A DNA stretch of 64,000 nucleotides from a virus (IMGVR_UViG_3300011115_000949:35849-99848); one strand, 5' to 3'. Shown: positions 1 to 64,000, numbered from the stretch's first letter. A program made the numbers and translations. The notes: a model not told the origin generated them from the sequence alone.

Positions 1-1038
1 TTGAGGATTGATATCTTTTATATCTGTAGTGAATTTATGGCCCGAAATTGGACATTCTATAAATCTATCGTTTGTGAACTTCGCCCACAACTCATTTACA
101 TAAGATTCAATTAATTCAAAAAATTCAATGTATTTGTATTCATTGTATATACCTCCATACAACTGTTTAAACATTAATGTTTTAGCTTCTATTAAAGGAA
201 TATCTGCTTCACGAGCAAAGTATTGATACGGTGTTTCGTTTTTAAAATCGTATCCAATTAGCTGAGCTGCTAATGTTGGGTGGTAAGCACTTACATCCAG
301 TTCAATAAACTGTCCGTTTTTAGGCACAAATGCTGCTCTACATCCATTATCTTTAGTTAGCGCAGCAAAATTAATCCCATTAAAACTATTGGATGGTCTT
401 CCAGTTGTGGTGTAGAGGTTATACTGAGTGTAAATCTTACTATTTTGTATAGAATATTGTTCATGGTTCAATTCGAAATATTTGTTAAAAATGCTCTCAT
501 TTAATTTAATGCCGTTTTTCTCAATGCCTAGGAAAACGTTAGTTAAACGGTTATAATACTTGATATTCGCGGGTTTAATACAGTATTGTTTAATTTGGTT
601 GTATATAAGTTCACAACGTTCATAATGTTTAACTAATGGTATGACTGTGTTGAGGTCTAATTGATCTCCAAATCGTTGATAAAAGAATTCATGTGTTGGG
701 GTTGTTGGTTCAGGTAGTTCAGGAGATAAAAATGATACATCAATTATGTTTTTTAGTTGAAACGAATATAAAAACGATTTTCTATCTCTAACATATAATT
801 CTTCAAATGAATTAAGTAATGAATTTACTGCTGTTTTATTAAGTGATAGTGCTTCGTTATGTTTAAGGCATAAAACATAACCTTTGTTATCGTCTGTGGG
901 TTTAACATACAATAATGATAACTCATTTATTGCTGGGTGGGCATAGTCGTTGTAGTATATTGGTTCAACAAAAGCACGACTGTATCCGGTGTGGATAAAT
1001 TCATTTAATTGTTCTGTTGTTTCAACAATATAAAACAT
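1..1038 (-). CDS. Family A DNA polymerase (3' end outside window)
   Basis: The ATG is at 1038 and the frame stays open to the left edge, giving 346 codons with no stop. I recognise a pol I-type polymerase domain. A TTTGRPSN segment near residue 215 matches the T-x-GRLSS-type motif. ELDVSAYHPTLAAQL near residue 248 matches motif A (DxSxxE, with H replacing E). KTLMFKQLYGG near residue 285 matches motif B (KxxxxxxYG). The first 140 or so residues could be a weak exonuclease-like or linker region; I see no complete DEDD exonuclease set. The protein is expected to replicate phage DNA. It lies downstream of the tail genes on the same strand. The C-terminal catalytic motif lies outside the window, so activity cannot be judged. 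Confidence 0.85.
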   Translation of the reverse strand, partial: MFYIVETTEQLNEFIHTGYSRAFVEPIYYNDYAHPAINELSLLYVKPTDDNKGYVLCLKHNEALSLNKTAVNSLLNSFEELYVRDRKSFLYSFQLKNIIDVSFLSPELPEPTTPTHEFFYQRFGDQLDLNTVIPLVKHYERCELIYNQIKQYCIKPANIKYYNRLTNVFLGIEKNGIKLNESIFNKYFELNHEQYSIQNSKIYTQYNLYTTTGRPSNSFNGINFAALTKDNGCRAAFVPKNGQFIELDVSAYHPTLAAQLIGYDFKNETPYQYFAREADIPLIEAKTLMFKQLYGGIYNEYKYIEFFELIESYVNELWAKFTNDRFIECPISGHKFTTDIKDINPQ

Positions 1039-1063
1039 AACCTTTTACCTGAATGTAATAACC

Positions 1064-1756
1064 TTAGTTAGGTTTCCAAAATCTAAGATAATTTTCGTTA
1101 AGAAATTTATTTAAAAAAGGTAATTTAAAAGTATCCATCATGTGTTTTGTTACATTTTTATTTATTTTAAATACTTCTTTTTCTTCTCCAGATATTATCC
1201 ATTGGTATTTAATAGGAATAAATAATTCCCAAACATAAGAAGGATCTTTTTGGCTTAAACCATTATATGTATCTTTATTTATTTCTATATAATTAATTTC
1301 ATTTGTTTTTTTACAAAAATATCTTGTAAATTCTCCTAATTTATAATCATCTGGGGTAGGTTTAGGGTTATAACTTGCAGGATATTTTTGTTTGGGTGGA
1401 TTACTAATGTCAATATTTTTTAGTTGAAGATAATTAGATATTACTTTAACATCTGATATATTATAATGGCCAAATGCTTCTCTATCTAAAGGGTTAGAAG
1501 CAATCGCTTCTACATCTGTTGGATAGTATGCTATTTCTACTTCATTTAAAGGAATACCATTGATAGGTGAGGATTGCTTATTAAATTTTATTAATTCTAC
1601 ACTAGTAGCATCTTGGGGTCCTTCCCCTGTAAAAAATTTACCGTCTGATGTACTCCAATACTTACCAGCATACTGGTTTCCTGTTGATTTTATAATAAAT
1701 TCTTGATCATTTATTGTAAACAGATTTATTTTTATTTGAGATAATGGATAATACAT
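1064..1756 (-). CDS. Conserved virion-associated protein of unknown function
   Basis: A 230-residue protein with no signal peptide or membrane segment. It starts MYYPLSQIKINLFT and has a Gly/Tyr/Trp-rich early stretch (NQYAGKYWSTSDGKFFTG, residues 28-45). This type of small protein recurs beside tail genes of Bacteroidota phages, but I know no function for it. It begins 3 nt after the stop of the hub/amidase gene and is probably cotranslated with it. Placement at the end of the baseplate block suggests a baseplate or fibre-linked role, which is inference. Confidence 0.6.
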   Translation of the reverse strand: MYYPLSQIKINLFTINDQEFIIKSTGNQYAGKYWSTSDGKFFTGEGPQDATSVELIKFNKQSSPINGIPLNEVEIAYYPTDVEAIASNPLDREAFGHYNISDVKVISNYLQLKNIDISNPPKQKYPASYNPKPTPDDYKLGEFTRYFCKKTNEINYIEINKDTYNGLSQKDPSYVWELFIPIKYQWIISGEEKEVFKINKNVTKHMMDTFKLPFLNKFLNENYLRFWKPN

Positions 1757-1758
1757 AT

Positions 1759-4700
1759 TTATTTTCTACCAACTCTTATTAATAATTTTACTAATTCTAA
1801 TGTAGGCATAGAATCATTTTTAATATTTGCCCAACATCTATGAGTTATTATACTAAGATTTTTTTCGTAATTTGGTTGTATAGGGAATACTCGTCTAAAA
1901 GTATTTTCTCCTTCCCATACAAAAGGTTTCATTCCATGTTTTTGAAACATTTCATGTATCCATGCTTCTAAAGCTTTAATTTGAGCAGGACTATATTCTT
2001 GAGCATAACCGGTTTCTCTACCCGCTGAGTCTTTACAATATGTTGAATTTTTGTAGTCTTTTCTATCACAAAGAGGCTTTAAATTCCAATCTGTCATAGC
2101 ACTAATCCCATCTCCTAATGATACCATTCTGTTATTCCACCCTTTATTCATAAAATATTTTTTGGGCCCCTCAGCATCTTCTATATATTGACCTATTCCA
2201 TAACTATAATGTTTAAAAACTCCTTTAACATTATCTCTTCTCAAAGCCCCAACATTATCAATTTCAATTCCTATTCCAAATGCGTTTGCATCTCCTCCTG
2301 TAGTATTATATGAGGCTTTATCATTTGGCATTCTAAGTATTTCTCCTAACCCATTTAAAACATATGGTGCGCCAGGAGCCCATCTAAAATTAGGTTTTCC
2401 ATTTATTGGAGTTCCGTTTACAGCACACCACCCCCACCATCCCACTCCACCAAATTCACCAGAATATTGGGGAGAGTATTTAGCCCAACCTGCAGTATGA
2501 TGAATTACTACTGAAGTTTTTTTATATTCTGAGGTGGTAAAAGATTTATTAGGTTGACAAATATCATAATTTGTTGCTTTTAACCAGCGTATGGGGGTAC
2601 CTTGCGTATCTATTTCTGTAAACCCAGGAGATCTTTTAAGATATGATTTACAATCAGTATTATTAACATATGTGTTTGCAGTATTAGTAGTGTTTCTACC
2701 TTGTGGTCTACTTTCTGCTGTGTTTGTTGATGGTGAAGGAGCTGTTTGAGTTGGAGTTGGGATACCAGTCGCAGTCACATTCCCCCTACCAACATCAGAT
2801 GTAACATCTGTAGCTTCAATTTTTGGAACAGATACAGTTTCTATTGTAGTGTTCCATGTGTTATTTTCTATTTTATGAGTTACTCCTTTAATAATAAAAT
2901 CTAAAACATCAGGATAATTTGATGGTAAAAATGAAGCATCTATTTTTAATTTTTGATATATTTTTACACCCGCTAATCCATCCATAGTTACAGATACATT
3001 TAATGGAAAAAATCCTTTACTACTAGTAGGGTTAACAGGTTTTTTCTTATTTTGTATTTCTTTTTGCAAGGTTTCATATTGTATAACTAATTGCAAATAT
3101 TTTGAATACATCTCAGATGAAGAATCTCCTTCATTTAAATTATAATTATCAAAACTATCTTTCCACTTTACTTCTTCACTAAACCATTTAAAAAATCTAT
3201 TTATTAAAGGTTCATTTTCTTTAAATAATGTATCTAAATCTTGTGGTTTGGGAGGAAAATCATTACTGTTTGTTTCAGTTGGATATTGTAGTTTTTCTTT
3301 AATTATAGGTTCTAAACCTTCATTCCATTTAGAAAATGCTGTAGCATCTTCTCCTACTATTGATCCATTTGCTGTTGCTCCTATAGTAATTAATGATGCT
3401 AATTGATTAGATATTTCTGTTTTTATAGATATATCTTTTATGAATCCAGCTTGAGTACCATTATCGTAATACCCCTGAACTAATAATGCTGGGGAATTAT
3501 CATACTTATTTTCTTCATCAGGGTATACTCCTTTAGGAAGAGGAGTTTCATCTACAAATTGTAATTCATTAGTATTTTCAATTATATTAACACTTAAAGT
3601 GTTTATTCCTCCTAAAGCTGAGTTTATACTATCTAGTATAGTTTGAATTAAATCAATTAATGTTAATTCATTTTTTTCATTTTTTAATTCACTCATTTTT
3701 TTTAAAACAAACCCCATATTTACATAAACATTATTTAAATTTCCTATAAGAGTTTTATTATCTTGAGCAAGATATTTAAATGAAGTTGTTGAATCATTAA
3801 GAAAAGGATAAATTTCAAGAGGTGCTTTATCTGGGTTAAGTTTATTATCAAAAAATGGATGTGGAGCTATATTAAATCCTCCTACTAGGCATATTCTTAA
3901 ATCTCCTGATAATTGAGAATTATGAGTATACATAGGGATTGGTTCGTCTAAATCTATTTTATTATCTTTATTAAATTTTACAATTTTTAAAACTGGTTCT
4001 CTAGTTTTTGAATCTATTGGGACTATGTTTTGGAGTAAAAATCTTAGCCACCCAAATTTAACGTAATATACTTGAGTTTGATCGGTTGAAAGGCTTAAAT
4101 AACGCCCGGCTTTATTAAGTCTAAACCCATTATCTGTAATAAGACCTACAATTGTTGCATATATAGTTTTTGTAAGTTGAAATCCATCTCCGTCATATCG
4201 ACTTGAATTTGCTAAAAAATCAACGTTACCATCTAATTCTTGATAGTATTTAAAAAATTCATTCCCAATATAGTGACTATATCTATGTGCTGTTATCCAT
4301 TCCCAATCATTATTTAATTCTTCTTCAGTAGATTTTGAAGTATCCTCAGTTGGATTTTCTTTTGTTCCAACTTTTACATTTGCTTTAAGAGATTCTACGA
4401 CAGCTCCTATGCTTATTAATTTTAAATCAACATCATATGATCCATCTTTATTGTATGAAAAACTAAAGTTTTGAACTCTACCATACATTCCATCATAATT
4501 ACCTCCAGATTCTTCTCTTTTTTTTTCTAATGCTTTTAATACATCATTATCTTTTTGATATGCTCTTTTTGAAAATTCTGAAGATATACTATAGTTAGGG
4601 TTTGCATTAACATTTCCAGATGAATCAATTACAATTGAATGTCCCCATTCAAGTAGCATAGGGAACCCTAATCTTAAATAAAGTATATCAATAATTTCTA

Positions 4701-5172
4701 ATTGTTTTCTATTCCATACTTTAATATTTACACTACCATCTCTAATAGCACCTCTATTTCTAAATTTAGTTTCAGCAGAAGTAATACCGGGCATTGGTCT
4801 ATATCCTTGTTCTAGTCCTCCTAATCCATATGCGTTTGTATTTAAAACACTGTCCCCTGTTGATAATCCTTCAAACATTTTTTTACCGTAAGTAGCAGAG
4901 TCTTGATACGTTCCTCCAAATAATACAAAACGAGAATTTAACCCATCTGCCCCTGTTAAACCGGGACCCGATATTCCTAATTTATTTAATCGTTTTTGAC
5001 CTTCTGAATTTACTATTACTCCAGAAGTAAGTTTAACCCAACCTGTTTTAGAATTTAAATAATTTAGTTGACTTTGAGTTCTATTAAACGAACCGTGAAG
5101 TTTTTGTCGGGCGGTTATTTGATTATATACATAATCATCAAATGGTTCTCCGACTATATTTCCTTGTGCCAT
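1759..5172 (-). CDS. Baseplate hub protein with C-terminal peptidoglycan amidase
   Basis: A 1137-residue protein. The first 840 or so residues look like a baseplate hub or spike protein; a segment near residue 235 (GRVQNFSFSYNKDGSYDVDL) is typical of hub domains with gp27-like folds. A Pro/Thr/Ser-rich linker (about residues 795-850) leads to an N-acetylmuramoyl-L-alanine amidase (Amidase_2/PGRP-type) domain over the last 250 residues. Visible motifs are VVIHHTAG (first zinc His), GIGIEIDN (catalytic Glu region) and ITHRCWANIKND (second His plus likely third ligand). This would serve as the tail-tip lysin, the role that gp5 lysozyme has in T4, but with amidase chemistry. It lies between the LysM-like baseplate gene and the 230-residue gene. 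Confidence 0.8.
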   Translation of the reverse strand: MAQGNIVGEPFDDYVYNQITARQKLHGSFNRTQSQLNYLNSKTGWVKLTSGVIVNSEGQKRLNKLGISGPGLTGADGLNSRFVLFGGTYQDSATYGKKMFEGLSTGDSVLNTNAYGLGGLEQGYRPMPGITSAETKFRNRGAIRDGSVNIKVWNRKQLEIIDILYLRLGFPMLLEWGHSIVIDSSGNVNANPNYSISSEFSKRAYQKDNDVLKALEKKREESGGNYDGMYGRVQNFSFSYNKDGSYDVDLKLISIGAVVESLKANVKVGTKENPTEDTSKSTEEELNNDWEWITAHRYSHYIGNEFFKYYQELDGNVDFLANSSRYDGDGFQLTKTIYATIVGLITDNGFRLNKAGRYLSLSTDQTQVYYVKFGWLRFLLQNIVPIDSKTREPVLKIVKFNKDNKIDLDEPIPMYTHNSQLSGDLRICLVGGFNIAPHPFFDNKLNPDKAPLEIYPFLNDSTTSFKYLAQDNKTLIGNLNNVYVNMGFVLKKMSELKNEKNELTLIDLIQTILDSINSALGGINTLSVNIIENTNELQFVDETPLPKGVYPDEENKYDNSPALLVQGYYDNGTQAGFIKDISIKTEISNQLASLITIGATANGSIVGEDATAFSKWNEGLEPIIKEKLQYPTETNSNDFPPKPQDLDTLFKENEPLINRFFKWFSEEVKWKDSFDNYNLNEGDSSSEMYSKYLQLVIQYETLQKEIQNKKKPVNPTSSKGFFPLNVSVTMDGLAGVKIYQKLKIDASFLPSNYPDVLDFIIKGVTHKIENNTWNTTIETVSVPKIEATDVTSDVGRGNVTATGIPTPTQTAPSPSTNTAESRPQGRNTTNTANTYVNNTDCKSYLKRSPGFTEIDTQGTPIRWLKATNYDICQPNKSFTTSEYKKTSVVIHHTAGWAKYSPQYSGEFGGVGWWGWCAVNGTPINGKPNFRWAPGAPYVLNGLGEILRMPNDKASYNTTGGDANAFGIGIEIDNVGALRRDNVKGVFKHYSYGIGQYIEDAEGPKKYFMNKGWNNRMVSLGDGISAMTDWNLKPLCDRKDYKNSTYCKDSAGRETGYAQEYSPAQIKALEAWIHEMFQKHGMKPFVWEGENTFRRVFPIQPNYEKNLSIITHRCWANIKNDSMPTLELVKLLIRVGRK

Positions 5173-5177
5173 AACAT

Positions 5178-5474
5178 TTATGAATTTAATTTATTAAAAT
5201 TACTTACTATAATATTAGCATTATCAGGTATTCTAATTTGTATTCCTTCTGGTATTACTAATGAATTTTGGGGCAAAAAATTATTTGCTGTAGATATAAT
5301 CCACCACAATGATTGATCTTGATAATATTGGTTTGCTAAAATATCAAATCTATCTCCTTGAACTGTTGTAACATAAATATCATTCTCATTTAATGGAATT
5401 TCAGGATATTTAACTGTCCTATAAACAGGTTTATTATTTATTTTTATTGTTGGTATGTTTAAATAACGGTTCAC
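5178..5474 (-). CDS. LysM-like baseplate wedge protein (gp53-like)
   Basis: A 98-residue protein. From about residue 35 it carries a LysM-like repeat: GDRFDILANQYYQDQSLWW, then IISTANN and an IPEGIQIRIP end. Short LysM-fold proteins of this type sit in contractile-tail baseplates (T4 gp53, and XkdP-like proteins in other phages) and connect hub and wedge. It lies 5 nt upstream of the hub/amidase gene and 7 nt downstream of the 1039-residue structural gene, as expected for a baseplate operon. The function is assigned by motif and position. Confidence 0.72.
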   Translation of the reverse strand: MNRYLNIPTIKINNKPVYRTVKYPEIPLNENDIYVTTVQGDRFDILANQYYQDQSLWWIISTANNFLPQNSLVIPEGIQIRIPDNANIIVSNFNKLNS

Positions 5475-5481
5475 AATTTAA

Positions 5482-8400
5482 TTATTTTTTAGCTTTAATT
5501 TTAAATAATTCTTCTTTTTTAGGAATAATTGGAGTAACTCCAGGAATGCCTGTAAATGATTTTTGTGGGCCAAATTTATTATTTATTGCATTAAGTTCGG
5601 CTGTAGAAAGAGTTTTAGCATACGGACTTGATATATATGTTGTGCCTGTAGTTTTGTCTGTAACAATAACATTTGATCTATCTGATTGTAGAGGTTTTGG
5701 TAAAAAATCTTTATTATTTATTCCTTTAGGAACAGGTGTATCTTTAGGAGGAACAGGTGTGTCTCTATCACCTCCATTGTTAGTTTCTATTGGAGGCCTT
5801 GGTGGTAGAGGTGGGTATGTGGGATCAATAACTTTAATTGTTGGTTTAATTGTTATTGGGTCGGGTGTTGAAGATTTAATTTTAATTGGGTCTATTTTTT
5901 CAAGTTTAGATTCTTCAGTTTGTACAATTGGATCACCACATGCTTCTGATGTTTGATCTTCTCCTTTAAAATTATCATATCCACTATATGCCCCATCTGT
6001 AAGACTAATAAATGGTGTGTTTTTTAAATTATTCCATTGAGCTTTTCTAGGAACAAAATCATGAATTGGGGTAAAGCTAAATCCTGTAACTTTTATAATG
6101 TGGGCTAATTCTTTAACTGATTTATCTTTGTCTCCTTTTGCATCAATTCCTATCTCCCAAGGAGTATTTTCATCCATTTCAAATGATAATCCAGTTATAA
6201 ATCCAACTTGTTCATAAAAATATCCACCAATTGTTAGTGAAACTAAAGGACCTCGCATATAACCGTATCCACTATAATCCGGGGCTAAATTTGAAGCTAA
6301 ATAATTTAGTTTTCTATACATTACCATTAATTCTTTTTTAGATTGAGCGGCTACTGTAAACGATAATGAAACTTTTCTATCAAATCCCTTATAAGTATAA
6401 AAATTTTCACCTCTTCCCACATACTGCATAGAATCCCAATTTCCAGTGTAATTATCTGTTATACTTCCTAAAAATGCTCTAAAATGCATATATACTTTAT
6501 TACTACTTCCTCCACTATCAATAGCCGCTATTCTAAATTGAATTAAATCATTTGTAGGTTTATTTATATCGTCAGGACCACTACTGTTATATAATTCTAA
6601 AGCATTTATTTTATCATAAGAAGTAGAAGAAGCAGCTCCAGAACCATTATAACCATAACTATAATTTTTTATATTTCTATCTGATGGATAAAATCCTGGG
6701 TCTCCTAAATTTACTCTCTTTTCAAGATAATATTCATCATAATCTGGGGAAGTTGAAAGTACGTTAAAAGCCGTTTTCTTTTGAATTGGATCATCTAATA
6801 ATTTAGCTCTTGCTCTTATTTTACATCTAAAATCAAAAGGACGTACTCCATTATATTTAGTAATAGGATTAAATTTTTCAAGTGAAAGTGTAGTTGTTTC
6901 ATTTAAATCTTCTTGATACCAAGTATAAGCATTTCCTACTACAGCTATTGAATCTCCTCCAACCCCTACTTCAAGTACTGTTCCCCATTTACTGCCAAAA
7001 GAATAAACCTTTGGTTGTTCATTTCCTTGATAATAATTGTTATAAGATGTACTAAACAATGATGCTTTCCAGTTTACGTCTTTAATAGCGTTCATCATGT
7101 CTTCTACATCTAAATTTTTATTAGAGCCAAAGTAAGCAGCATATGTAGTTGTTAAATTAATAGGTAATACGCGGGATGGGTATACATTTCCTGTTATTTC
7201 ATTATTTCTATGAAATACACCAGACTCTAATTTTATTTTATTAAATGTTTGTGATATAGCATTACCATTATCATCAAAAGAAGTAATTAATACACGAGGG
7301 TCAATATCATTAGAAGGTTGATGAAGTGGAGGTTGTTCTGGCAAAGTGTCACCATCATCTATTACTCCTCTAAATAATAATCCTGTTCTACTTAAAAAAG
7401 TTTTTTTAGGATTTTTTCTAAATGAAGGAAGAAATCCTTCAGCCGGAGATCCGTTTTCATTTCTATAAACACTAGGGTTAAATTTGAATATAGTAGAAGA
7501 GTCTCCAGATAAATTATATCCATCTTCACCTTCAGGAAATAATAAATTAGGATTACTGTCGTCAGATATTATTTTTGAATAAACACTACTTAATGTATTT
7601 CCATTTAATATTCTTCCACCTTCAAGAAATACAGATGGACGAGTAAAGGTACTAAAATCTCCTACTCCTGATTCTTTAAAACCAGCATAATATAAAGGTA
7701 AACTAGGGTTATTAATTCCTGTTCTTAATGGAGCCGCTCCAAAACTGTCAGTAGCAAATTTAATTCGAGTTTGACCTATTCCTAAAATAGACCCAGGACC
7801 ACCAGTATATGTAATAATATCTGGGGCCATTGATGTATTGTACTGTTTAAAATACCAAAGATTAAGTAGTCTATTTGTAAATTTGCCTGGTACTTGAACA
7901 GTTGTTGGGGGTAAATACTGGGGTATTCCTTGCTCTTCTGGGGTTTGAGGAGGGTTAAAATTTATTGGATCATTTGTTACATCAAGTCCTTCTACTTTTC
8001 TAGTATATGTTTCTAAATTATAATTATCTACAGATTGCTGAGCACTTAAATATGCAGGATTTACTTCTGGATAATTTACATATGAGTTAGGGAATTTATT
8101 GTTGTTATTAAAATTTAAAGGGGAGTTATATGTCCCCATTACTTCTTGATATGTCTTTATAGAACCTCTTAAACCAGGAATTGGGTTTAATCCCTGTTTA
8201 TTAAAATGAAAACCAAATGCATTAACACCTGCTTGAGCTAATGTAGATAGAGGTGTATAAACGCCTTCATTTAATATTTTACCACTAGCTTCTGTTCTTG
8301 GGGCTAATCTAGAAAGTAAATTTTGTTTTAATGTAAATGCTATTCCATTAAAAGACTTTACATCAGCAAAATACTTACCTAACCTAATTACATCTGTTAC

Positions 8401-8601
8401 AGATGATATAGGAGCACCTACTACTCCACCACGTAGTAAAAAATCATTGCTTAAAAAATTTAAAGCTGGGGGTAAATTAACATTAAAGGGTTTTTTAATA
8501 TAAGGTTGATTACTAGAACTTCCCCCTTCCCTGTCGTGTCCGTATTTTAAACTTTTTAAGCCGGTATCAGGTAATATATCTCCTAATGATATAAAAGCCA
8601 T
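5482..8601 (-). CDS. Large tail/baseplate structural protein
   Basis: A 1039-residue protein, not recognised as any named T4 gene product. The N-terminus (MAFISLGDILPDTGLKSL) and the segment SGKILNEGVYTPLSTLAQAG near residue 103 belong to a type that recurs in tail modules of Bacteroidota myophages. It is rich in Asn, Ser, Gly and Tyr and has a long Pro-rich tail with PPLPPRPP near residue 950. No membrane segment or catalytic motif is visible. It lies between the tape measure side and the LysM-like gene. Its ATG overlaps the previous gene's stop (TAATG), implying coupled translation. A baseplate or tail-tip role is inferred from context. Confidence 0.7.
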   Translation of the reverse strand: MAFISLGDILPDTGLKSLKYGHDREGGSSSNQPYIKKPFNVNLPPALNFLSNDFLLRGGVVGAPISSVTDVIRLGKYFADVKSFNGIAFTLKQNLLSRLAPRTEASGKILNEGVYTPLSTLAQAGVNAFGFHFNKQGLNPIPGLRGSIKTYQEVMGTYNSPLNFNNNNKFPNSYVNYPEVNPAYLSAQQSVDNYNLETYTRKVEGLDVTNDPINFNPPQTPEEQGIPQYLPPTTVQVPGKFTNRLLNLWYFKQYNTSMAPDIITYTGGPGSILGIGQTRIKFATDSFGAAPLRTGINNPSLPLYYAGFKESGVGDFSTFTRPSVFLEGGRILNGNTLSSVYSKIISDDSNPNLLFPEGEDGYNLSGDSSTIFKFNPSVYRNENGSPAEGFLPSFRKNPKKTFLSRTGLLFRGVIDDGDTLPEQPPLHQPSNDIDPRVLITSFDDNGNAISQTFNKIKLESGVFHRNNEITGNVYPSRVLPINLTTTYAAYFGSNKNLDVEDMMNAIKDVNWKASLFSTSYNNYYQGNEQPKVYSFGSKWGTVLEVGVGGDSIAVVGNAYTWYQEDLNETTTLSLEKFNPITKYNGVRPFDFRCKIRARAKLLDDPIQKKTAFNVLSTSPDYDEYYLEKRVNLGDPGFYPSDRNIKNYSYGYNGSGAASSTSYDKINALELYNSSGPDDINKPTNDLIQFRIAAIDSGGSSNKVYMHFRAFLGSITDNYTGNWDSMQYVGRGENFYTYKGFDRKVSLSFTVAAQSKKELMVMYRKLNYLASNLAPDYSGYGYMRGPLVSLTIGGYFYEQVGFITGLSFEMDENTPWEIGIDAKGDKDKSVKELAHIIKVTGFSFTPIHDFVPRKAQWNNLKNTPFISLTDGAYSGYDNFKGEDQTSEACGDPIVQTEESKLEKIDPIKIKSSTPDPITIKPTIKVIDPTYPPLPPRPPIETNNGGDRDTPVPPKDTPVPKGINNKDFLPKPLQSDRSNVIVTDKTTGTTYISSPYAKTLSTAELNAINNKFGPQKSFTGIPGVTPIIPKKEELFKIKAKK

Positions 8602-8855
8602 TATTGTGGCAAGTTATTAATATACTGTGTTGGAGTTAAACCATTCAAATCTAACTGTGATGGAGCAGGTAAAATATTAGCAGCTCCGTCAATATATTGC
8701 TGATATTGAGCGTTTACAGTTTGAGCATTAGCTCCATTAAGTGAATACTCTTGTAATTCAGATTGAGGAGTAGATAATGGATTTATTGCTACTGATCCAC
8801 CATTTGCTATAGATAGTGTAGATCCTTGAAGTGTTAGTTTGTTTAATAATCCCAT
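8601..8855 (-). CDS. Small structural-cluster protein of unknown function
   Basis: An 84-residue protein starting MGLLNKLTLQGSTLS and ending LTPTQYINNLPQ. It has no membrane segment or enzyme motif and is rich in Asn, Gln, Ala and Ser. It follows the tape measure gene and has its own promoter-like motif 23 nt before the ATG. Its stop shares a base with the next start. A minor virion or assembly protein is the best guess. Confidence 0.6.
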   Translation of the reverse strand: MGLLNKLTLQGSTLSIANGGSVAINPLSTPQSELQEYSLNGANAQTVNAQYQQYIDGAANILPAPSQLDLNGLTPTQYINNLPQ

Positions 8856-8878
8856 AATATTATGTTTTTAATTGTTTG

Positions 8879-8888
8879 TTATAAATAT
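8879..8888 (-). promoter_or_regulatory. Promoter-like motif upstream of the 84-residue gene
   Basis: Exact ATATTTATAA on the coding strand, followed by CAAAC; 23 nt before the ATG at 8855. Confidence 0.55.
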
Positions 8889-8889
8889 A

Positions 8890-11800
8890 TTATAATTTAG
8901 AAGTATTTACCTTAGTACCAGTACCTATATCTGTAGCTTGGTTAGATACTGCTGTTACTACATTTTTAGCTAACACTTCTTTATTTAATTGAAGTGTGCT
9001 GTTTACTGTTAAAGGTGCGCCTTTAAGAGCGGTGGCCACTGCTGCTCCTATAGCATTGTAATCAATAGATATTGATGTTTTTTCGGTTTTAGATTTAATT
9101 GACCCGGCAGGTTTAATTTCCATAGCCTTTCCAGCCATTGATTTTACATCATCTCCTTTTTTAAAGGATATATCATTTGTTGTAGCTACAACATTATCAT
9201 TATTGTTTAATTCTATAGCACCTTCAGGTGCAAGTAAAGTACGTTTTCCATATCCTCCTCCACCTTGTGCTGGCGAGAATACGTCATTACCTTTAAATTT
9301 ATTATATAATGCCATACCTCCAGCAATTGCAGCTGCTGCTGCTCCAAACGCTAAAATAGGACCAATAATAGGAATACCTGCTACTGCACTTGCTGCTTTT
9401 AAAGCCCATTTACCTACATCTACTAACATTCCCGGAAGAGATTTTAATCTTGTTAATACAGATGCTTTTCCTACAGCCCCTTCAGCGGCTGCTGTTCTTA
9501 ATTTTGCAGATGCTCTAAATTGTTCTGTGGCTAGTGATATTTTATCTTTAACTGCTCCTAAAGCTTTTTGAGCATTTTCTTTTATAACATAACCTAATCC
9601 TTGTTTTTTAGCTAAGTTTTTTGCTTTTTCATTTACAATATAATCTTTTTGCAACATGTTATTAGCATATTGCGCTTTATTAGCTTGTTGATCTGTGATG
9701 AATCCTAATTTTTTAGATATATTAATTCTACCCTGAGTAGTAAATATAGAAAACATACTCTTAAGTATCTTGCCCATACCTTTACCTATACTTCCCGTTA
9801 ATAATTTCCATGTAACCATTAAACCAATTACTGGAGATAAAAAGTTAGATAATCTACCTAAAAGACTAGCTATCATTCCAACAGGTTTTAATATAAGCAT
9901 AAAAATGTCTAAAACTGGTAGTAAAGGTGTAACTAAAGAAACAAATACTTCTTTTAATTTTTCAATAGTTTGATTAAAACGCTCTTGAACACTTTGAGAA
10001 TTCATCATGTCTTTAAGTTGACCTTTTCTTACTTCTTCTTGAGCTTTTTCTAAACCAACAGCTTTAACTCTAGCTTCAAAAGCACGTTTAGCTGCTTCAG
10101 ATTGGTCTTTACCCATTGTTTTTAAAGCTTGTTCTTGAACTAAAGTAGCGGCTAATTCTTCTCTACTCATTCCAACTGATTTAGCTATAGCTTCTTGTTG
10201 AATACGGTTCATTTTAGAAAACTCATTTATATCACCATATTGTTTTCTAATTTCTTTTGCTAAAGTAACTTGATCATTATTTAATGCTGCTAAACGAGCT
10301 CTTTCTAAGTTTATATTTTTACCAGTTAATAATTCTGCTTCTAATTCAGCTCCTATTGAATCTTCAAATTGTAATAAATGACCTGCAACTTTGTCTAATT
10401 GCTCCATTGTCATACCTAATGCTTTAGCAGTAGCTACTGCTTCACCCAATTTATTAGGCATACCAGCATACGATGCAAGTGTAGCTTTAGATAATTTAGA
10501 TATATCATCTAAAACTTCTCGTTCATTTAACATTACCCCGAGTTGATTGCCAGTTATTTTAGCACTAGCCATCATAGTAGTTACATTTTTTTCTAAATTA
10601 CCACCTGTAGCAGATGTTAATACTTGTAATTTGGATAATGTTTCTTGAGATACTCCCGCTATGTCTCTAAATTTAGCCATCGCTACAGCATCTTTTTCAT
10701 TAAGTATAGCGTTTGTACCTAATTGTTTACCTATAGCTTGATAAGATTCCATTATGCCTTTAGTAGTAACACCTATTGTATTACTTTTATTAGCTATAAT
10801 GTTTGCTTGATTAGCTATGCCTGCTGCTGCAGAATAACTCATGTTCATGTTTTTAGCAAATTCTCCTGTTTTAGCATCTATCATTTTAAATGCATCTACA
10901 ATTCCTTTTACTAAAAACCCTATTATAAAAAGAGGATCTTTTAAATTTTTAACTAAATTACCACCTAAATCTTTTACATATGTATTTAATACTTGAGTTC
11001 TTTGATTAATTAAAGATTGATTTTTAAGTGCTTCTTGAGATTGTTTTATTTGTTCTTTATTAAGATCTAATGATTTCTTCTGAGCCCCTATTGCTTCGTT
11101 TAATTTTTTTAATTTATCTTCCTCTAATTTAAGTTGTTCTTTTTCTTGGGCATTTTGAGATTTTAAAAAATCTAATTTTAATTGTTGTCTTTTTAAGATA
11201 TCTCCACCTTTGCCTTCTCTAATATCTTCAACACTTAAATTTTTAGTATTTAAATCTTTTATTTCTTTTTCAAGTTGTAATTCTTTTTGAAGTTGTTTTT
11301 CAATATCAGGAAAACTAGCTTTAATTTTACTAATAGCTTGTTCTGAGTCTATTTGTTCTTTTAAATTTTTATTAATGTTTTCCTCTAGACTTAAATTTTG
11401 ATCTGTTAAATCTTTTACAATTTTTTCATTTTTAATTTTATTTTGTAACAATTCATCTGCTTTTTCTTGAGCAGCTTTTAATGCTTTATCTAAACCTAAA
11501 GTTTCTCCTAATCTTCCTAAACCTAAATTATTAAGTGTGGATTTAAGACCTTCAGCAGTTGCTCCAGTTAAACCCATTATTTTATCAAATTGTTTAGATT
11601 GGTTTACTGAGTTTTCTAGTGATTTGTTTAATTCTTTAAGAGATATATCTTGTTGAGTTAGTAGATTTTCTACTGTGCTGTATTTACTTGATAATCTATC
11701 AGTGCCAACTATTTGTTTTTCTAATTGTGCATTTATTTCTTTTAATGCATCTTTAGCTTGTTGGTTATTAGCATTAGATTTTAATTGTTGTTGTAAATTT

Positions 11801-12270
11801 CTTTGTTTTAGTTCTAGTTGTTTTTCTACAGCTTTTGAATATGCTATTTCTTCTTCTAATAATGCTTTAGCTCTAAATAATCTATCACTTTCTATTTTAG
11901 CCTTTACCTGTAGTTTTTCTATTTCTTGGGTAGACATTCTATTATACCCAGCTTGATGAGAAGATAATTGTTGAGCGATACTACTTAAATTTTTAAATGC
12001 TAAAGTAGTTTGTTGTGCTCCTGCACTAGTATTTTTGACTTCTCCAACTAAACGTTGGAAATTACTAACTAAATAATCGGTTTCAGTACTAGCTGATCTA
12101 AGCCTATCACCAAATGTTTTAGAAAGAGCATTAATTGCATTTTGGTCCTCTTTAATAGGTTTAAGATGCCCCGCAATTTTATCAAAATCTTCACCTAATG
12201 AAGATAGAGTTTTTCTAAGTTCATCTAGTTGTTTTTTTAATTCATTTGCTTCTTCTGGGGTAGTTGCCAT
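8890..12270 (-). CDS. Tail tape measure protein
   Basis: An 1126-residue protein. Roughly the first 440 residues are predicted coiled coil, rich in Lys, Glu, Gln and Leu. A central helical region follows. Hydrophobic stretches occur near residue 790 (LVTPLLPVLDIFMLILKPVG) and near residue 975 (AGIPIIGPILAFGAAAAAIA). This coiled coil plus late membrane-like segments is the usual tape measure architecture. It sets tail length and is expected to leave through the tube during infection. It is the longest gene of the central tail block and follows the gp26-like/chaperone pair, the standard position. The start has a promoter-like motif 12 nt upstream. Confidence 0.88.
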   Translation of the reverse strand: MATTPEEANELKKQLDELRKTLSSLGEDFDKIAGHLKPIKEDQNAINALSKTFGDRLRSASTETDYLVSNFQRLVGEVKNTSAGAQQTTLAFKNLSSIAQQLSSHQAGYNRMSTQEIEKLQVKAKIESDRLFRAKALLEEEIAYSKAVEKQLELKQRNLQQQLKSNANNQQAKDALKEINAQLEKQIVGTDRLSSKYSTVENLLTQQDISLKELNKSLENSVNQSKQFDKIMGLTGATAEGLKSTLNNLGLGRLGETLGLDKALKAAQEKADELLQNKIKNEKIVKDLTDQNLSLEENINKNLKEQIDSEQAISKIKASFPDIEKQLQKELQLEKEIKDLNTKNLSVEDIREGKGGDILKRQQLKLDFLKSQNAQEKEQLKLEEDKLKKLNEAIGAQKKSLDLNKEQIKQSQEALKNQSLINQRTQVLNTYVKDLGGNLVKNLKDPLFIIGFLVKGIVDAFKMIDAKTGEFAKNMNMSYSAAAGIANQANIIANKSNTIGVTTKGIMESYQAIGKQLGTNAILNEKDAVAMAKFRDIAGVSQETLSKLQVLTSATGGNLEKNVTTMMASAKITGNQLGVMLNEREVLDDISKLSKATLASYAGMPNKLGEAVATAKALGMTMEQLDKVAGHLLQFEDSIGAELEAELLTGKNINLERARLAALNNDQVTLAKEIRKQYGDINEFSKMNRIQQEAIAKSVGMSREELAATLVQEQALKTMGKDQSEAAKRAFEARVKAVGLEKAQEEVRKGQLKDMMNSQSVQERFNQTIEKLKEVFVSLVTPLLPVLDIFMLILKPVGMIASLLGRLSNFLSPVIGLMVTWKLLTGSIGKGMGKILKSMFSIFTTQGRINISKKLGFITDQQANKAQYANNMLQKDYIVNEKAKNLAKKQGLGYVIKENAQKALGAVKDKISLATEQFRASAKLRTAAAEGAVGKASVLTRLKSLPGMLVDVGKWALKAASAVAGIPIIGPILAFGAAAAAIAGGMALYNKFKGNDVFSPAQGGGGYGKRTLLAPEGAIELNNNDNVVATTNDISFKKGDDVKSMAGKAMEIKPAGSIKSKTEKTSISIDYNAIGAAVATALKGAPLTVNSTLQLNKEVLAKNVVTAVSNQATDIGTGTKVNTSKL

Positions 12271-12282
12271 CTAAATATTTTG

Positions 12283-12292
12283 TTATAAATAT
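12283..12292 (-). promoter_or_regulatory. Promoter-like motif upstream of the tape measure gene
   Basis: Exact ATATTTATAA on the coding strand, followed by CAAAAT; 12 nt before the ATG. Confidence 0.58.
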
Positions 12293-12307
12293 TAAAATTT
12301 TATAACT

Positions 12308-12670
12308 TTATTTATATTTTGCAGGTTTTTTAGGTAAAACACCAGGTTTAGATGTTGGAGGAGTTGGTTGATTTTGAAATAGACTACGGTTTTTAACTAA
12401 TCCATCAGTACCTATAGCTACATTTTCTTGATTGTTTGTGGATTTGTCATATTCTTCACGTTCTTTATCATAATGTTCTTTAATTTGATTAAATGTAAAT
12501 AATCTTAACCAAACTGGCATGTTATATATAGTATGCCAATCATATCCACCATTACCGTGAAATACAATTTGATGTATTTGTGAAAATAAATTTAATCTAA
12601 ATTCAGCTGCGTTAGATAGCGTCAGGCCAAAAAAAGTTAAGTCCAATTGGAATGTCAACGGATTTTTCAC
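12308..12670 (-). CDS. Second tail-assembly ORF, possible frameshift extension
   Basis: A 120-residue frame that opens at a GTG at 12670 inside the 3' end of the gp26-like gene. The overlap is 59 nt and lies in the +1 frame relative to that gene. The body is Trp/Tyr/Phe-rich (YDWHTIYNMPVWLRLFTF) and the tail is polar and Pro-rich. Its place just before the tape measure gene is where many phages make a tail-assembly chaperone by ribosomal frameshifting. The overlap holds a run of seven T (coding strand, 12635-12629), where a +1 slip would fuse the two frames into about 352 residues. It may instead be made from its own GTG, but I see no good ribosome-binding sequence there. Confidence 0.6.
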   Translation of the reverse strand: MKNPLTFQLDLTFFGLTLSNAAEFRLNLFSQIHQIVFHGNGGYDWHTIYNMPVWLRLFTFNQIKEHYDKEREEYDKSTNNQENVAIGTDGLVKNRSLFQNQPTPPTSKPGVLPKKPAKYK

Positions 12671-13367
12671 TCCCGTCGGGAAAAAAAGTTAGATTAATAT
12701 CTGGTTGTACTTTTCTAACATAATCTCGTAATGCTCGAGAATCCATAGCTAATAAATTATTATCCACAAATTCCCTAATGGTTTTAACCATTCTGTCTCC
12801 GTTTACAGATGTTATAAGATATTTTAATCTTGTTGATATTTCAGGGGAAGCGTCTTTTTTAATTTTTTTCAAACCTTCTAATTCTTCTGATATTTTTCTT
12901 TCATCAGCGTGAGTTAAAATTTTAAATGTAATGTTTGTATTTGACGTAGGTAATACGTATGTAAATTCATTTACATTAGGAGTAATCAAAGACATATCTA
13001 ATGGTTTATTGTCTAATTTAGATAAATCTATTACTTCTTCTACTCCGTTATAAGTAAAACTATAATTAGCTCCATATCCTAATACACGAGCTGCTACCAT
13101 GATTGCATTTTTATCTCCAACAATTAAATCATCATAATTAATAGGAGACACGATTAATTCTTTCATTAATCTATCAAGTACTGTTCCTTTTTGAATATAT
13201 GTTTGGTTTGATAAAATATCTTCATGAGCGGCGGTCATATAACGAATTTCAACATAACCACTAGATAATGGATTTTCCTTAGGATAAAATAAACCCTTTG
13301 AAGGCAATTCAATTGTTTCTGTTGGAAAATTAAACTTTGGTGTTTCTTGATTTGCAACTTGTTCCAT
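12612..13367 (-). CDS. Baseplate hub assembly protein, T4 gp26-like
   Basis: A 251-residue protein. The N-terminal segment ETIELPSKGLFYP...GYVEIRYMTAAHEDIL (about residues 18-52) is the hallmark of the T4 gp26/gp51-type baseplate family. A helical C-terminal half follows and ends NFFWPDAI. In T4 such proteins help build the baseplate hub. It lies two genes upstream of the tape measure gene. The promoter-like motif is 29 nt before the ATG. Its 3' end overlaps the next frame by 59 nt and carries the candidate slip site. Confidence 0.8.
   Translation of the reverse strand: MEQVANQETPKFNFPTETIELPSKGLFYPKENPLSSGYVEIRYMTAAHEDILSNQTYIQKGTVLDRLMKELIVSPINYDDLIVGDKNAIMVAARVLGYGANYSFTYNGVEEVIDLSKLDNKPLDMSLITPNVNEFTYVLPTSNTNITFKILTHADERKISEELEGLKKIKKDASPEISTRLKYLITSVNGDRMVKTIREFVDNNLLAMDSRALRDYVRKVQPDINLTFFPDGSEKSVDIPIGLNFFWPDAI
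12629..12635 (-). promoter_or_regulatory. Candidate +1 slip site in the tail chaperone overlap
   Basis: A run of seven T on the coding strand, read AAC-TTT-TTT-TGG in the upstream frame. A +1 slip on TTT leads into the downstream frame (GGC-CTG). The upstream frame stops 22 nt later. No obvious stimulatory structure was identified. Confidence 0.4.
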
Positions 13368-13396
13368 AATTTTTATTTAGTGTAACTTTTTGTTTA

Positions 13397-13406
13397 TTAT
13401 AAATAT
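13397..13406 (-). promoter_or_regulatory. Promoter-like motif upstream of the gp26-like gene
   Basis: Exact ATATTTATAA on the coding strand, followed by TAAACA; 29 nt before the ATG, in a 75-nt gap. Confidence 0.58.
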
Positions 13407-13442
13407 ATAAAAATTTAAAAATTTATCAAGTTTAAATTAAAT

Positions 13443-13955
13443 TTATTGTAAATAAGGTTGAATAGCTGATAAATATGTGTTTTCGTTATTAAACTGTCCA
13501 TTAAATTTCATAGCAGCTTTTCCAGGTATTGTAGAAAATCCTGTAGTTGTTGGAGAAGAACCTTGTGAACTTGGAGGATAAATAGTAGGATCATTTACAT
13601 CTTTATAATTAGAGCCAGCATCGGGGTCAGTATTATCTAAAGATGTAATACGTAGTATGCCTGGGGTTTCCGCGTTACTAGACAATAAACTGTGATTTAC
13701 TAATCTCCCGTCTACATTATCTAAATAGGTGCTAGTTGGAGTATATCTAGGGATAAAACGGATTGTTGGGCCCGGGTTTGCTCTTAATGTAGGAGTACCT
13801 GTAGTTGTTGCAGGGTACTGAGTTTGTAAATCTTTATTTGGACCACCTAATTTATTAGGGTTTTCTAAATCTAAGTCTGTTTTATCAAATGAATTAATTA
13901 ATCCTCGTTTATCTGGAGGGAGGACAGGACTTAATGGATTAGGTTGAGCTGCCAT
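13443..13955 (-). CDS. Proline-rich tail-cluster protein of unknown function
   Basis: A 170-residue protein rich in Pro, Thr, Asn and Ser, with no catalytic motif, membrane segment or coiled coil. It starts MAAQPNPLSPVLPPDKRG and looks extended or disordered for much of its length. It lies between the tube gene terminator and the gp26-like gene, with a promoter-like motif 7 nt before the ATG, so it is probably transcribed on its own. A minor tail component is likely from context only. Confidence 0.6.
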   Translation of the reverse strand: MAAQPNPLSPVLPPDKRGLINSFDKTDLDLENPNKLGGPNKDLQTQYPATTTGTPTLRANPGPTIRFIPRYTPTSTYLDNVDGRLVNHSLLSSNAETPGILRITSLDNTDPDAGSNYKDVNDPTIYPPSSQGSSPTTTGFSTIPGKAAMKFNGQFNNENTYLSAIQPYLQ

Positions 13956-13962
13956 ATTTTGA

Positions 13963-13972
13963 TTATAAATAT
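13963..13972 (-). promoter_or_regulatory. Promoter-like motif upstream of the 170-residue gene
   Basis: Exact ATATTTATAA on the coding strand, followed by TCAAAA; 7 nt before the ATG and directly after the tube terminator. Confidence 0.6.
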
Positions 13973-13978
13973 TGTAAA

Positions 13979-14007
13979 CAAAAAAAGCTCGCCGTGTGGC
14001 AAGCTTT
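13979..14007 (-). terminator. Intrinsic terminator after the tail tube gene
   Basis: On the coding strand a 10-bp stem (AAAGCTTGCC pairing with GGCGAGCTTT, one G-U pair) closes a 4-nt loop and runs into a T tract. It lies 22 nt past the tube gene's stop and before the next promoter-like motif. Confidence 0.88.
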
Positions 14008-14028
14008 AATTGTAAATTTAAATATTAA

Positions 14029-14517
14029 TTAGTAGTTTAGGATACAATAGTCCATACCAAGTGTTACTTGGATATTAATTGCTGCTGCTTCAGTATCCCA
14101 ATTGTATTCACCAAAGTTTGCAGATTTAATAAATGCTCCTTTAATAATCCATTCACTTACTATATCACCTACAGGACCCAATACGTTGATAGTTACATCT
14201 TTCTTATAGAAATCAGAATAACCATCACGGCCTGTTACTGATTCATGATGTAAACGTACCCATTCCATTACTGCTTGAGCACCAGAAGGAGTGATTGGAT
14301 CAAATAAAGTCATTTGCATGTCTGCCCATTTAGCTTTACCTTTAATTTTACGGTAAACGTTAATGTGGTTCAATTGGATTTCTCCCATTTCTACACTTAC
14401 AGCAGCAATTTGCTTAATAGTGTAAGAAGGAATTCCATCTACATACATTATAAACCTGTTTGCTACTTTAGGTTCAAATGCTGTAAAAAATATTTCGTTA
14501 GGTGATAATACTGCCAT
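14029..14517 (-). CDS. Tail tube protein (gp19-like)
   Basis: A 162-residue protein, the usual length for T4-type tube proteins. It contains the N-terminal FEPKVANRFIMYVDGIPSYTI, the middle LFDPITPSGAQAVMEW and the C-terminal WIIKGAFIKSANFGEYNWDT, all characteristic of gp19-family tubes. The product polymerises into the inner tail tube. It sits right after the sheath gene and is bounded on both sides by terminators, so it is probably made as a separate abundant transcript. The leader is A-rich with AAC repeats, as at the other highly expressed virion genes. Confidence 0.93.
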   Translation of the reverse strand: MAVLSPNEIFFTAFEPKVANRFIMYVDGIPSYTIKQIAAVSVEMGEIQLNHINVYRKIKGKAKWADMQMTLFDPITPSGAQAVMEWVRLHHESVTGRDGYSDFYKKDVTINVLGPVGDIVSEWIIKGAFIKSANFGEYNWDTEAAAINIQVTLGMDYCILNY

Positions 14518-14546
14518 TTTGTTTTTGTTTTAGTTTCTGTTGTTTA

Positions 14547-14556
14547 TTATACGTAT
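14547..14556 (-). promoter_or_regulatory. Variant promoter-like motif upstream of the tail tube gene
   Basis: Coding strand ATACGTATAA followed by TAAACAACAG; two changes from the main motif, 29 nt before the ATG and just after the sheath terminator. Confidence 0.42.
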
Positions 14557-14564
14557 TTTCATTT

Positions 14565-14593
14565 TAAAAAATCTTCCCCTTTTCAGGGGAAGA
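14565..14593 (-). terminator. Intrinsic terminator after the tail sheath gene
   Basis: On the coding strand an 8-bp stem (TCTTCCCC with GGGGAAGA) closes a 6-nt loop and is followed by TTTTTTAAAA. It lies about 10 nt past the sheath stop codon. Confidence 0.85.
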
Positions 14594-14603
14594 ATTTAAA
14601 TTA

Positions 14604-16319
14604 TTATGCTGGGAAAGTTGCGCCAGTTGGAGTAACGATGAAATCTAAGTAAATAAATTCAGCAGTTTTAGTAGGCTGAACATATATTTGACCTATTAAT
14701 TGATTTCTATCAATTACGTCTGCTGTATTGTTTGTATCATCCATTACAACTTTAAATGCATACAAACCTTGTCTTTGTTGTACTGAAGATAAGTATGGAT
14801 TAACTTGGCTTAAGAATATATTTCTTGTAGCAATTGTATTTTGTTCAAACACTAATGTGTTAGCTACTTGAGAAATATATGATTTAAGAGCAATTAACAA
14901 ACGACGAACATTTACACGATCAAGAGCAGATGGTTTTTGTTGTAAGGTTTTCTGACCATATACTACAATACCTTGACCAGGGAAAGTAGCTATTGGATTA
15001 ACTTTACCATTGTAAAGAGTATCACGAGTTGATTGATTTAATTTTTGTTCAACACGAATTACAGTTCCTAAACCACCACGATTAATACCTGCTGGTGCAA
15101 ACCAAGGTTCAGCTACTGAGTCGTTATAAGCATATACACCTATAATCATAGTAGATGCTGGAACCCAAACGTTTTTACCAGTTCCTGGGTCAAGAATTTG
15201 ACACCATGGCCAGTATTCAGCAGCATATGAAGTATCACGTGATGCTGCTTGGCTAACTACTGAAGTATAAGTTGATCCGTATCCTACTGGGTCAAGTACA
15301 AAAATACTATCACCACGTTGTAAAGTATTAGATATAATTGTAGATACTGTACTAGTATGGTTAGCAAAAGCATCAATTAAACCTGGAGTTATTAGTATAT
15401 TAAATCTGTAATCATCTTTATTAGATAACAAATTAACCATGTTAGAATAGTTAGCTGCTACTAAACCTTGAGTATTACCTGCGTTGTTGATATTATTCCA
15501 AAAATTAGCTCCACCTTTTACATCACCAGTAGCACCACTAAATGAACCGCTAGCTGCTGAAGGAATAGAAGAAGTATATTGGTTTTTAGCTACACCATTA
15601 TTATCTAAATAATCTGGGGTTAATAAACCAACAGAATCAACATAAACATAAGATGAGTTATTTCTAAAGCTACCAGTTAATTCAATTTGATTAGTACTAG
15701 GATTATAATTATAAACATAATCACCAATTACTTTAGATACGAAATTATTTGATTTTGGGTCTAATGATAAACCTGTAAATTGTTCTAATACAATTTTACT
15801 GTTAGTTATATCATCACCTCTTCTAATTAATAAATCAAAAGTACCAGAAGAAGTACTTGGATTAACAATTTCCCAACGGATATTATTGCTTGAACCACTT
15901 ACTAAAGCACCTGCAGAATCTAGTGCTCCAGAACTGTTCATAATAATACCTTTAGATATTGTTTTAAGAACAAAAGCAGGTTGAGAAGAAGCTTGAGTAC
16001 TAGCGCTAATAGCAGTACTTGTAGCTGAGGTATATGAACCAGATACTACACGAGCTACTAATAACGAGTCTCCACCATTATTAAAATAGTTGTAAGCCGC
16101 TATTGAAGTGAAATACGAATAAGTATCACTACCACTAACTAATACATCACCAAATTTATTTACATAATCTGTGTATGATGATACTAATGTAGGTAATTCT
16201 ACGGGACCTTTTACAGTAGGGCCTATAATTGCTGCGCCTACAGTTACTGGTTGAGCTGATACTTGTGAGCGGTCGATTTCTCTAGCAAGTACACCAGGGG
16301 ATATTAAAGTTTCTGCCAT
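14604..16319 (-). CDS. Contractile tail sheath protein (gp18-like)
   Basis: A 571-residue protein. The start LISPGVLAREIDRS and the segment GAAIIGPTVKGPVELPTLVSSYTDY are typical of sheath N-termini. The C-terminal half has the conserved sheath fold signature NRGGLGTVIRVEQKLNQSTRDTLYNGKVNPI and the later VRRLLIALKSYIS...NTLVFEQN segment. It forms the contractile outer tail. It is followed by a terminator and then the tube gene. The leader carries a promoter-like motif 30 nt upstream and an A-rich CAACAAAAACAAA stretch that suits high expression. Confidence 0.95.
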   Translation of the reverse strand: MAETLISPGVLAREIDRSQVSAQPVTVGAAIIGPTVKGPVELPTLVSSYTDYVNKFGDVLVSGSDTYSYFTSIAAYNYFNNGGDSLLVARVVSGSYTSATSTAISASTQASSQPAFVLKTISKGIIMNSSGALDSAGALVSGSSNNIRWEIVNPSTSSGTFDLLIRRGDDITNSKIVLEQFTGLSLDPKSNNFVSKVIGDYVYNYNPSTNQIELTGSFRNNSSYVYVDSVGLLTPDYLDNNGVAKNQYTSSIPSAASGSFSGATGDVKGGANFWNNINNAGNTQGLVAANYSNMVNLLSNKDDYRFNILITPGLIDAFANHTSTVSTIISNTLQRGDSIFVLDPVGYGSTYTSVVSQAASRDTSYAAEYWPWCQILDPGTGKNVWVPASTMIIGVYAYNDSVAEPWFAPAGINRGGLGTVIRVEQKLNQSTRDTLYNGKVNPIATFPGQGIVVYGQKTLQQKPSALDRVNVRRLLIALKSYISQVANTLVFEQNTIATRNIFLSQVNPYLSSVQQRQGLYAFKVVMDDTNNTADVIDRNQLIGQIYVQPTKTAEFIYLDFIVTPTGATFPA

Positions 16320-16349
16320 GTTTTTAGATATTTAATTTGTTTTTGTTGA

Positions 16350-16359
16350 TTATAAATAT
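16350..16359 (-). promoter_or_regulatory. Promoter-like motif upstream of the sheath gene
   Basis: Exact ATATTTATAA on the coding strand, followed by TCAACA; 30 nt before the ATG, the longest leader among exact copies. Confidence 0.58.
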
Positions 16360-16377
16360 CCAAAAAGGGCTCAAAAA

Positions 16378-16701
16378 CTAGCCTAGCTGTGTAATTTCTC
16401 CTGTTTCTGTGTTGATGTTTACCGTTCCGTATTTACTTTTTATAGATTGAAGAAATTTTTCTTCTTCTATGCGTAACGTTTCAAATTCTTTAAGTAACTC
16501 TTGTTTATAAGTTTCTAAGATTTGTTTTTGGTATTCATTTTGGCCAAATTTAAAAATTAAATTTTGAGATGATGAACTAAGTGATTTTAAAATGTTCATT
16601 TCTTCTTGAGCCAAATATTTACTGTTTGGGTTTTGAGAAGAAGTCCCAGGACCATATTGAGAAGTTTGGTTTTCTAATGATTTATTTTTTTCTACAAACA
16701 T
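16378..16701 (-). CDS. Small coiled-coil protein between neck and sheath genes
   Basis: A 107-residue protein. Residues 1-40 are polar (Asn, Gln, Ser). Residues 50-95 are Gln/Glu/Lys-rich and likely helical (ETYKQELLKEFETLRIEEEK). It ends in a short beta-like tail (GTVNINTETGEITQLG). No enzyme motif is present. Position between the gp15-like gene and the sheath suggests a tail assembly factor, but I do not recognise the family. Confidence 0.6.
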   Translation of the reverse strand: MFVEKNKSLENQTSQYGPGTSSQNPNSKYLAQEEMNILKSLSSSSQNLIFKFGQNEYQKQILETYKQELLKEFETLRIEEEKFLQSIKSKYGTVNINTETGEITQLG

Positions 16702-16745
16702 AATTTTTATTTTTAAATATAATAAACTATTTTAATTATACAAGT

Positions 16746-17633
16746 TTAATTTGTATTTGTTTTATTAGGTAATTGATTAACGTTAGATACAACTTCTGTG
16801 GTAAATGTTACACTAGTAATATCTGGTAATTTTTTAACAGCGCTTACATCTTTTTGTATTGCATCCGGGATAATATATCCGTTTAGTTTAATGTTAAAAT
16901 TACTTTTAACTGCTCGGTCTTTACCATCATCTACTTCTATAACAGTAGTAAACGAATCAATTCTAGCATTAAATTTAAACCTTGCAGGATCACCCCAATA
17001 TGAATCTGAGGCATAGTTAATTGCCTCAACAATTTTATTCATTTGTTCTATATAATAAGTATAAATAACACAACTATAAGTTATTGTAACATAATCAGGT
17101 ATTACTATAGCATGTTGTTCTCTTTCAGGTTTAATATTGTTTAGTACATCAAATGGAGTATAAAAATTTCTTGAAGAATAATTTTTTACAAAAGTATTAT
17201 ATAAATTTGGATGATTTGCATCTAGCTTATTTCCTATATTTCTAACTTTAGCTAAATCGTCTCTTTTAAAAACTAAAAGTGGTGACATTATTTTACCACT
17301 TTTGTCTCTATAATAACCATCTTTTTGCAACATTTTCCATTTTTCAGGATTACCATAAACTACGGGTACTGCTATTCGTTGGCCATTTTGTATAACAAAT
17401 GGTCTTATTACTTCAGTAAAATAATAATAAATAGTTTCATCAATATCTTGGATACCTAAAGTAAATGGTTTAGCTGTATCATTTTTAAGACTTAATTGTT
17501 CACCTCTATTAATTTCTCCATTATTGTTAGGATTTCCTACGGGTTGAAAACCCGGTCCTCCTTGTTGATAGGGTTCCTGTTGAGAAATGCTAATTTCTCT
17601 TTGGGTTTTAGGTGTAGGTTTTCTATTTGCCAT
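16746..17633 (-). CDS. Tail sheath stabiliser/completion protein (gp15-like)
   Basis: A 295-residue protein, close to T4 gp15 in length (about 270). After a disordered N-terminus of about 65 residues come IYYYFTEVIRPFV and then RIAVPVVYGNPEKWKMLQ. This matches the gp15 pattern in which a named set point (VPITYAS in T4) follows an early helix. The middle PDYVTITYSCVIYTYYIEQMNKIVEAI and the late NIKLNGYIIPD also fit. gp15 caps the tail and joins it to the neck. It follows the gp14-like gene directly, with no gap. Confidence 0.75.
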   Translation of the reverse strand: MANRKPTPKTQREISISQQEPYQQGGPGFQPVGNPNNNGEINRGEQLSLKNDTAKPFTLGIQDIDETIYYYFTEVIRPFVIQNGQRIAVPVVYGNPEKWKMLQKDGYYRDKSGKIMSPLLVFKRDDLAKVRNIGNKLDANHPNLYNTFVKNYSSRNFYTPFDVLNNIKPEREQHAIVIPDYVTITYSCVIYTYYIEQMNKIVEAINYASDSYWGDPARFKFNARIDSFTTVIEVDDGKDRAVKSNFNIKLNGYIIPDAIQKDVSAVKKLPDITSVTFTTEVVSNVNQLPNKTNTN

Positions 17634-18142
17634 TACGGTCTTTCTTTAGTTAAGTTTACTTTATCTGCAGGTATGTAATGAGCCACACAATTTATAGATA
17701 CGTTATATCCAAAATTTTCTAAGCCGGGGTTAAGTGGGTTAACAGCATATGGATAATCTGGGTCTTTACCTACAAATAATTGGTTATTAAAAGATTGTTC
17801 TATTTCATAGTAATCTTCATAATACATAACTATATCTCCTAATTCTGGGTTAACATTAGCTTCTACCAAATCATCTCTTAAAAACCCAAATGTAAGAGTT
17901 CTTACATAATCTCTACCTATGTCTGTATTTTGAAATGCTGGGTCTGTTCTTGTAATTCTACAATTTAAAATAGTAGGTTCAGTATAATATCTGTAACCTG
18001 TAGATTCACCATAAATGTTAGAGACTGTTTTTTCTAAATTAACTTTATAAAGCACGCATTGTTGAGACATTACGTTGCCTAACAGTTCTCTGTTAACTTT
18101 TCTTATTACAGAAACATCTCTAGATGATCCAAATAGTGCCAT
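17633..18142 (-). CDS. Neck protein (gp14-like)
   Basis: A 169-residue protein. The segment LTFGFLRDDLVEANVNPELG followed by DIVMYYEDYYEIEQ matches the conserved core of T4 gp14 (F..NP...GD.IYFP...FEI). It is shorter than T4 gp14 (256), lacking much of the C-terminal region. It sits between gp13-like and gp15-like genes in the order expected for a T4-type neck. Its role is to help join head and tail. Confidence 0.75.
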   Translation of the reverse strand: MALFGSSRDVSVIRKVNRELLGNVMSQQCVLYKVNLEKTVSNIYGESTGYRYYTEPTILNCRITRTDPAFQNTDIGRDYVRTLTFGFLRDDLVEANVNPELGDIVMYYEDYYEIEQSFNNQLFVGKDPDYPYAVNPLNPGLENFGYNVSINCVAHYIPADKVNLTKERP

Positions 18143-18143
18143 A

Positions 18144-19289
18144 TTATCCTATATAAATAGTCATTGGTGCTTGACCTAATTCACTTTGACGAGCTACAGT
18201 TTCAGCTTGTTTTCTTTCTAACATTTTTTGGTTTGATGTTTCATCTAAAAATGTTCTTAATCTTTCAAGTAAAGCTGTTTTTTCAGCTGTAGCAGCAGAT
18301 ATTAAATCACTTTGGTTTAAAGTAACTTCAGCTCCTGGAATAGGTACTTGTGTGTATTTTCCACGAACGTATCCTAATATTTCTTTACATAATGATAAAG
18401 TGTATTCAAATATCCATTGACGACCAATAGAATTTATTCTTGAATAAACTGGGTTTTGGAAGCCGGCGTTTGATGGGTTTGTAACGACAGCAGCTGAACC
18501 TGTATTTACAATTGAGTCTAGTCTGTCTTGTAATTTTATATATTGAAAATAAATATTAACTCCACTTTGATCTGGAATTGGAAATATTCTTAATTTATTG
18601 TTTATAAGTTCAAATGAGTATGCTGATTTTCTAATTGTATCATTAAATTCAATTGCTTGAATTACCTGCATGTCATAATTTACAGGCATTAAAACAAAGT
18701 TAACAGATGGAGAATAGGCTCCAAAACCAAAACTGTCCATTAAGTTTTGAGCACCTAAACCTGTACCAGCATATGGATCGTAAAAACGAGTTACTGCTGG
18801 GGGGCCGTAATGAAATATTCTTTTAACTTCAATTCCACCCGAAATGCTATTTGCTGTTGCCCATCCTGCTAAATCGTAATCTTGAATACTTGCTGTAGTG
18901 GCAAATGAACCACTATACCAAGTAACATTTCCACCCACACCTGCTTCAACTCCATATTGTTGAGACATTCTAACAATATTTGCTAAACTAGGAGTAATAA
19001 GAGCAGTATTAAGATTAGAAGATGTTGGAGTGTTTATAACGTTTATTAAATTATCTCTTAATTGAAATGCATATAATTCATTTCCGTAAGTAGTAATTGC
19101 TTCTTCAAAAGCAGCATAAAAGTTGATATCTTGCAATTCAACTTCCATAATAGGATATCCTAAACGTCTAGCACAAAAAGTAGCAACTTTATCAGCATCT
19201 ACTTGAAAGTCGTAATCGTTGTCATAAAATCCAAATGGAGTATTTCCAGGAAAAAATGAACTTGAACCAGGATATATAGGGATATTCAT
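18144..19289 (-). CDS. Neck protein (gp13-like)
   Basis: A 381-residue protein. ADKVATFCARRLGYPIMEVELQD (near residue 32) followed by AFEEAITTYGNEL is the typical start of gp13-type neck proteins. The later YDMQVIQAIEFNDTIRKSAY and WIFEYTLSLCKEILGYVRGKY also fit the family. gp13 and gp14 seal the filled head and attach the tail. The gene starts 12 nt after a promoter-like motif and begins the neck-tail block. Confidence 0.85.
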   Translation of the reverse strand: MNIPIYPGSSSFFPGNTPFGFYDNDYDFQVDADKVATFCARRLGYPIMEVELQDINFYAAFEEAITTYGNELYAFQLRDNLINVINTPTSSNLNTALITPSLANIVRMSQQYGVEAGVGGNVTWYSGSFATTASIQDYDLAGWATANSISGGIEVKRIFHYGPPAVTRFYDPYAGTGLGAQNLMDSFGFGAYSPSVNFVLMPVNYDMQVIQAIEFNDTIRKSAYSFELINNKLRIFPIPDQSGVNIYFQYIKLQDRLDSIVNTGSAAVVTNPSNAGFQNPVYSRINSIGRQWIFEYTLSLCKEILGYVRGKYTQVPIPGAEVTLNQSDLISAATAEKTALLERLRTFLDETSNQKMLERKQAETVARQSELGQAPMTIYIG

Positions 19290-19301
19290 GTAATATTTTT
19301 A

Positions 19302-19311
19302 TTATAAATAT
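19302..19311 (-). promoter_or_regulatory. Promoter-like motif upstream of the gp13-like gene
   Basis: Extended form TTAACATATTTATAATAAAA on the coding strand; 12 nt before the ATG. Confidence 0.6.
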
Positions 19312-19312
19312 G

Positions 19313-22300
19313 TTAAGCTAGTAAACCTAACTGCCTTAGAGCCTTAACTACTTGAGCTATTGTATACCCGTCGTAAGTATCAGCATCGTTAAGAGCTACA
19401 CCAGGGTTGCTAGTAAATGTTGAACTTGCACCAGCTGTTGTAGGTTGTGTAACAGTTGTTGCTCCAAAAAATCCTATACTTTGATTATCTTTGCATTGAA
19501 TCGTTTTAGCGGCTGATGAATTTTCAACTTGAAATGTTGTAGTTGCTGACGTAGATCCGGCTCCCATAACAATTAGTCTTGCAGCCGTAGAAGGGCCACC
19601 TACACCTACTTCTCCAGTATATGAAATAGTAAATCTTTCACGAGCTGCTGTAGTTTCATAGATACTAAGCTGACCATTATACATTTTGTATATTAACCAA
19701 TTACTATTAACACCTGCACTAGTAGTACCAAGTGATATACCTGCATAAACAGGTTTTACAATAGCTATACCGTTTGTACCACCTAAATAACTGCTAGGAG
19801 AGGTAGTACCTATACCAACATCATTACTATTATTAACATATAGTAAATTTGATCCAACTTGAAGTTGAGTAGCGTTTGAACTTGAAACTGTAAGTGAACC
19901 GGTAATTAAAACATTTTGATTAAGTGGGTTTACAAATGAAGCGGTTGAAGCAAATGAAGATGTAAGAGCAGTTGTTGCGTATGATGCTGTTCCTAAGAGT
20001 GAGCCTGTAAATGAACCAGTAAATGAACTACCTGTTATGCCTAAAGTAGTATTTAACGAACCTGTTACTAAAACACTACCTGAAACGTTAAGTGAACCTG
20101 TAACAGTATGTACATCTGTAATAACGTTTCCTATTTTTACCCCTGTAGGTAAAACTTGAAATTCAATTGCACTACCAGTAAATACTGTAAACGAACCCGT
20201 AACTACAGAGCTACCTGATACTAAGAGTGAACCAGTTATTAAAGCACTACCTGTTATATCTAATTTAGCGTTTGGAGCTGATGATTTTCCAATAGCTAAA
20301 CTAGAACTATTCATTATAATTCTTTGGTTTTGACCTAAATAAGCGTGAAATGCTTCATTGCCCGTAAGATTATCTTTCATTATAACTTCTCCACCACTAG
20401 GATCACCGTATCCTGAGTAGCCTACAAAGGTAAAATTATATCCACTATATGTTTTCCAACTTGTAGCAACTGAAGGGTTAAAAGTAAGAGAAGTATTTAA
20501 AGTATTAAAATTAATAGAATCATAGGCATCAATGTTTAATCCTGCTACCGCTCCTCCTGAATTTCCTGAGAATCTACCTATTCTGCCTCCATTGGTATGA
20601 AATAATTCCACTATACCTCCTACAGTAGAACTACCAGTAACTCTAAAATAAGTAGTGTTACCTACATTAGCCATTAAACTACCTGTACCTACATTAAATG
20701 TAGCATTTCCATTGTCTGCTATAGTTAAGATAGAGGTACCTGCACTATTTTCTACAAGCATAGTGTTTGTAGCAGATGTAGTACCTGAACCTTTAACTCT
20801 TAGTGAATTTGAAGCAGAGCCGGTTATTGTAACATTTTGGTTTAATGGGTTTACAAATGAAGCGGTTGATGCGAATGAAGCTGTAAGAGCGGTTGTTGCA
20901 TATGATGCTGTACCTGTTAAGGGACCAATGTGTGATCCTGAAAACGAGCTAGCAGTGATGTCTGATTTAAAATAAGCAGAACCACTAGCTGTAATTTTAG
21001 CTACTACTTCAGTACCTCCTGAGTTTTGCCATTCTGTAATGCTACCTGTGCCTGCTTGGCCTGAGGCTGCTCTAACCATTAAATTAACCCCAGTTGTATC
21101 TGGGTTTTTAATTAACATGGAGTAATTATTAGGGTATGCAGGTTGAGAACCTCCATACGGGTATGTATATATATTTACGTTAGATACAGTACCAGCAGCA
21201 TTATATACCCCAAAGCATACATTATAATTTCCTCCATTTAAAAATAATGGTCCTCCATATGCTTGTATAATGTGAGAAGTACCACCAATAGCATTAAATT
21301 CTAATTTAGGAGAATAATAATCTGTTGGGGCCTTTAATATTATACCTGTACCTGCACCTGTAGCTTGATTTATAGTTAAAGAACCAGTGTTTACAGTTAC
21401 ATTACCATTATCTGCTACAGCAAATGTGTTTATATTACTACTATTTTCAAGATAAAGAGTATTTGTAGCTGAAGTAGCTCCTGAGCCTTTGACCCTTAAA
21501 GAATTTGAAGCAGAGCCTGTAATTAAAACGTTTTGATTAAGCGGATTTACATACGATGCGGTTGATGCAAATGAAGAACTTACTGCATTTAAAACGTAAG
21601 ATGCAGTATTTGCATTTGAGGCAGTTAATGCTTGAGTAGCATAGGATGCTGTACCTAAAAATGAACCAGTTATACCTGCACTTACTTCTAATGACCCTGT
21701 AATAACTTGACTTCCTATAATATCTAAAGTAGCATTTAAAGAAGAAGATTTTGCTATACCAATTCTACCTGAACTAGAAATAAATAGTCTAGTAAGATTA
21801 GAGGCACCAGACTGAAGATAATGGTCTCCAGCTGATCGTAATAACATATATCCTCTACTGCTACCAAATTCTATCATATAGCCTGTATTAGCTATTTGCA
21901 TAATATTTCCACTAGTTTGGTAACCTTGGAATGTTGTACTTGCTATTGTAAGAGTAGGATAATAATAGGTTGGTGGATATATAGGAAGATTTATTGAATT
22001 GTTTGGCCCATATACTATAAGCGAACCTGTGATTGTAGTATTACCATTTACATGTAAAGTTGTACTTGGTGTTGTAGTATTTATACCTACTCTAGCATCA
22101 TCTCTAACAACTAAAGAAGCAGTGTTTCCACTGTTTTCTATATAAAGAGTATTTGTTGCTGACGTAGCTCCTGATCCTTTAACTCTTAATGAGTTTGAAG
22201 CTGATCCTGTTATTTCAACGTTTTGATTAAGTGGATTTACGTACGATGCAGTTGATGCAAATGAAGCACTTACTGCATTTAAAACGTAAGATGCTGTTTG

Positions 22301-24001
22301 AGCTGTAGCTACATAAGAAGCTGTTACAGCATAAGATGCAGTTGTAGCTGTTGCTGCATTTCCTGAAATAGAACCTGAGAAAAAGGATGAATTTTCCCAT
22401 TTTAAGGCTGTTGAATCATATATTAAAGCCTGGCCATCAGTTGGTCCTGATATGTTAACATCAGATAGACCGGATAAAGTTGTTGTTACAGTAGAACCTC
22501 CACCACCTGATCCTCCTACGCTTCTAAATAGACCTCCTGGGATTATTTTATATGAGTTACTATCTGTAAAGGTAGCATTGTTTCTTAAAATCAAAGAGCC
22601 TAAGTAAAGTGCTTGAGCAGCTGTATTAGGAGCTTCAGTAAATGATTCTATATTTATATTTGCTATAGCATCTAAATCAGTTGGATACTGATTATTACCA
22701 TAGTAAACATAAATACCTTTTGTAACACTATTAGGAAACCAATACACCCTTTGAATTGACCATCCTCTAATAGCACCACTTCCTGTTACAGGAGTTAAAA
22801 CACCATTATTTGAATATTGTGTTGGATCTATTGTTGGATACCCGGCACCCCCATTAGTATCATATACCCAAGCTGCTGATCCGGATTGGCGGTATCTAAA
22901 TATTTTAGATACTGTGGTTCCTGCATCTGTAATATAAGATGGATTATTTGGATCAATTGTATAATTTCTACCATCCGACCAAGCAGTACCTGATGCTACT
23001 ACTAAGCTACCAGTTGAAGAACCACTTGCAGATAAAGTAAATCCTGATAACTTTAATGGACCAAATGCTCTAATAAAATCAGAAGATCTTTGTTTCCAAC
23101 CATAAGCAAGTGAAGCAAATGTTTGAGTACCATTGATTGTAGAACGGTTTTGATGAACTACAACACCAATAGGAATTGTAGTATTAAACTGCCCATCATT
23201 ATATGGAGTACCTTGAGTAAATATATTACTTGTATTATCAATTGCAACAAATGTTTGATCATAAGATGCACTTAAAGGAGCAATACTGGCTGATAAATTA
23301 GGCCAGTTAAGATATTGTACTGTAGGATAAGGATTATCGTTAAACGATGCGTTTAAATTTACAATAACACCACTACCACTACTTACTTGATAAACAGTAG
23401 ATGATTGAGTTGTAATTAAACCACCATTTAATAGCCCAGTATATAAATTACCTTCTATCCAACGAAGACGAGTTGTATTACTATATCCATTACCATTTTG
23501 AGAAAAGTATAAATCGTTTGTAGAACCACTTACATAAATGTAAGATGCTGATATTGTTGTATCTATGTTTGTAGTTACAGGATCAAATCTATGATAGCCA
23601 GATTGTCTTATATCTCCGTATATTTGAACTGAAGCAGTTGCAGCACCTGGGCTTGTAGATCCTGAAATTATAATACTGCCGGATAGCGTAGTATTTCCTA
23701 AAAGAGTATTGTTACCAACTTGTAAAGTAGAACCACTTACATTTAAGCTACCAGTTAATGTAGTAGAGCCTATTAATGTGTTTGAACCAGTAGTAAATAA
23801 ACTGCCTGTTATTATTTGGTTGCCTACAAATGTATTTGAGCCAGTGGTTGCAAATACAGTACTGTCTTTACCATCTAATAAGTCTGCGTTTAAAGCATAT
23901 GAAGCGGTTCCTAAAAGTGAACCTGTTACACCGGCGGTAACATTTAATGAGTTTAGACTGGCGTCAGAGCCAGATACTATGACTTTTTTCCAATTTGGCA
24001 T
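19313..24001 (-). CDS. Long repetitive tail fibre protein
   Basis: A 1562-residue protein rich in Ser, Thr, Gly, Ala and Asn. It starts MPNWKKVIVSGSDASLNSLN, an N-terminus shared with the 440-residue protein at 24560-25882, so this is probably the virion anchor. Four repeat modules combine FASTASYVNPLNQNV, ITGSASNSLRVKGSG and an ENS-type ending. Many GSLLGTASYA units occur between them. The C-terminus has the short YDGYTIAQVVKALRQLGLLA end typical of such fibres. Receptor binding or fibre shaft function is likely. It lies between the neck genes and smaller fibre-related genes. Confidence 0.82.
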   Translation of the reverse strand: MPNWKKVIVSGSDASLNSLNVTAGVTGSLLGTASYALNADLLDGKDSTVFATTGSNTFVGNQIITGSLFTTGSNTLIGSTTLTGSLNVSGSTLQVGNNTLLGNTTLSGSIIISGSTSPGAATASVQIYGDIRQSGYHRFDPVTTNIDTTISASYIYVSGSTNDLYFSQNGNGYSNTTRLRWIEGNLYTGLLNGGLITTQSSTVYQVSSGSGVIVNLNASFNDNPYPTVQYLNWPNLSASIAPLSASYDQTFVAIDNTSNIFTQGTPYNDGQFNTTIPIGVVVHQNRSTINGTQTFASLAYGWKQRSSDFIRAFGPLKLSGFTLSASGSSTGSLVVASGTAWSDGRNYTIDPNNPSYITDAGTTVSKIFRYRQSGSAAWVYDTNGGAGYPTIDPTQYSNNGVLTPVTGSGAIRGWSIQRVYWFPNSVTKGIYVYYGNNQYPTDLDAIANINIESFTEAPNTAAQALYLGSLILRNNATFTDSNSYKIIPGGLFRSVGGSGGGGSTVTTTLSGLSDVNISGPTDGQALIYDSTALKWENSSFFSGSISGNAATATTASYAVTASYVATAQTASYVLNAVSASFASTASYVNPLNQNVEITGSASNSLRVKGSGATSATNTLYIENSGNTASLVVRDDARVGINTTTPSTTLHVNGNTTITGSLIVYGPNNSINLPIYPPTYYYPTLTIASTTFQGYQTSGNIMQIANTGYMIEFGSSRGYMLLRSAGDHYLQSGASNLTRLFISSSGRIGIAKSSSLNATLDIIGSQVITGSLEVSAGITGSFLGTASYATQALTASNANTASYVLNAVSSSFASTASYVNPLNQNVLITGSASNSLRVKGSGATSATNTLYLENSSNINTFAVADNGNVTVNTGSLTINQATGAGTGIILKAPTDYYSPKLEFNAIGGTSHIIQAYGGPLFLNGGNYNVCFGVYNAAGTVSNVNIYTYPYGGSQPAYPNNYSMLIKNPDTTGVNLMVRAASGQAGTGSITEWQNSGGTEVVAKITASGSAYFKSDITASSFSGSHIGPLTGTASYATTALTASFASTASFVNPLNQNVTITGSASNSLRVKGSGTTSATNTMLVENSAGTSILTIADNGNATFNVGTGSLMANVGNTTYFRVTGSSTVGGIVELFHTNGGRIGRFSGNSGGAVAGLNIDAYDSINFNTLNTSLTFNPSVATSWKTYSGYNFTFVGYSGYGDPSGGEVIMKDNLTGNEAFHAYLGQNQRIIMNSSSLAIGKSSAPNAKLDITGSALITGSLLVSGSSVVTGSFTVFTGSAIEFQVLPTGVKIGNVITDVHTVTGSLNVSGSVLVTGSLNTTLGITGSSFTGSFTGSLLGTASYATTALTSSFASTASFVNPLNQNVLITGSLTVSSSNATQLQVGSNLLYVNNSNDVGIGTTSPSSYLGGTNGIAIVKPVYAGISLGTTSAGVNSNWLIYKMYNGQLSIYETTAARERFTISYTGEVGVGGPSTAARLIVMGAGSTSATTTFQVENSSAAKTIQCKDNQSIGFFGATTVTQPTTAGASSTFTSNPGVALNDADTYDGYTIAQVVKALRQLGLLA
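19899..20007 (-). repeat. Fibre repeat module, copy 4 in reading order
   Basis: Encodes the ASTASFVNPLNQNVLITG type module inside the 1562-residue fibre, and is similar in DNA and protein to the other three copies. Boundaries are approximate. Confidence 0.6.
20819..20917 (-). repeat. Fibre repeat module, copy 3 in reading order
   Basis: Encodes ASTASFVNPLNQNVTITGSA. Boundaries are approximate. Confidence 0.6.
21508..21655 (-). repeat. Fibre repeat module, copy 2 in reading order
   Basis: Encodes NAVSSSFASTASYVNPLNQN, then VLITGSASNSLRVKGSG. It is almost the same as copy 1 in protein. Boundaries are approximate. Confidence 0.6.
22203..22310 (-). repeat. Fibre repeat module, copy 1 in reading order
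   Basis: Encodes NAVSASFASTASYVNPLNQN, then VEITGSASNSLRVKGSG. Spacing between the four copies is about 690-920 nt. Boundaries are approximate. Confidence 0.6.
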
Positions 24002-24082
24002 CGTACATTTAGTTTATATTGTGGTTAGATACATACACTATGCCGTGTATATGCCTACTTCCTTTGCAGGCCAACAATATTC

Positions 24083-24096
24083 TATAATAAATATAG
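24083..24096 (-). promoter_or_regulatory. Variant promoter-like motif upstream of the long fibre gene
   Basis: Coding strand CTATATTTATTATAGA, one base off the core. It lies 81 nt before the ATG, farther than any other copy, in a 106-nt gap that otherwise shows nothing clear. Confidence 0.35.
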
Positions 24097-24107
24097 TAAA
24101 ATAACTG

Positions 24108-24335
24108 TTATTTTTTAGCTTTTTTATCTTCTCTAGCTAATGTTTCTTGTAATTCTTGTTGCTTTTTAGTTTCTTCTTGTTTAAGCATTTCTTGAATTTG
24201 TGCAAATTCCTGTTCTAATTTAACTTGTAAATTTGCTACAAATTTAGCATCTTTACCACTAATAGTAATAGTATCTAGTGATTGACGAAGACATTGAATT
24301 TCTCCAGGAGTTAAATCTATTGAAAAAATATTCAT
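24108..24335 (-). CDS. Small helical protein, paralogue of the next upstream gene
   Basis: A 75-residue protein. The core LTPGEIQCLRQSLDTITISG followed by KDAKFVANLQVKLEQ aligns with LTLEEIQLILQLIRSSTFKG followed by EHVEIIYNTALKLQNQ of the 72-residue protein at 24342-24560. The C-terminal 30 residues are Glu/Lys/Gln-rich and likely coiled coil. It lies between two fibre genes, so a fibre assembly or attachment factor is possible, but no function is known to me. Confidence 0.6.
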   Translation of the reverse strand: MNIFSIDLTPGEIQCLRQSLDTITISGKDAKFVANLQVKLEQEFAQIQEMLKQEETKKQQELQETLAREDKKAKK

Positions 24336-24341
24336 AAACTT

Positions 24342-24560
24342 TTATTTTTTTATTTGTTGTAACGTTTTATATTGGTTTTGTAATTTTAATGCTGTGTTAT
24401 ATATAATTTCTACGTGTTCGCCTTTAAAAGTGCTACTACGTATTAATTGTAATATAAGTTGAATTTCTTCAAGTGTCAAGCTATTTTGATCACTTGACCC
24501 TACCTTTTCAGGTGTTTTATAATTTCCAGCATTAAGAGCCATAACTAATTTTTTAAACAT
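24342..24560 (-). CDS. Small helical protein, paralogue of the next downstream gene
   Basis: A 72-residue protein that shares the LTxxEIQxxxQxxxxxTxxG pattern and a following KLQxQ helix with its neighbour at 24108-24335. The start ATG overlaps the stop of the 440-residue fibre gene (TAATG), implying coupled translation. Tandem duplication is the simplest origin. Function is unknown. Confidence 0.6.
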   Translation of the reverse strand: MFKKLVMALNAGNYKTPEKVGSSDQNSLTLEEIQLILQLIRSSTFKGEHVEIIYNTALKLQNQYKTLQQIKK

Positions 24561-25882
24561 TACGAGTAGATGAATATATCTCCCGTACTACTATTTACAT
24601 ATATATTACCGTATCCGTTTGATGTACCACCCCAAGTTGGGTTTGTTGCAGGAGCACCAGCAGCCGTTTTAGCTGTTACTACAAATTCGTCTGCTGTTAA
24701 AGCTGTTACTGTACCTACAGCATCGTATGCTACTGCAAAACGACCATATGTTCCAGTTGAACCAGCTGAACCAGCTTCTAAATAAAATGCTGAACCTGAA
24801 CCTGCTGTATTATATTGGGTAATCCAACCTGAGTCTGCTAATGCAGACGAACCACTATTAATTAAGATAAACTTATCTCTAATAGTTAAGTTATCTACGT
24901 TTGTAAATGAAGCTGTACCTGCTACTGTTAAGTCACCAGTTACAGTTGCATTACCAGTTACTGCTAATGTAGTACCGTCAAATGTTAAATTACTTTCACC
25001 GTTTATAGTTCCAGCACCTGTTGCAGTTAATATTCTATTATCTGTATTATTGGTAATAGCGTTTGTAATGTTATTTACGTTAGCAGCGTAAGATGAACTT
25101 ACAGCTACTGAAGAACTTAAAGCATATGATGCTGTTGTAGCAAATGAAGAGCTTATAGAATTTAAAACATAAGATGCAGTTGAAGCAAAAGATGCACTTA
25201 CACCTTGTAAAACATAAGATGCAGTTGAAGCAAATGAACTACTTAAAGCGTAAGATGCACTTACTGCAACAGACGAACTTAAAGCGTAAGATGAACTGTT
25301 AGCATTATTAGCATATGAAGCAGTTGCAGGTACATTAGCTGCGTATGAAGCTGTAGTAGCAAATGATGAACTAAGTGAATATGATGAACTTACAGCAACA
25401 GATGAACTTAAAGCGTAAGAAGCACTATTTGCTTGGGAAGCATAAGAAGCAGTACCAGTTAAAGTACCAACATGAGAACCAGTAAATGAAGCAGTAATTG
25501 AAGTAGCAGTAATAGAGGTAATACCTGTAATAGTAGAAGCTAAAGTTAAACTATCACTTGACTCTACTGCTAAATTAGTACCAGCTAAATCTGTTAATAA
25601 GTCACCATATGTAATGTATTGGTTACTACTTTGGCTAACAAAGAATTTATCTGTACTAGTAATGTTGCTTACTTGGGAAGTAGGGAATATTGCAGTTGCA
25701 GTAACACCAGTTAAATTACTACCGTCACCTTTAAATGAACCAGTAAATGAACCAGTTAAAAACGTTCCCGCTTGTGTTGTTGTTATTGATTGATTAGTAC
25801 CTACTAATACGCCTAAACTAGAAGTTACTGCTGCTAATTCAGCTTGCGATCCCGATACTATGACTTTTTTCCAAGTTGCCAT
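24560..25882 (-). CDS. Second fibre protein with shared N-terminal anchor
   Basis: A 440-residue protein starting MATWKKVIVSGSQAELAAV, closely matching the start of the 1562-residue fibre. The middle (about residues 130-270) is low-complexity repeats of the type SSYALSSSVAVSSSYA and FASTASYV. The C-terminal 130 residues are more complex (DNLTIRDKFILINSGSS, then GSAFYLEAGSAGSTGTYGR) and look like a globular tip. It probably attaches at the same virion site as the long fibre or as its shorter partner. Confidence 0.75.
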   Translation of the reverse strand: MATWKKVIVSGSQAELAAVTSSLGVLVGTNQSITTTQAGTFLTGSFTGSFKGDGSNLTGVTATAIFPTSQVSNITSTDKFFVSQSSNQYITYGDLLTDLAGTNLAVESSDSLTLASTITGITSITATSITASFTGSHVGTLTGTASYASQANSASYALSSSVAVSSSYSLSSSFATTASYAANVPATASYANNANSSSYALSSSVAVSASYALSSSFASTASYVLQGVSASFASTASYVLNSISSSFATTASYALSSSVAVSSSYAANVNNITNAITNNTDNRILTATGAGTINGESNLTFDGTTLAVTGNATVTGDLTVAGTASFTNVDNLTIRDKFILINSGSSALADSGWITQYNTAGSGSAFYLEAGSAGSTGTYGRFAVAYDAVGTVTALTADEFVVTAKTAAGAPATNPTWGGTSNGYGNIYVNSSTGDIFIYS

Positions 25883-25905
25883 TATGTTCTAAATTGAATT
25901 GTTGT

Positions 25906-25915
25906 TTATAAATAT
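25906..25915 (-). promoter_or_regulatory. Promoter-like motif upstream of the 440-residue fibre gene
   Basis: Extended form TTAACATATTTATAAACAAC on the coding strand; 23 nt before the ATG. Confidence 0.58.
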
Positions 25916-25923
25916 GTTAAGTT

Positions 25924-26517
25924 TTAATCTAGTCCTACAAAAAATGATGATGATGTAAAGTAAATCCCACCATTTGGTGCAGAACCTGTTAGTAATGCTG
26001 ACTGAGTTGCTACTACTATTATACCACTTTGGCTAACAGTAAATATAGGTATATTATTGTTTTTAATTAAAAATATGTCGTCAACTACAGTTACACTTCC
26101 TGACAACACTGTGGGTCCTACATTTATAAATGTGTTAGAGCCACTAACTACAAAACTACCTGTTATGTATAAATTTGCATTTGAATTCCAACTTCCACTA
26201 CCTAAAAATGTAAACGGAGCTGATAAGCCACTTGCGCCTACAGGACCAGTTAAAACTTCTATAACTGTAGTAGACGGTTGAGTAACGAAAACCTCGTTTA
26301 TAGCAGGATCTGCTGTTAAAACGTTTATTACATTTGGATTATTACCTAATGTTAATACGGAAACATCCTGAGTTATGTTTGTACTATTTGCAGTTTCTGT
26401 AGTTGAGGTAACCTGACTTTTGTCAGTGTTTTGAATTATAGTAATAGAGGTACTACTCGGTTCAATAACCGTTACAATGTTTTCTTCAGTGGTTATGTTA
26501 ACTGAGTTTTGGGCCAT
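25924..26517 (-). CDS. Fibre-cluster structural protein
   Basis: A 197-residue protein. Residues 1-90 are Thr/Val/Asn-rich beta-like repeats (TTEENIVTVIEPSSTSITII). A GPVGASG collagen-like turn near residue 93 leads to a second half with ITGSFVVSGSNTFINVG-type strands like those of the two fibres. It is probably a virion decoration or fibre-linking protein. The start lies 16 nt after the stop of the next gene upstream, and no promoter-like motif is present. Confidence 0.6.
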   Translation of the reverse strand: MAQNSVNITTEENIVTVIEPSSTSITIIQNTDKSQVTSTTETANSTNITQDVSVLTLGNNPNVINVLTADPAINEVFVTQPSTTVIEVLTGPVGASGLSAPFTFLGSGSWNSNANLYITGSFVVSGSNTFINVGPTVLSGSVTVVDDIFLIKNNNIPIFTVSQSGIIVVATQSALLTGSAPNGGIYFTSSSFFVGLD

Positions 26518-26532
26518 TTATAGTGAACCCAA

Positions 26533-26949
26533 TTATTGAGGGTTTACTCCTGTTACTTGTTTACTTAATTTTACTTGACCTTCTAGTAATCTAATTCTAT
26601 CTGCTCCTGATGTTAATTCTAAATCATAATAAGCAGTATCTGTAAATGTTAACGCGTCTGTTGATGCCCAACCTATATAAACACCTATACTACCTGAAAC
26701 TAAAGAGGTAGTTAAATTACTTCCGGACATGCTTAAAAAAGCACTACCACTAGTTTTAGTATAAGTGTCTCCTATACTTGAAGTTAAAGTTAAATATGTT
26801 GTTCCACTTCCGCTATATGTTGAGCGAATTTGCATAGCTCCTTCGTAACCACTTAAATCGATTGGAACTCCTGCTGCTGTTTTGTATTGGAGTTCGAAAC
26901 TTAGTGTAGAGCCTTGTTCAATAGTGAATGAGTATTTTCCAGCTGCCAT
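26533..26949 (-). CDS. Beta-rich virion protein (baseplate/fibre adaptor-like)
   Basis: A 138-residue protein starting MAAGKYSFTIEQGSTLSFEL with VPIDLSGYEGAMQIRSTYSG following. The pattern F-x-I-x-Q-G, then P-x-DL-x-GY, resembles N-terminal adaptor domains of BppU-like upper baseplate proteins. A C-terminal YDLELTSGADRIRLLEGQV strand segment fits the same fold. It heads the fibre gene cluster and has a promoter-like motif 11 nt upstream. The match is by pattern only. Confidence 0.6.
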   Translation of the reverse strand: MAAGKYSFTIEQGSTLSFELQYKTAAGVPIDLSGYEGAMQIRSTYSGSGTTYLTLTSSIGDTYTKTSGSAFLSMSGSNLTTSLVSGSIGVYIGWASTDALTFTDTAYYDLELTSGADRIRLLEGQVKLSKQVTGVNPQ

Positions 26950-26960
26950 TTATATTTTTA

Positions 26961-26970
26961 TTATAAATAT
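26961..26970 (-). promoter_or_regulatory. Promoter-like motif upstream of the fibre cluster
   Basis: Exact ATATTTATAA on the coding strand, followed by TAAAAA; 11 nt before the 26949 ATG. Confidence 0.58.
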
Positions 26971-26976
26971 GAAGAG

Positions 26977-27660
26977 CTAGTGAATATCTCTAAATTCTGA
27001 GTATACTTTTAGTACTTCTTCTACAATTTCGTGGCGGTGATTAGTTTTTAATGTTACAATTCGCACACCTTTTATTTGTTCTTCTAGTCTAGTGAAGAAA
27101 CTAATACCAGAATCTTTTTTAGATTTTAAATCTACTTGAGTTAAATCGCCACAAAATACCATTTTTCCACCTTTACCCAAACGACCTAACATCATTTCAG
27201 TTTGTTGGTGAGTAATGTTTTGACATTCGTCTACAATAACAAAACAATTAGGAAATGTTCTACCTCGCATAAATGCAAATGGTACAATTTCAATATTGTT
27301 TTCCGAAACCATTTTGTCTATTTTTTCTTTATCATAAAGTAAATATAAATTAGAATAAATAGGAGCTAACCAAGGATCCATTTTTTCTTTTAAATCGCCT
27401 GGTAAAAATCCTATATCTTCTTTAGCTACGGTTGGGCGAGTAATAATAATCTTCTCCATTTCTCGCTTAAATACCATATCTAAAGCTATTTGACAGGCAA
27501 GTAAGGTTTTACCACTACCAGCCATACCTTTAAGTAAAACAACAGGATTATCTAAAATTATTTGTTTTGCTTCTTTTTGCTCTTCATTTAAGGATAATTT
27601 AAACTTAATTTCACCTTTTGGTTTACGTTTTTCCTTAAAAACCTCTTCATTATTTTCCAT
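26977..27660 (-). CDS. phoH: PhoH-like ATPase
   Basis: A 227-residue protein. Walker A GMAGSGKT lies near residue 44. TRPTVAKEDIGFLPGDLKEK, a PhoH signature, lies near residue 76. Walker B FVIVDECQN lies near residue 140, followed by FCGDLTQVD. PhoH-like proteins are P-loop ATPases related to superfamily 1 helicases and are common in T4-like phages; their role in infection is unsettled. The gene sits between the capsid terminator and the fibre cluster. A variant promoter-like motif (27672-27681) is 11 nt upstream. Confidence 0.93.
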   Translation of the reverse strand: MENNEEVFKEKRKPKGEIKFKLSLNEEQKEAKQIILDNPVVLLKGMAGSGKTLLACQIALDMVFKREMEKIIITRPTVAKEDIGFLPGDLKEKMDPWLAPIYSNLYLLYDKEKIDKMVSENNIEIVPFAFMRGRTFPNCFVIVDECQNITHQQTEMMLGRLGKGGKMVFCGDLTQVDLKSKKDSGISFFTRLEEQIKGVRIVTLKTNHRHEIVEEVLKVYSEFRDIH

Positions 27661-27671
27661 AGAACGTTTGT

Positions 27672-27681
27672 TGATAAATAT
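27672..27681 (-). promoter_or_regulatory. Variant promoter-like motif upstream of phoH
   Basis: Coding strand ATATTTATCA followed by ACAAAC, one base off the core; 11 nt before the ATG and right after the capsid terminator. Confidence 0.5.
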
Positions 27682-27713
27682 GAAAAAAGAAGCCGAGCTT
27701 ACGGGCTCGGCTT
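27682..27713 (-). terminator. Intrinsic terminator after the major capsid gene
   Basis: On the coding strand a 9-bp perfect stem (AAGCCGAGC with GCTCGGCTT) closes a 6-nt loop and is followed by CTTTTTTC. It lies 24 nt past the capsid stop and just before the variant promoter-like motif of phoH. Confidence 0.9.
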
Positions 27714-27736
27714 ACTTTTATTGATTAAAATTTATA

Positions 27737-29395
27737 TTAAAGGGTATTTAAACCGCTAACATAAATCTTACCATAGAATTCAGGACGTAACATCTTCTTA
27801 GCGTAACGAGTCATTAAACCTTTACGTGGAGTGAAGGTATTTGGATCGTACACTAGAGGAGTCATGATCAACGGAATATATGGAGCGAATACAGCACCAG
27901 ATTCAAGGAACTGTTTACCGCGGAAGCCCATCAATATAACGTTTTCAGTCATATATGGATTCTTATAAACGGTATAACGGTTGTTGATAGTACCGGTTTT
28001 CTGAACACCAAAAGCATATTCCATGTTAGTTACATCACCGTTGCTGTTAGAAGCAAATCCTGGGATTGATTCAAGAACAGTAGCAACTGTTGGAGAACAT
28101 ACCAAGAAATTAGCTCCACCGCGAAGGGTTAACTGGTGGATTTTGTTAGATACTTTTTGCATCTTAGTTCCTAAAGTTTGGAACCAACCACCTTGAGTGT
28201 TGTAGAAACCTAAGTTAGAGTTAGCTAAAGTTCCAGTGCTATCATAAGCTACGTTATTTACTACAGTCCAGTATTCAGTACCAGCAGCAGCATCTTCAAT
28301 CAACATATCAAGAATTTCGAGGTCAATTTCCATAGAAATATACTCGCTCATGATGTTGGTTAATTCAGCTTCAGCGTCGATGTTCTGATAAGCATTAAGA
28401 TCTTGAGCAAATTCAGGAGTCCATACAGCTTTCAACTTTTTAGTTTTAGCAGTGATGGCTTGAGATTGCATCTTAATGTTAATTTCTGGGATAGAAATTG
28501 TAGTAGCGCTTTGAGCGTTAGGTACAGAGAATGAAGTAGCAGTTGTATCTTCAAAATCACCACGGTTGTTATCAACAGTAGCTTTGTTGTAGTATACTGT
28601 ACAACCTGCAGATGTAGCAGTACCGTTAGTTTCAGCAGTTGAAGCAGTGAAATAGAAAATAAGGTTTGCACCACTTACTGTTGTGAAAGCAGGTAAAGCT
28701 TTAGCTACAGTAGCAGCTGAACCAGAAGTTAATACGAAAGCACGAACTCCTTCAATATCAAAGTTAGGAATACTACCAGTTGAAATTGAGAAAGATTTAA
28801 TTTCACCTTTAGCAACAGAAGCTGATAGATCTGAGTCTAAATTTACGTTAGCCCAAGAAGCTGTAGCTACAGTAGCTGAAGCAGTAGATGAAGTTTGGTT
28901 AGTAGAGTAAGCAAAACGGCCAGCTCCATAAAGACCACCAGCAGCAGCTGTAGTTTGGAATGGATATTGACCACCTGTGTTACGGTTACCATAAAGTGAA
29001 CCACCTGAAGAGAATGGGTTTACACTAGTTCCGTATTGGAAATCTAGGAAAAACACTAGACCTGAAGGTAAGTTCATAGGTTGAACTGAAACGAATTCTT
29101 TAGCAGCGATCTGTCCAAATACTTTACGTACTAATGGAAGAGCGATACCAGCCCAGTTTTCAGATTGACCTACAGTAAAAGTACCAGCAGAAGCACCAGC
29201 TCCAGTGGAACTAGCTTCTACTACTAATTGTTTGGCTTGGTTTTCAAGTAAAATAGCCATGTTGTTTTTGTCTACTTCACTCCCCATGCCCTCAAGAAGA
29301 CCGGTTTTGGCCCACTTGTTTGCTAATTTAGAAGCATCACTTTGAAGTGACTTCCAAGGATTAGCAGATTCGAGTAATGATTGAATGTTGCTCAT
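27737..29395 (-). CDS. Major capsid protein (gp23-like)
   Basis: A 552-residue protein, the gp23 size class. The segments NWAGIALPLVRKVFGQIAAK and VSVQPMNLPSGLVFFLDFQYG (residues about 80-120) are the gp23 signature. A likely maturation site, QLVVE/ASSTG, puts cleavage after Glu60, close to the T4 site after residue 65. This gives a view of what the local prohead protease cuts: a hydrophobic residue, any residue, Glu, then a small residue. The leader is a 30-nt run of A with spaced C (AAACAAAAAAACAAAAAA) and lacks the ATATTTATAA motif. The scaffold gene precedes it and a terminator follows. Confidence 0.95.
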   Translation of the reverse strand: MSNIQSLLESANPWKSLQSDASKLANKWAKTGLLEGMGSEVDKNNMAILLENQAKQLVVEASSTGAGASAGTFTVGQSENWAGIALPLVRKVFGQIAAKEFVSVQPMNLPSGLVFFLDFQYGTSVNPFSSGGSLYGNRNTGGQYPFQTTAAAGGLYGAGRFAYSTNQTSSTASATVATASWANVNLDSDLSASVAKGEIKSFSISTGSIPNFDIEGVRAFVLTSGSAATVAKALPAFTTVSGANLIFYFTASTAETNGTATSAGCTVYYNKATVDNNRGDFEDTTATSFSVPNAQSATTISIPEINIKMQSQAITAKTKKLKAVWTPEFAQDLNAYQNIDAEAELTNIMSEYISMEIDLEILDMLIEDAAAGTEYWTVVNNVAYDSTGTLANSNLGFYNTQGGWFQTLGTKMQKVSNKIHQLTLRGGANFLVCSPTVATVLESIPGFASNSNGDVTNMEYAFGVQKTGTINNRYTVYKNPYMTENVILMGFRGKQFLESGAVFAPYIPLIMTPLVYDPNTFTPRKGLMTRYAKKMLRPEFYGKIYVSGLNTL

Positions 29396-29427
29396 TTTTT
29401 TGTTTTTTTGTTTTTGTTTTTAGTTAA

Positions 29428-30435
29428 TTACTTTTTTGTTAAACCAGCTAACTCACGCATACGTGCGAAAGCATCGTTTTCGATAATTGGTTTAGCTACA
29501 CTTCCTAAAGCTTTAGAAGCTGAACCTAAAGATTCTTTAATAGGTGATTTAGCTATAGTAGCTACACTTCCTAATAAAGTTTCATAAATAAGTTGTGCTT
29601 CTTGTTTAGTTTTGGCTTTGTCAAAAGCAGCTAAAACTTTTACCTTTTGTGATTCAGTTAAAGATTTGTTACGGAAAAGCTTGTTAGTGTAAAGAAGTTT
29701 AGCGTTTAACAAGTTGATTTCTTGAAGTTCAGAACGAAGAGTTTCAATTGCAGCATAAGCTTCTTTTAATTCTTCTTCTTTTTCTTCAGATTTAGATTCA
29801 GGTTTTTTAACTTTTTCCTTAACTTCTTCTACACCTTCATCTTCATACACATCTTCTTCTACATTTTCATTAGCACCTTCAAGTTCAGCTAAAAGTTCGT
29901 CGATGTTAACATCTTCTTCTTCGCCACCTTCTTCAGGTTCCATTTCCATGTCCATTTCCATTTCTTCACCTTTACCACCTTCAGCAGCTTCAAGTTCCCC
30001 TGCAGCTACCATGTCTTTAATAACTCCTTCAATAAAAGATTTAAGATCTTCTTCAGTCATGTCTTCGATAGACATTTCTTCGTTATCTTCAGATTCATCT
30101 TCTTTAGCTTCTGTTATTTCTTCTTCAACTGGTGCCTCATCTTCTTCGATTTCAGCTAAAAGTTCGTCTAAAGAAATTTCAGAAACATCTTCTGATGTTT
30201 CATCTTCCATTGTAAGGTTTTCTTTGTCAGCTTCATAAGCTTTTTCTTCTAGTTCCATTTCTGTTAGACCTAAATCATTTGCTTCTTCAATTTCTTCAAG
30301 TTTAGCAGCTAATTTTTCTCTAAGAAAAGGACCAAAAGATTCTTCTAAAGCTGCTTTTGCGTTTGCTATAGCTGTTTCTTTAACAGTTTTAGCATCGGCG
30401 ATTGCTTCTTTAAGCAAGTCTCTGTTTGTTGCCAT
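29428..30435 (-). CDS. Prohead core scaffold protein (gp22-like)
   Basis: A 335-residue, very acidic helical protein. It starts MATNRDLLKEAIADAKTVKE, runs through Glu/Asp-rich stretches (about residues 70-220), then a coiled coil (AYAAIETLRSELQEINLLNA) and a basic-helical end. Position directly before the major capsid gene and composition match T4 gp22, which forms the assembly core and is later degraded. The C-terminus FARMRELAGLTKK resembles the RMQKLAG tag seen at the start of three other proteins in this window, which may link the tag to core assembly. Confidence 0.83.
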   Translation of the reverse strand: MATNRDLLKEAIADAKTVKETAIANAKAALEESFGPFLREKLAAKLEEIEEANDLGLTEMELEEKAYEADKENLTMEDETSEDVSEISLDELLAEIEEDEAPVEEEITEAKEDESEDNEEMSIEDMTEEDLKSFIEGVIKDMVAAGELEAAEGGKGEEMEMDMEMEPEEGGEEEDVNIDELLAELEGANENVEEDVYEDEGVEEVKEKVKKPESKSEEKEEELKEAYAAIETLRSELQEINLLNAKLLYTNKLFRNKSLTESQKVKVLAAFDKAKTKQEAQLIYETLLGSVATIAKSPIKESLGSASKALGSVAKPIIENDAFARMRELAGLTKK

Positions 30436-30577
30436 TTTTCCTTAATTTTTAATTTTTGGAAGTACGCTTAATGTGAAATAATTTCAAAGCGTAATAAGAT
30501 TTATAATTCACAATGCCTCATTATGTTGGGCACATTCTAGTATACGTATGTACATATCTATTCAAAGTCGCAAAGGA
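30436..30577 (-). promoter_or_regulatory. Leader region of the scaffold-capsid operon
   Basis: A gap without genes between the 30578 terminator and the scaffold ATG. On the coding strand it holds TTGTGAATTATAAATC about 60 nt before the start, followed by TACGCTTTG, weakly like the Bacteroidota -33/-7 pattern (TTG then TAnnTTTG). TATAAATC also resembles the T4 late -10 box in the coding orientation. No copy of the ATATTTATAA motif is present. Head genes must be transcribed strongly, so a promoter here is likely, but its exact position is uncertain. Confidence 0.35.
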
Positions 30578-30612
30578 AGAAAAAAAAGACGCTTCTTTTG
30601 AAAGCGCCTTAG
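30578..30612 (-). terminator. Intrinsic terminator after the 192-residue tagged gene
   Basis: On the coding strand AAGGCGCTTTC pairs with GAAGCGTCTT (one bulge, one G-U pair) around an AAAA loop, then a run of eight T. It lies about 25 nt past the stop codon at 30635. Confidence 0.82.
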
Positions 30613-30634
30613 TTTTAAAATAGTATTTGTATTT

Positions 30635-31213
30635 TTATTTTTTACGAAATTTTTTTAATGCTTCGTTTACTATTGATTCAATGTTAAGTGATTCTGCTTG
30701 TGGTTGTTTTTGTTGTGCTGCTAACCATCTATCTATTTTTCCTAGTATAATCATGTTAGTCTTATCAAATCCTCCTATTTTTTCTAATGTTTTTTTAACA
30801 TTAAATAATGCAGGATATGTGTGATCAGACATATATGATCTTACAAATGATCCAGATCCTCTATTAAAAAATTCAGTATATAATTGCATAGCAATTTCCT
30901 TTTTAGTAATTTCTTCTGATACTCCTTTTTCTTTAGCTAAAGTTAAAATATTATTAATTCTTTTTTCTAATTCACTATTAAAAGAAGAAGAATTATTTTG
31001 TTTCCAATTAAATTGAGTAATAAATTTTCTTAAATCACGAAAAGGATTATCTAAAACTTCTAAATCTTTAACTTTTTGAGCTATGGCTTCTCTTGAATCC
31101 AATCCCTTAGTAGCTTCACCTTCAAGTGATTGGGACCAGTTAGTTATTTCATTCAATACCCCTGCTAAAAATTGCATTCTTTTGAATTCTTCAGATATGA
31201 TTTGTTTTTTCAT
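30635..31213 (-). CDS. Tagged prohead-region protein, unknown function
   Basis: A 192-residue protein. The start MKKQIISEEFKRMQFLAG, then VLNEI, is nearly the same as the starts of the 99- and 217-residue proteins at 43030 and 43375. VLNE/I resembles a prohead protease site. The rest is helical (ELEKRINNILTLAKEKGVSEE) and ends in a basic helix (NEALKKFRKK). It lies between the protease and scaffold genes, so it is probably a core or internal head protein. A promoter-like motif is 16 nt upstream and a terminator follows. Confidence 0.68.
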   Translation of the reverse strand: MKKQIISEEFKRMQFLAGVLNEITNWSQSLEGEATKGLDSREAIAQKVKDLEVLDNPFRDLRKFITQFNWKQNNSSSFNSELEKRINNILTLAKEKGVSEEITKKEIAMQLYTEFFNRGSGSFVRSYMSDHTYPALFNVKKTLEKIGGFDKTNMIILGKIDRWLAAQQKQPQAESLNIESIVNEALKKFRKK

Positions 31214-31229
31214 TTTATTAAATATTTTG

Positions 31230-31239
31230 TTATAAATAT
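31230..31239 (-). promoter_or_regulatory. Promoter-like motif upstream of the 192-residue gene
   Basis: ACATATTTATAACAAAAT on the coding strand; 16 nt before the ATG and right after the protease stop. Confidence 0.58.
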
Positions 31240-31240
31240 G

Positions 31241-31840
31241 TTATATTATTGGGCAAGTTCCATTAGCACACAATATTTCTGTTACTAATGAATTTACTTT
31301 ATAATACGGATTGATTGGAGATGAATTTAATCCTTCACGCAATGGAGACATAAACGAGCCTGGGTTTGAAGGTGTAGAAACGAAATCCCAACACAATAAT
31401 TCAAAATCGTCTTGTACTTCTAATACTTCACCTACTTGTTTTAAACTACCCATACCACGAGATGAAACACCAACTTTAATACCACTACCAATTAGTGATT
31501 TTAAAATGTTGCCTGACGGGGTAGGTAGTATTTCAATTTTGCCCATAATATTATCTCCATCCCACCAAATGCTATTGATGTTATGTGATACGTTTTTTAA
31601 GTTAACTACTTGAGAATCAGGGTGATCTAATTCACCACAAGCACGTCTTTCTTTAACTAAAGTCATGTACTTGTCGATTTCACGTTTCCATAAATCTTTA
31701 GCATAATAGCGACCGTTACCGTTTTTAACTTCACAGGTAGCTAAAACACCTTCAACTAATGGGTTACCATTCATCTTACCTTCGGTAAGTGAGGCAGGTG
31801 ATACGTTAAAGGGACGAGTTTCTACAAGTAGCGATTTCAT
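31241..31840 (-). CDS. Prohead core protease (gp21-like)
   Basis: A 199-residue serine protease of the herpesvirus/T4 prohead type. GELDHPDS (His near residue 72) and KVGVSSRGMGSL (Ser near residue 125) give the catalytic His and Ser. WDFVSTPSNPGS is the third conserved block. It cleaves scaffold, capsid and internal proteins during head maturation. Its own N-terminus MKSLLVE/T could be a self-cleavage site. It sits 1 nt after the 450-residue gene in the core operon. Confidence 0.9.
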   Translation of the reverse strand: MKSLLVETRPFNVSPASLTEGKMNGNPLVEGVLATCEVKNGNGRYYAKDLWKREIDKYMTLVKERRACGELDHPDSQVVNLKNVSHNINSIWWDGDNIMGKIEILPTPSGNILKSLIGSGIKVGVSSRGMGSLKQVGEVLEVQDDFELLCWDFVSTPSNPGSFMSPLREGLNSSPINPYYKVNSLVTEILCANGTCPII

Positions 31841-31841
31841 G

Positions 31842-33194
31842 TTATTTTAATTCTTCTTTAATAAGTTTAGCAATTAAAGAACGTACTTTTGATTCTCTTA
31901 ATCCAGTTTCTGTCATTCCTTGAAATGGTATATCTTTATCTGCTTCTAAAGGAAAAGCATAATCCATAATAGTATTGATTTGAGATGAATTTAAATCTGT
32001 GTTCTCAAGATACTTGAGTGCTGCATCTTTACTCATTTTATTTGATTCAATAGCACTTAGATGTTGATCTAAAACATCAGTATTTTCTTTTAATGAACTA
32101 TATGGTGGTAAATCTTTTTCTGTCCAACTTAATCCCAATCCTATTTTAAGTGCTTGTTGTCTCAAAGCTTCTGCTTCTTCTTTTTTTCCGTTATTATATA
32201 ATTTTTTGCCCTCATCATAAAGTTTAATTGCTTTTTTAGCTGTATCTTTATCATGTTTGGAATCTCCATCTGAAGGGTCAGTATCAAAATATGGATTTTC
32301 GCCAGTTACTATTTCTTTTAATTTAATTCTTTTTTCAGCACCCGGTGTTTTCATTTTTTTAACACCAGCAGAGTTTTGTGGTGTTACAGGCATTTCCTTT
32401 ACTTTTTTAGGCATTGAAGTTTTAGCTTCACTGTTACTTAATGTATCTTTAACGTTTGCTTTTACTTTTTCAACGTCAACGTCTAAATCACCATATCCAC
32501 TTGATTTGTGTTTACCTTTTGGTTCTACTGGTTGTTTTAATGATGGTGCTTCGTCTGTAAATCCAACACCTTCAACACCAAACATTCCATCTTTAGTGTA
32601 ATGTAAAGCATCTTTTGCTAAGTTTTTAACAACGATGTCTTTTAATTCATCTACAGTTTTGTCATGGTTTTTAGGATTTTTTAATTCAAGATAAAAACCT
32701 TTCATGATTTCGTTAAAATTAACGTTGTCAGCATTTTTCATGTCTGCGTTATTGTAAGCATTTTTACGATAATCTTCAACTTCTTTAGATACGTTTTTTT
32801 CTGTGGCTTTAACTGATTCGGATAAACCTCTCAAAGGTGGTTCCATTTTCATCGCTATGTCCGCTTCTTCTACTCCAAATTTTTCAGCTACTGCTTTAGT
32901 ACCCATGTTAAGATTTTTTCTATAAAAATCAACAGCTTGTTGAAGTTTTTTCTTATAATCTTCTGTTTCTTCAGCTAATACTTTTTTCCAATCTACAATG
33001 TTGAAACCTTTACTAACAACACCACCAATAGTATTTTCACTGATGATTTGTTTTGATTTTAATACATTTACAGTAGTATCAAAATCTAAAAGGTTAGTAA
33101 TGTGTTGTGGAAACAAGTGACGAGCTTGTTTTAAAAATTGTGCTTTATTTCCCTTACCACCAACGATTGAGTTGTAATGTTCTTGTAGTGTCAT
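31842..33194 (-). CDS. Head core/internal protein, unknown function
   Basis: A 450-residue, Lys/Glu-rich, mostly helical protein. The N-terminal MTLQEHYNSIVGGKGNKAQF, then ARHLFPQHITNLLDF, is a type found beside portal and protease genes of related phages. The C-terminus ESKVRSLIAKLIKEELK is a helical tag like those found at the N-termini of small proteins further upstream. Position between portal and protease matches T4 gp67/gp68, which are core proteins, though it is far longer. Assignment is by position and composition. Confidence 0.62.
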   Translation of the reverse strand: MTLQEHYNSIVGGKGNKAQFLKQARHLFPQHITNLLDFDTTVNVLKSKQIISENTIGGVVSKGFNIVDWKKVLAEETEDYKKKLQQAVDFYRKNLNMGTKAVAEKFGVEEADIAMKMEPPLRGLSESVKATEKNVSKEVEDYRKNAYNNADMKNADNVNFNEIMKGFYLELKNPKNHDKTVDELKDIVVKNLAKDALHYTKDGMFGVEGVGFTDEAPSLKQPVEPKGKHKSSGYGDLDVDVEKVKANVKDTLSNSEAKTSMPKKVKEMPVTPQNSAGVKKMKTPGAEKRIKLKEIVTGENPYFDTDPSDGDSKHDKDTAKKAIKLYDEGKKLYNNGKKEEAEALRQQALKIGLGLSWTEKDLPPYSSLKENTDVLDQHLSAIESNKMSKDAALKYLENTDLNSSQINTIMDYAFPLEADKDIPFQGMTETGLRESKVRSLIAKLIKEELK

Positions 33195-33195
33195 A

Positions 33196-33747
33196 TTATT
33201 TTTTATTAAATAATGTTAATAAATTGTTTGCGTTTTTAATCATGTTGTCTAATTGTTCTTTACCAAATTCAGTGCCTGGGAGTTCTTTAGCTGTATTGAA
33301 ATCAGGTTTTTCTTTATATGCCTTTTCAGTTTTAGCTTTGGCTTGTTTTAGTAAAGGTAACAATGTGTTTAATTTATTTTCAATTTCATCATAATCATCA
33401 ATTCGATCTGTGATAAATGATTTTAAATCACCATCTTGTAAATTTAATGAATTGATAAATGAGTCTGTTGATTCTTTTTCTTCTAATTTTTTCTTCCATA
33501 AATCTTTATGGTCAATAGTTTTAGAAGCTTTATGTAATTTTTCTACTGGAACTGGTTTCCAACCCAATTTATAGTAGTAGATGTTTTGAGCACCTTTAGC
33601 TTTTTTATTTGGATTGAATGCTACTGTTGGAGCATAATTAGCACTGTCACCAGTATTAAAATGTCCAGCATCTACACCAGCGCCGGTAGCACTCATTTCC
33701 TTTAATTTAGCACGGATAATTTCTTTTATTTTATCTTTATTATCCAT
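33196..33747 (-). CDS. Tagged head core protein, unknown function
   Basis: A 183-residue protein. The start MDNKDKIKEIIRAKLKEMSA is the KxIIRxxL-type N-terminal helix shared by many genes between 39 and 54 kb. It then has a Gly/Ala/Asn-rich linker and a helical C-terminal half (YDEIENKLNTLLPLLKQAKA). It overlaps the previous gene by 8 nt. It sits in the portal-to-protease core block, which supports a head-core role for this tag. Confidence 0.62.
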   Translation of the reverse strand: MDNKDKIKEIIRAKLKEMSATGAGVDAGHFNTGDSANYAPTVAFNPNKKAKGAQNIYYYKLGWKPVPVEKLHKASKTIDHKDLWKKKLEEKESTDSFINSLNLQDGDLKSFITDRIDDYDEIENKLNTLLPLLKQAKAKTEKAYKEKPDFNTAKELPGTEFGKEQLDNMIKNANNLLTLFNKK

Positions 33748-34594
33748 TTATCTTTTTCAATTCGTCAAGTAAATCACAATACTGTAATAAATTAACCATA
33801 TGATCGTTGTTTACTTTATCGTTTTTACCTAATTCAGCTAAAAGACCAATTGTTTCGGTTAATTTAATTTTAGTAACCTGATCGCTTGTTTTCTTGTTTA
33901 ATTCAAATAAGCGATTTTTAATTTCGATAGTTTTGGAATTATAGAATTCTTTTAATTTTACTGGGTTGTCTTCACAGTTGATGAATTCTTTAAGTATATC
34001 TTTTTTACTAGGACTAAAATTAGCGTATTTGCTGTTAAATTTATCTAATAAAAGTTTGTATGTTAAAATACGAGTACCTTTATCTGCTTTGTTTAATTCT
34101 TCAAAAACCTCTTCTGTTTTATTTTCTTTTTTAGATGTTGTAGAAGTTAAATGTTCTAATACAGCTAATTTATTTGTAATAACTTGTTCGGTTTTTGCTG
34201 CTTTTATTTCCACAGATTCAATCAATGTATATGTAGCAGCTTGAGCTTTGTAATTAGGCAATTTTGTTTTAAAGAATTGTTCTAAATCATAATGATTTTT
34301 AATTTCTTTAATTAAATTGTATTTTTGTCTTTTAAGTGCAGATTTATTTAATTGTTTTGCACTTTCAAGTACAGTGTCAATTACAAGGTTTGCTTTACCT
34401 TCCGTTAAGTTAGTACGTTTGGTTAAGCTTTCATATAACTTATACTCACGACCTAATTCTGTTTTGCTAAAGTATTTTTTTAAAATACCTAAAGCTTCGG
34501 AATTCTTGCCAGATAATGTATCAGCAGTGATTTGTCTGACTAAAAGTTCAAAGAGAATACCGGTGTTTTTAAATTTTGAATGTTTGATTAACAT
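33740..34594 (-). CDS. Head core protein, unknown function
   Basis: A 284-residue, highly basic, all-helical protein starting MLIKHSKFKNTGILFELLVR. LGREYKLYESLTKRTNLTEG lies near residue 50. No enzyme motif is visible. It follows the portal gene directly and has a promoter-like motif 15 nt upstream. In T4 this position holds gp67, a core protein. The role is inferred from position. Confidence 0.62.
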   Translation of the reverse strand: MLIKHSKFKNTGILFELLVRQITADTLSGKNSEALGILKKYFSKTELGREYKLYESLTKRTNLTEGKANLVIDTVLESAKQLNKSALKRQKYNLIKEIKNHYDLEQFFKTKLPNYKAQAATYTLIESVEIKAAKTEQVITNKLAVLEHLTSTTSKKENKTEEVFEELNKADKGTRILTYKLLLDKFNSKYANFSPSKKDILKEFINCEDNPVKLKEFYNSKTIEIKNRLFELNKKTSDQVTKIKLTETIGLLAELGKNDKVNNDHMVNLLQYCDLLDELKKING

Positions 34595-34609
34595 TTAAGT
34601 ATGCTTTTA

Positions 34610-34619
34610 TTATAAATAT
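34610..34619 (-). promoter_or_regulatory. Promoter-like motif upstream of the head core block
   Basis: Exact ATATTTATAA followed by TAAAAG on the coding strand; 15 nt before the 34594 ATG, between portal and core genes. Confidence 0.58.
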
Positions 34620-34630
34620 ATCAGGATAGA

Positions 34631-36496
34631 TTAATCTCGCAATTGGTTTTCATCTAGCAACGATTCTTTTGCTTTATCTGATTGAAAGACCAATTTCTTT
34701 TCAATTTCATTTATGAATTGCGAGTTTTTTAATTTAACGTTTTCAGTTAATGCTTTGCTATTAAAATCAGGTTGATCATCTGTTTTAGCTGCCTGGCGAC
34801 CTAATCTATCTCTACCAAAAGCATTATCTTGAGTATTGATATTTGTTACCTTTTCTTCAGGGCGACCTAATTCAACATCTTTATTATATCCTGCTGGTAC
34901 ATTTGCTGGGTCAGAAACCATACGTCCCTTACCATATAGTGCAGCTAAATCATGAGGTGTACCATATGATTTGCCTGTTTCAAGTGGGTCATTACCTTCT
35001 TCAGTTACTTGAGCTAAGCGGAATTTACGTTTAGCATCTTGAAGTATAAGATCTCTATATTCATCATATTGATCTTCACTGAAATGGAATATGTGGTGGT
35101 AAATCCAATCTGTAGGTAAAAGTTGAGCATCCATTATGTTTTTAGCTAAGTCAACTTTTTCTTTCATTAACGCAATACGTTCTTGATCGTATATAATAGA
35201 TGGAGTAGTTAATGATAATTCAAAATTAGTTAACATTTCACCTTTATACCCTTGAACATATAAATGTACTAAAGCAATACGATATAATTCAGATAAAAGT
35301 ATACGTTGAATTCTATCAATTGTACGAGCAAAACGAATATCTTCAGCTGCTAATGTTGCTTTACCAGTTAAATCTTTTTCGTAACCCATAAATGCTTTAG
35401 GTACTTTAAGAGCGGCAAATAGTTTATCTCTTAAATAAACTACATCTTCCATCCCCGTATAATCTAAACCTTTAGTAGTTTCAATTTTAGTAGCACTATC
35501 GTTACCACGAACAGGAATATAAAAATCTTCTAACATGTTTTGCATGTTATATTTTAAGTTATATTCACCTGTTTGTTGATCTACATAAGGTGTTTTTTTC
35601 ATTGTAGCAATAGTCTTCTTCATGAAGTTTTCTACTTCATTTGGAGGAATAGAACCTACATTAATATAAAAAATACGTTTTTCTGGTGCGCGAGAGATCC
35701 TATGAATTAACATAGCATCTTCCATTAATGAATATTGTTTGTATAATTTACGAGCTGGTTCAATATATGAACGTCCGTAAGGTAAATAGTTTACATCTGT
35801 AAGTAAACGGAAATGTGCTATTTCGTAGTTATCAAAATATATTCCTGTTGTGTCAGGACTAAATTGATGTGGCATACTAAACTGTCCGTAACCACCACCT
35901 ACATACCCATCAGGGCTATATTTAAAACGAACAGACATTGGGTTATCCTTATCCCAACCTTCTTGACGTTCCATGTGATATGCAGTGTATGGTAAAACAT
36001 TATATACACCAAATTTTTCTGCAATTTCTAATTTTAAAAAGAAATCACCATATTTGCACATTTGGCGAGTCCAAGACCACAAGTTAAATTCAATATTTAA
36101 TACGTCATAAAACAAGTTATAAAGTATTTTCTGAATGTCTTCGTCTGAGCTGCGGATTTGGAGTACTTCCCCCATTTCGTTTTTTAAAGAACATTCATCA
36201 GCTATAATATCAAGAGCAGATGCTATAATAGCATCGTTGTCCATAACATCATAATCTGAGTATAGTTGTGTTCTTAAGTATTGATAATTTACGTTTAATT
36301 GTTGGCCGTAAAGTGAAGAGGCGTTTGCTGAGTAGATACGGTTGTATCTGTCTAATAACGAATTTGTTTCATATCGACCGCTTCTTTGAATTGAGTCAGT
36401 GTCAATTACTTTAATTTGATTACCACCTTCGTTACGAATAATAACGTCAGTTGAAAATAATCTTTTTAGTCTTGAAAATATACTTACGTCTGCCAT
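34631..36496 (-). CDS. Portal protein (gp20-like)
   Basis: A 621-residue protein of the gp20 class. Key segments are NDAIIASALDIIADECSLKN (near residue 87), WSWTRQMCKYGDFFLKLEI, RISRAPEKRIFYINVGSIPPNEVENFM and KVPKAFMGYEKDLTGKATLAAEDIRFARTI. It forms the 12-fold DNA entry vertex and nucleates head assembly. It follows the large terminase by 8 nt, the T4 order. The C-terminal 80 residues are polar and probably flexible. Confidence 0.93.
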   Translation of the reverse strand: MADVSIFSRLKRLFSTDVIIRNEGGNQIKVIDTDSIQRSGRYETNSLLDRYNRIYSANASSLYGQQLNVNYQYLRTQLYSDYDVMDNDAIIASALDIIADECSLKNEMGEVLQIRSSDEDIQKILYNLFYDVLNIEFNLWSWTRQMCKYGDFFLKLEIAEKFGVYNVLPYTAYHMERQEGWDKDNPMSVRFKYSPDGYVGGGYGQFSMPHQFSPDTTGIYFDNYEIAHFRLLTDVNYLPYGRSYIEPARKLYKQYSLMEDAMLIHRISRAPEKRIFYINVGSIPPNEVENFMKKTIATMKKTPYVDQQTGEYNLKYNMQNMLEDFYIPVRGNDSATKIETTKGLDYTGMEDVVYLRDKLFAALKVPKAFMGYEKDLTGKATLAAEDIRFARTIDRIQRILLSELYRIALVHLYVQGYKGEMLTNFELSLTTPSIIYDQERIALMKEKVDLAKNIMDAQLLPTDWIYHHIFHFSEDQYDEYRDLILQDAKRKFRLAQVTEEGNDPLETGKSYGTPHDLAALYGKGRMVSDPANVPAGYNKDVELGRPEEKVTNINTQDNAFGRDRLGRQAAKTDDQPDFNSKALTENVKLKNSQFINEIEKKLVFQSDKAKESLLDENQLRD

Positions 36497-36504
36497 AGGT
36501 TAAA

Positions 36505-38112
36505 TTATAATAGCCACCCTAAATCTTCGGTATCATTTTCACCAGTTTTCATTACATATGGATTATCCATACCTGATGCAAAATAAGCCCCCTGATATGA
36601 GGATGGTTTTTGTATGTTATTTAAAGTTGCTTTAGTCAATTCTATTCCTTGTTGTCTATATTTTAATGCTGTGTCACGAACATACATAGCAATGCTATAC
36701 GACATTACCATATCATCATTGTACCCAGTTTGTGCTTCCGCTCTACCATTTTTCCAAACAAATACTTTCATTTCTTCTAATAAACGTTTGTCTCTAATGA
36801 GTACACTATGATCTCCAAAATACTCTCTACCTTTATTAATTACTAATGGTCTAGTTCTTAATGACATAGTAAATCCAGGTGTCATTTTGGATGTATCTTC
36901 GTATCTACTAAAATACGAATCAGAATTTGCGATATCACTTTTAGGTGAATAATATAGATTTCTATATCCTCTTTCTTGAATTGAGTCTAATGTAGACCAA
37001 CCAATATTATTGTTTTCAACTATAAGTAATGCTTCATTATATTCAGTAGCTATACCACAAAGTAGATAACCAAATTCTTTAGGTGGTAATTGTCCTTTAT
37101 AAGCTGCTACTTGAGCATTTGTTTCAATATCAAATATATGAAATACAGAAAAATCTTTTCCATCCCCTCTAGCTACGTCAGCTACTACCATATAATTTCT
37201 AGTGTAATCTGGGGATTCCCAAACCCACAAATTTTTATCTACACCTCTTCTTTCTACAGGTTCTGATATTGTAGTAGTTGAATAATATTCTATATGTTCA
37301 GGATAGTATACTACATCACCTGAAGTTGTAAAATCACAGTCACATTCTTGTGCTGCTAATCTTGGGTCGCCTAATAATTCGTCTTGTTTTTTTCTCCAAG
37401 CTTCATCTCGTTCAGGATGAACCATCCAAGGTAATTTAATTGGAAGAAAATCGTTTTCTTGAGCTTCAGCTGAAACCCAGGTTTTGTGGAACCAATTACC
37501 AGTACCAAATGGAGTAGATAATACAATAGCACCACCACCAGTGGCTAATGTTTGTTGAGCAGAGGCCCATATCTCAGCTATGTTTTCAATAAATGCAGCC
37601 TCGTCAACTAACAACAAAGATACTGCTTCAGATCGACCAGCATCGCCTGCTGCTGATACTGCTTTAATTTGAGAGCCGTTTGCTAATTTAAGTGATAGTT
37701 TATTATTTTCAGAAGGTTTTTCTCCTCCTTTAAGCCATGTAGGTAAGTTATCATACATAAATCTTACCTTTGTAACCATGTTTTTAGCAGTTTCTTGTTT
37801 AGTTGCTAAACACAATACGTTTTTATCTTTATGAAATAACATTAACCATAAAGAATACCCAGCACATAATGTTGATATACCTAACTGGCGTGATTTGAGT
37901 ACAATGTTGTATGGATTATCCCTCCATAAACTTAATACTTTACCTTGAAATGGGTACAAGTTAAATATAATTCTACCACGAGTTGGGTGTTGAATGTAAC
38001 AATATTTTTTCATAAAGTGTGCTGGGTCTTTTGCACACTTGATGTATTCTTCTCTGATTATTTGTCTTAAATCTTGACTCATATAGCTAGAAGCAGACTT
38101 AAGATAATGCAA
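36505..38112 (-). CDS. Terminase large subunit (gp17-like)
   Basis: A 535-residue protein. The ATPase part has VLKSRQLGISTL (Walker A-like, near residue 72), SLLLVDEAAFIEN (Walker B) and LSTPFGTGNWFHKTW (coupling motif). The nuclease part has MVVADVARGDGKDFSVFHIF, LLIVENNNIGWSTLD and DDMVMSYSIAM, a set of acidic residues expected for the RNase H-like fold. It packages DNA into proheads. The start overlaps the spanin-like gene by 34 nt. No small terminase is recognised in the window. Confidence 0.94.
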   Translation of the reverse strand: MHYLKSASSYMSQDLRQIIREEYIKCAKDPAHFMKKYCYIQHPTRGRIIFNLYPFQGKVLSLWRDNPYNIVLKSRQLGISTLCAGYSLWLMLFHKDKNVLCLATKQETAKNMVTKVRFMYDNLPTWLKGGEKPSENNKLSLKLANGSQIKAVSAAGDAGRSEAVSLLLVDEAAFIENIAEIWASAQQTLATGGGAIVLSTPFGTGNWFHKTWVSAEAQENDFLPIKLPWMVHPERDEAWRKKQDELLGDPRLAAQECDCDFTTSGDVVYYPEHIEYYSTTTISEPVERRGVDKNLWVWESPDYTRNYMVVADVARGDGKDFSVFHIFDIETNAQVAAYKGQLPPKEFGYLLCGIATEYNEALLIVENNNIGWSTLDSIQERGYRNLYYSPKSDIANSDSYFSRYEDTSKMTPGFTMSLRTRPLVINKGREYFGDHSVLIRDKRLLEEMKVFVWKNGRAEAQTGYNDDMVMSYSIAMYVRDTALKYRQQGIELTKATLNNIQKPSSYQGAYFASGMDNPYVMKTGENDTEDLGWLL

Positions 38113-38486
38113 GTTCCTCCTACAATATAGGATACTACTTTAGCACGTTTATGTTTTTTAATATCGTTTTTATATAATTGAATTTCTTCGTCTTTATTGT
38201 CAATAATTTGAGTATAATTTAATTCGTTTTGTTTATACAAATTAATTGATTTATCTTGCGTTTTAATAACAATATCCTGTTTTAAAACAACTTTATCTAA
38301 GACAAGTATAGAATCACGAGTGATTCCAATTTGAGTTTTTAAAAAGTCACGTTCGGTTTTTACTAGTAAAGCGTTTTTTAATGCTATACAAGGAACGCAA
38401 CATTGCTCATCATTTGAAAGCGTCTGTGAATTCGCTAACAACGGACTTAGCATCAAGATTATTAATACGATCGCGTTCTTTATCAT
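38079..38486 (-). CDS. Spanin-like outer partner or membrane protein
   Basis: A 135-residue protein. Residues 1-20 form a signal-like segment (MIKNAIVLIILMLSPLLANS), followed by a Cys-rich start (EQCCVPC) and then a helical body. A C-terminal membrane-like stretch (VVSYIVGGTCIILSLLLAI) ends the protein. It overlaps the 114-residue membrane gene by 77 nt in another frame, as in Rz/Rz1 spanin pairs. No clear lipobox is present, so a classical o-spanin is not shown. It probably acts in envelope disruption at lysis. Confidence 0.52.
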   Translation of the reverse strand: MIKNAIVLIILMLSPLLANSQTLSNDEQCCVPCIALKNALLVKTERDFLKTQIGITRDSILVLDKVVLKQDIVIKTQDKSINLYKQNELNYTQIIDNKDEEIQLYKNDIKKHKRAKVVSYIVGGTCIILSLLLAI

Positions 38487-38754
38487 GTTTATTTTTATTT
38501 TGTTTACTTTTTTCTTTTAAAACTTCTAATTCTGCTTTATCTTTTTCTATTTCTTCTTTAAATTTTTCAGCTATAGAATTAAGTTCTAAAATTTGGGCTT
38601 GTTTTGCTTTAATATCTAAAGCAAGTGAATCGTTTTGTTGATTTAACTCTTTTAAACGATCTTTAATATTTAACGTTTGTTTATTTTGGAATACAAGTAA
38701 AACAAATAGAATAACTATTACAATATAAGGAATTATATTTTTAAGCTTACTCAT
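38410..38754 (-). CDS. Spanin-like inner membrane protein
   Basis: A 114-residue protein. One N-terminal membrane segment (IIPYIVIVILFVLLVF, residues 8-23) is followed by a continuous coiled coil (about residues 30-100), the architecture of i-spanins (Rz). The ending KSVVSEFTDAFK fits short C-termini seen in such proteins. Its 3' end is nested with the next gene, and its ATG overlaps the upstream stop (ATGA). Lysis function is inferred from architecture and nesting. I see no separate holin or endolysin nearby. Confidence 0.58.
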   Translation of the reverse strand: MSKLKNIIPYIVIVILFVLLVFQNKQTLNIKDRLKELNQQNDSLALDIKAKQAQILELNSIAEKFKEEIEKDKAELEVLKEKSKQNKNKHDKERDRINNLDAKSVVSEFTDAFK

Positions 38755-39518
38755 ATGTTTTTTAAAGAATCTCTACCAGCAGCGTTAAATAAAAAATTCA
38801 TTAATGTTGGTGAAAATTTCTTATCCTTTGCTAATTTTAAAATAGCATCAATTTTAGCTTTATCATCTTTATTTTTCTTAACAGATGTTAAAAATCCATT
38901 AAATTTTTTAGTTTCCTCATCTGACAAGTTTTTAAAAGCTTGTGCAAGTTTATCTTTTTCTATTTCTTCTTTACTTTTTGGTTCTTCAGGTACCGATTCT
39001 TCTTCTTCTGGTTTTTCATAGTCGTCTTGCACTTCTACATCAGCATCGTCATCTTCTGGTTCTACTGTTGGTTCAGGTTCAGCTGTTGCTGTCTTAGCTG
39101 GTTTAGCTAAAACTTGAGCAAATGCTAATTTTAAAATATATGGGTTTAATGATGAAGTACTCAATGCTGTTTCTAATTCTTTTTGTGTTAAACCACCTTC
39201 AGATCCTTCAATAGCGGCTATTAAACGACCTTCAATAGTTTCAGGACCATATAATTCTTTAGCTAAAGTTATTTTAGTAGTATCACCTAATCTAATTTTA
39301 TTAACTTTACGATCTTCTTCAAGTTCAGATTCTTCTAATTCTACGTCACCACCGGCATTTAAATTTTTAATAGCATTAGTTTTAGCATCTGCTTTTAATG
39401 TATTAAATTTAGGATCTTTTGTTATTTTTTCTACTGCATCTTTACCGGCATATGTAGTTTCTGTTAATTCATTTATAATTTCTTCACGAATAAATTCGTA
39501 TAGTTCTTTACGTTTCAT
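38751..39518 (-). CDS. Tagged acidic/helical protein, likely internal head protein
   Basis: A 255-residue protein. The start MKRKELYEFIREEIINELTE, then TTYAG, is one of the shared N-terminal helices, with LTE/T as a possible protease site. The middle is helical. Residues 140-185 are very acidic with Pro/Glu repeats. The C-terminal 75 residues are basic and helical (KNKDDKAKIDAILKLAKDKK). It begins after a promoter-like motif at 39531-39540, 12 nt upstream. No enzymatic motif is visible. Confidence 0.62.
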   Translation of the reverse strand: MKRKELYEFIREEIINELTETTYAGKDAVEKITKDPKFNTLKADAKTNAIKNLNAGGDVELEESELEEDRKVNKIRLGDTTKITLAKELYGPETIEGRLIAAIEGSEGGLTQKELETALSTSSLNPYILKLAFAQVLAKPAKTATAEPEPTVEPEDDDADVEVQDDYEKPEEEESVPEEPKSKEEIEKDKLAQAFKNLSDEETKKFNGFLTSVKKNKDDKAKIDAILKLAKDKKFSPTLMNFLFNAAGRDSLKNI

Positions 39519-39530
39519 TATATGGTTTAG

Positions 39531-39540
39531 TTATAAATAT
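39531..39540 (-). promoter_or_regulatory. Promoter-like motif upstream of the 255-residue gene
   Basis: Exact ATATTTATAA followed by CTAAAC on the coding strand; 12 nt before the ATG. It touches the stop of the kinase gene. Confidence 0.57.
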
Positions 39541-40070
39541 TACAAACTTAGATAAGATTTGAACTGTTTAATGCGATCCTCGACCGATCCCGATATAATT
39601 CCGAAATTTTTAATATTGATTAAATTTTCAGAAATTAAAGTCCTAATTGTACGTTCAATTTGTTTGCGATATATTGCATCTGTTGTACGAACATTGTTAT
39701 CTTCTATACCAACACCCTCTGATGTTACATGAAATATCCAATCATATTCAGGTATAAAAGTATGAGCATAATGTATAAATGCTGCTTTATGTTCTAATTC
39801 AATTGATTGAGCATTTTCTGTAAACGCCATTACATCAATAACAGTACGATCCGTTATAATGTTTTCTTGAATTAATTCAGAACAACGTTCTGCTAAGAAT
39901 ATAGTTTGACCTTTTAATGTACTATCTGTGTTTAATGGAATACCTAAATCACGTAAATATTTACTACGTTCTGTAGCAAATGTATAGTGACTAAATTCAG
40001 GTAATTCTTTGATAGCATTAACTAATGTAGTTTTTCCTACACTTACTGTTCCACAAAAACCTATTTTCAT
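39540..40070 (-). CDS. NadR/AAA_28-like P-loop kinase
   Basis: A 176-residue protein. Walker A is GTVSVGKTTL (residues 7-16). ATERSKYLRDLG lies near residue 32 and TDRTVIDVMAFTE near residue 73 (LID/acceptor side). This pattern fits the AAA_28 family that includes the ribosylnicotinamide kinase domain of NadR. Such enzymes phosphorylate small nucleotides or nucleosides. The substrate cannot be told. It lies between two tag-type genes and starts 1 nt after the 78-residue gene. Confidence 0.75.
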   Translation of the reverse strand: MKIGFCGTVSVGKTTLVNAIKELPEFSHYTFATERSKYLRDLGIPLNTDSTLKGQTIFLAERCSELIQENIITDRTVIDVMAFTENAQSIELEHKAAFIHYAHTFIPEYDWIFHVTSEGVGIEDNNVRTTDAIYRKQIERTIRTLISENLINIKNFGIISGSVEDRIKQFKSYLSL

Positions 40071-40071
40071 A

Positions 40072-40308
40072 TTAAAATCTTGCTTTAGCCGCTCCTGATT
40101 TATACCATGGTAAACCTGACTCTGCTTTTTTTATTTTTTTATGTTCGTCTTTAGTATATAAAATACCATTTAAATAATACTCTTCTGTACCATCAGGATG
40201 AATTACAGCAGGACCATCTGGGTTGTGTAATTTATTTCCTTTAATGTAACGAACAGTACCGTCTGTTGATTTAAGACGTTTAATTTGAAGTGATGGATCA
40301 ATATTCAT
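40072..40308 (-). CDS. Small MORN-like protein
   Basis: A 78-residue protein. The core LHNPDGPAVIHPDGTEEYYL, then NG, is a MORN/YwqK-type repeat found in many small phage proteins. It ends in a basic stretch (KSGAAKARF). Function is unknown. It starts 16 nt after the 29-nt repeated element (40325-40353), which probably carries its promoter. Confidence 0.6.
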   Translation of the reverse strand: MNIDPSLQIKRLKSTDGTVRYIKGNKLHNPDGPAVIHPDGTEEYYLNGILYTKDEHKKIKKAESGLPWYKSGAAKARF

Positions 40309-40324
40309 ATAACCTTATTTTGTA

Positions 40325-40353
40325 TAAATGTATAAGTATTTTTCTTGGAAGCC
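40325..40353 (-). promoter_or_regulatory. 29-nt repeated upstream element, copy 1
   Basis: On the coding strand it starts GGCTTCCAAGAAAAATACT and ends TTATACATTTA. It matches 23 of 29 bases of the copy at 42907-42935, with no gap. Both copies lie just upstream of a start codon (16 nt here). It includes a variant TATAAATG of the main promoter-like motif on the opposite reading. It is possibly a second promoter class. Confidence 0.4.
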
Positions 40354-40356
40354 AAA

Positions 40357-40647
40357 TTACTCTCCTCCAGATAATACTCCTATTTTTTTAAGACTTTTAA
40401 CTTCAGGTTGAACCATTTTATATTTTTGTTTAATTGTTATTGCAAGATCTGTTGTAGACATACCATCTTTACCGGCGCGCTGCAGTGCATCTATTAATTT
40501 TTCAATCCAGTAACCTTTATAAAGTTGTTTTACTTTATTTGCTTTTTCAGAATTAATAATTGTAATACTTTTAGCGGTACGACCCTGTTTAGCTTCAGCC
40601 ATTTCTTTGGCTACTAGTTCACGAATTAATTTAGATAATTTATCCAT
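40357..40647 (-). CDS. Tagged protein with winged-helix-like C-terminus
   Basis: A 96-residue protein. The N-terminal helix MDKLSKLIRELVAKEMAE/A is a shared tag with a candidate protease site. Residues 45-95 (LIDALQRAGKDGMSTTDLAITIKQ and LKKIGVLSGGE) look like a winged helix-turn-helix, so DNA binding is possible. A promoter-like motif lies 4 nt before the ATG. Its identity as a core-packaged DNA-binding protein is inference. Confidence 0.58.
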   Translation of the reverse strand: MDKLSKLIRELVAKEMAEAKQGRTAKSITIINSEKANKVKQLYKGYWIEKLIDALQRAGKDGMSTTDLAITIKQKYKMVQPEVKSLKKIGVLSGGE

Positions 40648-40651
40648 TTTA

Positions 40652-40661
40652 TTATAAATAT
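40652..40661 (-). promoter_or_regulatory. Promoter-like motif upstream of the 96-residue gene
   Basis: Exact ATATTTATAA followed by TAAAAT on the coding strand; only 4 nt before the ATG. It overlaps the stop of the 13-codon micro-ORF. Confidence 0.55.
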
Positions 40662-40702
40662 TAGAATCCTTCGATGAAATCTGGATATTCTTGTTCTTCC
40701 AT
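40661..40702 (-). CDS. 13-codon micro-ORF between two promoter-like motifs
   Basis: ATG at 40702, stop TAA at 40663-40661, encoding MEEQEYPDFIEGF. One promoter-like motif lies 2 nt before its ATG and another overlaps its stop, ahead of the 96-residue gene. It could be a leader peptide, a micro-protein or the remains of a longer gene. Coding status is uncertain. Confidence 0.3.
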   Translation of the reverse strand: MEEQEYPDFIEGF

Positions 40703-40704
40703 GT

Positions 40705-40714
40705 TTATAAATAT
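40705..40714 (-). promoter_or_regulatory. Promoter-like motif upstream of the micro-ORF
   Basis: Exact ATATTTATAA followed by ACATG on the coding strand; 2 nt before the micro-ORF's ATG, so an initiating transcript would have almost no leader. Confidence 0.5.
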
Positions 40715-41478
40715 TATTTAAGTAAAGATTCTGCTACATAAATACCATGAGCTCCACTTACTGTTATACCACGAGCTGATAAAGCATCACCTACAAAGTG
40801 TACATTTGGGTATTCAGTTAATGATAAGTCATTATAATTTACAAGTGGTTCAGGACTTAAATATTTTACCTCGGGTACATATATTCCCCAATCATCACCA
40901 AAATTAAATACTTTATTCATTTGGTCAATAAAATTTTCAATATATTCAAAATAACCATTCATTGTATTTCTTACACCATCCAAATTATCAATTTGAAATG
41001 CAGTTACATCTGTACCTTCTGATGTTTTAGATACTATTCTAGATGGTGAATAATATAATCCTTTACCTCCAAACTGTAATTTATTTACTACATCACGTGA
41101 CCATTCAAATGGATTTTCAATACCTTTAATTTCCATTAATATACCAAAATTAGTCATATTATTGCGGTATTCTTCACCTTTTTTAGCATGACCATTGTAT
41201 GTTATGTCTCCATAAGTTTCTTCAACTGCAACGTATGCTGCGTTGTTGTTTGTACAAAACGAACGTAATGATACGTTGTCAAATTTTTGATATAACTTAA
41301 AATCGTAACTAACATCAATTAATTTTTGAAAGTATTTTTGTGGGCTTTCAAATCTCACCCCAATCTGGCAACTCTTGCTTTCAGTGGGTAAATCATATTT
41401 CTGAGCTAATTTAGCTGAGAAATCAATTCCTGCTTTACCTGTACCTACAATGCATGTGTCGAATTTAATTTTTCTCAT
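40714..41478 (-). CDS. FAD-dependent dehydrogenase, C-terminal half (split gene)
   Basis: A 254-residue protein if started at the ATG at 41478; a TTG four codons earlier is less likely. FDTCIVGTGKAGIDFSAKLA followed by CQIGVRFESPQKYFQKLIDV is the middle of COG2509-type FAD dehydrogenases. NVHFVGDALSARGITVSGAHG is the C-terminal FAD-binding block. The N-terminal Rossmann half is a separate gene at 42383-42901, and two unrelated genes lie between. The ATG overlaps the stop of a 46-codon relic frame (ATGA). Together the halves give 426 residues, a normal full length. They may work in trans. Confidence 0.8.
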   Translation of the reverse strand: MRKIKFDTCIVGTGKAGIDFSAKLAQKYDLPTESKSCQIGVRFESPQKYFQKLIDVSYDFKLYQKFDNVSLRSFCTNNNAAYVAVEETYGDITYNGHAKKGEEYRNNMTNFGILMEIKGIENPFEWSRDVVNKLQFGGKGLYYSPSRIVSKTSEGTDVTAFQIDNLDGVRNTMNGYFEYIENFIDQMNKVFNFGDDWGIYVPEVKYLSPEPLVNYNDLSLTEYPNVHFVGDALSARGITVSGAHGIYVAESLLK

Positions 41479-41615
41479 ATTTTTATCCAATTTTTATATT
41501 TGTTTATTCTTTGTCTAATTAGTAAACTTAGTTGATCAAGATTATGATTAAATTTTTCTTTAAATTCATGTCTTGTTCCTACAAATGTTTCTTCAGTTAA
41601 TGTGTTATAAAAAGT
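41475..41615 (-). pseudogene. Homing-endonuclease-like relic
   Basis: A 46-codon frame without a start codon, opened by a TAG just upstream and ended by TGA at 41477-41475. It includes TEETFVGTRHEFKEKFN followed by LIRQRINKYKNW. The F-x-GTR-x-EF pattern plus a terminal basic KNW resembles the C-terminal DNA-binding repeats of phage HNH/GIY-YIG homing endonucleases. It ends exactly at the start of the C-terminal half of the split dehydrogenase. No nuclease motif remains. The match is by eye. Confidence 0.45.
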
Positions 41616-41630
41616 CTAAGAAAAAGTTAA

Positions 41631-42119
41631 TTATTTTTGAAAAACTACAACATAAAACCCATCATCATCTTCTTCAGGATCTCCTTCACTTATATTTTCA
41701 TAAAGTATATTATAGTTTTGAAACATTGATTTTAATGTTTTTAAATTCGTATTGTAATCTTGAACTACTAAATATCCCCCAGATTTTAAAGCATCATCCA
41801 CTGTTTTTTTAATTTCTGGTGAGTATTGGAAATTATAAAATGAGTATGACATGTTAATAAGATTTCTAGGAGGTAATTTAATGTATTGATTTAAATCATG
41901 TATCTGATTATTAGGATTTCCATCTTTGGGGGTAGAAAATTTATCTATTACTATAGTTTTATTTCCAAAATCACTATATTTTCCTCCTCCAAAATCGTAT
42001 ATTTCTTCTGAATTTGGTTCTAGTTTTTTAGATAAATTATTAGCAGATATATATTTATCTCCCAAATCTAAATTATCTACTTTAAGGATTTCACTTAATA
42101 AATTTATTAATTTTATCAT
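41631..42119 (-). CDS. Rossmann-like (possible methyltransferase-fold) protein
   Basis: A 162-residue protein. It starts MIKLINLLSEILKVDN, similar to the short tags. IYDFGGGKYSDFGNKTIVID (residues about 40-60) resembles a glycine-rich SAM-binding loop. ALKSGGYLVVQDYN is a later strand-turn. A key acidic residue and the usual catalytic motif are not clear, so the protein may be degenerate. It lies inside the split FAD dehydrogenase. Function is unknown. Confidence 0.55.
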   Translation of the reverse strand: MIKLINLLSEILKVDNLDLGDKYISANNLSKKLEPNSEEIYDFGGGKYSDFGNKTIVIDKFSTPKDGNPNNQIHDLNQYIKLPPRNLINMSYSFYNFQYSPEIKKTVDDALKSGGYLVVQDYNTNLKTLKSMFQNYNILYENISEGDPEEDDDGFYVVVFQK

Positions 42120-42121
42120 GT

Positions 42122-42361
42122 TTATTTAGTAGTTTTAATATTAAATTCATCACCAACTATACAATCATGATTATCTATAAAATTAATAATTTTTTTTAAA
42201 AGAACATCATTAGTATCATCATTAATCTTAATTACTTCTCCAGTCAGTTGATTTTCTATTATACAATCTTTAGTATAACTTTGATAAGTACAGTTGAATT
42301 TCCCTTCTACAGGTTCAACAATGTTGTTTATCTCTAATACTTTGTAATTAAATTTTTTCAT
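42122..42361 (-). CDS. Small protein inside the split dehydrogenase, unknown function
   Basis: A 79-residue protein with no recognised family. It starts MKKFNYKVLEINNIVEP and ends KTTK. It is acidic in the middle (KINDDTNDVLLKKIINFIDN). It lies between the N-terminal half of the dehydrogenase and the Rossmann-like gene, with its own promoter-like motif 12 nt upstream. Confidence 0.55.
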   Translation of the reverse strand: MKKFNYKVLEINNIVEPVEGKFNCTYQSYTKDCIIENQLTGEVIKINDDTNDVLLKKIINFIDNHDCIVGDEFNIKTTK

Positions 42362-42373
42362 AATTATGTTTTT

Positions 42374-42383
42374 ATATAAATAT
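42374..42383 (-). promoter_or_regulatory. Promoter-like motif upstream of the 79-residue gene
   Basis: Coding strand ATATTTATAT followed by AAAAAC, with the core 9 bases exact; 12 nt before the ATG. It touches the stop of the dehydrogenase N-terminal half. Confidence 0.52.
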
Positions 42384-42901
42384 TAATCTTTTAATATTAC
42401 TTCTCTAGTTTCAAAATCAATTTCACTAACTTCAGTCTCCCACATAAAATTTACACCCTTATCTAACAAATATTGATACCATGCTTTAGCAATTTCATGT
42501 AAATAATTTGATCCAATATGCCAAACTGGAAACATACGTAGTCCAAAGTATGGTTTAATAAATTCAGGTTCCTCTTGTGGATCAGACATAAAAATTTCAT
42601 CTGGTTTGGGGTGGAAGCGAGTAAAGTTATCTACTACTTCTTTCATTAGTTCCATTGCTTTATCTTCACCACAATACTTAGCTAATTGACCCCCAATTGC
42701 GGTATGGTAAGTAAGTTTACCGTCGCTCCATCCCCCTGCTCCTAACATTCCTGTCATTACCTCTTCAGGTAAACGGTTAATAGGGTCATTTCCTTTGTCA
42801 ATGATTGTGATTAAATGTCCTGGGTATCCATTGTCTACTAATTTAGTAGCAGCATTTATACCTGCTACACCTGCGCCTACAATTACAATTTTTTTATCCA
42901 T
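42383..42901 (-). CDS. FAD-dependent dehydrogenase, N-terminal half (split gene)
   Basis: A 172-residue protein. KIVIVGAGVAGINAATKL is a complete GxGxxG dinucleotide-binding start. LGAGGWSDGKLTYHTAIGG is the COG2509 signature. It ends ETREVILKD, just where the C-terminal half (41478-40714) would continue. A normal family member is about 430-450 residues in one chain. It starts 5 nt after the second copy of the 29-nt element. The enzyme's substrate is unknown to me. Confidence 0.8.
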   Translation of the reverse strand: MDKKIVIVGAGVAGINAATKLVDNGYPGHLITIIDKGNDPINRLPEEVMTGMLGAGGWSDGKLTYHTAIGGQLAKYCGEDKAMELMKEVVDNFTRFHPKPDEIFMSDPQEEPEFIKPYFGLRMFPVWHIGSNYLHEIAKAWYQYLLDKGVNFMWETEVSEIDFETREVILKD

Positions 42902-42906
42902 ATTTT

Positions 42907-42935
42907 TAAATATACAATTTTTTATCTAGGAAGCC
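42907..42935 (-). promoter_or_regulatory. 29-nt repeated upstream element, copy 2
   Basis: On the coding strand it starts GGCTTCCTAGATAAAAAATT and ends GTATATTTA. It matches 23 of 29 bases of the copy at 40325-40353 and lies 5 nt before the dehydrogenase start, directly after a terminator. Position favours a promoter. Confidence 0.4.
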
Positions 42936-42939
42936 AAAA

Positions 42940-42967
42940 TAAAAGTGGCATCCTTTTAGGACGCCAC
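42940..42967 (-). terminator. Intrinsic terminator after the 99-residue tagged gene
   Basis: On the coding strand a 9-bp stem (GTGGCGTCC with GGATGCCAC, one G-U pair) closes a 5-nt loop and is followed by TTTTATTTT. It lies about 60 nt past the stop at 43030; the 60 nt between hold a short imperfect hairpin (ACCG...CGGT). Confidence 0.78.
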
Positions 42968-43029
42968 AGCTGTCATATTTTATCTCTTTTGAGCGACCGG
43001 CTATGAATCGGTCTATATATTATTTTATA

Positions 43030-43329
43030 TTAATATAATCCTTCGCCTGAAGATAATTTTCTCCAAGCTGATTGAATATATTTCATTTCAGACATATCAT
43101 CTATATGATCACTAAAAAAGTTTATAAATTCTGATTTTGTGATTTCATTATGTCCGGAAAAAGTTTCATTAAAATCTAATAGTATATCTTCATCATCAAA
43201 TGAATCAGCATATTCTTGAGCATCACTAACACTAATAGTTTGTTCATCTTCATTTAACTGTGACTCAATGATCAATCCTGCGAGTTTTTGCATACGTTTA
43301 AATTCTTCGTTTAATGTTTGTTTTTTCAT
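43030..43329 (-). CDS. Small tagged acidic protein, unknown function
   Basis: A 99-residue protein. The start MKKQTLNEEFKRMQKLAG, then LIIES and QLNEDEQ, is nearly the same as the proteins at 43375 and 30635. It offers two candidate protease sites. The rest is very acidic (ADSFDDEDILLDFNETFSG) with an EF-hand-like spacing near residue 55, though no canonical loop is present. It lies in tandem with the 217-residue tagged gene. Probably an internal head protein. Confidence 0.62.
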   Translation of the reverse strand: MKKQTLNEEFKRMQKLAGLIIESQLNEDEQTISVSDAQEYADSFDDEDILLDFNETFSGHNEITKSEFINFFSDHIDDMSEMKYIQSAWRKLSSGEGLY

Positions 43330-43349
43330 TTTAGTTTTGTTTTAATTGG

Positions 43350-43359
43350 TTATAAATCG
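43350..43359 (-). promoter_or_regulatory. Variant promoter-like motif upstream of the 99-residue tagged gene
   Basis: Coding strand CGATTTATAA followed by CCAATT, 20 nt before the 43329 ATG. A related sequence (AGACCGATTCATAG) occurs about 350 nt further on at 43000-43013, so a short stretch seems duplicated. Confidence 0.4.
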
Positions 43360-43374
43360 GTCTGTATGTTTAAT

Positions 43375-44028
43375 TTAGAAAAATGATTCTTTATTTGCTT
43401 CAATAGCATCAAAATCTAGTTGTGGTTGATCTTTTTTAAGTTTAGTTAATGCTAAATCAAAAGCTATATCAAAATCAGAACGATAATTTAAATCCAAAGA
43501 TTCAGGTTCACCCATACTATCTTCAACAACATCATCAATATATTCTCTCATATATCCACCTTCTTCAGTATCTAAAAATGGATTAAATGCTTCATAAAGT
43601 GATTCTTTAAGTTCAGATGATTCTCCATTATGAGAGATTAAGTATATTTTATTGTATTTTGACATAAAATTATTTAATTCATCTTCACTAGTAATAGCTT
43701 TCCAATTATCAGGGTTATTTAAAAATGTTGTAATATAATTTATATCAATTATTCCGTAATTATCATTAAATATTTGAATTACTTCTGGGTTTTTAGATAA
43801 AGTGCCTGTTATAGATAAAATAGATTTTGAAGTATCTTTTATAGCTATATTATATACTATAAAACCTATTTTTTTAGGTTTAACGAATCTAGGTGCTAAT
43901 TTAGAATCATCAGAAACATATAATGTTATCCCATCATTTATTAAATCTGATGCTTTGTTTTCATTTATTTGAATTCCAGCAAGCTTTTGCATGCGTTTAA
44001 ATTCTTCAGATAGTATTTGTTTTTTCAT
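43375..44028 (-). CDS. Tagged protein of unknown function
   Basis: A 217-residue protein. The start MKKQILSEEFKRMQKLAGIQ, then INE/N, is the class 1 tag. The body is mixed (TLYVSDDSKLAPRFVKPKKI, then KIYLISHNGESSELKESLYE). No enzyme motif is recognised. It is in tandem with the 99-residue gene, and the tags are nearly the same at the DNA level too, which points to duplication of the tag-coding region. Probably packaged in the head. Confidence 0.62.
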   Translation of the reverse strand: MKKQILSEEFKRMQKLAGIQINENKASDLINDGITLYVSDDSKLAPRFVKPKKIGFIVYNIAIKDTSKSILSITGTLSKNPEVIQIFNDNYGIIDINYITTFLNNPDNWKAITSEDELNNFMSKYNKIYLISHNGESSELKESLYEAFNPFLDTEEGGYMREYIDDVVEDSMGEPESLDLNYRSDFDIAFDLALTKLKKDQPQLDFDAIEANKESFF

Positions 44029-44054
44029 TTTATACTAGTTATATATTATACATA

Positions 44055-44525
44055 TTACACAACCCATGAAGGTTTATTATTTAATTTATTCCAACTTAAC
44101 CCTTTAACGCCAACTTTATCAAGTACATAAAATCTTTTATATGCCTCTAATGTATCCGGTCCTTTAAATTGATCGGGCATACATTGTGGGGGTGTTGTAA
44201 AACCATTATCTGGGATGTTAGGTTCATTTGTTTTACACCATTCTAATATATCTTGTGTTTTATGACGTTTACCATAACGTTTAGTAAATTCACTACAAAT
44301 TTCTAAACCATGTGCTATAAGCCATCTATAATGTTGTATAGATTGTCTTGCCCAAATTGTTGAGGGATGATTTTTGTGAGCACGTTTGTATGGTGCTGTT
44401 CCACCTGTTTCCCAATGTGCCGTACAACACATTTGAGCACTTTCAATTTGCATTTTGCGGATGTGGTCGTCTGCTAATTCGCGTGCTGCTAGGGTTGGAT
44501 CATTATTAATGTAGAATATATTCAT
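44055..44525 (-). CDS. Conserved phage protein of unknown function
   Basis: A 156-residue protein starting MNIFYINNDPTLAARELADD, then HIRKMQIESAQMCCTAH. This resembles a well-spread phage family (ND-P..AA...-D-HIRKM..E..Q) with no established function. NHPSTIWARQSIQHYRWLIAH and KPSWVV at the end also fit. The invariant His and Cys residues near residues 21-38 could bind a metal or substrate. Unlike most of its neighbours it has no tag. Confidence 0.65.
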   Translation of the reverse strand: MNIFYINNDPTLAARELADDHIRKMQIESAQMCCTAHWETGGTAPYKRAHKNHPSTIWARQSIQHYRWLIAHGLEICSEFTKRYGKRHKTQDILEWCKTNEPNIPDNGFTTPPQCMPDQFKGPDTLEAYKRFYVLDKVGVKGLSWNKLNNKPSWVV

Positions 44526-44545
44526 AACTTTTATTTGGTATAAAA

Positions 44546-44571
44546 ATAAAAAAGGCCTCTTTGGAGGCCTA
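44546..44571 (-). terminator. Intrinsic terminator after the 156-residue tagged gene
   Basis: On the coding strand AGGCCTC pairs with GAGGCCT around a 4-nt loop (7 bp, perfect) and is followed by TTTTTTATTTTT. It lies about 25 nt past the stop at 44596. Confidence 0.87.
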
Positions 44572-44595
44572 ATTTAATTTGTATTTTAGAAATTT

Positions 44596-45066
44596 TTATT
44601 TTATTTTAGCTTTATACTGAGCTTCAGTGATTACACCAGCTAATTTTTGCATGTAAAGAAATGATTCGTTTAATGGTTTTTCTTCTTCCATATAATTTTC
44701 ATCCATTCCATTTTCAACCTCAGATGCCATTTCGTCTACCATTTCTTTGGTTTCTTCAGATTTTGGTTCTTCAGTTTTTTTCTTACCTTTACTTTTCATC
44801 TTTTCAAGTTGCTTTTCGTATTTTGCTAAACTTTTTTCAAGATGTTTTATTTCTTTTTCAATTTCTTTAACTTTACCTTTATCAAGCATTTCATGATATG
44901 CTTCATCTAAACCTTCCATAGCCATTTTAGATTTACGTTCTTCAATAGCTTCTTTAGTTTTAGCCATTTTAGCTTCTAAGGCGGCTACATTACCTGCTTC
45001 GTCAATTTCACGAATGTAGCTTTGAATAGATTCGCGTATAATTTGTCTAAGTGTTGAATTTTCCAT
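44596..45066 (-). CDS. Protein with tags at both ends and a coiled coil between
   Basis: A 156-residue protein. The start MENSTLRQIIRESIQSYIRE followed by IDE/AG is a class 2 tag. The middle is a Lys/Glu coiled coil (KEIEKEIKHLEKSLAKYEKQ). The end, LNESFLYMQKLAGVITEAQ, carries a class 1 motif and two possible protease sites. Presence of both tags in one protein links the two classes. It has a promoter-like motif 12 nt upstream and a terminator downstream. Confidence 0.65.
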   Translation of the reverse strand: MENSTLRQIIRESIQSYIREIDEAGNVAALEAKMAKTKEAIEERKSKMAMEGLDEAYHEMLDKGKVKEIEKEIKHLEKSLAKYEKQLEKMKSKGKKKTEEPKSEETKEMVDEMASEVENGMDENYMEEEKPLNESFLYMQKLAGVITEAQYKAKIK

Positions 45067-45078
45067 GTTGTTAATTTA

Positions 45079-45088
45079 TTATAAATAT
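45079..45088 (-). promoter_or_regulatory. Promoter-like motif upstream of the double-tagged gene
   Basis: ACATATTTATAATAAATT on the coding strand; 12 nt before the 45066 ATG. Confidence 0.58.
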
Positions 45089-45098
45089 GTATATTTTA

Positions 45099-46385
45099 TT
45101 ATTTCTTATGTATTTTTAATTTTAAATTACCATCCCCCTTAATTATACGGTGCCACATATGTTTAGGTATGTGGATCTGTTCGTTTAATGAAGTAGGTAA
45201 CTGGTTGTCTAATTGTATTTTCCAATCAGTTTTACCAATAATTTCAATAGTACGTGCTTCGTTGTCACGATGCCACATTAATTCAATTGGATCAATGTTT
45301 GCATTAAATTCACGTATAATGTATTTATCTGTGGTTTCTATGTCTGTGTATGGCTTTTTATTTTCTTCTAAATCTTCTAATCCAGTGTCATCTTTTTTAA
45401 GATCTTTTTCAATATCTTTCATTTCACCAATAGCCCACTGTTTTTGAGATGAAGTTAAAGTACCATTAACTACATTTTCAATAAATTCAATAAATTCGTT
45501 TTCTGGGAGCTTATATACTTCTGTAAAGAATAATTCTCTTACACGAGAGTCATCTATTTTACTTTCAGTGTATAACCCATTTAACGCATCGTAAATAAAT
45601 TTACCATATTGTAAATCGCGAGGTTCGTTTGACAATTTATCTATGGCACCAATAATTGCTTTGTTTTTTTCTTTATCTCTACCAAATCCTTGTGTACCAA
45701 CAATTTCATACAATCCTTTTACGATTTCATGAACTAACATTGGAAAACAAATTGCTCTAGCTTTAATAACAAACTGTTCACTTTCTTCATCGTATTCCAT
45801 TTCGCTAACACCACCAGGCATGTTTTGATTTTGAGCAATCATTGCCAACATCATAGCAATAGCATTTTCATCATCGTAAATACCAAAAGATAATTTTAAA
45901 ATTTCGGCGTATTTGTCAACTAAACTTTCATCTAAAGCGTCTAAATATTCTTTAAACAAATAGAAAGCAAACGATCCCCTAATTGATGCTCCTTGAGTAA
46001 TACCGTTTATAATACGTCTTTTTGCTTTAAGTTTTTCAGGATCGTCTTGTCCAAAATCCGGTGAAGTAGGATCTTCTTCTTTTGATGGTGGAGGAAGTTT
46101 AATATCTGACATTGATGTTAATTTAGCATCAATTTTAATATTTGCGTAATTAATGATTGGGTATGCTTGTTCAACCATGTCTTTAGCTACTTCAGACAAT
46201 GCATCACGATATCCTTCTTCTGCTTTTGCAATTTCATCTAACAACTGGCGTGAACGCATAATAGTTTGTGTTAGACTTTTGTTACCAAGCATTTGCTTTA
46301 AAGATTGACCCGACTTGCCTTTTAGGGCAGCCATGGTTTCAGGCTTGAATATTTTTTCGTATTCTATTTCGTTTAAATTAGTCAT
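45099..46385 (-). CDS. Large helical protein with C-terminal cupin-like domain
   Basis: A 428-residue protein starting MTNLNEIEYEKIFKPE. The first 330 residues are mainly helical and acidic. The last 70 residues (MWHRDNEARTIEIIG, then WKIQLDNQLP, then IPKHMWHRIIKG) have the spaced His/Gln/Pro/His pattern of small cupin-like phage domains, which can bind metal. A virion or head-internal role is likely from the tag-like LNE start and the neighbouring tagged genes. Function is not known. Confidence 0.6.
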   Translation of the reverse strand: MTNLNEIEYEKIFKPETMAALKGKSGQSLKQMLGNKSLTQTIMRSRQLLDEIAKAEEGYRDALSEVAKDMVEQAYPIINYANIKIDAKLTSMSDIKLPPPSKEEDPTSPDFGQDDPEKLKAKRRIINGITQGASIRGSFAFYLFKEYLDALDESLVDKYAEILKLSFGIYDDENAIAMMLAMIAQNQNMPGGVSEMEYDEESEQFVIKARAICFPMLVHEIVKGLYEIVGTQGFGRDKEKNKAIIGAIDKLSNEPRDLQYGKFIYDALNGLYTESKIDDSRVRELFFTEVYKLPENEFIEFIENVVNGTLTSSQKQWAIGEMKDIEKDLKKDDTGLEDLEENKKPYTDIETTDKYIIREFNANIDPIELMWHRDNEARTIEIIGKTDWKIQLDNQLPTSLNEQIHIPKHMWHRIIKGDGNLKLKIHKK

Positions 46386-46639
46386 TACTTTTTAAGTTTT
46401 AAAAAACGTTGAGCGATTTTATTTGCTAATTCTTTTTCTTCTTCTTTTAAAGAGGCTGAAGCTTTTGGTGCTGGTTCAACACCAGGTGCTGGTTTATCAA
46501 ATCCTCTACGTTTTGGAGTTGTGCCAGGTTTAGTAGTAGGAGGTGCAGTAGTTTTTTCTTTTTCTTTAGCAGGAGCATTTGCACTTACTGCTTTTTTTAC
46601 TTCTTCTCTAATGATTTCTTTTAATCTTGCTATTTTCAT
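46385..46639 (-). CDS. Small tagged low-complexity protein
   Basis: An 84-residue protein. MKIARLKEIIREEVKKAVSA is a class 2 tag. A Pro/Thr/Lys-rich linker (residues 25-62) joins it to a second helix (EEEKELANKIAQRFLKLKK). The whole protein is two helices joined by a flexible strand. It overlaps the 890-residue gene (ATGA) upstream and the 428-residue gene (TAATG) downstream, showing tight translational coupling. Probably a core protein. Confidence 0.6.
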   Translation of the reverse strand: MKIARLKEIIREEVKKAVSANAPAKEKEKTTAPPTTKPGTTPKRRGFDKPAPGVEPAPKASASLKEEEKELANKIAQRFLKLKK

Positions 46640-49308
46640 GATTTTTTATTTTTTGAAATTAAACGTAATGCGTTTTTGGCTTCATCAAGCATTGTTGGAT
46701 TTTGAGCTAAGAATTCACTAACAACAGCGTGTGCTAAATTTTCAGCTAAACCTCGTTGTGTTAATGTATTTACTAAGTTATCAGGTGAACCAATATTTAA
46801 TACTGTACCATTTGGAAGAACAACAAGATGTCCATTTCCGGGTTGAATATTAATTGAAGCCATATTTCCGTTATTTCCAGCTAAACGAATAATATAAATA
46901 GAATTTCTTCCAGCCTCAAGTACTCTAACTACTCTACCTCTAGCGCCTAATAAATTATTACGACGAGATGCTCCTCTAGATCTAAATGGAGGCACACCAA
47001 CTGGGTTTGCTAATACTCTTCTTAAACTAGGAGACATATTTTGAAGTCCTTGTTGTAAACCATATTCTGCAAATATTTCTTCAAGATTAAGTGCTCCTTC
47101 TTGTGGTTGGGCTGGTGCTGCGGGTTGTGCTGCTCCACCTGCTGGTCTACCTCTTCTTCTTTCACCAGCTGCTGGGGCTGCTGCTTGAGGTGCTGCTGCA
47201 GCTTGAGGTGCAGCTGCTCCAAGTATTTGTCTAGCTTGAATAGACGAAATTACTTTATTTAATAATTTACCACTTCTATCTGAAACTATAAAACTTGATC
47301 TTGGATCTCTAGTGTTAAGTAATATTACAACATCATTTACCAATACAGGTTTAAGTGTACTATCTTGAGCCATAAGTGGATTAGCTTGTACAATAAGTTT
47401 TGCAATATCTTTGTTTTGGATACTCATTAATAAACCTTTAATTTGTCGATCACTAAATGGTTGGTTTGTATCTCTATAATATTTTATAACTGTTGGCCAA
47501 TTCTGAGGGGAAATGGAATTGCTGTAATCATATGTTCTCCATCCATCTCCGGTCCTTCGTCCATAATCTATAATAGCGTCGGGTTTACCATCCCTTAAAT
47601 CAGGGTTTATAACAAATATTGGTTGGTCTTCAGCACTTGGATTTACAAGTATTACTCCATCTCTATCTCTAGCAATACCTTTACGTTTATCGTATGGAGT
47701 GTTATTTAATATTTGAAGGAATGGACCTCTTTCAATTGTGGCGGGAAGTGTTTTTGCACCAAAAACTAAATCTACTGCTGATTTTTGGAATCCTGTGTTT
47801 GACTCTTCTCCTTCTAATGCTTTTTGTACTTCTTCACTATCAAATGGAATAGATGATAATTTACCATTTTCTATTTTATATGATGTAAATGAATTTGAGT
47901 CTAATACAATTTTACCAGCATCTGTATCTTTAACAACTATAGAAGAATTTGGATCTGTTGTTGCTTTTTCTAAAATTTTATTTACAAAATCAACATCTAC
48001 TACTTCGTTATCCATTAATCTTAAAACCGTTGGGATTGGAAGTTTGTCTATTTCAGGATAATCTAAAATAAATCTAGAAGTACGTTTGTTAAGTTTAATA
48101 TCTGGGTAGTCTCTTTCTTCTGTAAAGACTGCTACTTGTACTCCTTCACCAAACTTTAATTTAACTATTGAATTATTATCTTTAGTAACATATAATCTTT
48201 CGTCAGATTTAGTTTCAAATTTATTTAATTTAACTAAAAGTTTTTTAACATCAAATGGAAGATTAGCTCTATTTAATTCTCTTACGTCTATAAGTTCTCT
48301 AAGATTAGCAGTAATAGATTTTCTATCGTTAGGTGTAAATTTGTCTAAATTTGCAAGTAATATCTCAGGATTTATAAGATCCGCATTTGTAGCTATAAAT
48401 GTTGCTAATTGAGGATAGTCTGGGAGGTATTTTCCAACAAATGTTTTTCTAGTTACATCGTTAAATAAGTCACTTCTGTCTTTTCTAATTACTATATATT
48501 GTTTTTTTTCAGTAAATGGAAGATTTTCCCAATCACGAAAATTAATTGCATTTTTACTATATAATTGAGTTGATTTTTCTTTAGATGATAAAGGAATGTA
48601 TTTTAATAAATTTTTAACATTAGGTATATTTTGTAACCAAGTAATATCTCTATTAAGTGATTCCCAACTCATTTTTTTAGATTCGTTTGGATCATTTTTT
48701 CTGTTAGTCCAAACATAACTTCCATCACTTCTAACTTGAATAGCAACAAAACTTAACTTATCGCTATCTGGTAGATTAGTATTTTTTATTAAATAAAATG
48801 AAGGAAAATTTCTGTCTTGTGAATATCTATAATTTCCAAATGATGTTCTTGTAATACACCACGGCACATCATTTCTATGTCTTTGACATAATTCTTCGTT
48901 TCCACCACTATATATTGTGTACCCGTTTTCACTATAAATTACATCTGGTCCTGTTTCTTCTTCCTCTTCTTCTCCAGGAACTTCTGCTCCTAGTGATGAG
49001 CTAGTAATTTTAAGTAATTTAGCTAATGTATATTTACGTAAATCTTTTTCGGTAATTTTAGGTGAATTTTTTAATTGGTCAAAACGTTTAATAGCAGCTT
49101 CAAGTGCTTGGTCTGATATAGTTATATTTAAATCGTCTGCTTCTTCTTTAAATTGAGCCATCAAACGTTTAATTTCAGCATCTGAGTATTCGTTTAAAGG
49201 AAACAAATTGTTTACAACATGTTCAATAAATTTGTAGGTATTTTCTTTACTACCTTCTTTAATGGTGTTTTTAAGCACCCATTCTGTTACGTTAAATGTT
49301 GAGCTCAT
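46636..49308 (-). CDS. Large conserved protein of unknown function, tag-island member
   Basis: An 890-residue protein. The start MSSTFNVTEWVLKNTIKEGS, with LFPLNEYSD near residue 37, fits the tag style loosely. A segment near residue 130 (SGGNEELCQRHRNDVPWCIT, then RNFPSFYLIK) matches a motif seen in several phage virion proteins (LC...WCI...FY.I). An Ala/Pro/Gln-rich stretch near residues 735-780 is low complexity and could slip. The C-terminal part looks like a small beta domain (VVRVLEAGRNSIYIIRLAG). No ADP-ribosyltransferase or nuclease motif is recognised. Probably internal to the head. Confidence 0.55.
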   Translation of the reverse strand: MSSTFNVTEWVLKNTIKEGSKENTYKFIEHVVNNLFPLNEYSDAEIKRLMAQFKEEADDLNITISDQALEAAIKRFDQLKNSPKITEKDLRKYTLAKLLKITSSSLGAEVPGEEEEEETGPDVIYSENGYTIYSGGNEELCQRHRNDVPWCITRTSFGNYRYSQDRNFPSFYLIKNTNLPDSDKLSFVAIQVRSDGSYVWTNRKNDPNESKKMSWESLNRDITWLQNIPNVKNLLKYIPLSSKEKSTQLYSKNAINFRDWENLPFTEKKQYIVIRKDRSDLFNDVTRKTFVGKYLPDYPQLATFIATNADLINPEILLANLDKFTPNDRKSITANLRELIDVRELNRANLPFDVKKLLVKLNKFETKSDERLYVTKDNNSIVKLKFGEGVQVAVFTEERDYPDIKLNKRTSRFILDYPEIDKLPIPTVLRLMDNEVVDVDFVNKILEKATTDPNSSIVVKDTDAGKIVLDSNSFTSYKIENGKLSSIPFDSEEVQKALEGEESNTGFQKSAVDLVFGAKTLPATIERGPFLQILNNTPYDKRKGIARDRDGVILVNPSAEDQPIFVINPDLRDGKPDAIIDYGRRTGDGWRTYDYSNSISPQNWPTVIKYYRDTNQPFSDRQIKGLLMSIQNKDIAKLIVQANPLMAQDSTLKPVLVNDVVILLNTRDPRSSFIVSDRSGKLLNKVISSIQARQILGAAAPQAAAAPQAAAPAAGERRRGRPAGGAAQPAAPAQPQEGALNLEEIFAEYGLQQGLQNMSPSLRRVLANPVGVPPFRSRGASRRNNLLGARGRVVRVLEAGRNSIYIIRLAGNNGNMASINIQPGNGHLVVLPNGTVLNIGSPDNLVNTLTQRGLAENLAHAVVSEFLAQNPTMLDEAKNALRLISKNKKS

Positions 49309-49311
49309 TTT

Positions 49312-49572
49312 TTATTTATTAGGTAAAAACCAATTTGAACAATATTTGTTTAAATTTTCTTTAGTTACAGGTTCTTTAGTTGTTGGATCAATTAATAGAT
49401 GGGTTTTCATATATTCTTGATAGTTTTTATTTCCACAAGCATATGCTCCTTCATCTTTATTATAATTAAGAAATTTACAAACATGGCATCCAAATCCTAC
49501 AGATGAATACATGTATTGAGGATATTGGTTTGTTACTTCTTCGTTTAATAATATGTCTGTTAGTTTAATCAT
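49312..49572 (-). CDS. Small tagged Cys-rich protein, possible metal binder
   Basis: An 86-residue protein. I choose the ATG at 49572, which overlaps the previous stop (ATGA), over the GTG five codons upstream. The start MIKLTDILLNEEV is a short tag ending in LNE. The body has four Cys: CHVCKF, then ACGNK, then YCSNWFLP. The spacing suits a zinc or iron-sulphur site. The family is common in T4-like phages but its role is unknown. Confidence 0.6.
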   Translation of the reverse strand: MIKLTDILLNEEVTNQYPQYMYSSVGFGCHVCKFLNYNKDEGAYACGNKNYQEYMKTHLLIDPTTKEPVTKENLNKYCSNWFLPNK

Positions 49573-49952
49573 TTTGTTTTCCCCCACGATTTACCTTTAC
49601 CTGGATCTTTACATGCTGCTGGTGTAGGACGACATGAAGGATATTTTGCACGTTTTTCACCTTTTTGGCGGCCACAAGGTTTACATTTACCATCGCGACA
49701 CGTGTTGCAATCTACCCAACCACCTGTTTTACCAGGAGCACCTTTACGTTTGAACCAAGTACGAAGTGTTTCTTTTTCGTTAATTTCTTCTTCTTTAATA
49801 TCTTTCCAAATTTTACCCTGACGGCATCTTACAATAGCTCCTGATTTGTAAGCTGATGGTTTATCGTATTTGCGGTCTGCAATACGTTTGCAACGGTCAG
49901 CTTTCTTTTTTTCTTCAAGAAGTATTTGTTTAAGTATGTGGGTAAGGTTCAT
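49569..49952 (-). CDS. Cys-rich basic phage protein with tag-like start
   Basis: A 127-residue, strongly basic protein. It starts MNLTHILKQILLEEKKKADR. KYDKPSAYKSGAIVRCRQGK and LRTWFKRKGAPGKTGGWVDC, then CRDGKCKPCGRQKGEK, are recurrent blocks in phage proteins of unknown function. The Cys pattern suggests a zinc site. The gene is coupled at both ends to its neighbours (1 and 4 nt overlaps). Confidence 0.6.
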   Translation of the reverse strand: MNLTHILKQILLEEKKKADRCKRIADRKYDKPSAYKSGAIVRCRQGKIWKDIKEEEINEKETLRTWFKRKGAPGKTGGWVDCNTCRDGKCKPCGRQKGEKRAKYPSCRPTPAACKDPGKGKSWGKTK

Positions 49953-50326
49953 TAAATTCCTATATTGATGAGTTGTGGATCTTTTACAACAAATTTAACT
50001 ACACCTTTAATATTATTAATAGCACCAATAATCGCTTTAATATTTTCTATATCAAATTTACCATTAGCTTTAACATATGGATTTGGATCTACTTTAATAG
50101 TAACTCTATTATATTGTTGATCTGGTTTTGGTAAATTGGGGATATATTCTTCAGTATCCATTGTTGTAATACCAGTTACAGCTCTGATATCTGAGAATGT
50201 TTGAGATTGTGTTTTATCTTTATCTGTGGTAACTAGTAAACCTTCAAGTTTATAAAGTTTTTCAGCATACCCCTCGTTAAGGATATTACGTATTTCTCTT
50301 CTAATTATGTTTCTAAGTTTATCCAT
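49952..50326 (-). CDS. Tagged protein with ferredoxin-like pattern
   Basis: A 124-residue protein. I choose the ATG at 50326 (MDKLRNIIRREIRNILNE/G), which overlaps the previous stop (TAATG), over one four codons upstream. The tag and LNE/G site are the clearest in the set. The body alternates strands and helices (YNRVTIKVDPNPYVKANGKF, then NIKAIIGAINNIKGVVKFVV), like a ferredoxin-type fold. Function is unknown. Confidence 0.65.
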   Translation of the reverse strand: MDKLRNIIRREIRNILNEGYAEKLYKLEGLLVTTDKDKTQSQTFSDIRAVTGITTMDTEEYIPNLPKPDQQYNRVTIKVDPNPYVKANGKFDIENIKAIIGAINNIKGVVKFVVKDPQLINIGI

Positions 50327-50691
50327 TAACTTAAACACTTTAACTTATACAATGTAGAATTGATTAAAGTTATAATTTCATCAATTTGGTTATCCAAATA
50401 CGAATCAGTAATTGTTTTACGCATTTCACAAACAGTAGCACTTAATGCTTCAAAATATTGAAGTACTTGTTGTTTATTTGTGTAGTTCATAAGGCCAAAG
50501 CTTACATAATCATTAATGATACCATATTTACCTTGATAGCTTTCTACAAATCCATCAACTAAAAGTACAATACCATCATAATATCCTTGTAATGCCATAT
50601 GCTCAGCAAATGAAGGAGTTTGTAAATGGAACACATGAGCTTGTGTTCTTGAATGCATTAAATACGAGGCTAATTTTGAGCAGTTTTCCAT
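50326..50691 (-). CDS. Helical phage protein, DUF5856-like
   Basis: A 121-residue protein if started at the ATG at 50691; a TTG five codons upstream is less likely. SRTQAHVFHLQTPSFAEHMA followed by LQGYYDGIVLLVDGFVESYQGKYG is the core of a conserved viral family of unknown function that looks like a small four-helix bundle with a possible ferritin/Dps-like layout. Metal binding is plausible from the early His residues but not shown. It has no tag, unlike its neighbours. Confidence 0.65.
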   Translation of the reverse strand: MENCSKLASYLMHSRTQAHVFHLQTPSFAEHMALQGYYDGIVLLVDGFVESYQGKYGIINDYVSFGLMNYTNKQQVLQYFEALSATVCEMRKTITDSYLDNQIDEIITLINSTLYKLKCLS

Positions 50692-50699
50692 AGTTTTAT

Positions 50700-51368
50700 T
50701 TACCAAAATCCTGAAAAGGATGATTTTAATCCTAATAATTTAGCATATCTTGGTAAGCGACAGCTCCAATATGATGCTTTTGTTTTATCTTTTTTATTAG
50801 CACAATCGTGACGTTTTGCAAACGCTTGACGTGCTTTTGGGTTATTAATTTTAGCTGACAAGCCAGTAGTGTCTCCAAAGCTAACTTTTTTAACTCCACC
50901 ACCTTTTTTTCTTACATATACATAGAATTTTTTAGATCCGCCACGTTTAGGTTTACCAATTGGTGGATTTTTCTTTTTCTTATCTGCTTCTTCAAGCTCA
51001 ACTTCTTCCATTAATAAATCTAAAGGTACTTTTTTACCTTCAAATATACCAAATTCACCTAAATCTGTTTCAACTAAAATTTCTTTATCTGTGTCGTTTA
51101 CGTGAATAGCGTTGCGAGAATATAAATAACGAGCTTCAGCCCACATATCTAAAAACGCATCTGAGCCGTAACGAAATAAATTTTCATTTATAGGTACTCT
51201 ATTTTCAACATGATATTTCATGTTTTCTGTCATAACAATCTTTGATGTAAGACTTTCGTTAAGTACAGGACCAGGATTTCCTACGTTTTTACATGAATGG
51301 CAACCACAATTACATTTATCGGGTTGTTTTGTTAATATTTCTCTAACTATATGTCTAATACGATCCAT
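50700..51368 (-). CDS. Tagged basic protein, multiple candidate protease sites
   Basis: A 222-residue protein. MDRIRHIVREILTKQPDK is a class 2 tag. A Cys-rich patch (CNCGCHSCK) and VLNE/SL follow near residue 35. LMEEVELEEADKKKK near residue 125 is an acidic-to-basic hinge. The C-terminal 90 residues are basic with KARQAFAKRHDCANKKDKTK, then YWSCRLPRYAK, a block common in phage virion proteins. The ATG lies 2 nt after a promoter-like motif, so the transcript may be nearly leaderless. Confidence 0.65.
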   Translation of the reverse strand: MDRIRHIVREILTKQPDKCNCGCHSCKNVGNPGPVLNESLTSKIVMTENMKYHVENRVPINENLFRYGSDAFLDMWAEARYLYSRNAIHVNDTDKEILVETDLGEFGIFEGKKVPLDLLMEEVELEEADKKKKNPPIGKPKRGGSKKFYVYVRKKGGGVKKVSFGDTTGLSAKINNPKARQAFAKRHDCANKKDKTKASYWSCRLPRYAKLLGLKSSFSGFW

Positions 51369-51370
51369 GG

Positions 51371-51380
51371 TTATAAATAT
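51371..51380 (-). promoter_or_regulatory. Promoter-like motif upstream of the 222-residue gene
   Basis: Exact ATATTTATAA followed by CCATG on the coding strand; 2 nt before the ATG at 51368. Confidence 0.52.
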
Positions 51381-51383
51381 TAT

Positions 51384-52487
51384 TTAATCTTTCTTTTTAT
51401 CTGATGAAGATTTTGTTTCTTTTTTAGCAATATTTAGTTGGTTTTGAAGTATTCTGTATGGTTCAAATTCTTTTTGTAATTCAGAAGTGTTGTACAAATT
51501 TAATTTACCACCGCCATATATTATTAAACCATTAATTTTACTTAAATAATCTAACCATATTTGATTAAGATCTTCATATACTAATTTTGGATTTACAACC
51601 CACGGATGTTTTAATAATTTTGAGATTAAAGCTTTTTGTTCTTTTACTTCTAAACCTAATTTAACAGACTCAGGTGTACCATCATCATTGGTAATAACAC
51701 TGTCTATTTCATATTTTTTATTACCAATTTTAATATATGGTTTTTCTTCTATATCTCCCTCAGATTTAGTATATGATTTTAGTTCTGGCAAGATAGAATA
51801 TATCGTTTCTATAACTGTTCCACTTATGTTACCGGCTTTATACTCATTATTGTAATAATCAGTTAAAAACTGAATTTGATCTTGTATTGTGTTTATATTT
51901 TTTTTAGAACTTTTTTTTTCTTCTATATTTGTTGAAGTATTATCTTTATTTATTATTGAAAGAAGATACATTAAGTACGTGTAATGTTTTTGAAAAGATG
52001 AATTAGTTATATAACCACTAGATGCTGTTCTAAATTCACCACTAGATAATTCTTTAACATCATATACTTCATCTTTTATTTTAATGTCTTTTTCTTTAGT
52101 ACCTCCAGATGTGCTATCTTTTACTCCTAATAAAATAGAAATTTCACCTCGTCCTAAACCAGTTTTTATAATATTTACATAATCTTTATATATTCCTAGT
52201 ATTTTATCTAAGTCAGTAATTGAATATTTTCTAAAATTTTCTAAAAAAGATTTTTGATTATTTGGATTAGCATTATAAATTTTTTCAATTTCATCTACAA
52301 TATCTTTTTTTAATTTAACAACATTTAGTAAAATTTCTTTACATTGAGTAAATGTTTGTGGATTTTTTTGATCTATATCTTCCAATAAACTATTTAAAAG
52401 TATAACATCCTGTTCATTGTTCATGTCAATATATCCTTTAGGGAACTTATAAGAAATCTGTCGTATAAATTTTTCTACTATATCCAT
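51384..52487 (-). CDS. Possible PD-(D/E)xK-like nuclease
   Basis: A 367-residue protein. GLGRGEISILLGVKDSTSGG (near residue 110), then EKDIKIKDEVYDVKELSSGE, matches a G-x-GE...D...VK pattern seen in restriction-endonuclease-fold proteins. The acidic and Lys residues line up as E, D and D-x-K, though one change from the classical E-x-K is present. Flanking regions are helical and Lys-rich. No HNH or GIY-YIG motif is present. It lies in the tag island and could be a packaged nuclease, which is inference. Confidence 0.5.
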   Translation of the reverse strand: MDIVEKFIRQISYKFPKGYIDMNNEQDVILLNSLLEDIDQKNPQTFTQCKEILLNVVKLKKDIVDEIEKIYNANPNNQKSFLENFRKYSITDLDKILGIYKDYVNIIKTGLGRGEISILLGVKDSTSGGTKEKDIKIKDEVYDVKELSSGEFRTASSGYITNSSFQKHYTYLMYLLSIINKDNTSTNIEEKKSSKKNINTIQDQIQFLTDYYNNEYKAGNISGTVIETIYSILPELKSYTKSEGDIEEKPYIKIGNKKYEIDSVITNDDGTPESVKLGLEVKEQKALISKLLKHPWVVNPKLVYEDLNQIWLDYLSKINGLIIYGGGKLNLYNTSELQKEFEPYRILQNQLNIAKKETKSSSDKKKD

Positions 52488-53011
52488 TACGCTGGTGTTT
52501 CTTCAGTTGGAGTTTCTTCGGTTGGTGCTTCAGGAGCTGGAGCTTCAGGAGCTGGAGCTTCAGGTGATTCAGCTGGAGGTGTTTCTCCGCCTTCTGCCTT
52601 TTCAGGTTGAGCTTTACCACCATATGATAATATTCTAGCAATTGCTTCTATACAATTTTGTTCTTCACTTAAATTAAGTAAATAATATTTTTTACCTTCT
52701 ACTTTACCAATCCATGTTCTATCAGTATAAATCATGTAAAATGGTTGGTCGTTAGCTAATATAATTCTAAATGTAGTAGGACGTGGGGCTACCCACTCAA
52801 TATCTTTTAAAAATAATTCATATTGATCCGTTAACATTTTTATAATAACATCCTTAAGTGTAGGAAATTTAACTAAAACAGGAAAACGTTCACTATCTAA
52901 TGATATAGGTTCTGGGTTGTCTAAATCAACTTCAGCCCCAGATTGTTTAGTTGTTGAGTATACTTGCTTAACTAAAGCTTTAATTCTATCTTTTAACTCG
53001 TCTTTAGTCAT
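52487..53011 (-). CDS. Protein with Pro/Glu repeat tail, unknown function
   Basis: A 174-residue protein. The start MTKDELKDRIKALVKQVYST is a helical tag variant. Residues 35-130 form a compact domain (TFRIILANDQPFYMIYTDRT, then WIGKVEGKKYYLLNLS). The last 40 residues are APEAP/TEETP repeats that could expand or shrink. It is coupled to both neighbours by 1-4 nt overlaps. Function is unknown. Confidence 0.6.
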   Translation of the reverse strand: MTKDELKDRIKALVKQVYSTTKQSGAEVDLDNPEPISLDSERFPVLVKFPTLKDVIIKMLTDQYELFLKDIEWVAPRPTTFRIILANDQPFYMIYTDRTWIGKVEGKKYYLLNLSEEQNCIEAIARILSYGGKAQPEKAEGGETPPAESPEAPAPEAPAPEAPTEETPTEETPA

Positions 53012-53301
53012 TTTTTAACAATTTTACGATTTTTAAGATATTTAGTTGAATCAATAACTTCTTCAACTGGTTGAGGTTTAGTTGAAAGGGCTTTTTTAAT
53101 CATTTCTTTAATGCGTTGTTTTGATTCTTTTGTTGCCATATTTTTAGCTAATTTTATTGATCTACCTCTAGCTACATTTTCCGCTTCTGCACCGTAATCT
53201 TCTATAAATTTATCTGATTCATTTTTATACTGATTAAAGAGCTGGCGTGATATGGCCAGCTCTCTAGTCGTTAATCCTTCAGATAAAATATATTTATACA
53301 T
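53008..53301 (-). CDS. Small basic helical protein, unknown function
   Basis: A 97-residue protein starting MYKYILSEGLTTRELAISRQ. It is basic and helical throughout (SKQRIKEMIKKALSTKPQPV) and ends in KNRKIVKK. The early ILSE/G could be a protease site. Its start shares one base with the stop of the Hc1-like gene (TAATG). Possibly DNA-associated because of charge and neighbour. Confidence 0.58.
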   Translation of the reverse strand: MYKYILSEGLTTRELAISRQLFNQYKNESDKFIEDYGAEAENVARGRSIKLAKNMATKESKQRIKEMIKKALSTKPQPVEEVIDSTKYLKNRKIVKK

Positions 53302-53480
53302 TATCCTTTAGCAGCTTTTACTTCAGCTACTGAGGCTTTGTTATAAGCAGAAATTGTTTTTTTCATTTCACTTAATGCTTTACGTGCTCTACCTTTAGCA
53401 GCTTTGGTTGTGTCTTCGTGGTTTAATTTAGCAGTTTCAAATAACTCACTAATTTTTGCAAATAGTTCTTGTGTGTTCAT
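53301..53480 (-). CDS. Hc1-like histone H1-type protein
   Basis: A 59-residue protein. It starts MNTQELFAKISELFETAKLN and has TTKAAKGRARKALSEMKKTI in the middle, then an Ala/Lys end (KASVAEVKAAKG). This matches the short Hc1-type histone-like proteins common in Bacteroidota (KAAGxRARKA pattern). It should bind and compact DNA, and in a phage could act in the head or on host DNA. It lies in the tag island without an obvious tag. Confidence 0.72.
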   Translation of the reverse strand: MNTQELFAKISELFETAKLNHEDTTKAAKGRARKALSEMKKTISAYNKASVAEVKAAKG

Positions 53481-53500
53481 ATATTTTATTTTGTTTGTTT

Positions 53501-53902
53501 TTAAGCGGTCATACTTTGTTTTTCAACACCTAATACTTGTGTCCTAACAAGCATAGTTAAAGTATTTCCGATTTGTTTAATTAATTTTTCGTCACCCAAT
53601 TGTTGAGCATTGGCTAATGCTTTTTGTAACAAGTCTTGGATGGTTTTTATTTCAGGTTTAATATCTAATTCACCTGTTGAAGCGGGTGCAACATTAGCTG
53701 TAGGTTCAGCTGTAGTATCCATTGTTGTTTCAGATGGTGGTGCTTCAGTTGATGCTGTTTCGTCACTACCCATGTTTAAGTCTACTGAATCGTCTTGTGG
53801 TGCTACGTCATTAGGTTCTTTTTTCTTTTTAGCTTCATTTAAATTTTTATATTCGTCTAATATAATTTCTTTTAAACTTTGGATGAACTGATGTTTTTTC
53901 AT
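53501..53902 (-). CDS. Small tagged protein with disordered linker
   Basis: A 133-residue protein. MKKHQFIQSLKEIILDEYKN, then LNE/AK, is a clear tag with a candidate site. Residues 30-80 are Thr/Ser/Glu/Pro-rich and probably disordered. The last 50 residues are helical (IQDLLQKALANAQQLGDEKL). A promoter-like motif lies 13 nt upstream. It ends about 20 nt before the Hc1-like gene. The layout (tag, linker, helix) matches the 84-residue protein at 46385. Confidence 0.62.
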   Translation of the reverse strand: MKKHQFIQSLKEIILDEYKNLNEAKKKKEPNDVAPQDDSVDLNMGSDETASTEAPPSETTMDTTAEPTANVAPASTGELDIKPEIKTIQDLLQKALANAQQLGDEKLIKQIGNTLTMLVRTQVLGVEKQSMTA

Positions 53903-53915
53903 TATAGTGATTTTA

Positions 53916-53925
53916 TTATAAATAT
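53916..53925 (-). promoter_or_regulatory. Promoter-like motif upstream of the 133-residue gene
   Basis: ACATATTTATAATAAAAT on the coding strand; 13 nt before the ATG. Confidence 0.58.
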
Positions 53926-53943
53926 GTGATATTTAATTAAATT

Positions 53944-54564
53944 TTAAGATTTATCGTGTAGATAATCGGTAAGAATTGAACCTATCGCACCTACTTTAGA
54001 CCTTAATAATATCCATTCATTTAATTGTAATTCGCGAGGTTGTTTATAGTATGATATAGTTAAAGCACCCACAAAATCGTCATTTAAATCTTTAATAGCT
54101 ATCATATAAAATGATTTAGTTTTATATTCTTTACCAATAACTGGGAATAACCCGCAGTCAGTTTGGTTGTTTTTAGTATCAGGGACATCAATTTCTCCAG
54201 CATTGTACAATGTTGAAAATACTTTTGGAAATAACGATACCGGGATATTTTGGAATGTTTCTTTTATTGAATGAGCATATTCAGTTGTGCGCTCATAAAA
54301 TATACTAAATTTTTTAATCGATTTACTGGTTGGGTAAAAATTGCCTCCGTTATGAAATTGTGATATACAAATACGATCACATTCTAATTCTTCTAAAAGT
54401 AACTCAAGTTGTTTATCTATTTTTTCGTCTGTGCAAATAGCTTTACCTAAAGCGTCACCTTTTTTAGTTAAAAATTTAGCTTTAACAAATTCAACAGCTA
54501 ATGGTCCTAATAAAGCTGTTATAAGAGCTACAAGTATTGTTAAAATAGAGTCAAGCATTGTCAT
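53944..54564 (-). CDS. Membrane-anchored GAF-like domain protein
   Basis: A 206-residue protein. An N-terminal membrane segment (ILTILVALITALLGPLAVEF, residues 7-26) precedes a domain with CDRICISQFHNGGNFYPTSK followed by SIKKFSIFYERT, which fits a GAF domain strand-turn pattern. It may sense a small molecule at the membrane during infection. No kinase or cyclase partner is seen. The start overlaps the upstream stop (ATGA). The GAF call rests on pattern only. Confidence 0.58.
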   Translation of the reverse strand: MTMLDSILTILVALITALLGPLAVEFVKAKFLTKKGDALGKAICTDEKIDKQLELLLEELECDRICISQFHNGGNFYPTSKSIKKFSIFYERTTEYAHSIKETFQNIPVSLFPKVFSTLYNAGEIDVPDTKNNQTDCGLFPVIGKEYKTKSFYMIAIKDLNDDFVGALTISYYKQPRELQLNEWILLRSKVGAIGSILTDYLHDKS

Positions 54565-55118
54565 TTTTTGAGGCTTTGTAAGTATTTAATTGTTTCTTCT
54601 TTATCTTCTAGTAACTTTTTCTTTGAAGAACCAACCCAACGTTCTACATCACCATCTTCCGTGACATAAGAATCATTAGAACTGTTTATAACTTCGTCCA
54701 TCCAAGTACTATAGTCTTTGGTTACGTTGTCAATATCGCTGTTTATAATGTTTTTTTCGTATTCTTCCCATAAACCTAATTTGCGCAATTCAGTTTCAAA
54801 TTCTATTTGACAATTAAAACATCTTTTATATTGAATGTAAAATAATTTATCGTGTTTATGGTTCATTAACTGTTTGCAACCAGAACAAAACAATGGTAAA
54901 GTTACAGATTTTTTAGCTTTATCCCATTTAGTTAAATTTTGTTTAATGCCATTTTTAATAGTCCAAGTACGACCACCTTCTTCCCACACATCACCTTCAT
55001 TATGAAAATCCTGTTGTTTTGAATAACCTACACCGGATGTGGTACGTTCGCCTGCTTTACCTTTAACTATATTACGCAGTCTTTGAACGTCTTTATTTTT
55101 AAATTCTTTATTTAACAT
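54561..55118 (-). CDS. Zinc-ribbon phage protein of unknown function
   Basis: A 185-residue protein. The first 35 residues are basic (VQRLRNIVKGKAGERTTSGV). A CxxC pair (FCSGCKQLM) and a later CFNCQIEFE give a zinc-binding set around residues 78-105. The C-terminal 75 residues are helical and acidic. The family recurs in T4-like phages. Function is unknown. Confidence 0.6.
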   Translation of the reverse strand: MLNKEFKNKDVQRLRNIVKGKAGERTTSGVGYSKQQDFHNEGDVWEEGGRTWTIKNGIKQNLTKWDKAKKSVTLPLFCSGCKQLMNHKHDKLFYIQYKRCFNCQIEFETELRKLGLWEEYEKNIINSDIDNVTKDYSTWMDEVINSSNDSYVTEDGDVERWVGSSKKKLLEDKEETIKYLQSLKK

Positions 55119-55121
55119 AAC

Positions 55122-55673
55122 TTACAGTCCTATTTGTTTTAATTTTTCAATTGTGTCAGCAGCAGATGTATGTAATATTCCTATACCACCTTTAGATTTC
55201 CATTCTTCAATGTTATCTGCTCTGTCGTCTATTAATATTCTATTTGGTTTAGAATAGTCTTGTTTATTTTCACGTTTAGCTAAAATTAATTTTACTTTTG
55301 GAGCATCTTTTGTTAATGGTAAATTATCTTTTACCCAAACACGTTTACCATAACGTGATGATGGTTTTTGAGATGGTGCTGATAGTAACATTGGTTTGTA
55401 TTTTTCTATATAACTCCAAAGTTGTTTTCCATCAGGCATCCAAGGCATTTTAGCCCAAAATTCAAATCCTACTTTATCGTCTATAAGTTTCCAAAACTGG
55501 CTTTTACTAAATTTAGCCTGGTATTCGTCAGGTGTTAAACCTCCAAAGTATTCAAAACGCTTGTCAAAGTCAGTTAAAACACCATCCATGTCACAAAATA
55601 TTTTATATTGAGCGACCTGAGCGGCTTGTTCTTCTTCCTTTAATTGTTTATATAACGCTGTTAATTTATACAT
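55122..55673 (-). CDS. HAD-like 5'(3')-nucleotidase
   Basis: A 183-residue protein if started at the ATG at 55673; earlier starts lie within the upstream gene. IFCDMDGVLTDFD (near residue 27) is the HAD motif I with both catalytic Asp residues. PMLLSAPSQ is motif II. LIDDRADNIEEWKSKGGIGI is motif IV. It fits deoxyribonucleotidases of the phage type, which remove phosphate from nucleotides. The start overlaps the previous gene by 8 nt. Confidence 0.78.
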   Translation of the reverse strand: MYKLTALYKQLKEEEQAAQVAQYKIFCDMDGVLTDFDKRFEYFGGLTPDEYQAKFSKSQFWKLIDDKVGFEFWAKMPWMPDGKQLWSYIEKYKPMLLSAPSQKPSSRYGKRVWVKDNLPLTKDAPKVKLILAKRENKQDYSKPNRILIDDRADNIEEWKSKGGIGILHTSAADTIEKLKQIGL

Positions 55674-57528
55674 TTTTAATTGAATCTTCCCAATTTCTAA
55701 AACACATATTTCCATGCTCATATGCTTCACGTTCCAGTTGGTCTAATTCTCCACCTTCATTTGTATTAGTGGTGTGAATGTTATTTAGTCGACCTTCGTT
55801 ATCTTGAATACGGTGAATCATCTCATGAGCGTATGAACGTAATATATCTTTTGGATGACGGCCAAGGGTAAATAAAGTGATTGAACAACTTGAGGGATCG
55901 TAATATGCTGTTTTACCTAAAATGTTTGAAGCGTTTTCAGAATCGTTGTTTATTATTTTTAATTTAGGTAATGGTTTGATATTCATACCACTATCTAACA
56001 TATATTTAGTTAACGATGCTAATGCGCTTTTAAAATCTGTGGGTTGTTCATGTTGGCAACCACAGCTTTCTGAGATGTTAGTTATTCCTAATGCATTTTT
56101 ATATCCTTCAGGTGTTATTCCATCTGGTACATATGGGGTTAGATCTGCTCCAGCTTTTAGTGCTATTCTTACATTTGTTGCACTTAGATTTCCAGCTGCA
56201 CTATCGTAATTTTTTATTGTTACATTTGGTGGAACCATTCCATATCTGCCAGAATCCCCTTCTTTTCCAAATACTGCAATGTATTGTTGATCTGGATTCT
56301 TTTCAAATATTTTATAAGCTGCCTTTACAGGACTGTTAAGTGGGACTGGAAGTTTTGGGTCTGATGATAGCATCACCTTAACATTCTCTGGAAGGTTTGC
56401 TAGTTTAAAAATAGCTAAACTCTGCTCAGCAGATACAGGCATTTGAGTCTCGAGTTTTTCTCTAGTTTTTTTATCGGTTTTAGTTGAGTCTGGTTCAGTG
56501 TTAGGTGACACTAAGACAAGTACTTCACTAGCATCTTCAGCTGCTGCTTTAATTCGAGCTATATGATCTTTATGAGGTGGTTTAAATTTACCAGGGAATA
56601 CAGCTATTGGTTTTTTAGGTTGGGTCTCATCTTCTAGAATAAAAGATTTTACTAATTCCATTACTAATGGATTATATTTTTCCTCTAAAGAAGCTACTGT
56701 GTCTAAAGCTTGTTGTTTTTTAGTACCTTTTTCAGTTCCTACCTCAGCATCTCCTACACGTATATTTTTCTTAAACATTCCTTTAAGACGGTCTATTGAT
56801 CTTCTGTTTTTAAATTCTTTAACTTTAGATATAATATCATTAAATTTATCTTTTTCAATGTTGATATTCAGATATTTAATTATAGTTTTAATATCATCAA
56901 AATTATTTGATTTCCATATTTCCTTACCTTCATTTTCTCCTACAGGAACAATCCTTAATGATAGGCCAGATGGATTTAAATTAAAATCATATTCTTCTCC
57001 TTCACCTGGTTTTTTAGCATTATCTATACCTAGTTCTTTAAATAAATTTTCTATTTGTTTTTCATCTAATTCACTAAAAATAGTTTTAACTAAACCTATA
57101 GCCATTACTTGTTCTTGAGCAGGTAAATCTAACATTTTATATGTAAATTTCCCTTCTTCTTTAGATACAGTTACAATATTATCTATTTGAACATATTCTC
57201 CTTCTTTACCAGCTATTGGATATAAAGTAGAAACTATATTCCCATGTATAAAATATTTTTTGTTACCCTTTTGTGGTATTTCAGGGATTTCACTAACTTG
57301 TGATAAAAATTTAGCTAATTCTTGTTTTAGTTCTTTTTTATCACCTTCGGGATAGGATACAACAACATCAATATCTCCAAAAATATTTTTTTCAGGTCTA
57401 GAGCGTACACCTGTGATTTTGTAAGATTTATCTAAACCTAATGGTTTTAGGATATTTTCTCTATAATCACGGATTGTCGCTTTTAAATTTTCTTTATTTA
57501 TACGAGATCCACCAGCTGCTCCACTCAT
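55666..57528 (-). CDS. Three-domain protein: nucleotidyltransferase, adenylyltransferase-like, HExxH peptidase
   Basis: A 620-residue protein. Residues 1-290 contain FGDIDVVVSYPEG, a DxD nucleotidyltransferase active-site strand. Residues 315-475 contain AVFPGKFKPPHKDHIARIKA (HxxH-type adenylyl/cytidylyltransferase start) and LSATNVRIAL (the ISxTxxR-like end). The last 140 residues contain YAHEMIHRIQDNEG, an HExxH zinc peptidase motif, with a downstream GGELDQLEREAYEHGN that could give the third ligand. A single chain with these three activities is unusual. It starts with MSGAAGGSRI and not the standard tag. Substrates are unknown. Functional state of each domain is not certain. Confidence 0.68.
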   Translation of the reverse strand: MSGAAGGSRINKENLKATIRDYRENILKPLGLDKSYKITGVRSRPEKNIFGDIDVVVSYPEGDKKELKQELAKFLSQVSEIPEIPQKGNKKYFIHGNIVSTLYPIAGKEGEYVQIDNIVTVSKEEGKFTYKMLDLPAQEQVMAIGLVKTIFSELDEKQIENLFKELGIDNAKKPGEGEEYDFNLNPSGLSLRIVPVGENEGKEIWKSNNFDDIKTIIKYLNINIEKDKFNDIISKVKEFKNRRSIDRLKGMFKKNIRVGDAEVGTEKGTKKQQALDTVASLEEKYNPLVMELVKSFILEDETQPKKPIAVFPGKFKPPHKDHIARIKAAAEDASEVLVLVSPNTEPDSTKTDKKTREKLETQMPVSAEQSLAIFKLANLPENVKVMLSSDPKLPVPLNSPVKAAYKIFEKNPDQQYIAVFGKEGDSGRYGMVPPNVTIKNYDSAAGNLSATNVRIALKAGADLTPYVPDGITPEGYKNALGITNISESCGCQHEQPTDFKSALASLTKYMLDSGMNIKPLPKLKIINNDSENASNILGKTAYYDPSSCSITLFTLGRHPKDILRSYAHEMIHRIQDNEGRLNNIHTTNTNEGGELDQLEREAYEHGNMCFRNWEDSIKNV

Positions 57529-57533
57529 AATAA

Positions 57534-58448
57534 TTAAATATTTTCAGGTGTATATGCACCAGCACGTTTTAAAGCTTCTTTAAATAAATCTAATATTTTT
57601 GATTGATCTTCAATTTTAAGATTATTTTTAATATAATTCATTAACTTATCATAATTATTAATTATTTCTAAAGTTAATGGTTGTGGTGGTTGATATTCTT
57701 GATTAAATGTTTCTAAAGCACCTTGAGGTTTATCAGCTATAATTTCACCTGTTTCTTTACGAATAAATCCTTTACCACTTTTAAAAGTATATCCTAAAAC
57801 TGCAAACATAGCTAACATTAATTGTCCTCTATGTAATCCTTTAATTTGGGGATTATCTTCAGGTAATTCAGAATTATATCTAAATTTTAACCAATCCATG
57901 TCTCCTGAGTCTAAATCAAGTTGTGTTCTTGAATCTAATTTTTCTCCAGTTAAAGCATATTGTGGGTATGAAAAATGGATTGTACCTCCATTTATAGCTT
58001 TATTACTAGCAAATAAATCTCCACCAGTATTGTTAATTTTATTTACTACAGTATCCAATAATGCTCTAATTTGAACTTGTTCATCTGTGGCAGTACGAGA
58101 AGATTTTTTAAATTTCTCATATAAGTTATTATACTCGTTAGTATCTACTCCCCATCCTTCTATATCTATTTTTCCATTTTTAAAAAAATATTCTGAGGAG
58201 TATGCTAAATCAACATCTCCGGATTGTGGTTTTCTGCCTGTTGAGCCTAACCAATTGCTTGTATCATTTAAAGAATTAAATGTAGATTTTTTATTTGGAA
58301 ATATTTTTCCTAAATCTTCAACAAATTTTTTAATTGTTGATGCTATATTATCTTTATCTATATTTTGTGTATCGTATTCTGTATTTTTGAATACATTACC
58401 TCCTTCATTAAGATATATTTCTTTTAAAAGTCCAACTAAAGATATCAT
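57534..58448 (-). CDS. Tagged nucleotidyltransferase-like protein
   Basis: A 304-residue protein. MISLVGLLKEIYLNE/GG is a clear tag with an LNE/G site. WLGSTGRKPQSGDVDLAYSS (near residue 70) is a nucleotidyltransferase GS...DxD active-site pattern, and DLDSGDMDWLKF later gives further acidic residues. The substrate is unknown. Together with the three-domain protein next to it, it makes a pair of nucleotidyltransferase genes. Its promoter-like motif is 11 nt upstream and marks the start of the tag island. Confidence 0.7.
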   Translation of the reverse strand: MISLVGLLKEIYLNEGGNVFKNTEYDTQNIDKDNIASTIKKFVEDLGKIFPNKKSTFNSLNDTSNWLGSTGRKPQSGDVDLAYSSEYFFKNGKIDIEGWGVDTNEYNNLYEKFKKSSRTATDEQVQIRALLDTVVNKINNTGGDLFASNKAINGGTIHFSYPQYALTGEKLDSRTQLDLDSGDMDWLKFRYNSELPEDNPQIKGLHRGQLMLAMFAVLGYTFKSGKGFIRKETGEIIADKPQGALETFNQEYQPPQPLTLEIINNYDKLMNYIKNNLKIEDQSKILDLFKEALKRAGAYTPENI

Positions 58449-58459
58449 TAATGTTTTTG

Positions 58460-58469
58460 TTATAAATAT
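58460..58469 (-). promoter_or_regulatory. Promoter-like motif upstream of the tag island
   Basis: Extended form TTTAACATATTTATAACAAA on the coding strand; 11 nt before the 58448 ATG. Confidence 0.6.
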
Positions 58470-58470
58470 G

Positions 58471-59265
58471 TTAAATATCCGGATTGATTTGGATTTCTGT
58501 AGGGAAATGTTCAGCTGTTGGTTTAGGGTCGGGATGTTCTAATTTATATAATTCGTGTATATACTCAAATATTTTTAAATTTTCTTCAATTGTTTTTTCA
58601 GGTTCATGAATTTCCCACCCTTTACCTTGTATTTTTTCACCTTTTTTATCTTCGCCACGTTTTGATGATTTTAACCAAAGAATACCTATGCGGTTTATTT
58701 TTTCTTCATATAATTCATTCCATGCTTGAGCGTATGCGGATAATTGAAAATCTTGGCTGGTGTGTAAAGAATTTGATGTTTTGATATCTAGTAACCATTT
58801 TTCACTATTGATTTCCAATACTAAGTCACAAGTACCAGCATACATATACACGTCTGAAAATAGGTGGATTTCACTTTCAATTAGGGTTGGTTTAAATGTT
58901 ACCCAAAAGTCATGAAATTTTAAAATCATTTTCCAAACATCTAATGAGTATTTTGAATAGCCTTCCTCATTGATTAATTGAATTTTTTCACCTTGAAGGT
59001 ATCTTTCAATAGCATCGTGTACTTGTGTACCTTCATCTGCTGCTTTTCTAGCTATAATGTCAGCATTATGTCCTACATCTTTTAACCAATTTTCAAAAAA
59101 TTTACCTTTAGGCATGTATTGTAAAATACTAGTTACTGATGGATAATATTTTCCGTTTCGTTGATAATATCTATTATCTAAAATATTTACTCTTTTTGAT
59201 TCAGAATCTATTTCTACTAAGCGTTTAACACTTTTTTTATAGACGTTTATATTTTTTTCTATCAT
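58471..59265 (-). CDS. RecB/Cas4-like PD-(D/E)xK exonuclease
   Basis: A 264-residue protein. YYPSVTSILQYMPKGKFFEN lies near residue 40. GTCDLVLEINSEKWLLDIKT (near residue 145) gives the D...D-x-K catalytic set. SQDFQLSAYAQAWNE is the QxxxY-type motif of RecB-like nucleases. It lacks the Cys cluster of Cas4. It overlaps the primase gene by 4 nt, so it probably works in DNA replication or recombination. Confidence 0.78.
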   Translation of the reverse strand: MIEKNINVYKKSVKRLVEIDSESKRVNILDNRYYQRNGKYYPSVTSILQYMPKGKFFENWLKDVGHNADIIARKAADEGTQVHDAIERYLQGEKIQLINEEGYSKYSLDVWKMILKFHDFWVTFKPTLIESEIHLFSDVYMYAGTCDLVLEINSEKWLLDIKTSNSLHTSQDFQLSAYAQAWNELYEEKINRIGILWLKSSKRGEDKKGEKIQGKGWEIHEPEKTIEENLKIFEYIHELYKLEHPDPKPTAEHFPTEIQINPDI

Positions 59266-60200
59266 ATTATTTGTAGTTTTTTCTCAAGTAAATTTGAGAA
59301 TGTTAGTGGTATGGTTTGTTGAACCAAATTTGTAAATCTTTCAAATCCCATTTCGCTTGGGTCTTTATCTTCTAGATTTACTAAATATACTTCTTTACCT
59401 TCGTTCATTAATGTTTCACAAAAGTTAAGAGATTGTTTAATAGCATCTTTGTCTAATGCTATATAAATTTTTCCTACAGAAGAATTTAATATTTTTTTCA
59501 TTAAACTCTTTTGAATTGTTTTACCCAACAATGGTATGGCATTACGTTTAATAGCAATAGCATCAAACATACCCTCACATAAAATAATAGGTACATTCCA
59601 ATTAATAAAAAGCTCTAACCCAACTATATTTCTAGAAACATCGGGGTTTTTATATTTTAAAGTAGAGTTTTTATCAAAGTTTCTTGCGGTAAAATAATTA
59701 AGATTTCCTTTATCATCGTACGATGGAATAATAATCATATTTGAAAATTTACCAAACTCACAATACCCGATATTATATTTAGTTATATCTGCTTTAGTAA
59801 TACCACGTTTATTTAAATATGATATTGCTTTTTTAGCTACTAAACTGTTTATAGGTGGTTTAACCAATGATATAAATTCCTCTGGTAGTGTAATTTTGGT
59901 AGATACTATTATTTCTTGTTTTTCATCTGTTGATGACGATTTAACTAAAAATCTTAGTTCACTAATTTTGTCAGGGTCAGCTGCTATTTTCTTAAATAAT
60001 GTAGTTAACTTTTTACCTTTAAAACCACACACCCAACATTGATATGATTGGAAATGGGGTGATGATTCTTCTAAATTAACTTCTAATTTAAGTTTATGGT
60101 GTTTGCAATTAGGACAGTGATACGCCCTATTACCTTTAGATGTGGGTCTACCCTTACCTAAAACAGAATCTATTAAATATACTAAAGCAGTATTAGACAT
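59262..60200 (-). CDS. DnaG-like DNA primase
   Basis: A 312-residue protein. The zinc-binding part has YHCPNCKHHKLKL and YQCWVCGFKGKK (residues about 28-62). The toprim part has IILCEGMFDAIAI and KIYIALDKDAIKQ (near residues 205 and 243). GYCEFGKFSNMIIIPSYDDK is the core between them. No helicase domain is fused. It should make RNA primers. It is followed directly by the RecB-like nuclease. Confidence 0.88.
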   Translation of the reverse strand: MSNTALVYLIDSVLGKGRPTSKGNRAYHCPNCKHHKLKLEVNLEESSPHFQSYQCWVCGFKGKKLTTLFKKIAADPDKISELRFLVKSSSTDEKQEIIVSTKITLPEEFISLVKPPINSLVAKKAISYLNKRGITKADITKYNIGYCEFGKFSNMIIIPSYDDKGNLNYFTARNFDKNSTLKYKNPDVSRNIVGLELFINWNVPIILCEGMFDAIAIKRNAIPLLGKTIQKSLMKKILNSSVGKIYIALDKDAIKQSLNFCETLMNEGKEVYLVNLEDKDPSEMGFERFTNLVQQTIPLTFSNLLEKKLQII

Positions 60201-60233
60201 TGTATATAATGTAATAAAAATAGATTAACAAGC

Positions 60234-60680
60234 CTAGTTAAAATCTTTTCTAAAAAATTTACCAAGTATATTATCGTTGTACCATTTTTCAGGTTCTTCT
60301 AATACACCAAAGTAGAAAAGATATTTACACTCGTAGTAGGTTAATAACTTTTTATTGTCAACAAACTTTATTATTTCACGTTTAAATTCGTTGTGTTTAT
60401 TTTCTTTTAATAAATCAAGAATAGGTTTAGCTGAGCCGTGGTATGTTTTCCAATCAGATTCTTTTTGTACTTTTTTAGTTGATGATTTACGACCAGGACC
60501 TGATTGTTCCGCTAATTCTTTTTTAGTAAGTTTTTTTGTTAGGTTATGGTAAAGTGCTTTTTTACCTATATAAGACATTTTTGTAGGTTTATGAGTTACT
60601 ATATAAATAAACCCATAAGTGTTTTCAGGAAAGTCTTCTAATTTTTCTATAACCTCGTTATTGTATAACCAATTGTTCAT
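60234..60680 (-). CDS. GIY-YIG-like nuclease domain protein
   Basis: A 148-residue protein. YGFIYIVTHKPTKMSYIGKK (residues about 22-41) is the GIY-YIG start with the two Tyr. WKTYHGSAKPILDLL, EIIKFVDNKKLLTYYECKYL and NDNILGKFF follow with the Arg/Glu/Asn set. Such single-domain proteins are common in T4-like phages and are often free-standing nucleases. It is not flanked by an intron or split gene. Mobility is not suggested. Confidence 0.72.
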   Translation of the reverse strand: MNNWLYNNEVIEKLEDFPENTYGFIYIVTHKPTKMSYIGKKALYHNLTKKLTKKELAEQSGPGRKSSTKKVQKESDWKTYHGSAKPILDLLKENKHNEFKREIIKFVDNKKLLTYYECKYLFYFGVLEEPEKWYNDNILGKFFRKDFN

Positions 60681-60683
60681 TTT

Positions 60684-61598
60684 TTATCTATCTATGTTTA
60701 TAATTATATTAGTATCTGTTGTTTTAGAACCAGGTAGTGGTTTTGATAATTTAGCAACAGCTAATAAATCTTGATTTTCATTATATAATCCTACAGTTGT
60801 GATATATGGGGTAAAAAACGATCCTGTAGCATAATCGTATAATGTACTTCCTGAAAGTAAGGTTGGGTTAAAACTTGCATTAAATTCACTTTCACGAATA
60901 GTACATTTATATTGAGTTTCATAAATAGTATAAGTACTATCAAATGACATTGTTACATTTGAACTAGTAACAAATCCATTTATAAGTGAACTACTATAAG
61001 TAGAATTTGTTAAAGTAATGATACCGTGAGGATAAATAATATTTCCTACTACAACATTTGATGTAGAACCGGATGTATATAATATGTTTCCTTCTCCATC
61101 ATCTGTTAAACTACCACTAATTGGTGATATTAAAGTAAAACTTTTAGGTCTTAAAAGTTCACCATATAAAGAAACTGGTATAGAAATTACTCCTAATTGT
61201 GATGCAGATCCTGTAGGAAAATATCTAGAGGCAGTTAAAGTAGATTGTAAATAATTATCAAATATAGGTTGTTGATTTATATTTCCGCTTAATTGAATTA
61301 TAATCCCATTTTCATCAGTAAATTGGGCTGATTCATCTCCGTAACTTGAAGATATAAAATTTGAATAATATAATTCTTTAATTGAATTATAAACTAAAAA
61401 CTGATAAGAACCGGTATTTATAAAACCTGTTGTTGGACCTAGGTCTCCGCTTGATGATAATGGATAATTAGTACCTATATAACGATCAATTCCTATACTT
61501 GAGGATATAAAATCATTCCCTAATATGGTAAAACTTTTATTTACCGGAAATGGGGTGACTATTATATCTTGAGATAAGAATTGTTTGAATACACTCAT
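60684..61598 (-). CDS. Virion structural protein, paralogue of the next upstream gene
   Basis: A 304-residue protein, Ser/Thr/Asn-rich and beta-like. The C-terminal block TPYITTVGLYNENQDLLAVA, then KLSKPL, is almost the same as in the protein at 61602-62630. This block recurs in T4-type virion proteins of related phages. It starts 3 nt after its paralogue's stop. Likely a baseplate or fibre-attachment protein; exact role is unknown. Confidence 0.7.
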   Translation of the reverse strand: MSVFKQFLSQDIIVTPFPVNKSFTILGNDFISSSIGIDRYIGTNYPLSSSGDLGPTTGFINTGSYQFLVYNSIKELYYSNFISSSYGDESAQFTDENGIIIQLSGNINQQPIFDNYLQSTLTASRYFPTGSASQLGVISIPVSLYGELLRPKSFTLISPISGSLTDDGEGNILYTSGSTSNVVVGNIIYPHGIITLTNSTYSSSLINGFVTSSNVTMSFDSTYTIYETQYKCTIRESEFNASFNPTLLSGSTLYDYATGSFFTPYITTVGLYNENQDLLAVAKLSKPLPGSKTTDTNIIINIDR

Positions 61599-61601
61599 TC
61601 A

Positions 61602-62630
61602 TTAAAAGTCTAATTTAACTCTTACCAACATTTCTTTTGTAAAGTTTTTCTTTAAAGGTTTAGATAGTTTTGCAACAGCTAATAATTCATTATTATCATT
61701 ATATAAACCAACAGTTGTAATATATGTTTCAGGATTATTTATAAAACTATCGTATAATACTGATCCATTACTTCCTGAGATGTATGATGGGTTTTCTGAG
61801 TAGTTGAATTCTGCGTTTCTTGCTCTTACATATATAAAATCAGATGTAATTGTTTCTTGTGAATTTAATGTAAAATTAGCTCCACCAGAAATAGCACTAA
61901 ATAATGTTCTATTATTATATCCTAAGTCATTAAAACTACGACTTGTATTTAAAATAATACCGCCATTAGCTGCAGTTGCTCCTAATGCTAAAGGATTTAA
62001 CATTAAAATTCCAATATCAGGTAAAAACCAACCATATGAACCAGAAGTGGCGTTTGAACCTCCAGCGTACCCCAAAGCATTAGTACCTGTATAAACTGTA
62101 CCTGCTGATCCACTAACTAAATTATATAAACGACCTGCATCTGTAAATACATTAGTTGTTGATACTTTAGAATTATCTGTTAATGTAACTGAGTGAGAAC
62201 CGGACGTTAATTTTAATGTTAATGAACCTGGAAGAAGTGATTCTTTGTACCTATTTCTGTCTATATTTATAACATAAAAGCCAGAAGCAGTTATATTACC
62301 AAATATAAAACTAGAATTTTCATCTCCTAAAACTAAACTTCTATATTGTCCGTAAATTGTTCTAGTTGGTGATGATCCCGTAACTGAAAGATCATAAAAA
62401 TAACTTCCACTGCCTTGAGAGTCTCCGTATGTAATATCAAATTGAACTTCAGAACCTGATATTAAAGATGCAGTTTGGTAAACACTTAGATAATATTGTC
62501 CTGTAGTTGCTTCTTGAATTGAAGAAGTAAAAAATACAGATAATTTAGGAGAAAATCCAGTCCATAAAGCATTGGTTACTGCTTCAGATGATAATACAAA
62601 ATCTTCAGGGTCTAATCTTTTGAATGACAT
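61602..62630 (-). CDS. Virion structural protein, paralogue of the next downstream gene
   Basis: A 342-residue protein starting MSFKRLDPEDFVLSSEAVTN. Its end, ETYITTVGLYNDNNELLAVA followed by KLSKPL, matches the protein at 60684-61598. The middle is Ser/Thr/Gly/Asn beta-repeats (SGSLTLKLTSGSHSVTLTD). Tandem duplication is likely. Part of a second virion gene block, separated from the main tail block by about 35 kb. Confidence 0.7.
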   Translation of the reverse strand: MSFKRLDPEDFVLSSEAVTNALWTGFSPKLSVFFTSSIQEATTGQYYLSVYQTASLISGSEVQFDITYGDSQGSGSYFYDLSVTGSSPTRTIYGQYRSLVLGDENSSFIFGNITASGFYVINIDRNRYKESLLPGSLTLKLTSGSHSVTLTDNSKVSTTNVFTDAGRLYNLVSGSAGTVYTGTNALGYAGGSNATSGSYGWFLPDIGILMLNPLALGATAANGGIILNTSRSFNDLGYNNRTLFSAISGGANFTLNSQETITSDFIYVRARNAEFNYSENPSYISGSNGSVLYDSFINNPETYITTVGLYNDNNELLAVAKLSKPLKKNFTKEMLVRVKLDF

Positions 62631-62649
62631 ATTTTATTTTTTAATTTTA

Positions 62650-63306
62650 TTAAACTTTAACAATAGTTACAGGTATAGTTAATCTAGCTCCAGAATCACG
62701 ACCTACAACAGTTAATGAAGCATATAATTGAGTATAAGTATTTCCAAATAATGTATTAACAGTAGTAGCTGTTAGATTAATTGTAGTACCTACTACAGTT
62801 TTAGATACATTAGTACCTACGGTAGTTGTCAAGTTTAATGCTTGAGCATCCGCTGTATTAATACCTACTCCAGTAAAAGTATTAAATAAACGAGCATCAG
62901 ATATAGTTGTAGTATATCCTGAGCTTTCAAATACTTGGTTATTACCTAAATAATTTAATGTTTGTGGAGTAATTGCTAATGATGCTCCTTGTTTAAGTAC
63001 TATAGAAGAGTAACCTAAGTTAAGAATTGGTAATTTAGAAGTACCACGTGGTAAAGTAGCTAACTTATATTTCATTATTTGAGTTTCTTGAGGAAACGCT
63101 TCTAATAAAGGCATGTTTTCAATAGCTTGACCATAGTATGCCGAGCCAGATGGATGAGTTGGGTTATACATTGTATAATCTATTTCATCATCTGCTAATG
63201 AAAATTGTGTAATTCTAAAACTTCCATCACCTCTGGCTAGTAATTCTCTGCCTTTTTTAGTTAAGATGGCATCAACTGTTACTACTGTGTTATTTAAATA
63301 TCCCAT
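62650..63306 (-). CDS. Virion structural protein
   Basis: A 218-residue protein. TVDAILTKKGRELLARGDGS, then FRITQFSLADDEIDY, is a conserved start for a phage structural family found with the two paralogues next to it. The C-terminal half is a Thr/Val-rich beta domain. It starts 16 nt after a promoter-like motif. Role is not known; baseplate or fibre attachment is probable. Confidence 0.7.
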   Translation of the reverse strand: MGYLNNTVVTVDAILTKKGRELLARGDGSFRITQFSLADDEIDYTMYNPTHPSGSAYYGQAIENMPLLEAFPQETQIMKYKLATLPRGTSKLPILNLGYSSIVLKQGASLAITPQTLNYLGNNQVFESSGYTTTISDARLFNTFTGVGINTADAQALNLTTTVGTNVSKTVVGTTINLTATTVNTLFGNTYTQLYASLTVVGRDSGARLTIPVTIVKV

Positions 63307-63322
63307 TTGTTATTGATTTTTA

Positions 63323-63332
63323 TTATAAATAT
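63323..63332 (-). promoter_or_regulatory. Promoter-like motif upstream of the 218-residue gene
   Basis: Exact ATATTTATAA followed by TAAAAA on the coding strand; 16 nt before the ATG. Confidence 0.58.
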
Positions 63333-63333
63333 A

Positions 63334-64000
63334 TTAAGGTTTAGGTTTAGTTCCAAATTTTTCAGCTATAGTATTAGCATTATTTTTAATAAATGGTGAA
63401 ACTGTTTGAGTTGTAAAATATCCATTAATATCTGTAGATATATTTGTTTTTAATTTATCTAATATAATGTTTGATCCTGTTGAAGAATTTCTCCAGATAC
63501 ATGCCGATGCTGATATAGCTGTTCCATTAAATCCATATTGTATATTATATGAAACGGCACTACTAGTATTGGGGAATCTTGCTATTAATGATGTTTGATT
63601 TGTAACTGAGTTAGAAGATGCTGACATTATTCTAAATATACCATAACTATTAAATAATCTTTCTTCGGGTTTAGAACTAGTTAGTATAGATGCAGTAGGC
63701 ATAAAAAATCTTAAATCCATTGGATATATTTGATTTCTATTGTATGGTGTTAATGGAATAGGTACACTTCCTGAGATGAAAGATATATACCATTCATCAT
63801 TGTTGGCTAGTGAACTTGAAACTCTTAACCAAAATTCATATTGGCTCATAGGAGTTCCAGTCGTGAAATTACCATTAGCATCAGATACTAAAGGAACAGG
63901 ACCATTTATATTACCGGGGGCGTTTTGAGTTATAGTCCCAAACCAAACATTACCAGAATTGGTTGGTATAAAACTAGTAAAACTGCTTGGACCATTTGGA
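63334..64000 (-). CDS. Virion structural protein (5' end outside window)
   Basis: The frame continues upstream of the ATG at 63849 to the right edge, with coherent coding (NSGNVWFGTITQNAPGN, then SDANGNFTTGTPMSQYEFWL), so that ATG is internal and the true start is outside the window. At least 221 residues are visible. It is Ser/Asn/Thr-rich and beta-like and ends AEKFGTKPKP. It belongs to the second virion block. Family not recognised. Confidence 0.65.
   Translation of the reverse strand, partial: PNGPSSFTSFIPTNSGNVWFGTITQNAPGNINGPVPLVSDANGNFTTGTPMSQYEFWLRVSSSLANNDEWYISFISGSVPIPLTPYNRNQIYPMDLRFFMPTASILTSSKPEERLFNSYGIFRIMSASSNSVTNQTSLIARFPNTSSAVSYNIQYGFNGTAISASACIWRNSSTGSNIILDKLKTNISTDINGYFTTQTVSPFIKNNANTIAEKFGTKPKP

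Follow-up and report, generated by a model that had tools for sequence, protein, structure and literature searches.

Why should so many genes of one phage begin with the same few short peptides and then differ completely? The question is raised by a 64,000-nt stretch of DNA (the window) that lies within an IMG/VR virus record of 99,848 bases, nearly all genes of which are carried by one strand. A preliminary description of the window listed about 15 proteins that begin with one of three classes of related helices, interpreted as tags that target the proteins into the phage head and are then removed by a protease. In phage T4, the capsid targeting sequence is a short N-terminal tag on internal proteins with a cut at L/I-x-E, the known cleavage site of the gp21 protease (PMC9026906). 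According to a recent review, the means by which some proteins are localized to the scaffolding core of T4 are still a mystery (PMC9958956).

Head module and relatives

The phage possesses a T4-type head module that comprises terminase, portal, a gp21-type protease, a gene at the scaffold position and a gp23-type capsid protein. The closest cultured phage is Flavobacterium phage vB_FspM_immuto (immuto), with a capsid protein that is 58% identical; a virion proteome of immuto or its relatives was not found in the literature. The following genes of the window are needed below (a slash marks a predicted cut).

27737..29395, minus strand: major capsid protein (T4 gp23 type); PHROG 138, E=1.7e-69; predicted protease cut VVE60/A
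29428..30435, minus strand: head scaffold at the gp22 position, just upstream of the capsid gene; C-terminus PIIENDAFARMRELAGLTKK, the class 1 motif
31241..31840, minus strand: prohead protease (T4 gp21 type); PHROG 207, head maturation protease, E=1.7e-56
31842..33194, minus strand: conserved head-cluster protein; its C-terminus KVRSLIAKLIKEELK looks like class 2
36505..38082, minus strand: terminase large subunit; start MSQDLRQIIREEYIKC, a class-2-like first helix with no [IL]xE after it

The site VVE/A after Glu60 of the major capsid protein had been described correctly. A T4-type capsid and a gp21-type protease, as in capsid targeting of the T4 type, are both encoded, and the product of 31241..31840 is presumed to be the enzyme that cuts the tags.

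Tagged genes

At least 16 genes of the window begin with one of four short tags, and the record has two further clear class 2 genes beyond the window, at record positions 12580 and 27162. All gene starts listed previously exist, on the minus strand. Single numbers below denote a gene by one of its two coordinates, in most cases the start, which is the higher one.

30635..31213, minus strand: class 1 N-terminal tag MKKQIISEEFKRMQFLAGVLNE/ on a body of no known kind; between the scaffold and protease genes
33196..33747, minus strand: class-2-like N-terminal tag MDNKDKIKEIIRAKLKE/MSATGAG; conserved head-cluster protein at the T4 gp67/68 position; p about 0.0016
38751..39518, minus strand: class 2 tag MKRKELYEFIREEIINELTE/; 25 bits
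40357..40647, minus strand: class-2-like tag MDKLSKLIRELVAKEMAE/; p about 0.0007
41631..42119, minus strand: class 3 tag MIKLINLLSE/ on a methyltransferase-like protein (weak match)
43030..43329, minus strand: class 1 tag MKKQTLNEEFKRMQKLAGLIIE/SQLNE/; 29 bits with the scaffold profile
43375..44028, minus strand: class 1 tag MKKQILSEEFKRMQKLAGIQINE/; 30.7 bits with the scaffold profile
44596..45066, minus strand: class 2 tag MENSTLRQIIRESIQSYIREIDE/, a coiled coil, then a C-terminal class 1 unit, PLNE/SFLYMQKLAGVITE/AQY
46385..46639, minus strand: class 2 tag MKIARLKEIIREEVKKAV without a clear [IL]xE; 24 bits
46636..49308, minus strand: class-4-like start MSSTFNVTEWVLKNTIKE/ on an 890-aa protein; divergent class 4 member
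49312..49572, minus strand: class 3 tag MIKLTDILLNE/
49569..49952, minus strand: class 2/3-like tag MNLTHILKQILLEE/ on a DUF5872 domain (Pfam PF19197, E=1.4e-7); p about 0.0007
49952..50326, minus strand: class 2 tag MDKLRNIIRREIRNILNE/; 26.8 bits
50700..51368, minus strand: weak class 2 start MDRIRHIVREILTKQPDK; p about 0.03
52487..53011, minus strand: class-2-like start MTKDELKDRIKALVKQVY without [IL]xE; p about 0.002
53501..53902, minus strand: class-2-like tag MKKHQFIQSLKEIILDEYKNLNE/; p about 0.0005
57534..58448, minus strand: class 3 tag MISLVGLLKEIYLNE/ on a nucleotidyltransferase-like enzyme

A profile made from outside sequences served to score class 2, with null values for comparison. 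The genes at 50326, 39518, 46639 and 45066 exceeded every null value, and those at 53902, 49952, 40647 and 33747 gave p values of about 0.0005-0.0016. The earlier class 2 list stands in these genes other than 49952, which had been described as a looser class 3 member. The start at 51368 is weak when taken alone, but its orthologs bear clear class 2 tags, apart from two that have no tag (MCSCGC...). The protein encoded by 33196..33747 has orthologs in many loci. The motif LRxIIREE, by which class 2 had been recognized, belongs to a real tag family, but the terminase shares the helix and has no [IL]xE. LRxIIREE by itself is therefore not diagnostic. The terminase helix is a false positive that shows where the limit of the motif lies, and class 2 assignments consequently need [IL]xE or the support of orthologs.

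Statistical reality and size of the tag families

Segments of 32 residues from the N-termini of proteins whose bodies are unrelated were compared in six genomes. At a score of at least 40 there were 89 pairs of N-termini; the same threshold gave 14 pairs of interior segments, 35 of C-termini and 8 of N-termini after shuffling. Clustering without any pattern recovered classes 1 and 2, scattered pairs of class 3 and, in addition, class 4, with the consensus F-D/N-L-K-K-F/Y-L-V-E-N (FDLKK[FY]LVENK). The three classes originally distinguished are all real, but their number was too small. The patterns also prefer the start of proteins. In loci not chosen for tags, with terminases and duplicates removed, the class 1 pattern occurred at the first Met in 12 of 2603 cases and at interior Mets in 2 of 9488 (odds 22). 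The corresponding numbers were 30 and 1 for class 2 (odds 111), 20 and 5 for class 3 (odds 15), and 7 and 0 for class 4.

Scanning IMG/VR with DNA patterns, which yields lower bounds, revealed class 1 on at least 54 distinct proteins with at least 42 non-redundant bodies, class 2 on at least 136 bodies and class 4 on at least 69. The class 3 genes at 42119, 49572 and 58448 had been rightly assigned: the same 10-residue tag precedes at least 108 non-redundant bodies. A short N-terminal peptide is common to unrelated bodies, and the tags are a larger phenomenon than was supposed at the outset. No exact match to the class 1 pattern turned up in 84,980 genomes of bacteria and archaea; in a set of 50,697 phage records, immuto alone had tags of classes 1 and 4. 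Among the matches listed, the capsid gene of this phage was present on 26 of 34 contigs of at least 50 kb with class 1, 2 or 4 tags, and every one of the 13 that reach 115 kb has it; for class 3 the count was 12 of 17 contigs. No mention of the tag sequences was found in the published literature.

The class 1 tag matches the scaffold, and the tags end at a predicted protease site

The preliminary description did not mention that the scaffold gene of the phage itself ends with the class 1 motif. In nearly all of 112 distinct relatives, among them immuto and Microcystis phage Mel-JY01, the scaffold ends P-I-x-E-(2-4)-[FV]-x-R-[MWF]-x-x-L-A-G-[IL]-K, and the scaffold-position gene of Rhodothermus phage RM378 ends ...ERIKRLAGL. 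As judged from sequence, the class 1 tag and the C-terminal motif of this phage's scaffold are one and the same. Since [ILVM]xE precedes the C-terminal helix in 108 of the 112 distinct scaffolds, the class 1 tag and the scaffold end share both the helix and the predicted cut site. A profile built exclusively from scaffold C-termini gave 18 matches of at least 15 bits in the six genomes, compared with 0.1 in shuffled sequences; the matches were N-terminal class 1 tags, including those at 31213, 43329 and 44028 that had been assigned to class 1 in the preliminary description, and the end of the 45066 protein. Because a profile trained on scaffolds finds the N-terminal class 1 tags, the proposed targeting to the head is strongly supported.

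The scaffold-trained and class 2 profiles agree on the 45066 protein, for which a class 2 start and a class 1 end had been proposed. The terminal class 1 unit is flanked by [IL]xE on both sides, and relatives of the protein (G1 19155, G5 104390) extend 100-200 aa further. About ten non-scaffold proteins have the class 1 motif at the C-terminus, several of them with another tag at the N-terminus; a homolog of the 40357..40647 protein (L316) likewise has it at its C-terminus.

In column-by-column profiles, conservation of the tags ends on a Glu, with I, L, M or V two residues earlier, and then drops to background. Among the matches listed, the conserved Glu of [IL]xE is at residue 22 in class 1 (83%) and at residue 20 in class 2 (59%), conservation of class 3 ends at residue 10, and class 4 has a conserved Glu 20-21 residues past its F (59% together). 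These columns were outside the search pattern for classes 1, 2 and 4; the Glu of class 3 was inside its pattern. By conservation, the peptide closes with the L/I-x-E site, after which we infer that the tags are cut. The earlier statement that most tags end in hydrophobic-x-E applies with the exception of the window genes 46639 and 53011, which have no clean [IL]xE. The helix before VVE/A in the capsid protein was considered as a source of class 2 and rejected: it scored a median of -4.0 with the profile, compared with -6.8 for shuffles, and remained under the 95% point of the shuffles.

Exchange of tags and nature of the bodies

Homologous bodies occur with tags of different classes or without any tag. 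Among the matches listed, 85 protein pairs combine homologous bodies with different tag classes; of 201 body clusters, 13 are mixed in class, and 38 of the bodies behind class 3 tags have counterparts behind class 2 or class 4 tags. In only 39 of the 85 pairs does homology start, in both proteins, no more than 15 residues from the predicted cut; in the remaining pairs it starts later or concerns internal domains (31 pairs). The 58448 protein is the clearest case. Aligned with its untagged immuto-type relatives, it reads MISLVGLLKEIYLNE/GGNVF where they read M-GGNVF, so that the untagged orthologs begin exactly at the predicted cut. In its structure model, pLDDT is below 50 only in residues 1-15, which are exactly the tag. 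Relatives of the 53902 protein (L244, L428, G5 114320) have a class 1 or class 4 tag stacked ahead of the class-2-like one, and those of the 890-aa protein 46636..49308 have class 2 or class 3 N-terminal tags or C-terminal class 1 motifs.

Most tagged bodies have no recognized identity. Zeta-toxin-type kinases account for 7 of 74 class 3 proteins, and other bodies match NUDIX, an RNase T-type exonuclease and an NT5C nucleotidase; one is a sigma-70 factor with a class 4 tag, and one has a weak match to an ADP-ribosyltransferase. The body of the 58448 protein weakly matches the fold of a DNA polymerase beta-type nucleotidyltransferase (E 4e-3, TM 0.34), and its family has an invariant GSxG...SGDxDL motif. 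The model of the 890-aa protein was poor (pTM 0.43) and had no fold match, and sequence searches of the 46636 and 58448 families against solved structures revealed nothing convincing. By analogy to T4 Alt, enzymes of this sort would be expected among injected proteins for host takeover. Some tagged proteins may be assembly factors and not cargo, and some bodies may be core components that are degraded in the prohead and not delivered.

Proposed mechanism and alternatives

The tag families, their end at [IL]xE, the match to the scaffold, the exchange of tags and the co-occurrence with the head module can be read from the sequences; docking, cutting, location in the virion and injection are inferred from them. 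The tags are very probably capsid-targeting propeptides, in agreement with the original proposal, which is favored by every point accessible to sequence analysis. The window members without a clean [IL]xE, the lack of a sequence match to the T4 internal-protein tag and the pairs in which homology begins away from the predicted cut count against it. In this mechanism, the short N-terminal peptide of classes 1-4 would hold a protein inside the growing prohead during head assembly, and class 1 at the C-terminus would sometimes do the same. Class 1 would act as a copy of the motif at the scaffold's C-terminus, so that the tagged proteins probably use the same docking place as the scaffold, on the shell or the core. 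The gp21-type protease would then cut after [IL]xE and free the body into the head. Bodies are exchanged freely between tags, and many of them are enzymes, likely injected alongside the DNA. A more specific model has a somewhat better than even chance of being correct. It postulates an environmental T4-like clade that loads dozens of enzymes by at least four interchangeable docking peptides, with class 1, which may stand at the start or the end of the cargo and has protease sites beside it, occupying the place where the scaffold itself docks, such that a single reaction would remove the scaffold and set the cargo free.

The tagged proteins could instead be cofactors of head assembly like T4 gp67/gp68, which join the core via their tags and are largely degraded, few or none of them being injected. 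Two tagged genes are indeed located inside the head cluster (33196, 30635), and several bodies are acidic and coiled with many LxE sites (45066, 53902). We regard this as unlikely, as the bodies include a sigma factor, zeta-toxin-type kinases and NUDIX and nuclease domains, the set of bodies varies from phage to phage, and the predicted cut directly after the tag leaves the body whole.

Considerably less probable is another destination created by infection, such as the membrane, the replication site or the tail, with [IL]xE as a chance feature of the helix. The helices of classes 2 and 3 are short, amphipathic and of a common type, a conserved class-2-like protein of immuto adjoins baseplate genes, and the terminase, which is not expected in the head, has a class-2-like helix, which also counts against head targeting. 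Yet class 1 corresponds to the motif that ends the scaffold, all four classes finish with the same [IL]xE, and the classes substitute for each other on the same body. That the tags are relics of recombination, conserved 5' DNA without peptide function that is carried along in gene shuffling, is scarcely credible despite the same-class tags often borne by neighboring genes and the similarly high variability of the T4 internal-protein loci, since class 1 is also used at the C-terminus, synonymous codons in the tags differ nearly as codon usage predicts (identical 0.62 and 0.68; expectation 0.54 and 0.56) and tagged genes are unrelated to each other in the 40 nt ahead of them. The nearly free codon variation and the unrelated upstream DNA indicate that selection acts on the peptide, and on the codon variation copied DNA was rejected as an explanation.

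If the more specific model is correct, a modular system of protein delivery by phages can be read from sequence. With the targeting mechanism, hundreds of "hypothetical proteins" of uncultured phages would become predicted head contents and probable injected effectors, among them kinases, nucleases, NUDIX hydrolases and a sigma factor, and several candidate tags would be available for packaging foreign proteins in phage heads. Because class 1 copies the scaffold C-terminus, the question of docking is directly testable.

Comparison with other phage systems

The tags appear to work like the T4 capsid targeting sequence, much expanded and not homologous to the T4 internal-protein tag. In both, a short N-terminal peptide on unrelated proteins (IPI, IPII, IPIII and Alt in T4) is followed by a gp21-type L/I-x-E cut, predicted in the phage studied here, the phage has a T4-type head and protease, and the T4 internal proteins include an injected enzyme, Alt. 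In contrast to the single T4 tag, MKTYQEFIAE, which the tags do not match in sequence, there are four classes with about 10-18 members per genome, class 1 is used C-terminally as well, and class 1 matches the scaffold, whereas a comparison of the T4 tag with the T4 core proteins yielded no match to any. What is new is the match to the scaffold, together with the many classes and members and the placement at either end of a protein. Being unrelated in sequence to the T4 tag, the tags are not assigned to its family by descent. Nor is a relationship of class 3 to that tag supported; the T4 internal proteins rank 11, 12 and 18 among 63 T4 N-termini scored with the class 3 profile.

N-terminal signals for head entry occur in other large phages. 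The P1 Dar proteins, of which DarB has an N-terminal packaging signal, lack a common N-terminal consensus (PMC9024508), unlike the tags, and the propeptides of SPN3US, 111-130 residues in size, are long in comparison (PMC7411985). The C-terminal end of T4-type scaffolds (gp22) shares with class 1 the (F)xRMxxLAG motif and the preceding I/LxE, but on cargo the motif is mostly N-terminal.

Within T4, the best match to the class 3 profile is the N-terminus of the vertex protein gp24, MAKINELLRE/S, with 8.5 bits (next 2.1), which has the length of the class 3 tag and a Glu at residue 10. We take the cut in gp24 to be after residue 10. Cleavage of gp24 by gp21 is listed in its database record. T4 has this N-terminus on one shell protein, whereas in the phages studied here the class 3 tag is found on many unrelated proteins.

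Late promoter-like sites

The sequence TATTTATA, which is the T4 late promoter core TATAAATA in reverse complement, lies upstream of about 19 genes of the window (e.g. those with the lower coordinate 8890, 18144, 30635, 38751, 44596 or 57534), many of them structural or tagged, and is separated from the gene start by 11-39 bases. Over the whole record, it occurs 31 times on the coding strand versus 10 times on the opposite strand. These sites probably serve as the late promoter.

Tags and the bodies that carry them

The acidic body encoded at 53501-53902 is preceded by stacked tags in its relatives at the loci L244 and L428 and in gene 114320 of G5, one of the compared genomes; a class 1 or class 4 tag comes first, followed by class 2. 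A class-2-like helix, LRQIIREEYIKCA, also opens the terminase large subunits of this clade (window: 36505-38082).

The largest tag-swapping body families are those of loci L451, L403 and L441 and their relatives, with hydrophobic stretches after a second LxE/G, e.g. NEG/LLTVAGIALALPAIMGL. Such bodies may be membrane-active ejected proteins. A short second motif, E-I-K-V-x-x-P, often directly past the cut site (e.g. NEIKVFKP), is carried by G5 genes 107639, 116031 and 102847 and by other tagged proteins.

A multidomain protein

The window also encodes a multidomain protein; lengths among its relatives vary between 363 and 1222 aa, and so does the domain make-up:

55666-57528: single protein with nucleotidyltransferase-, cytidylyltransferase- and zincin-like segments

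Very large phages

Related capsid proteins occur in the uncultured phages LR756508 (484 kb; 48% identity) and LR756511 (595 kb; 38%), and LR756508 contains a weak match to the class 2 tag.
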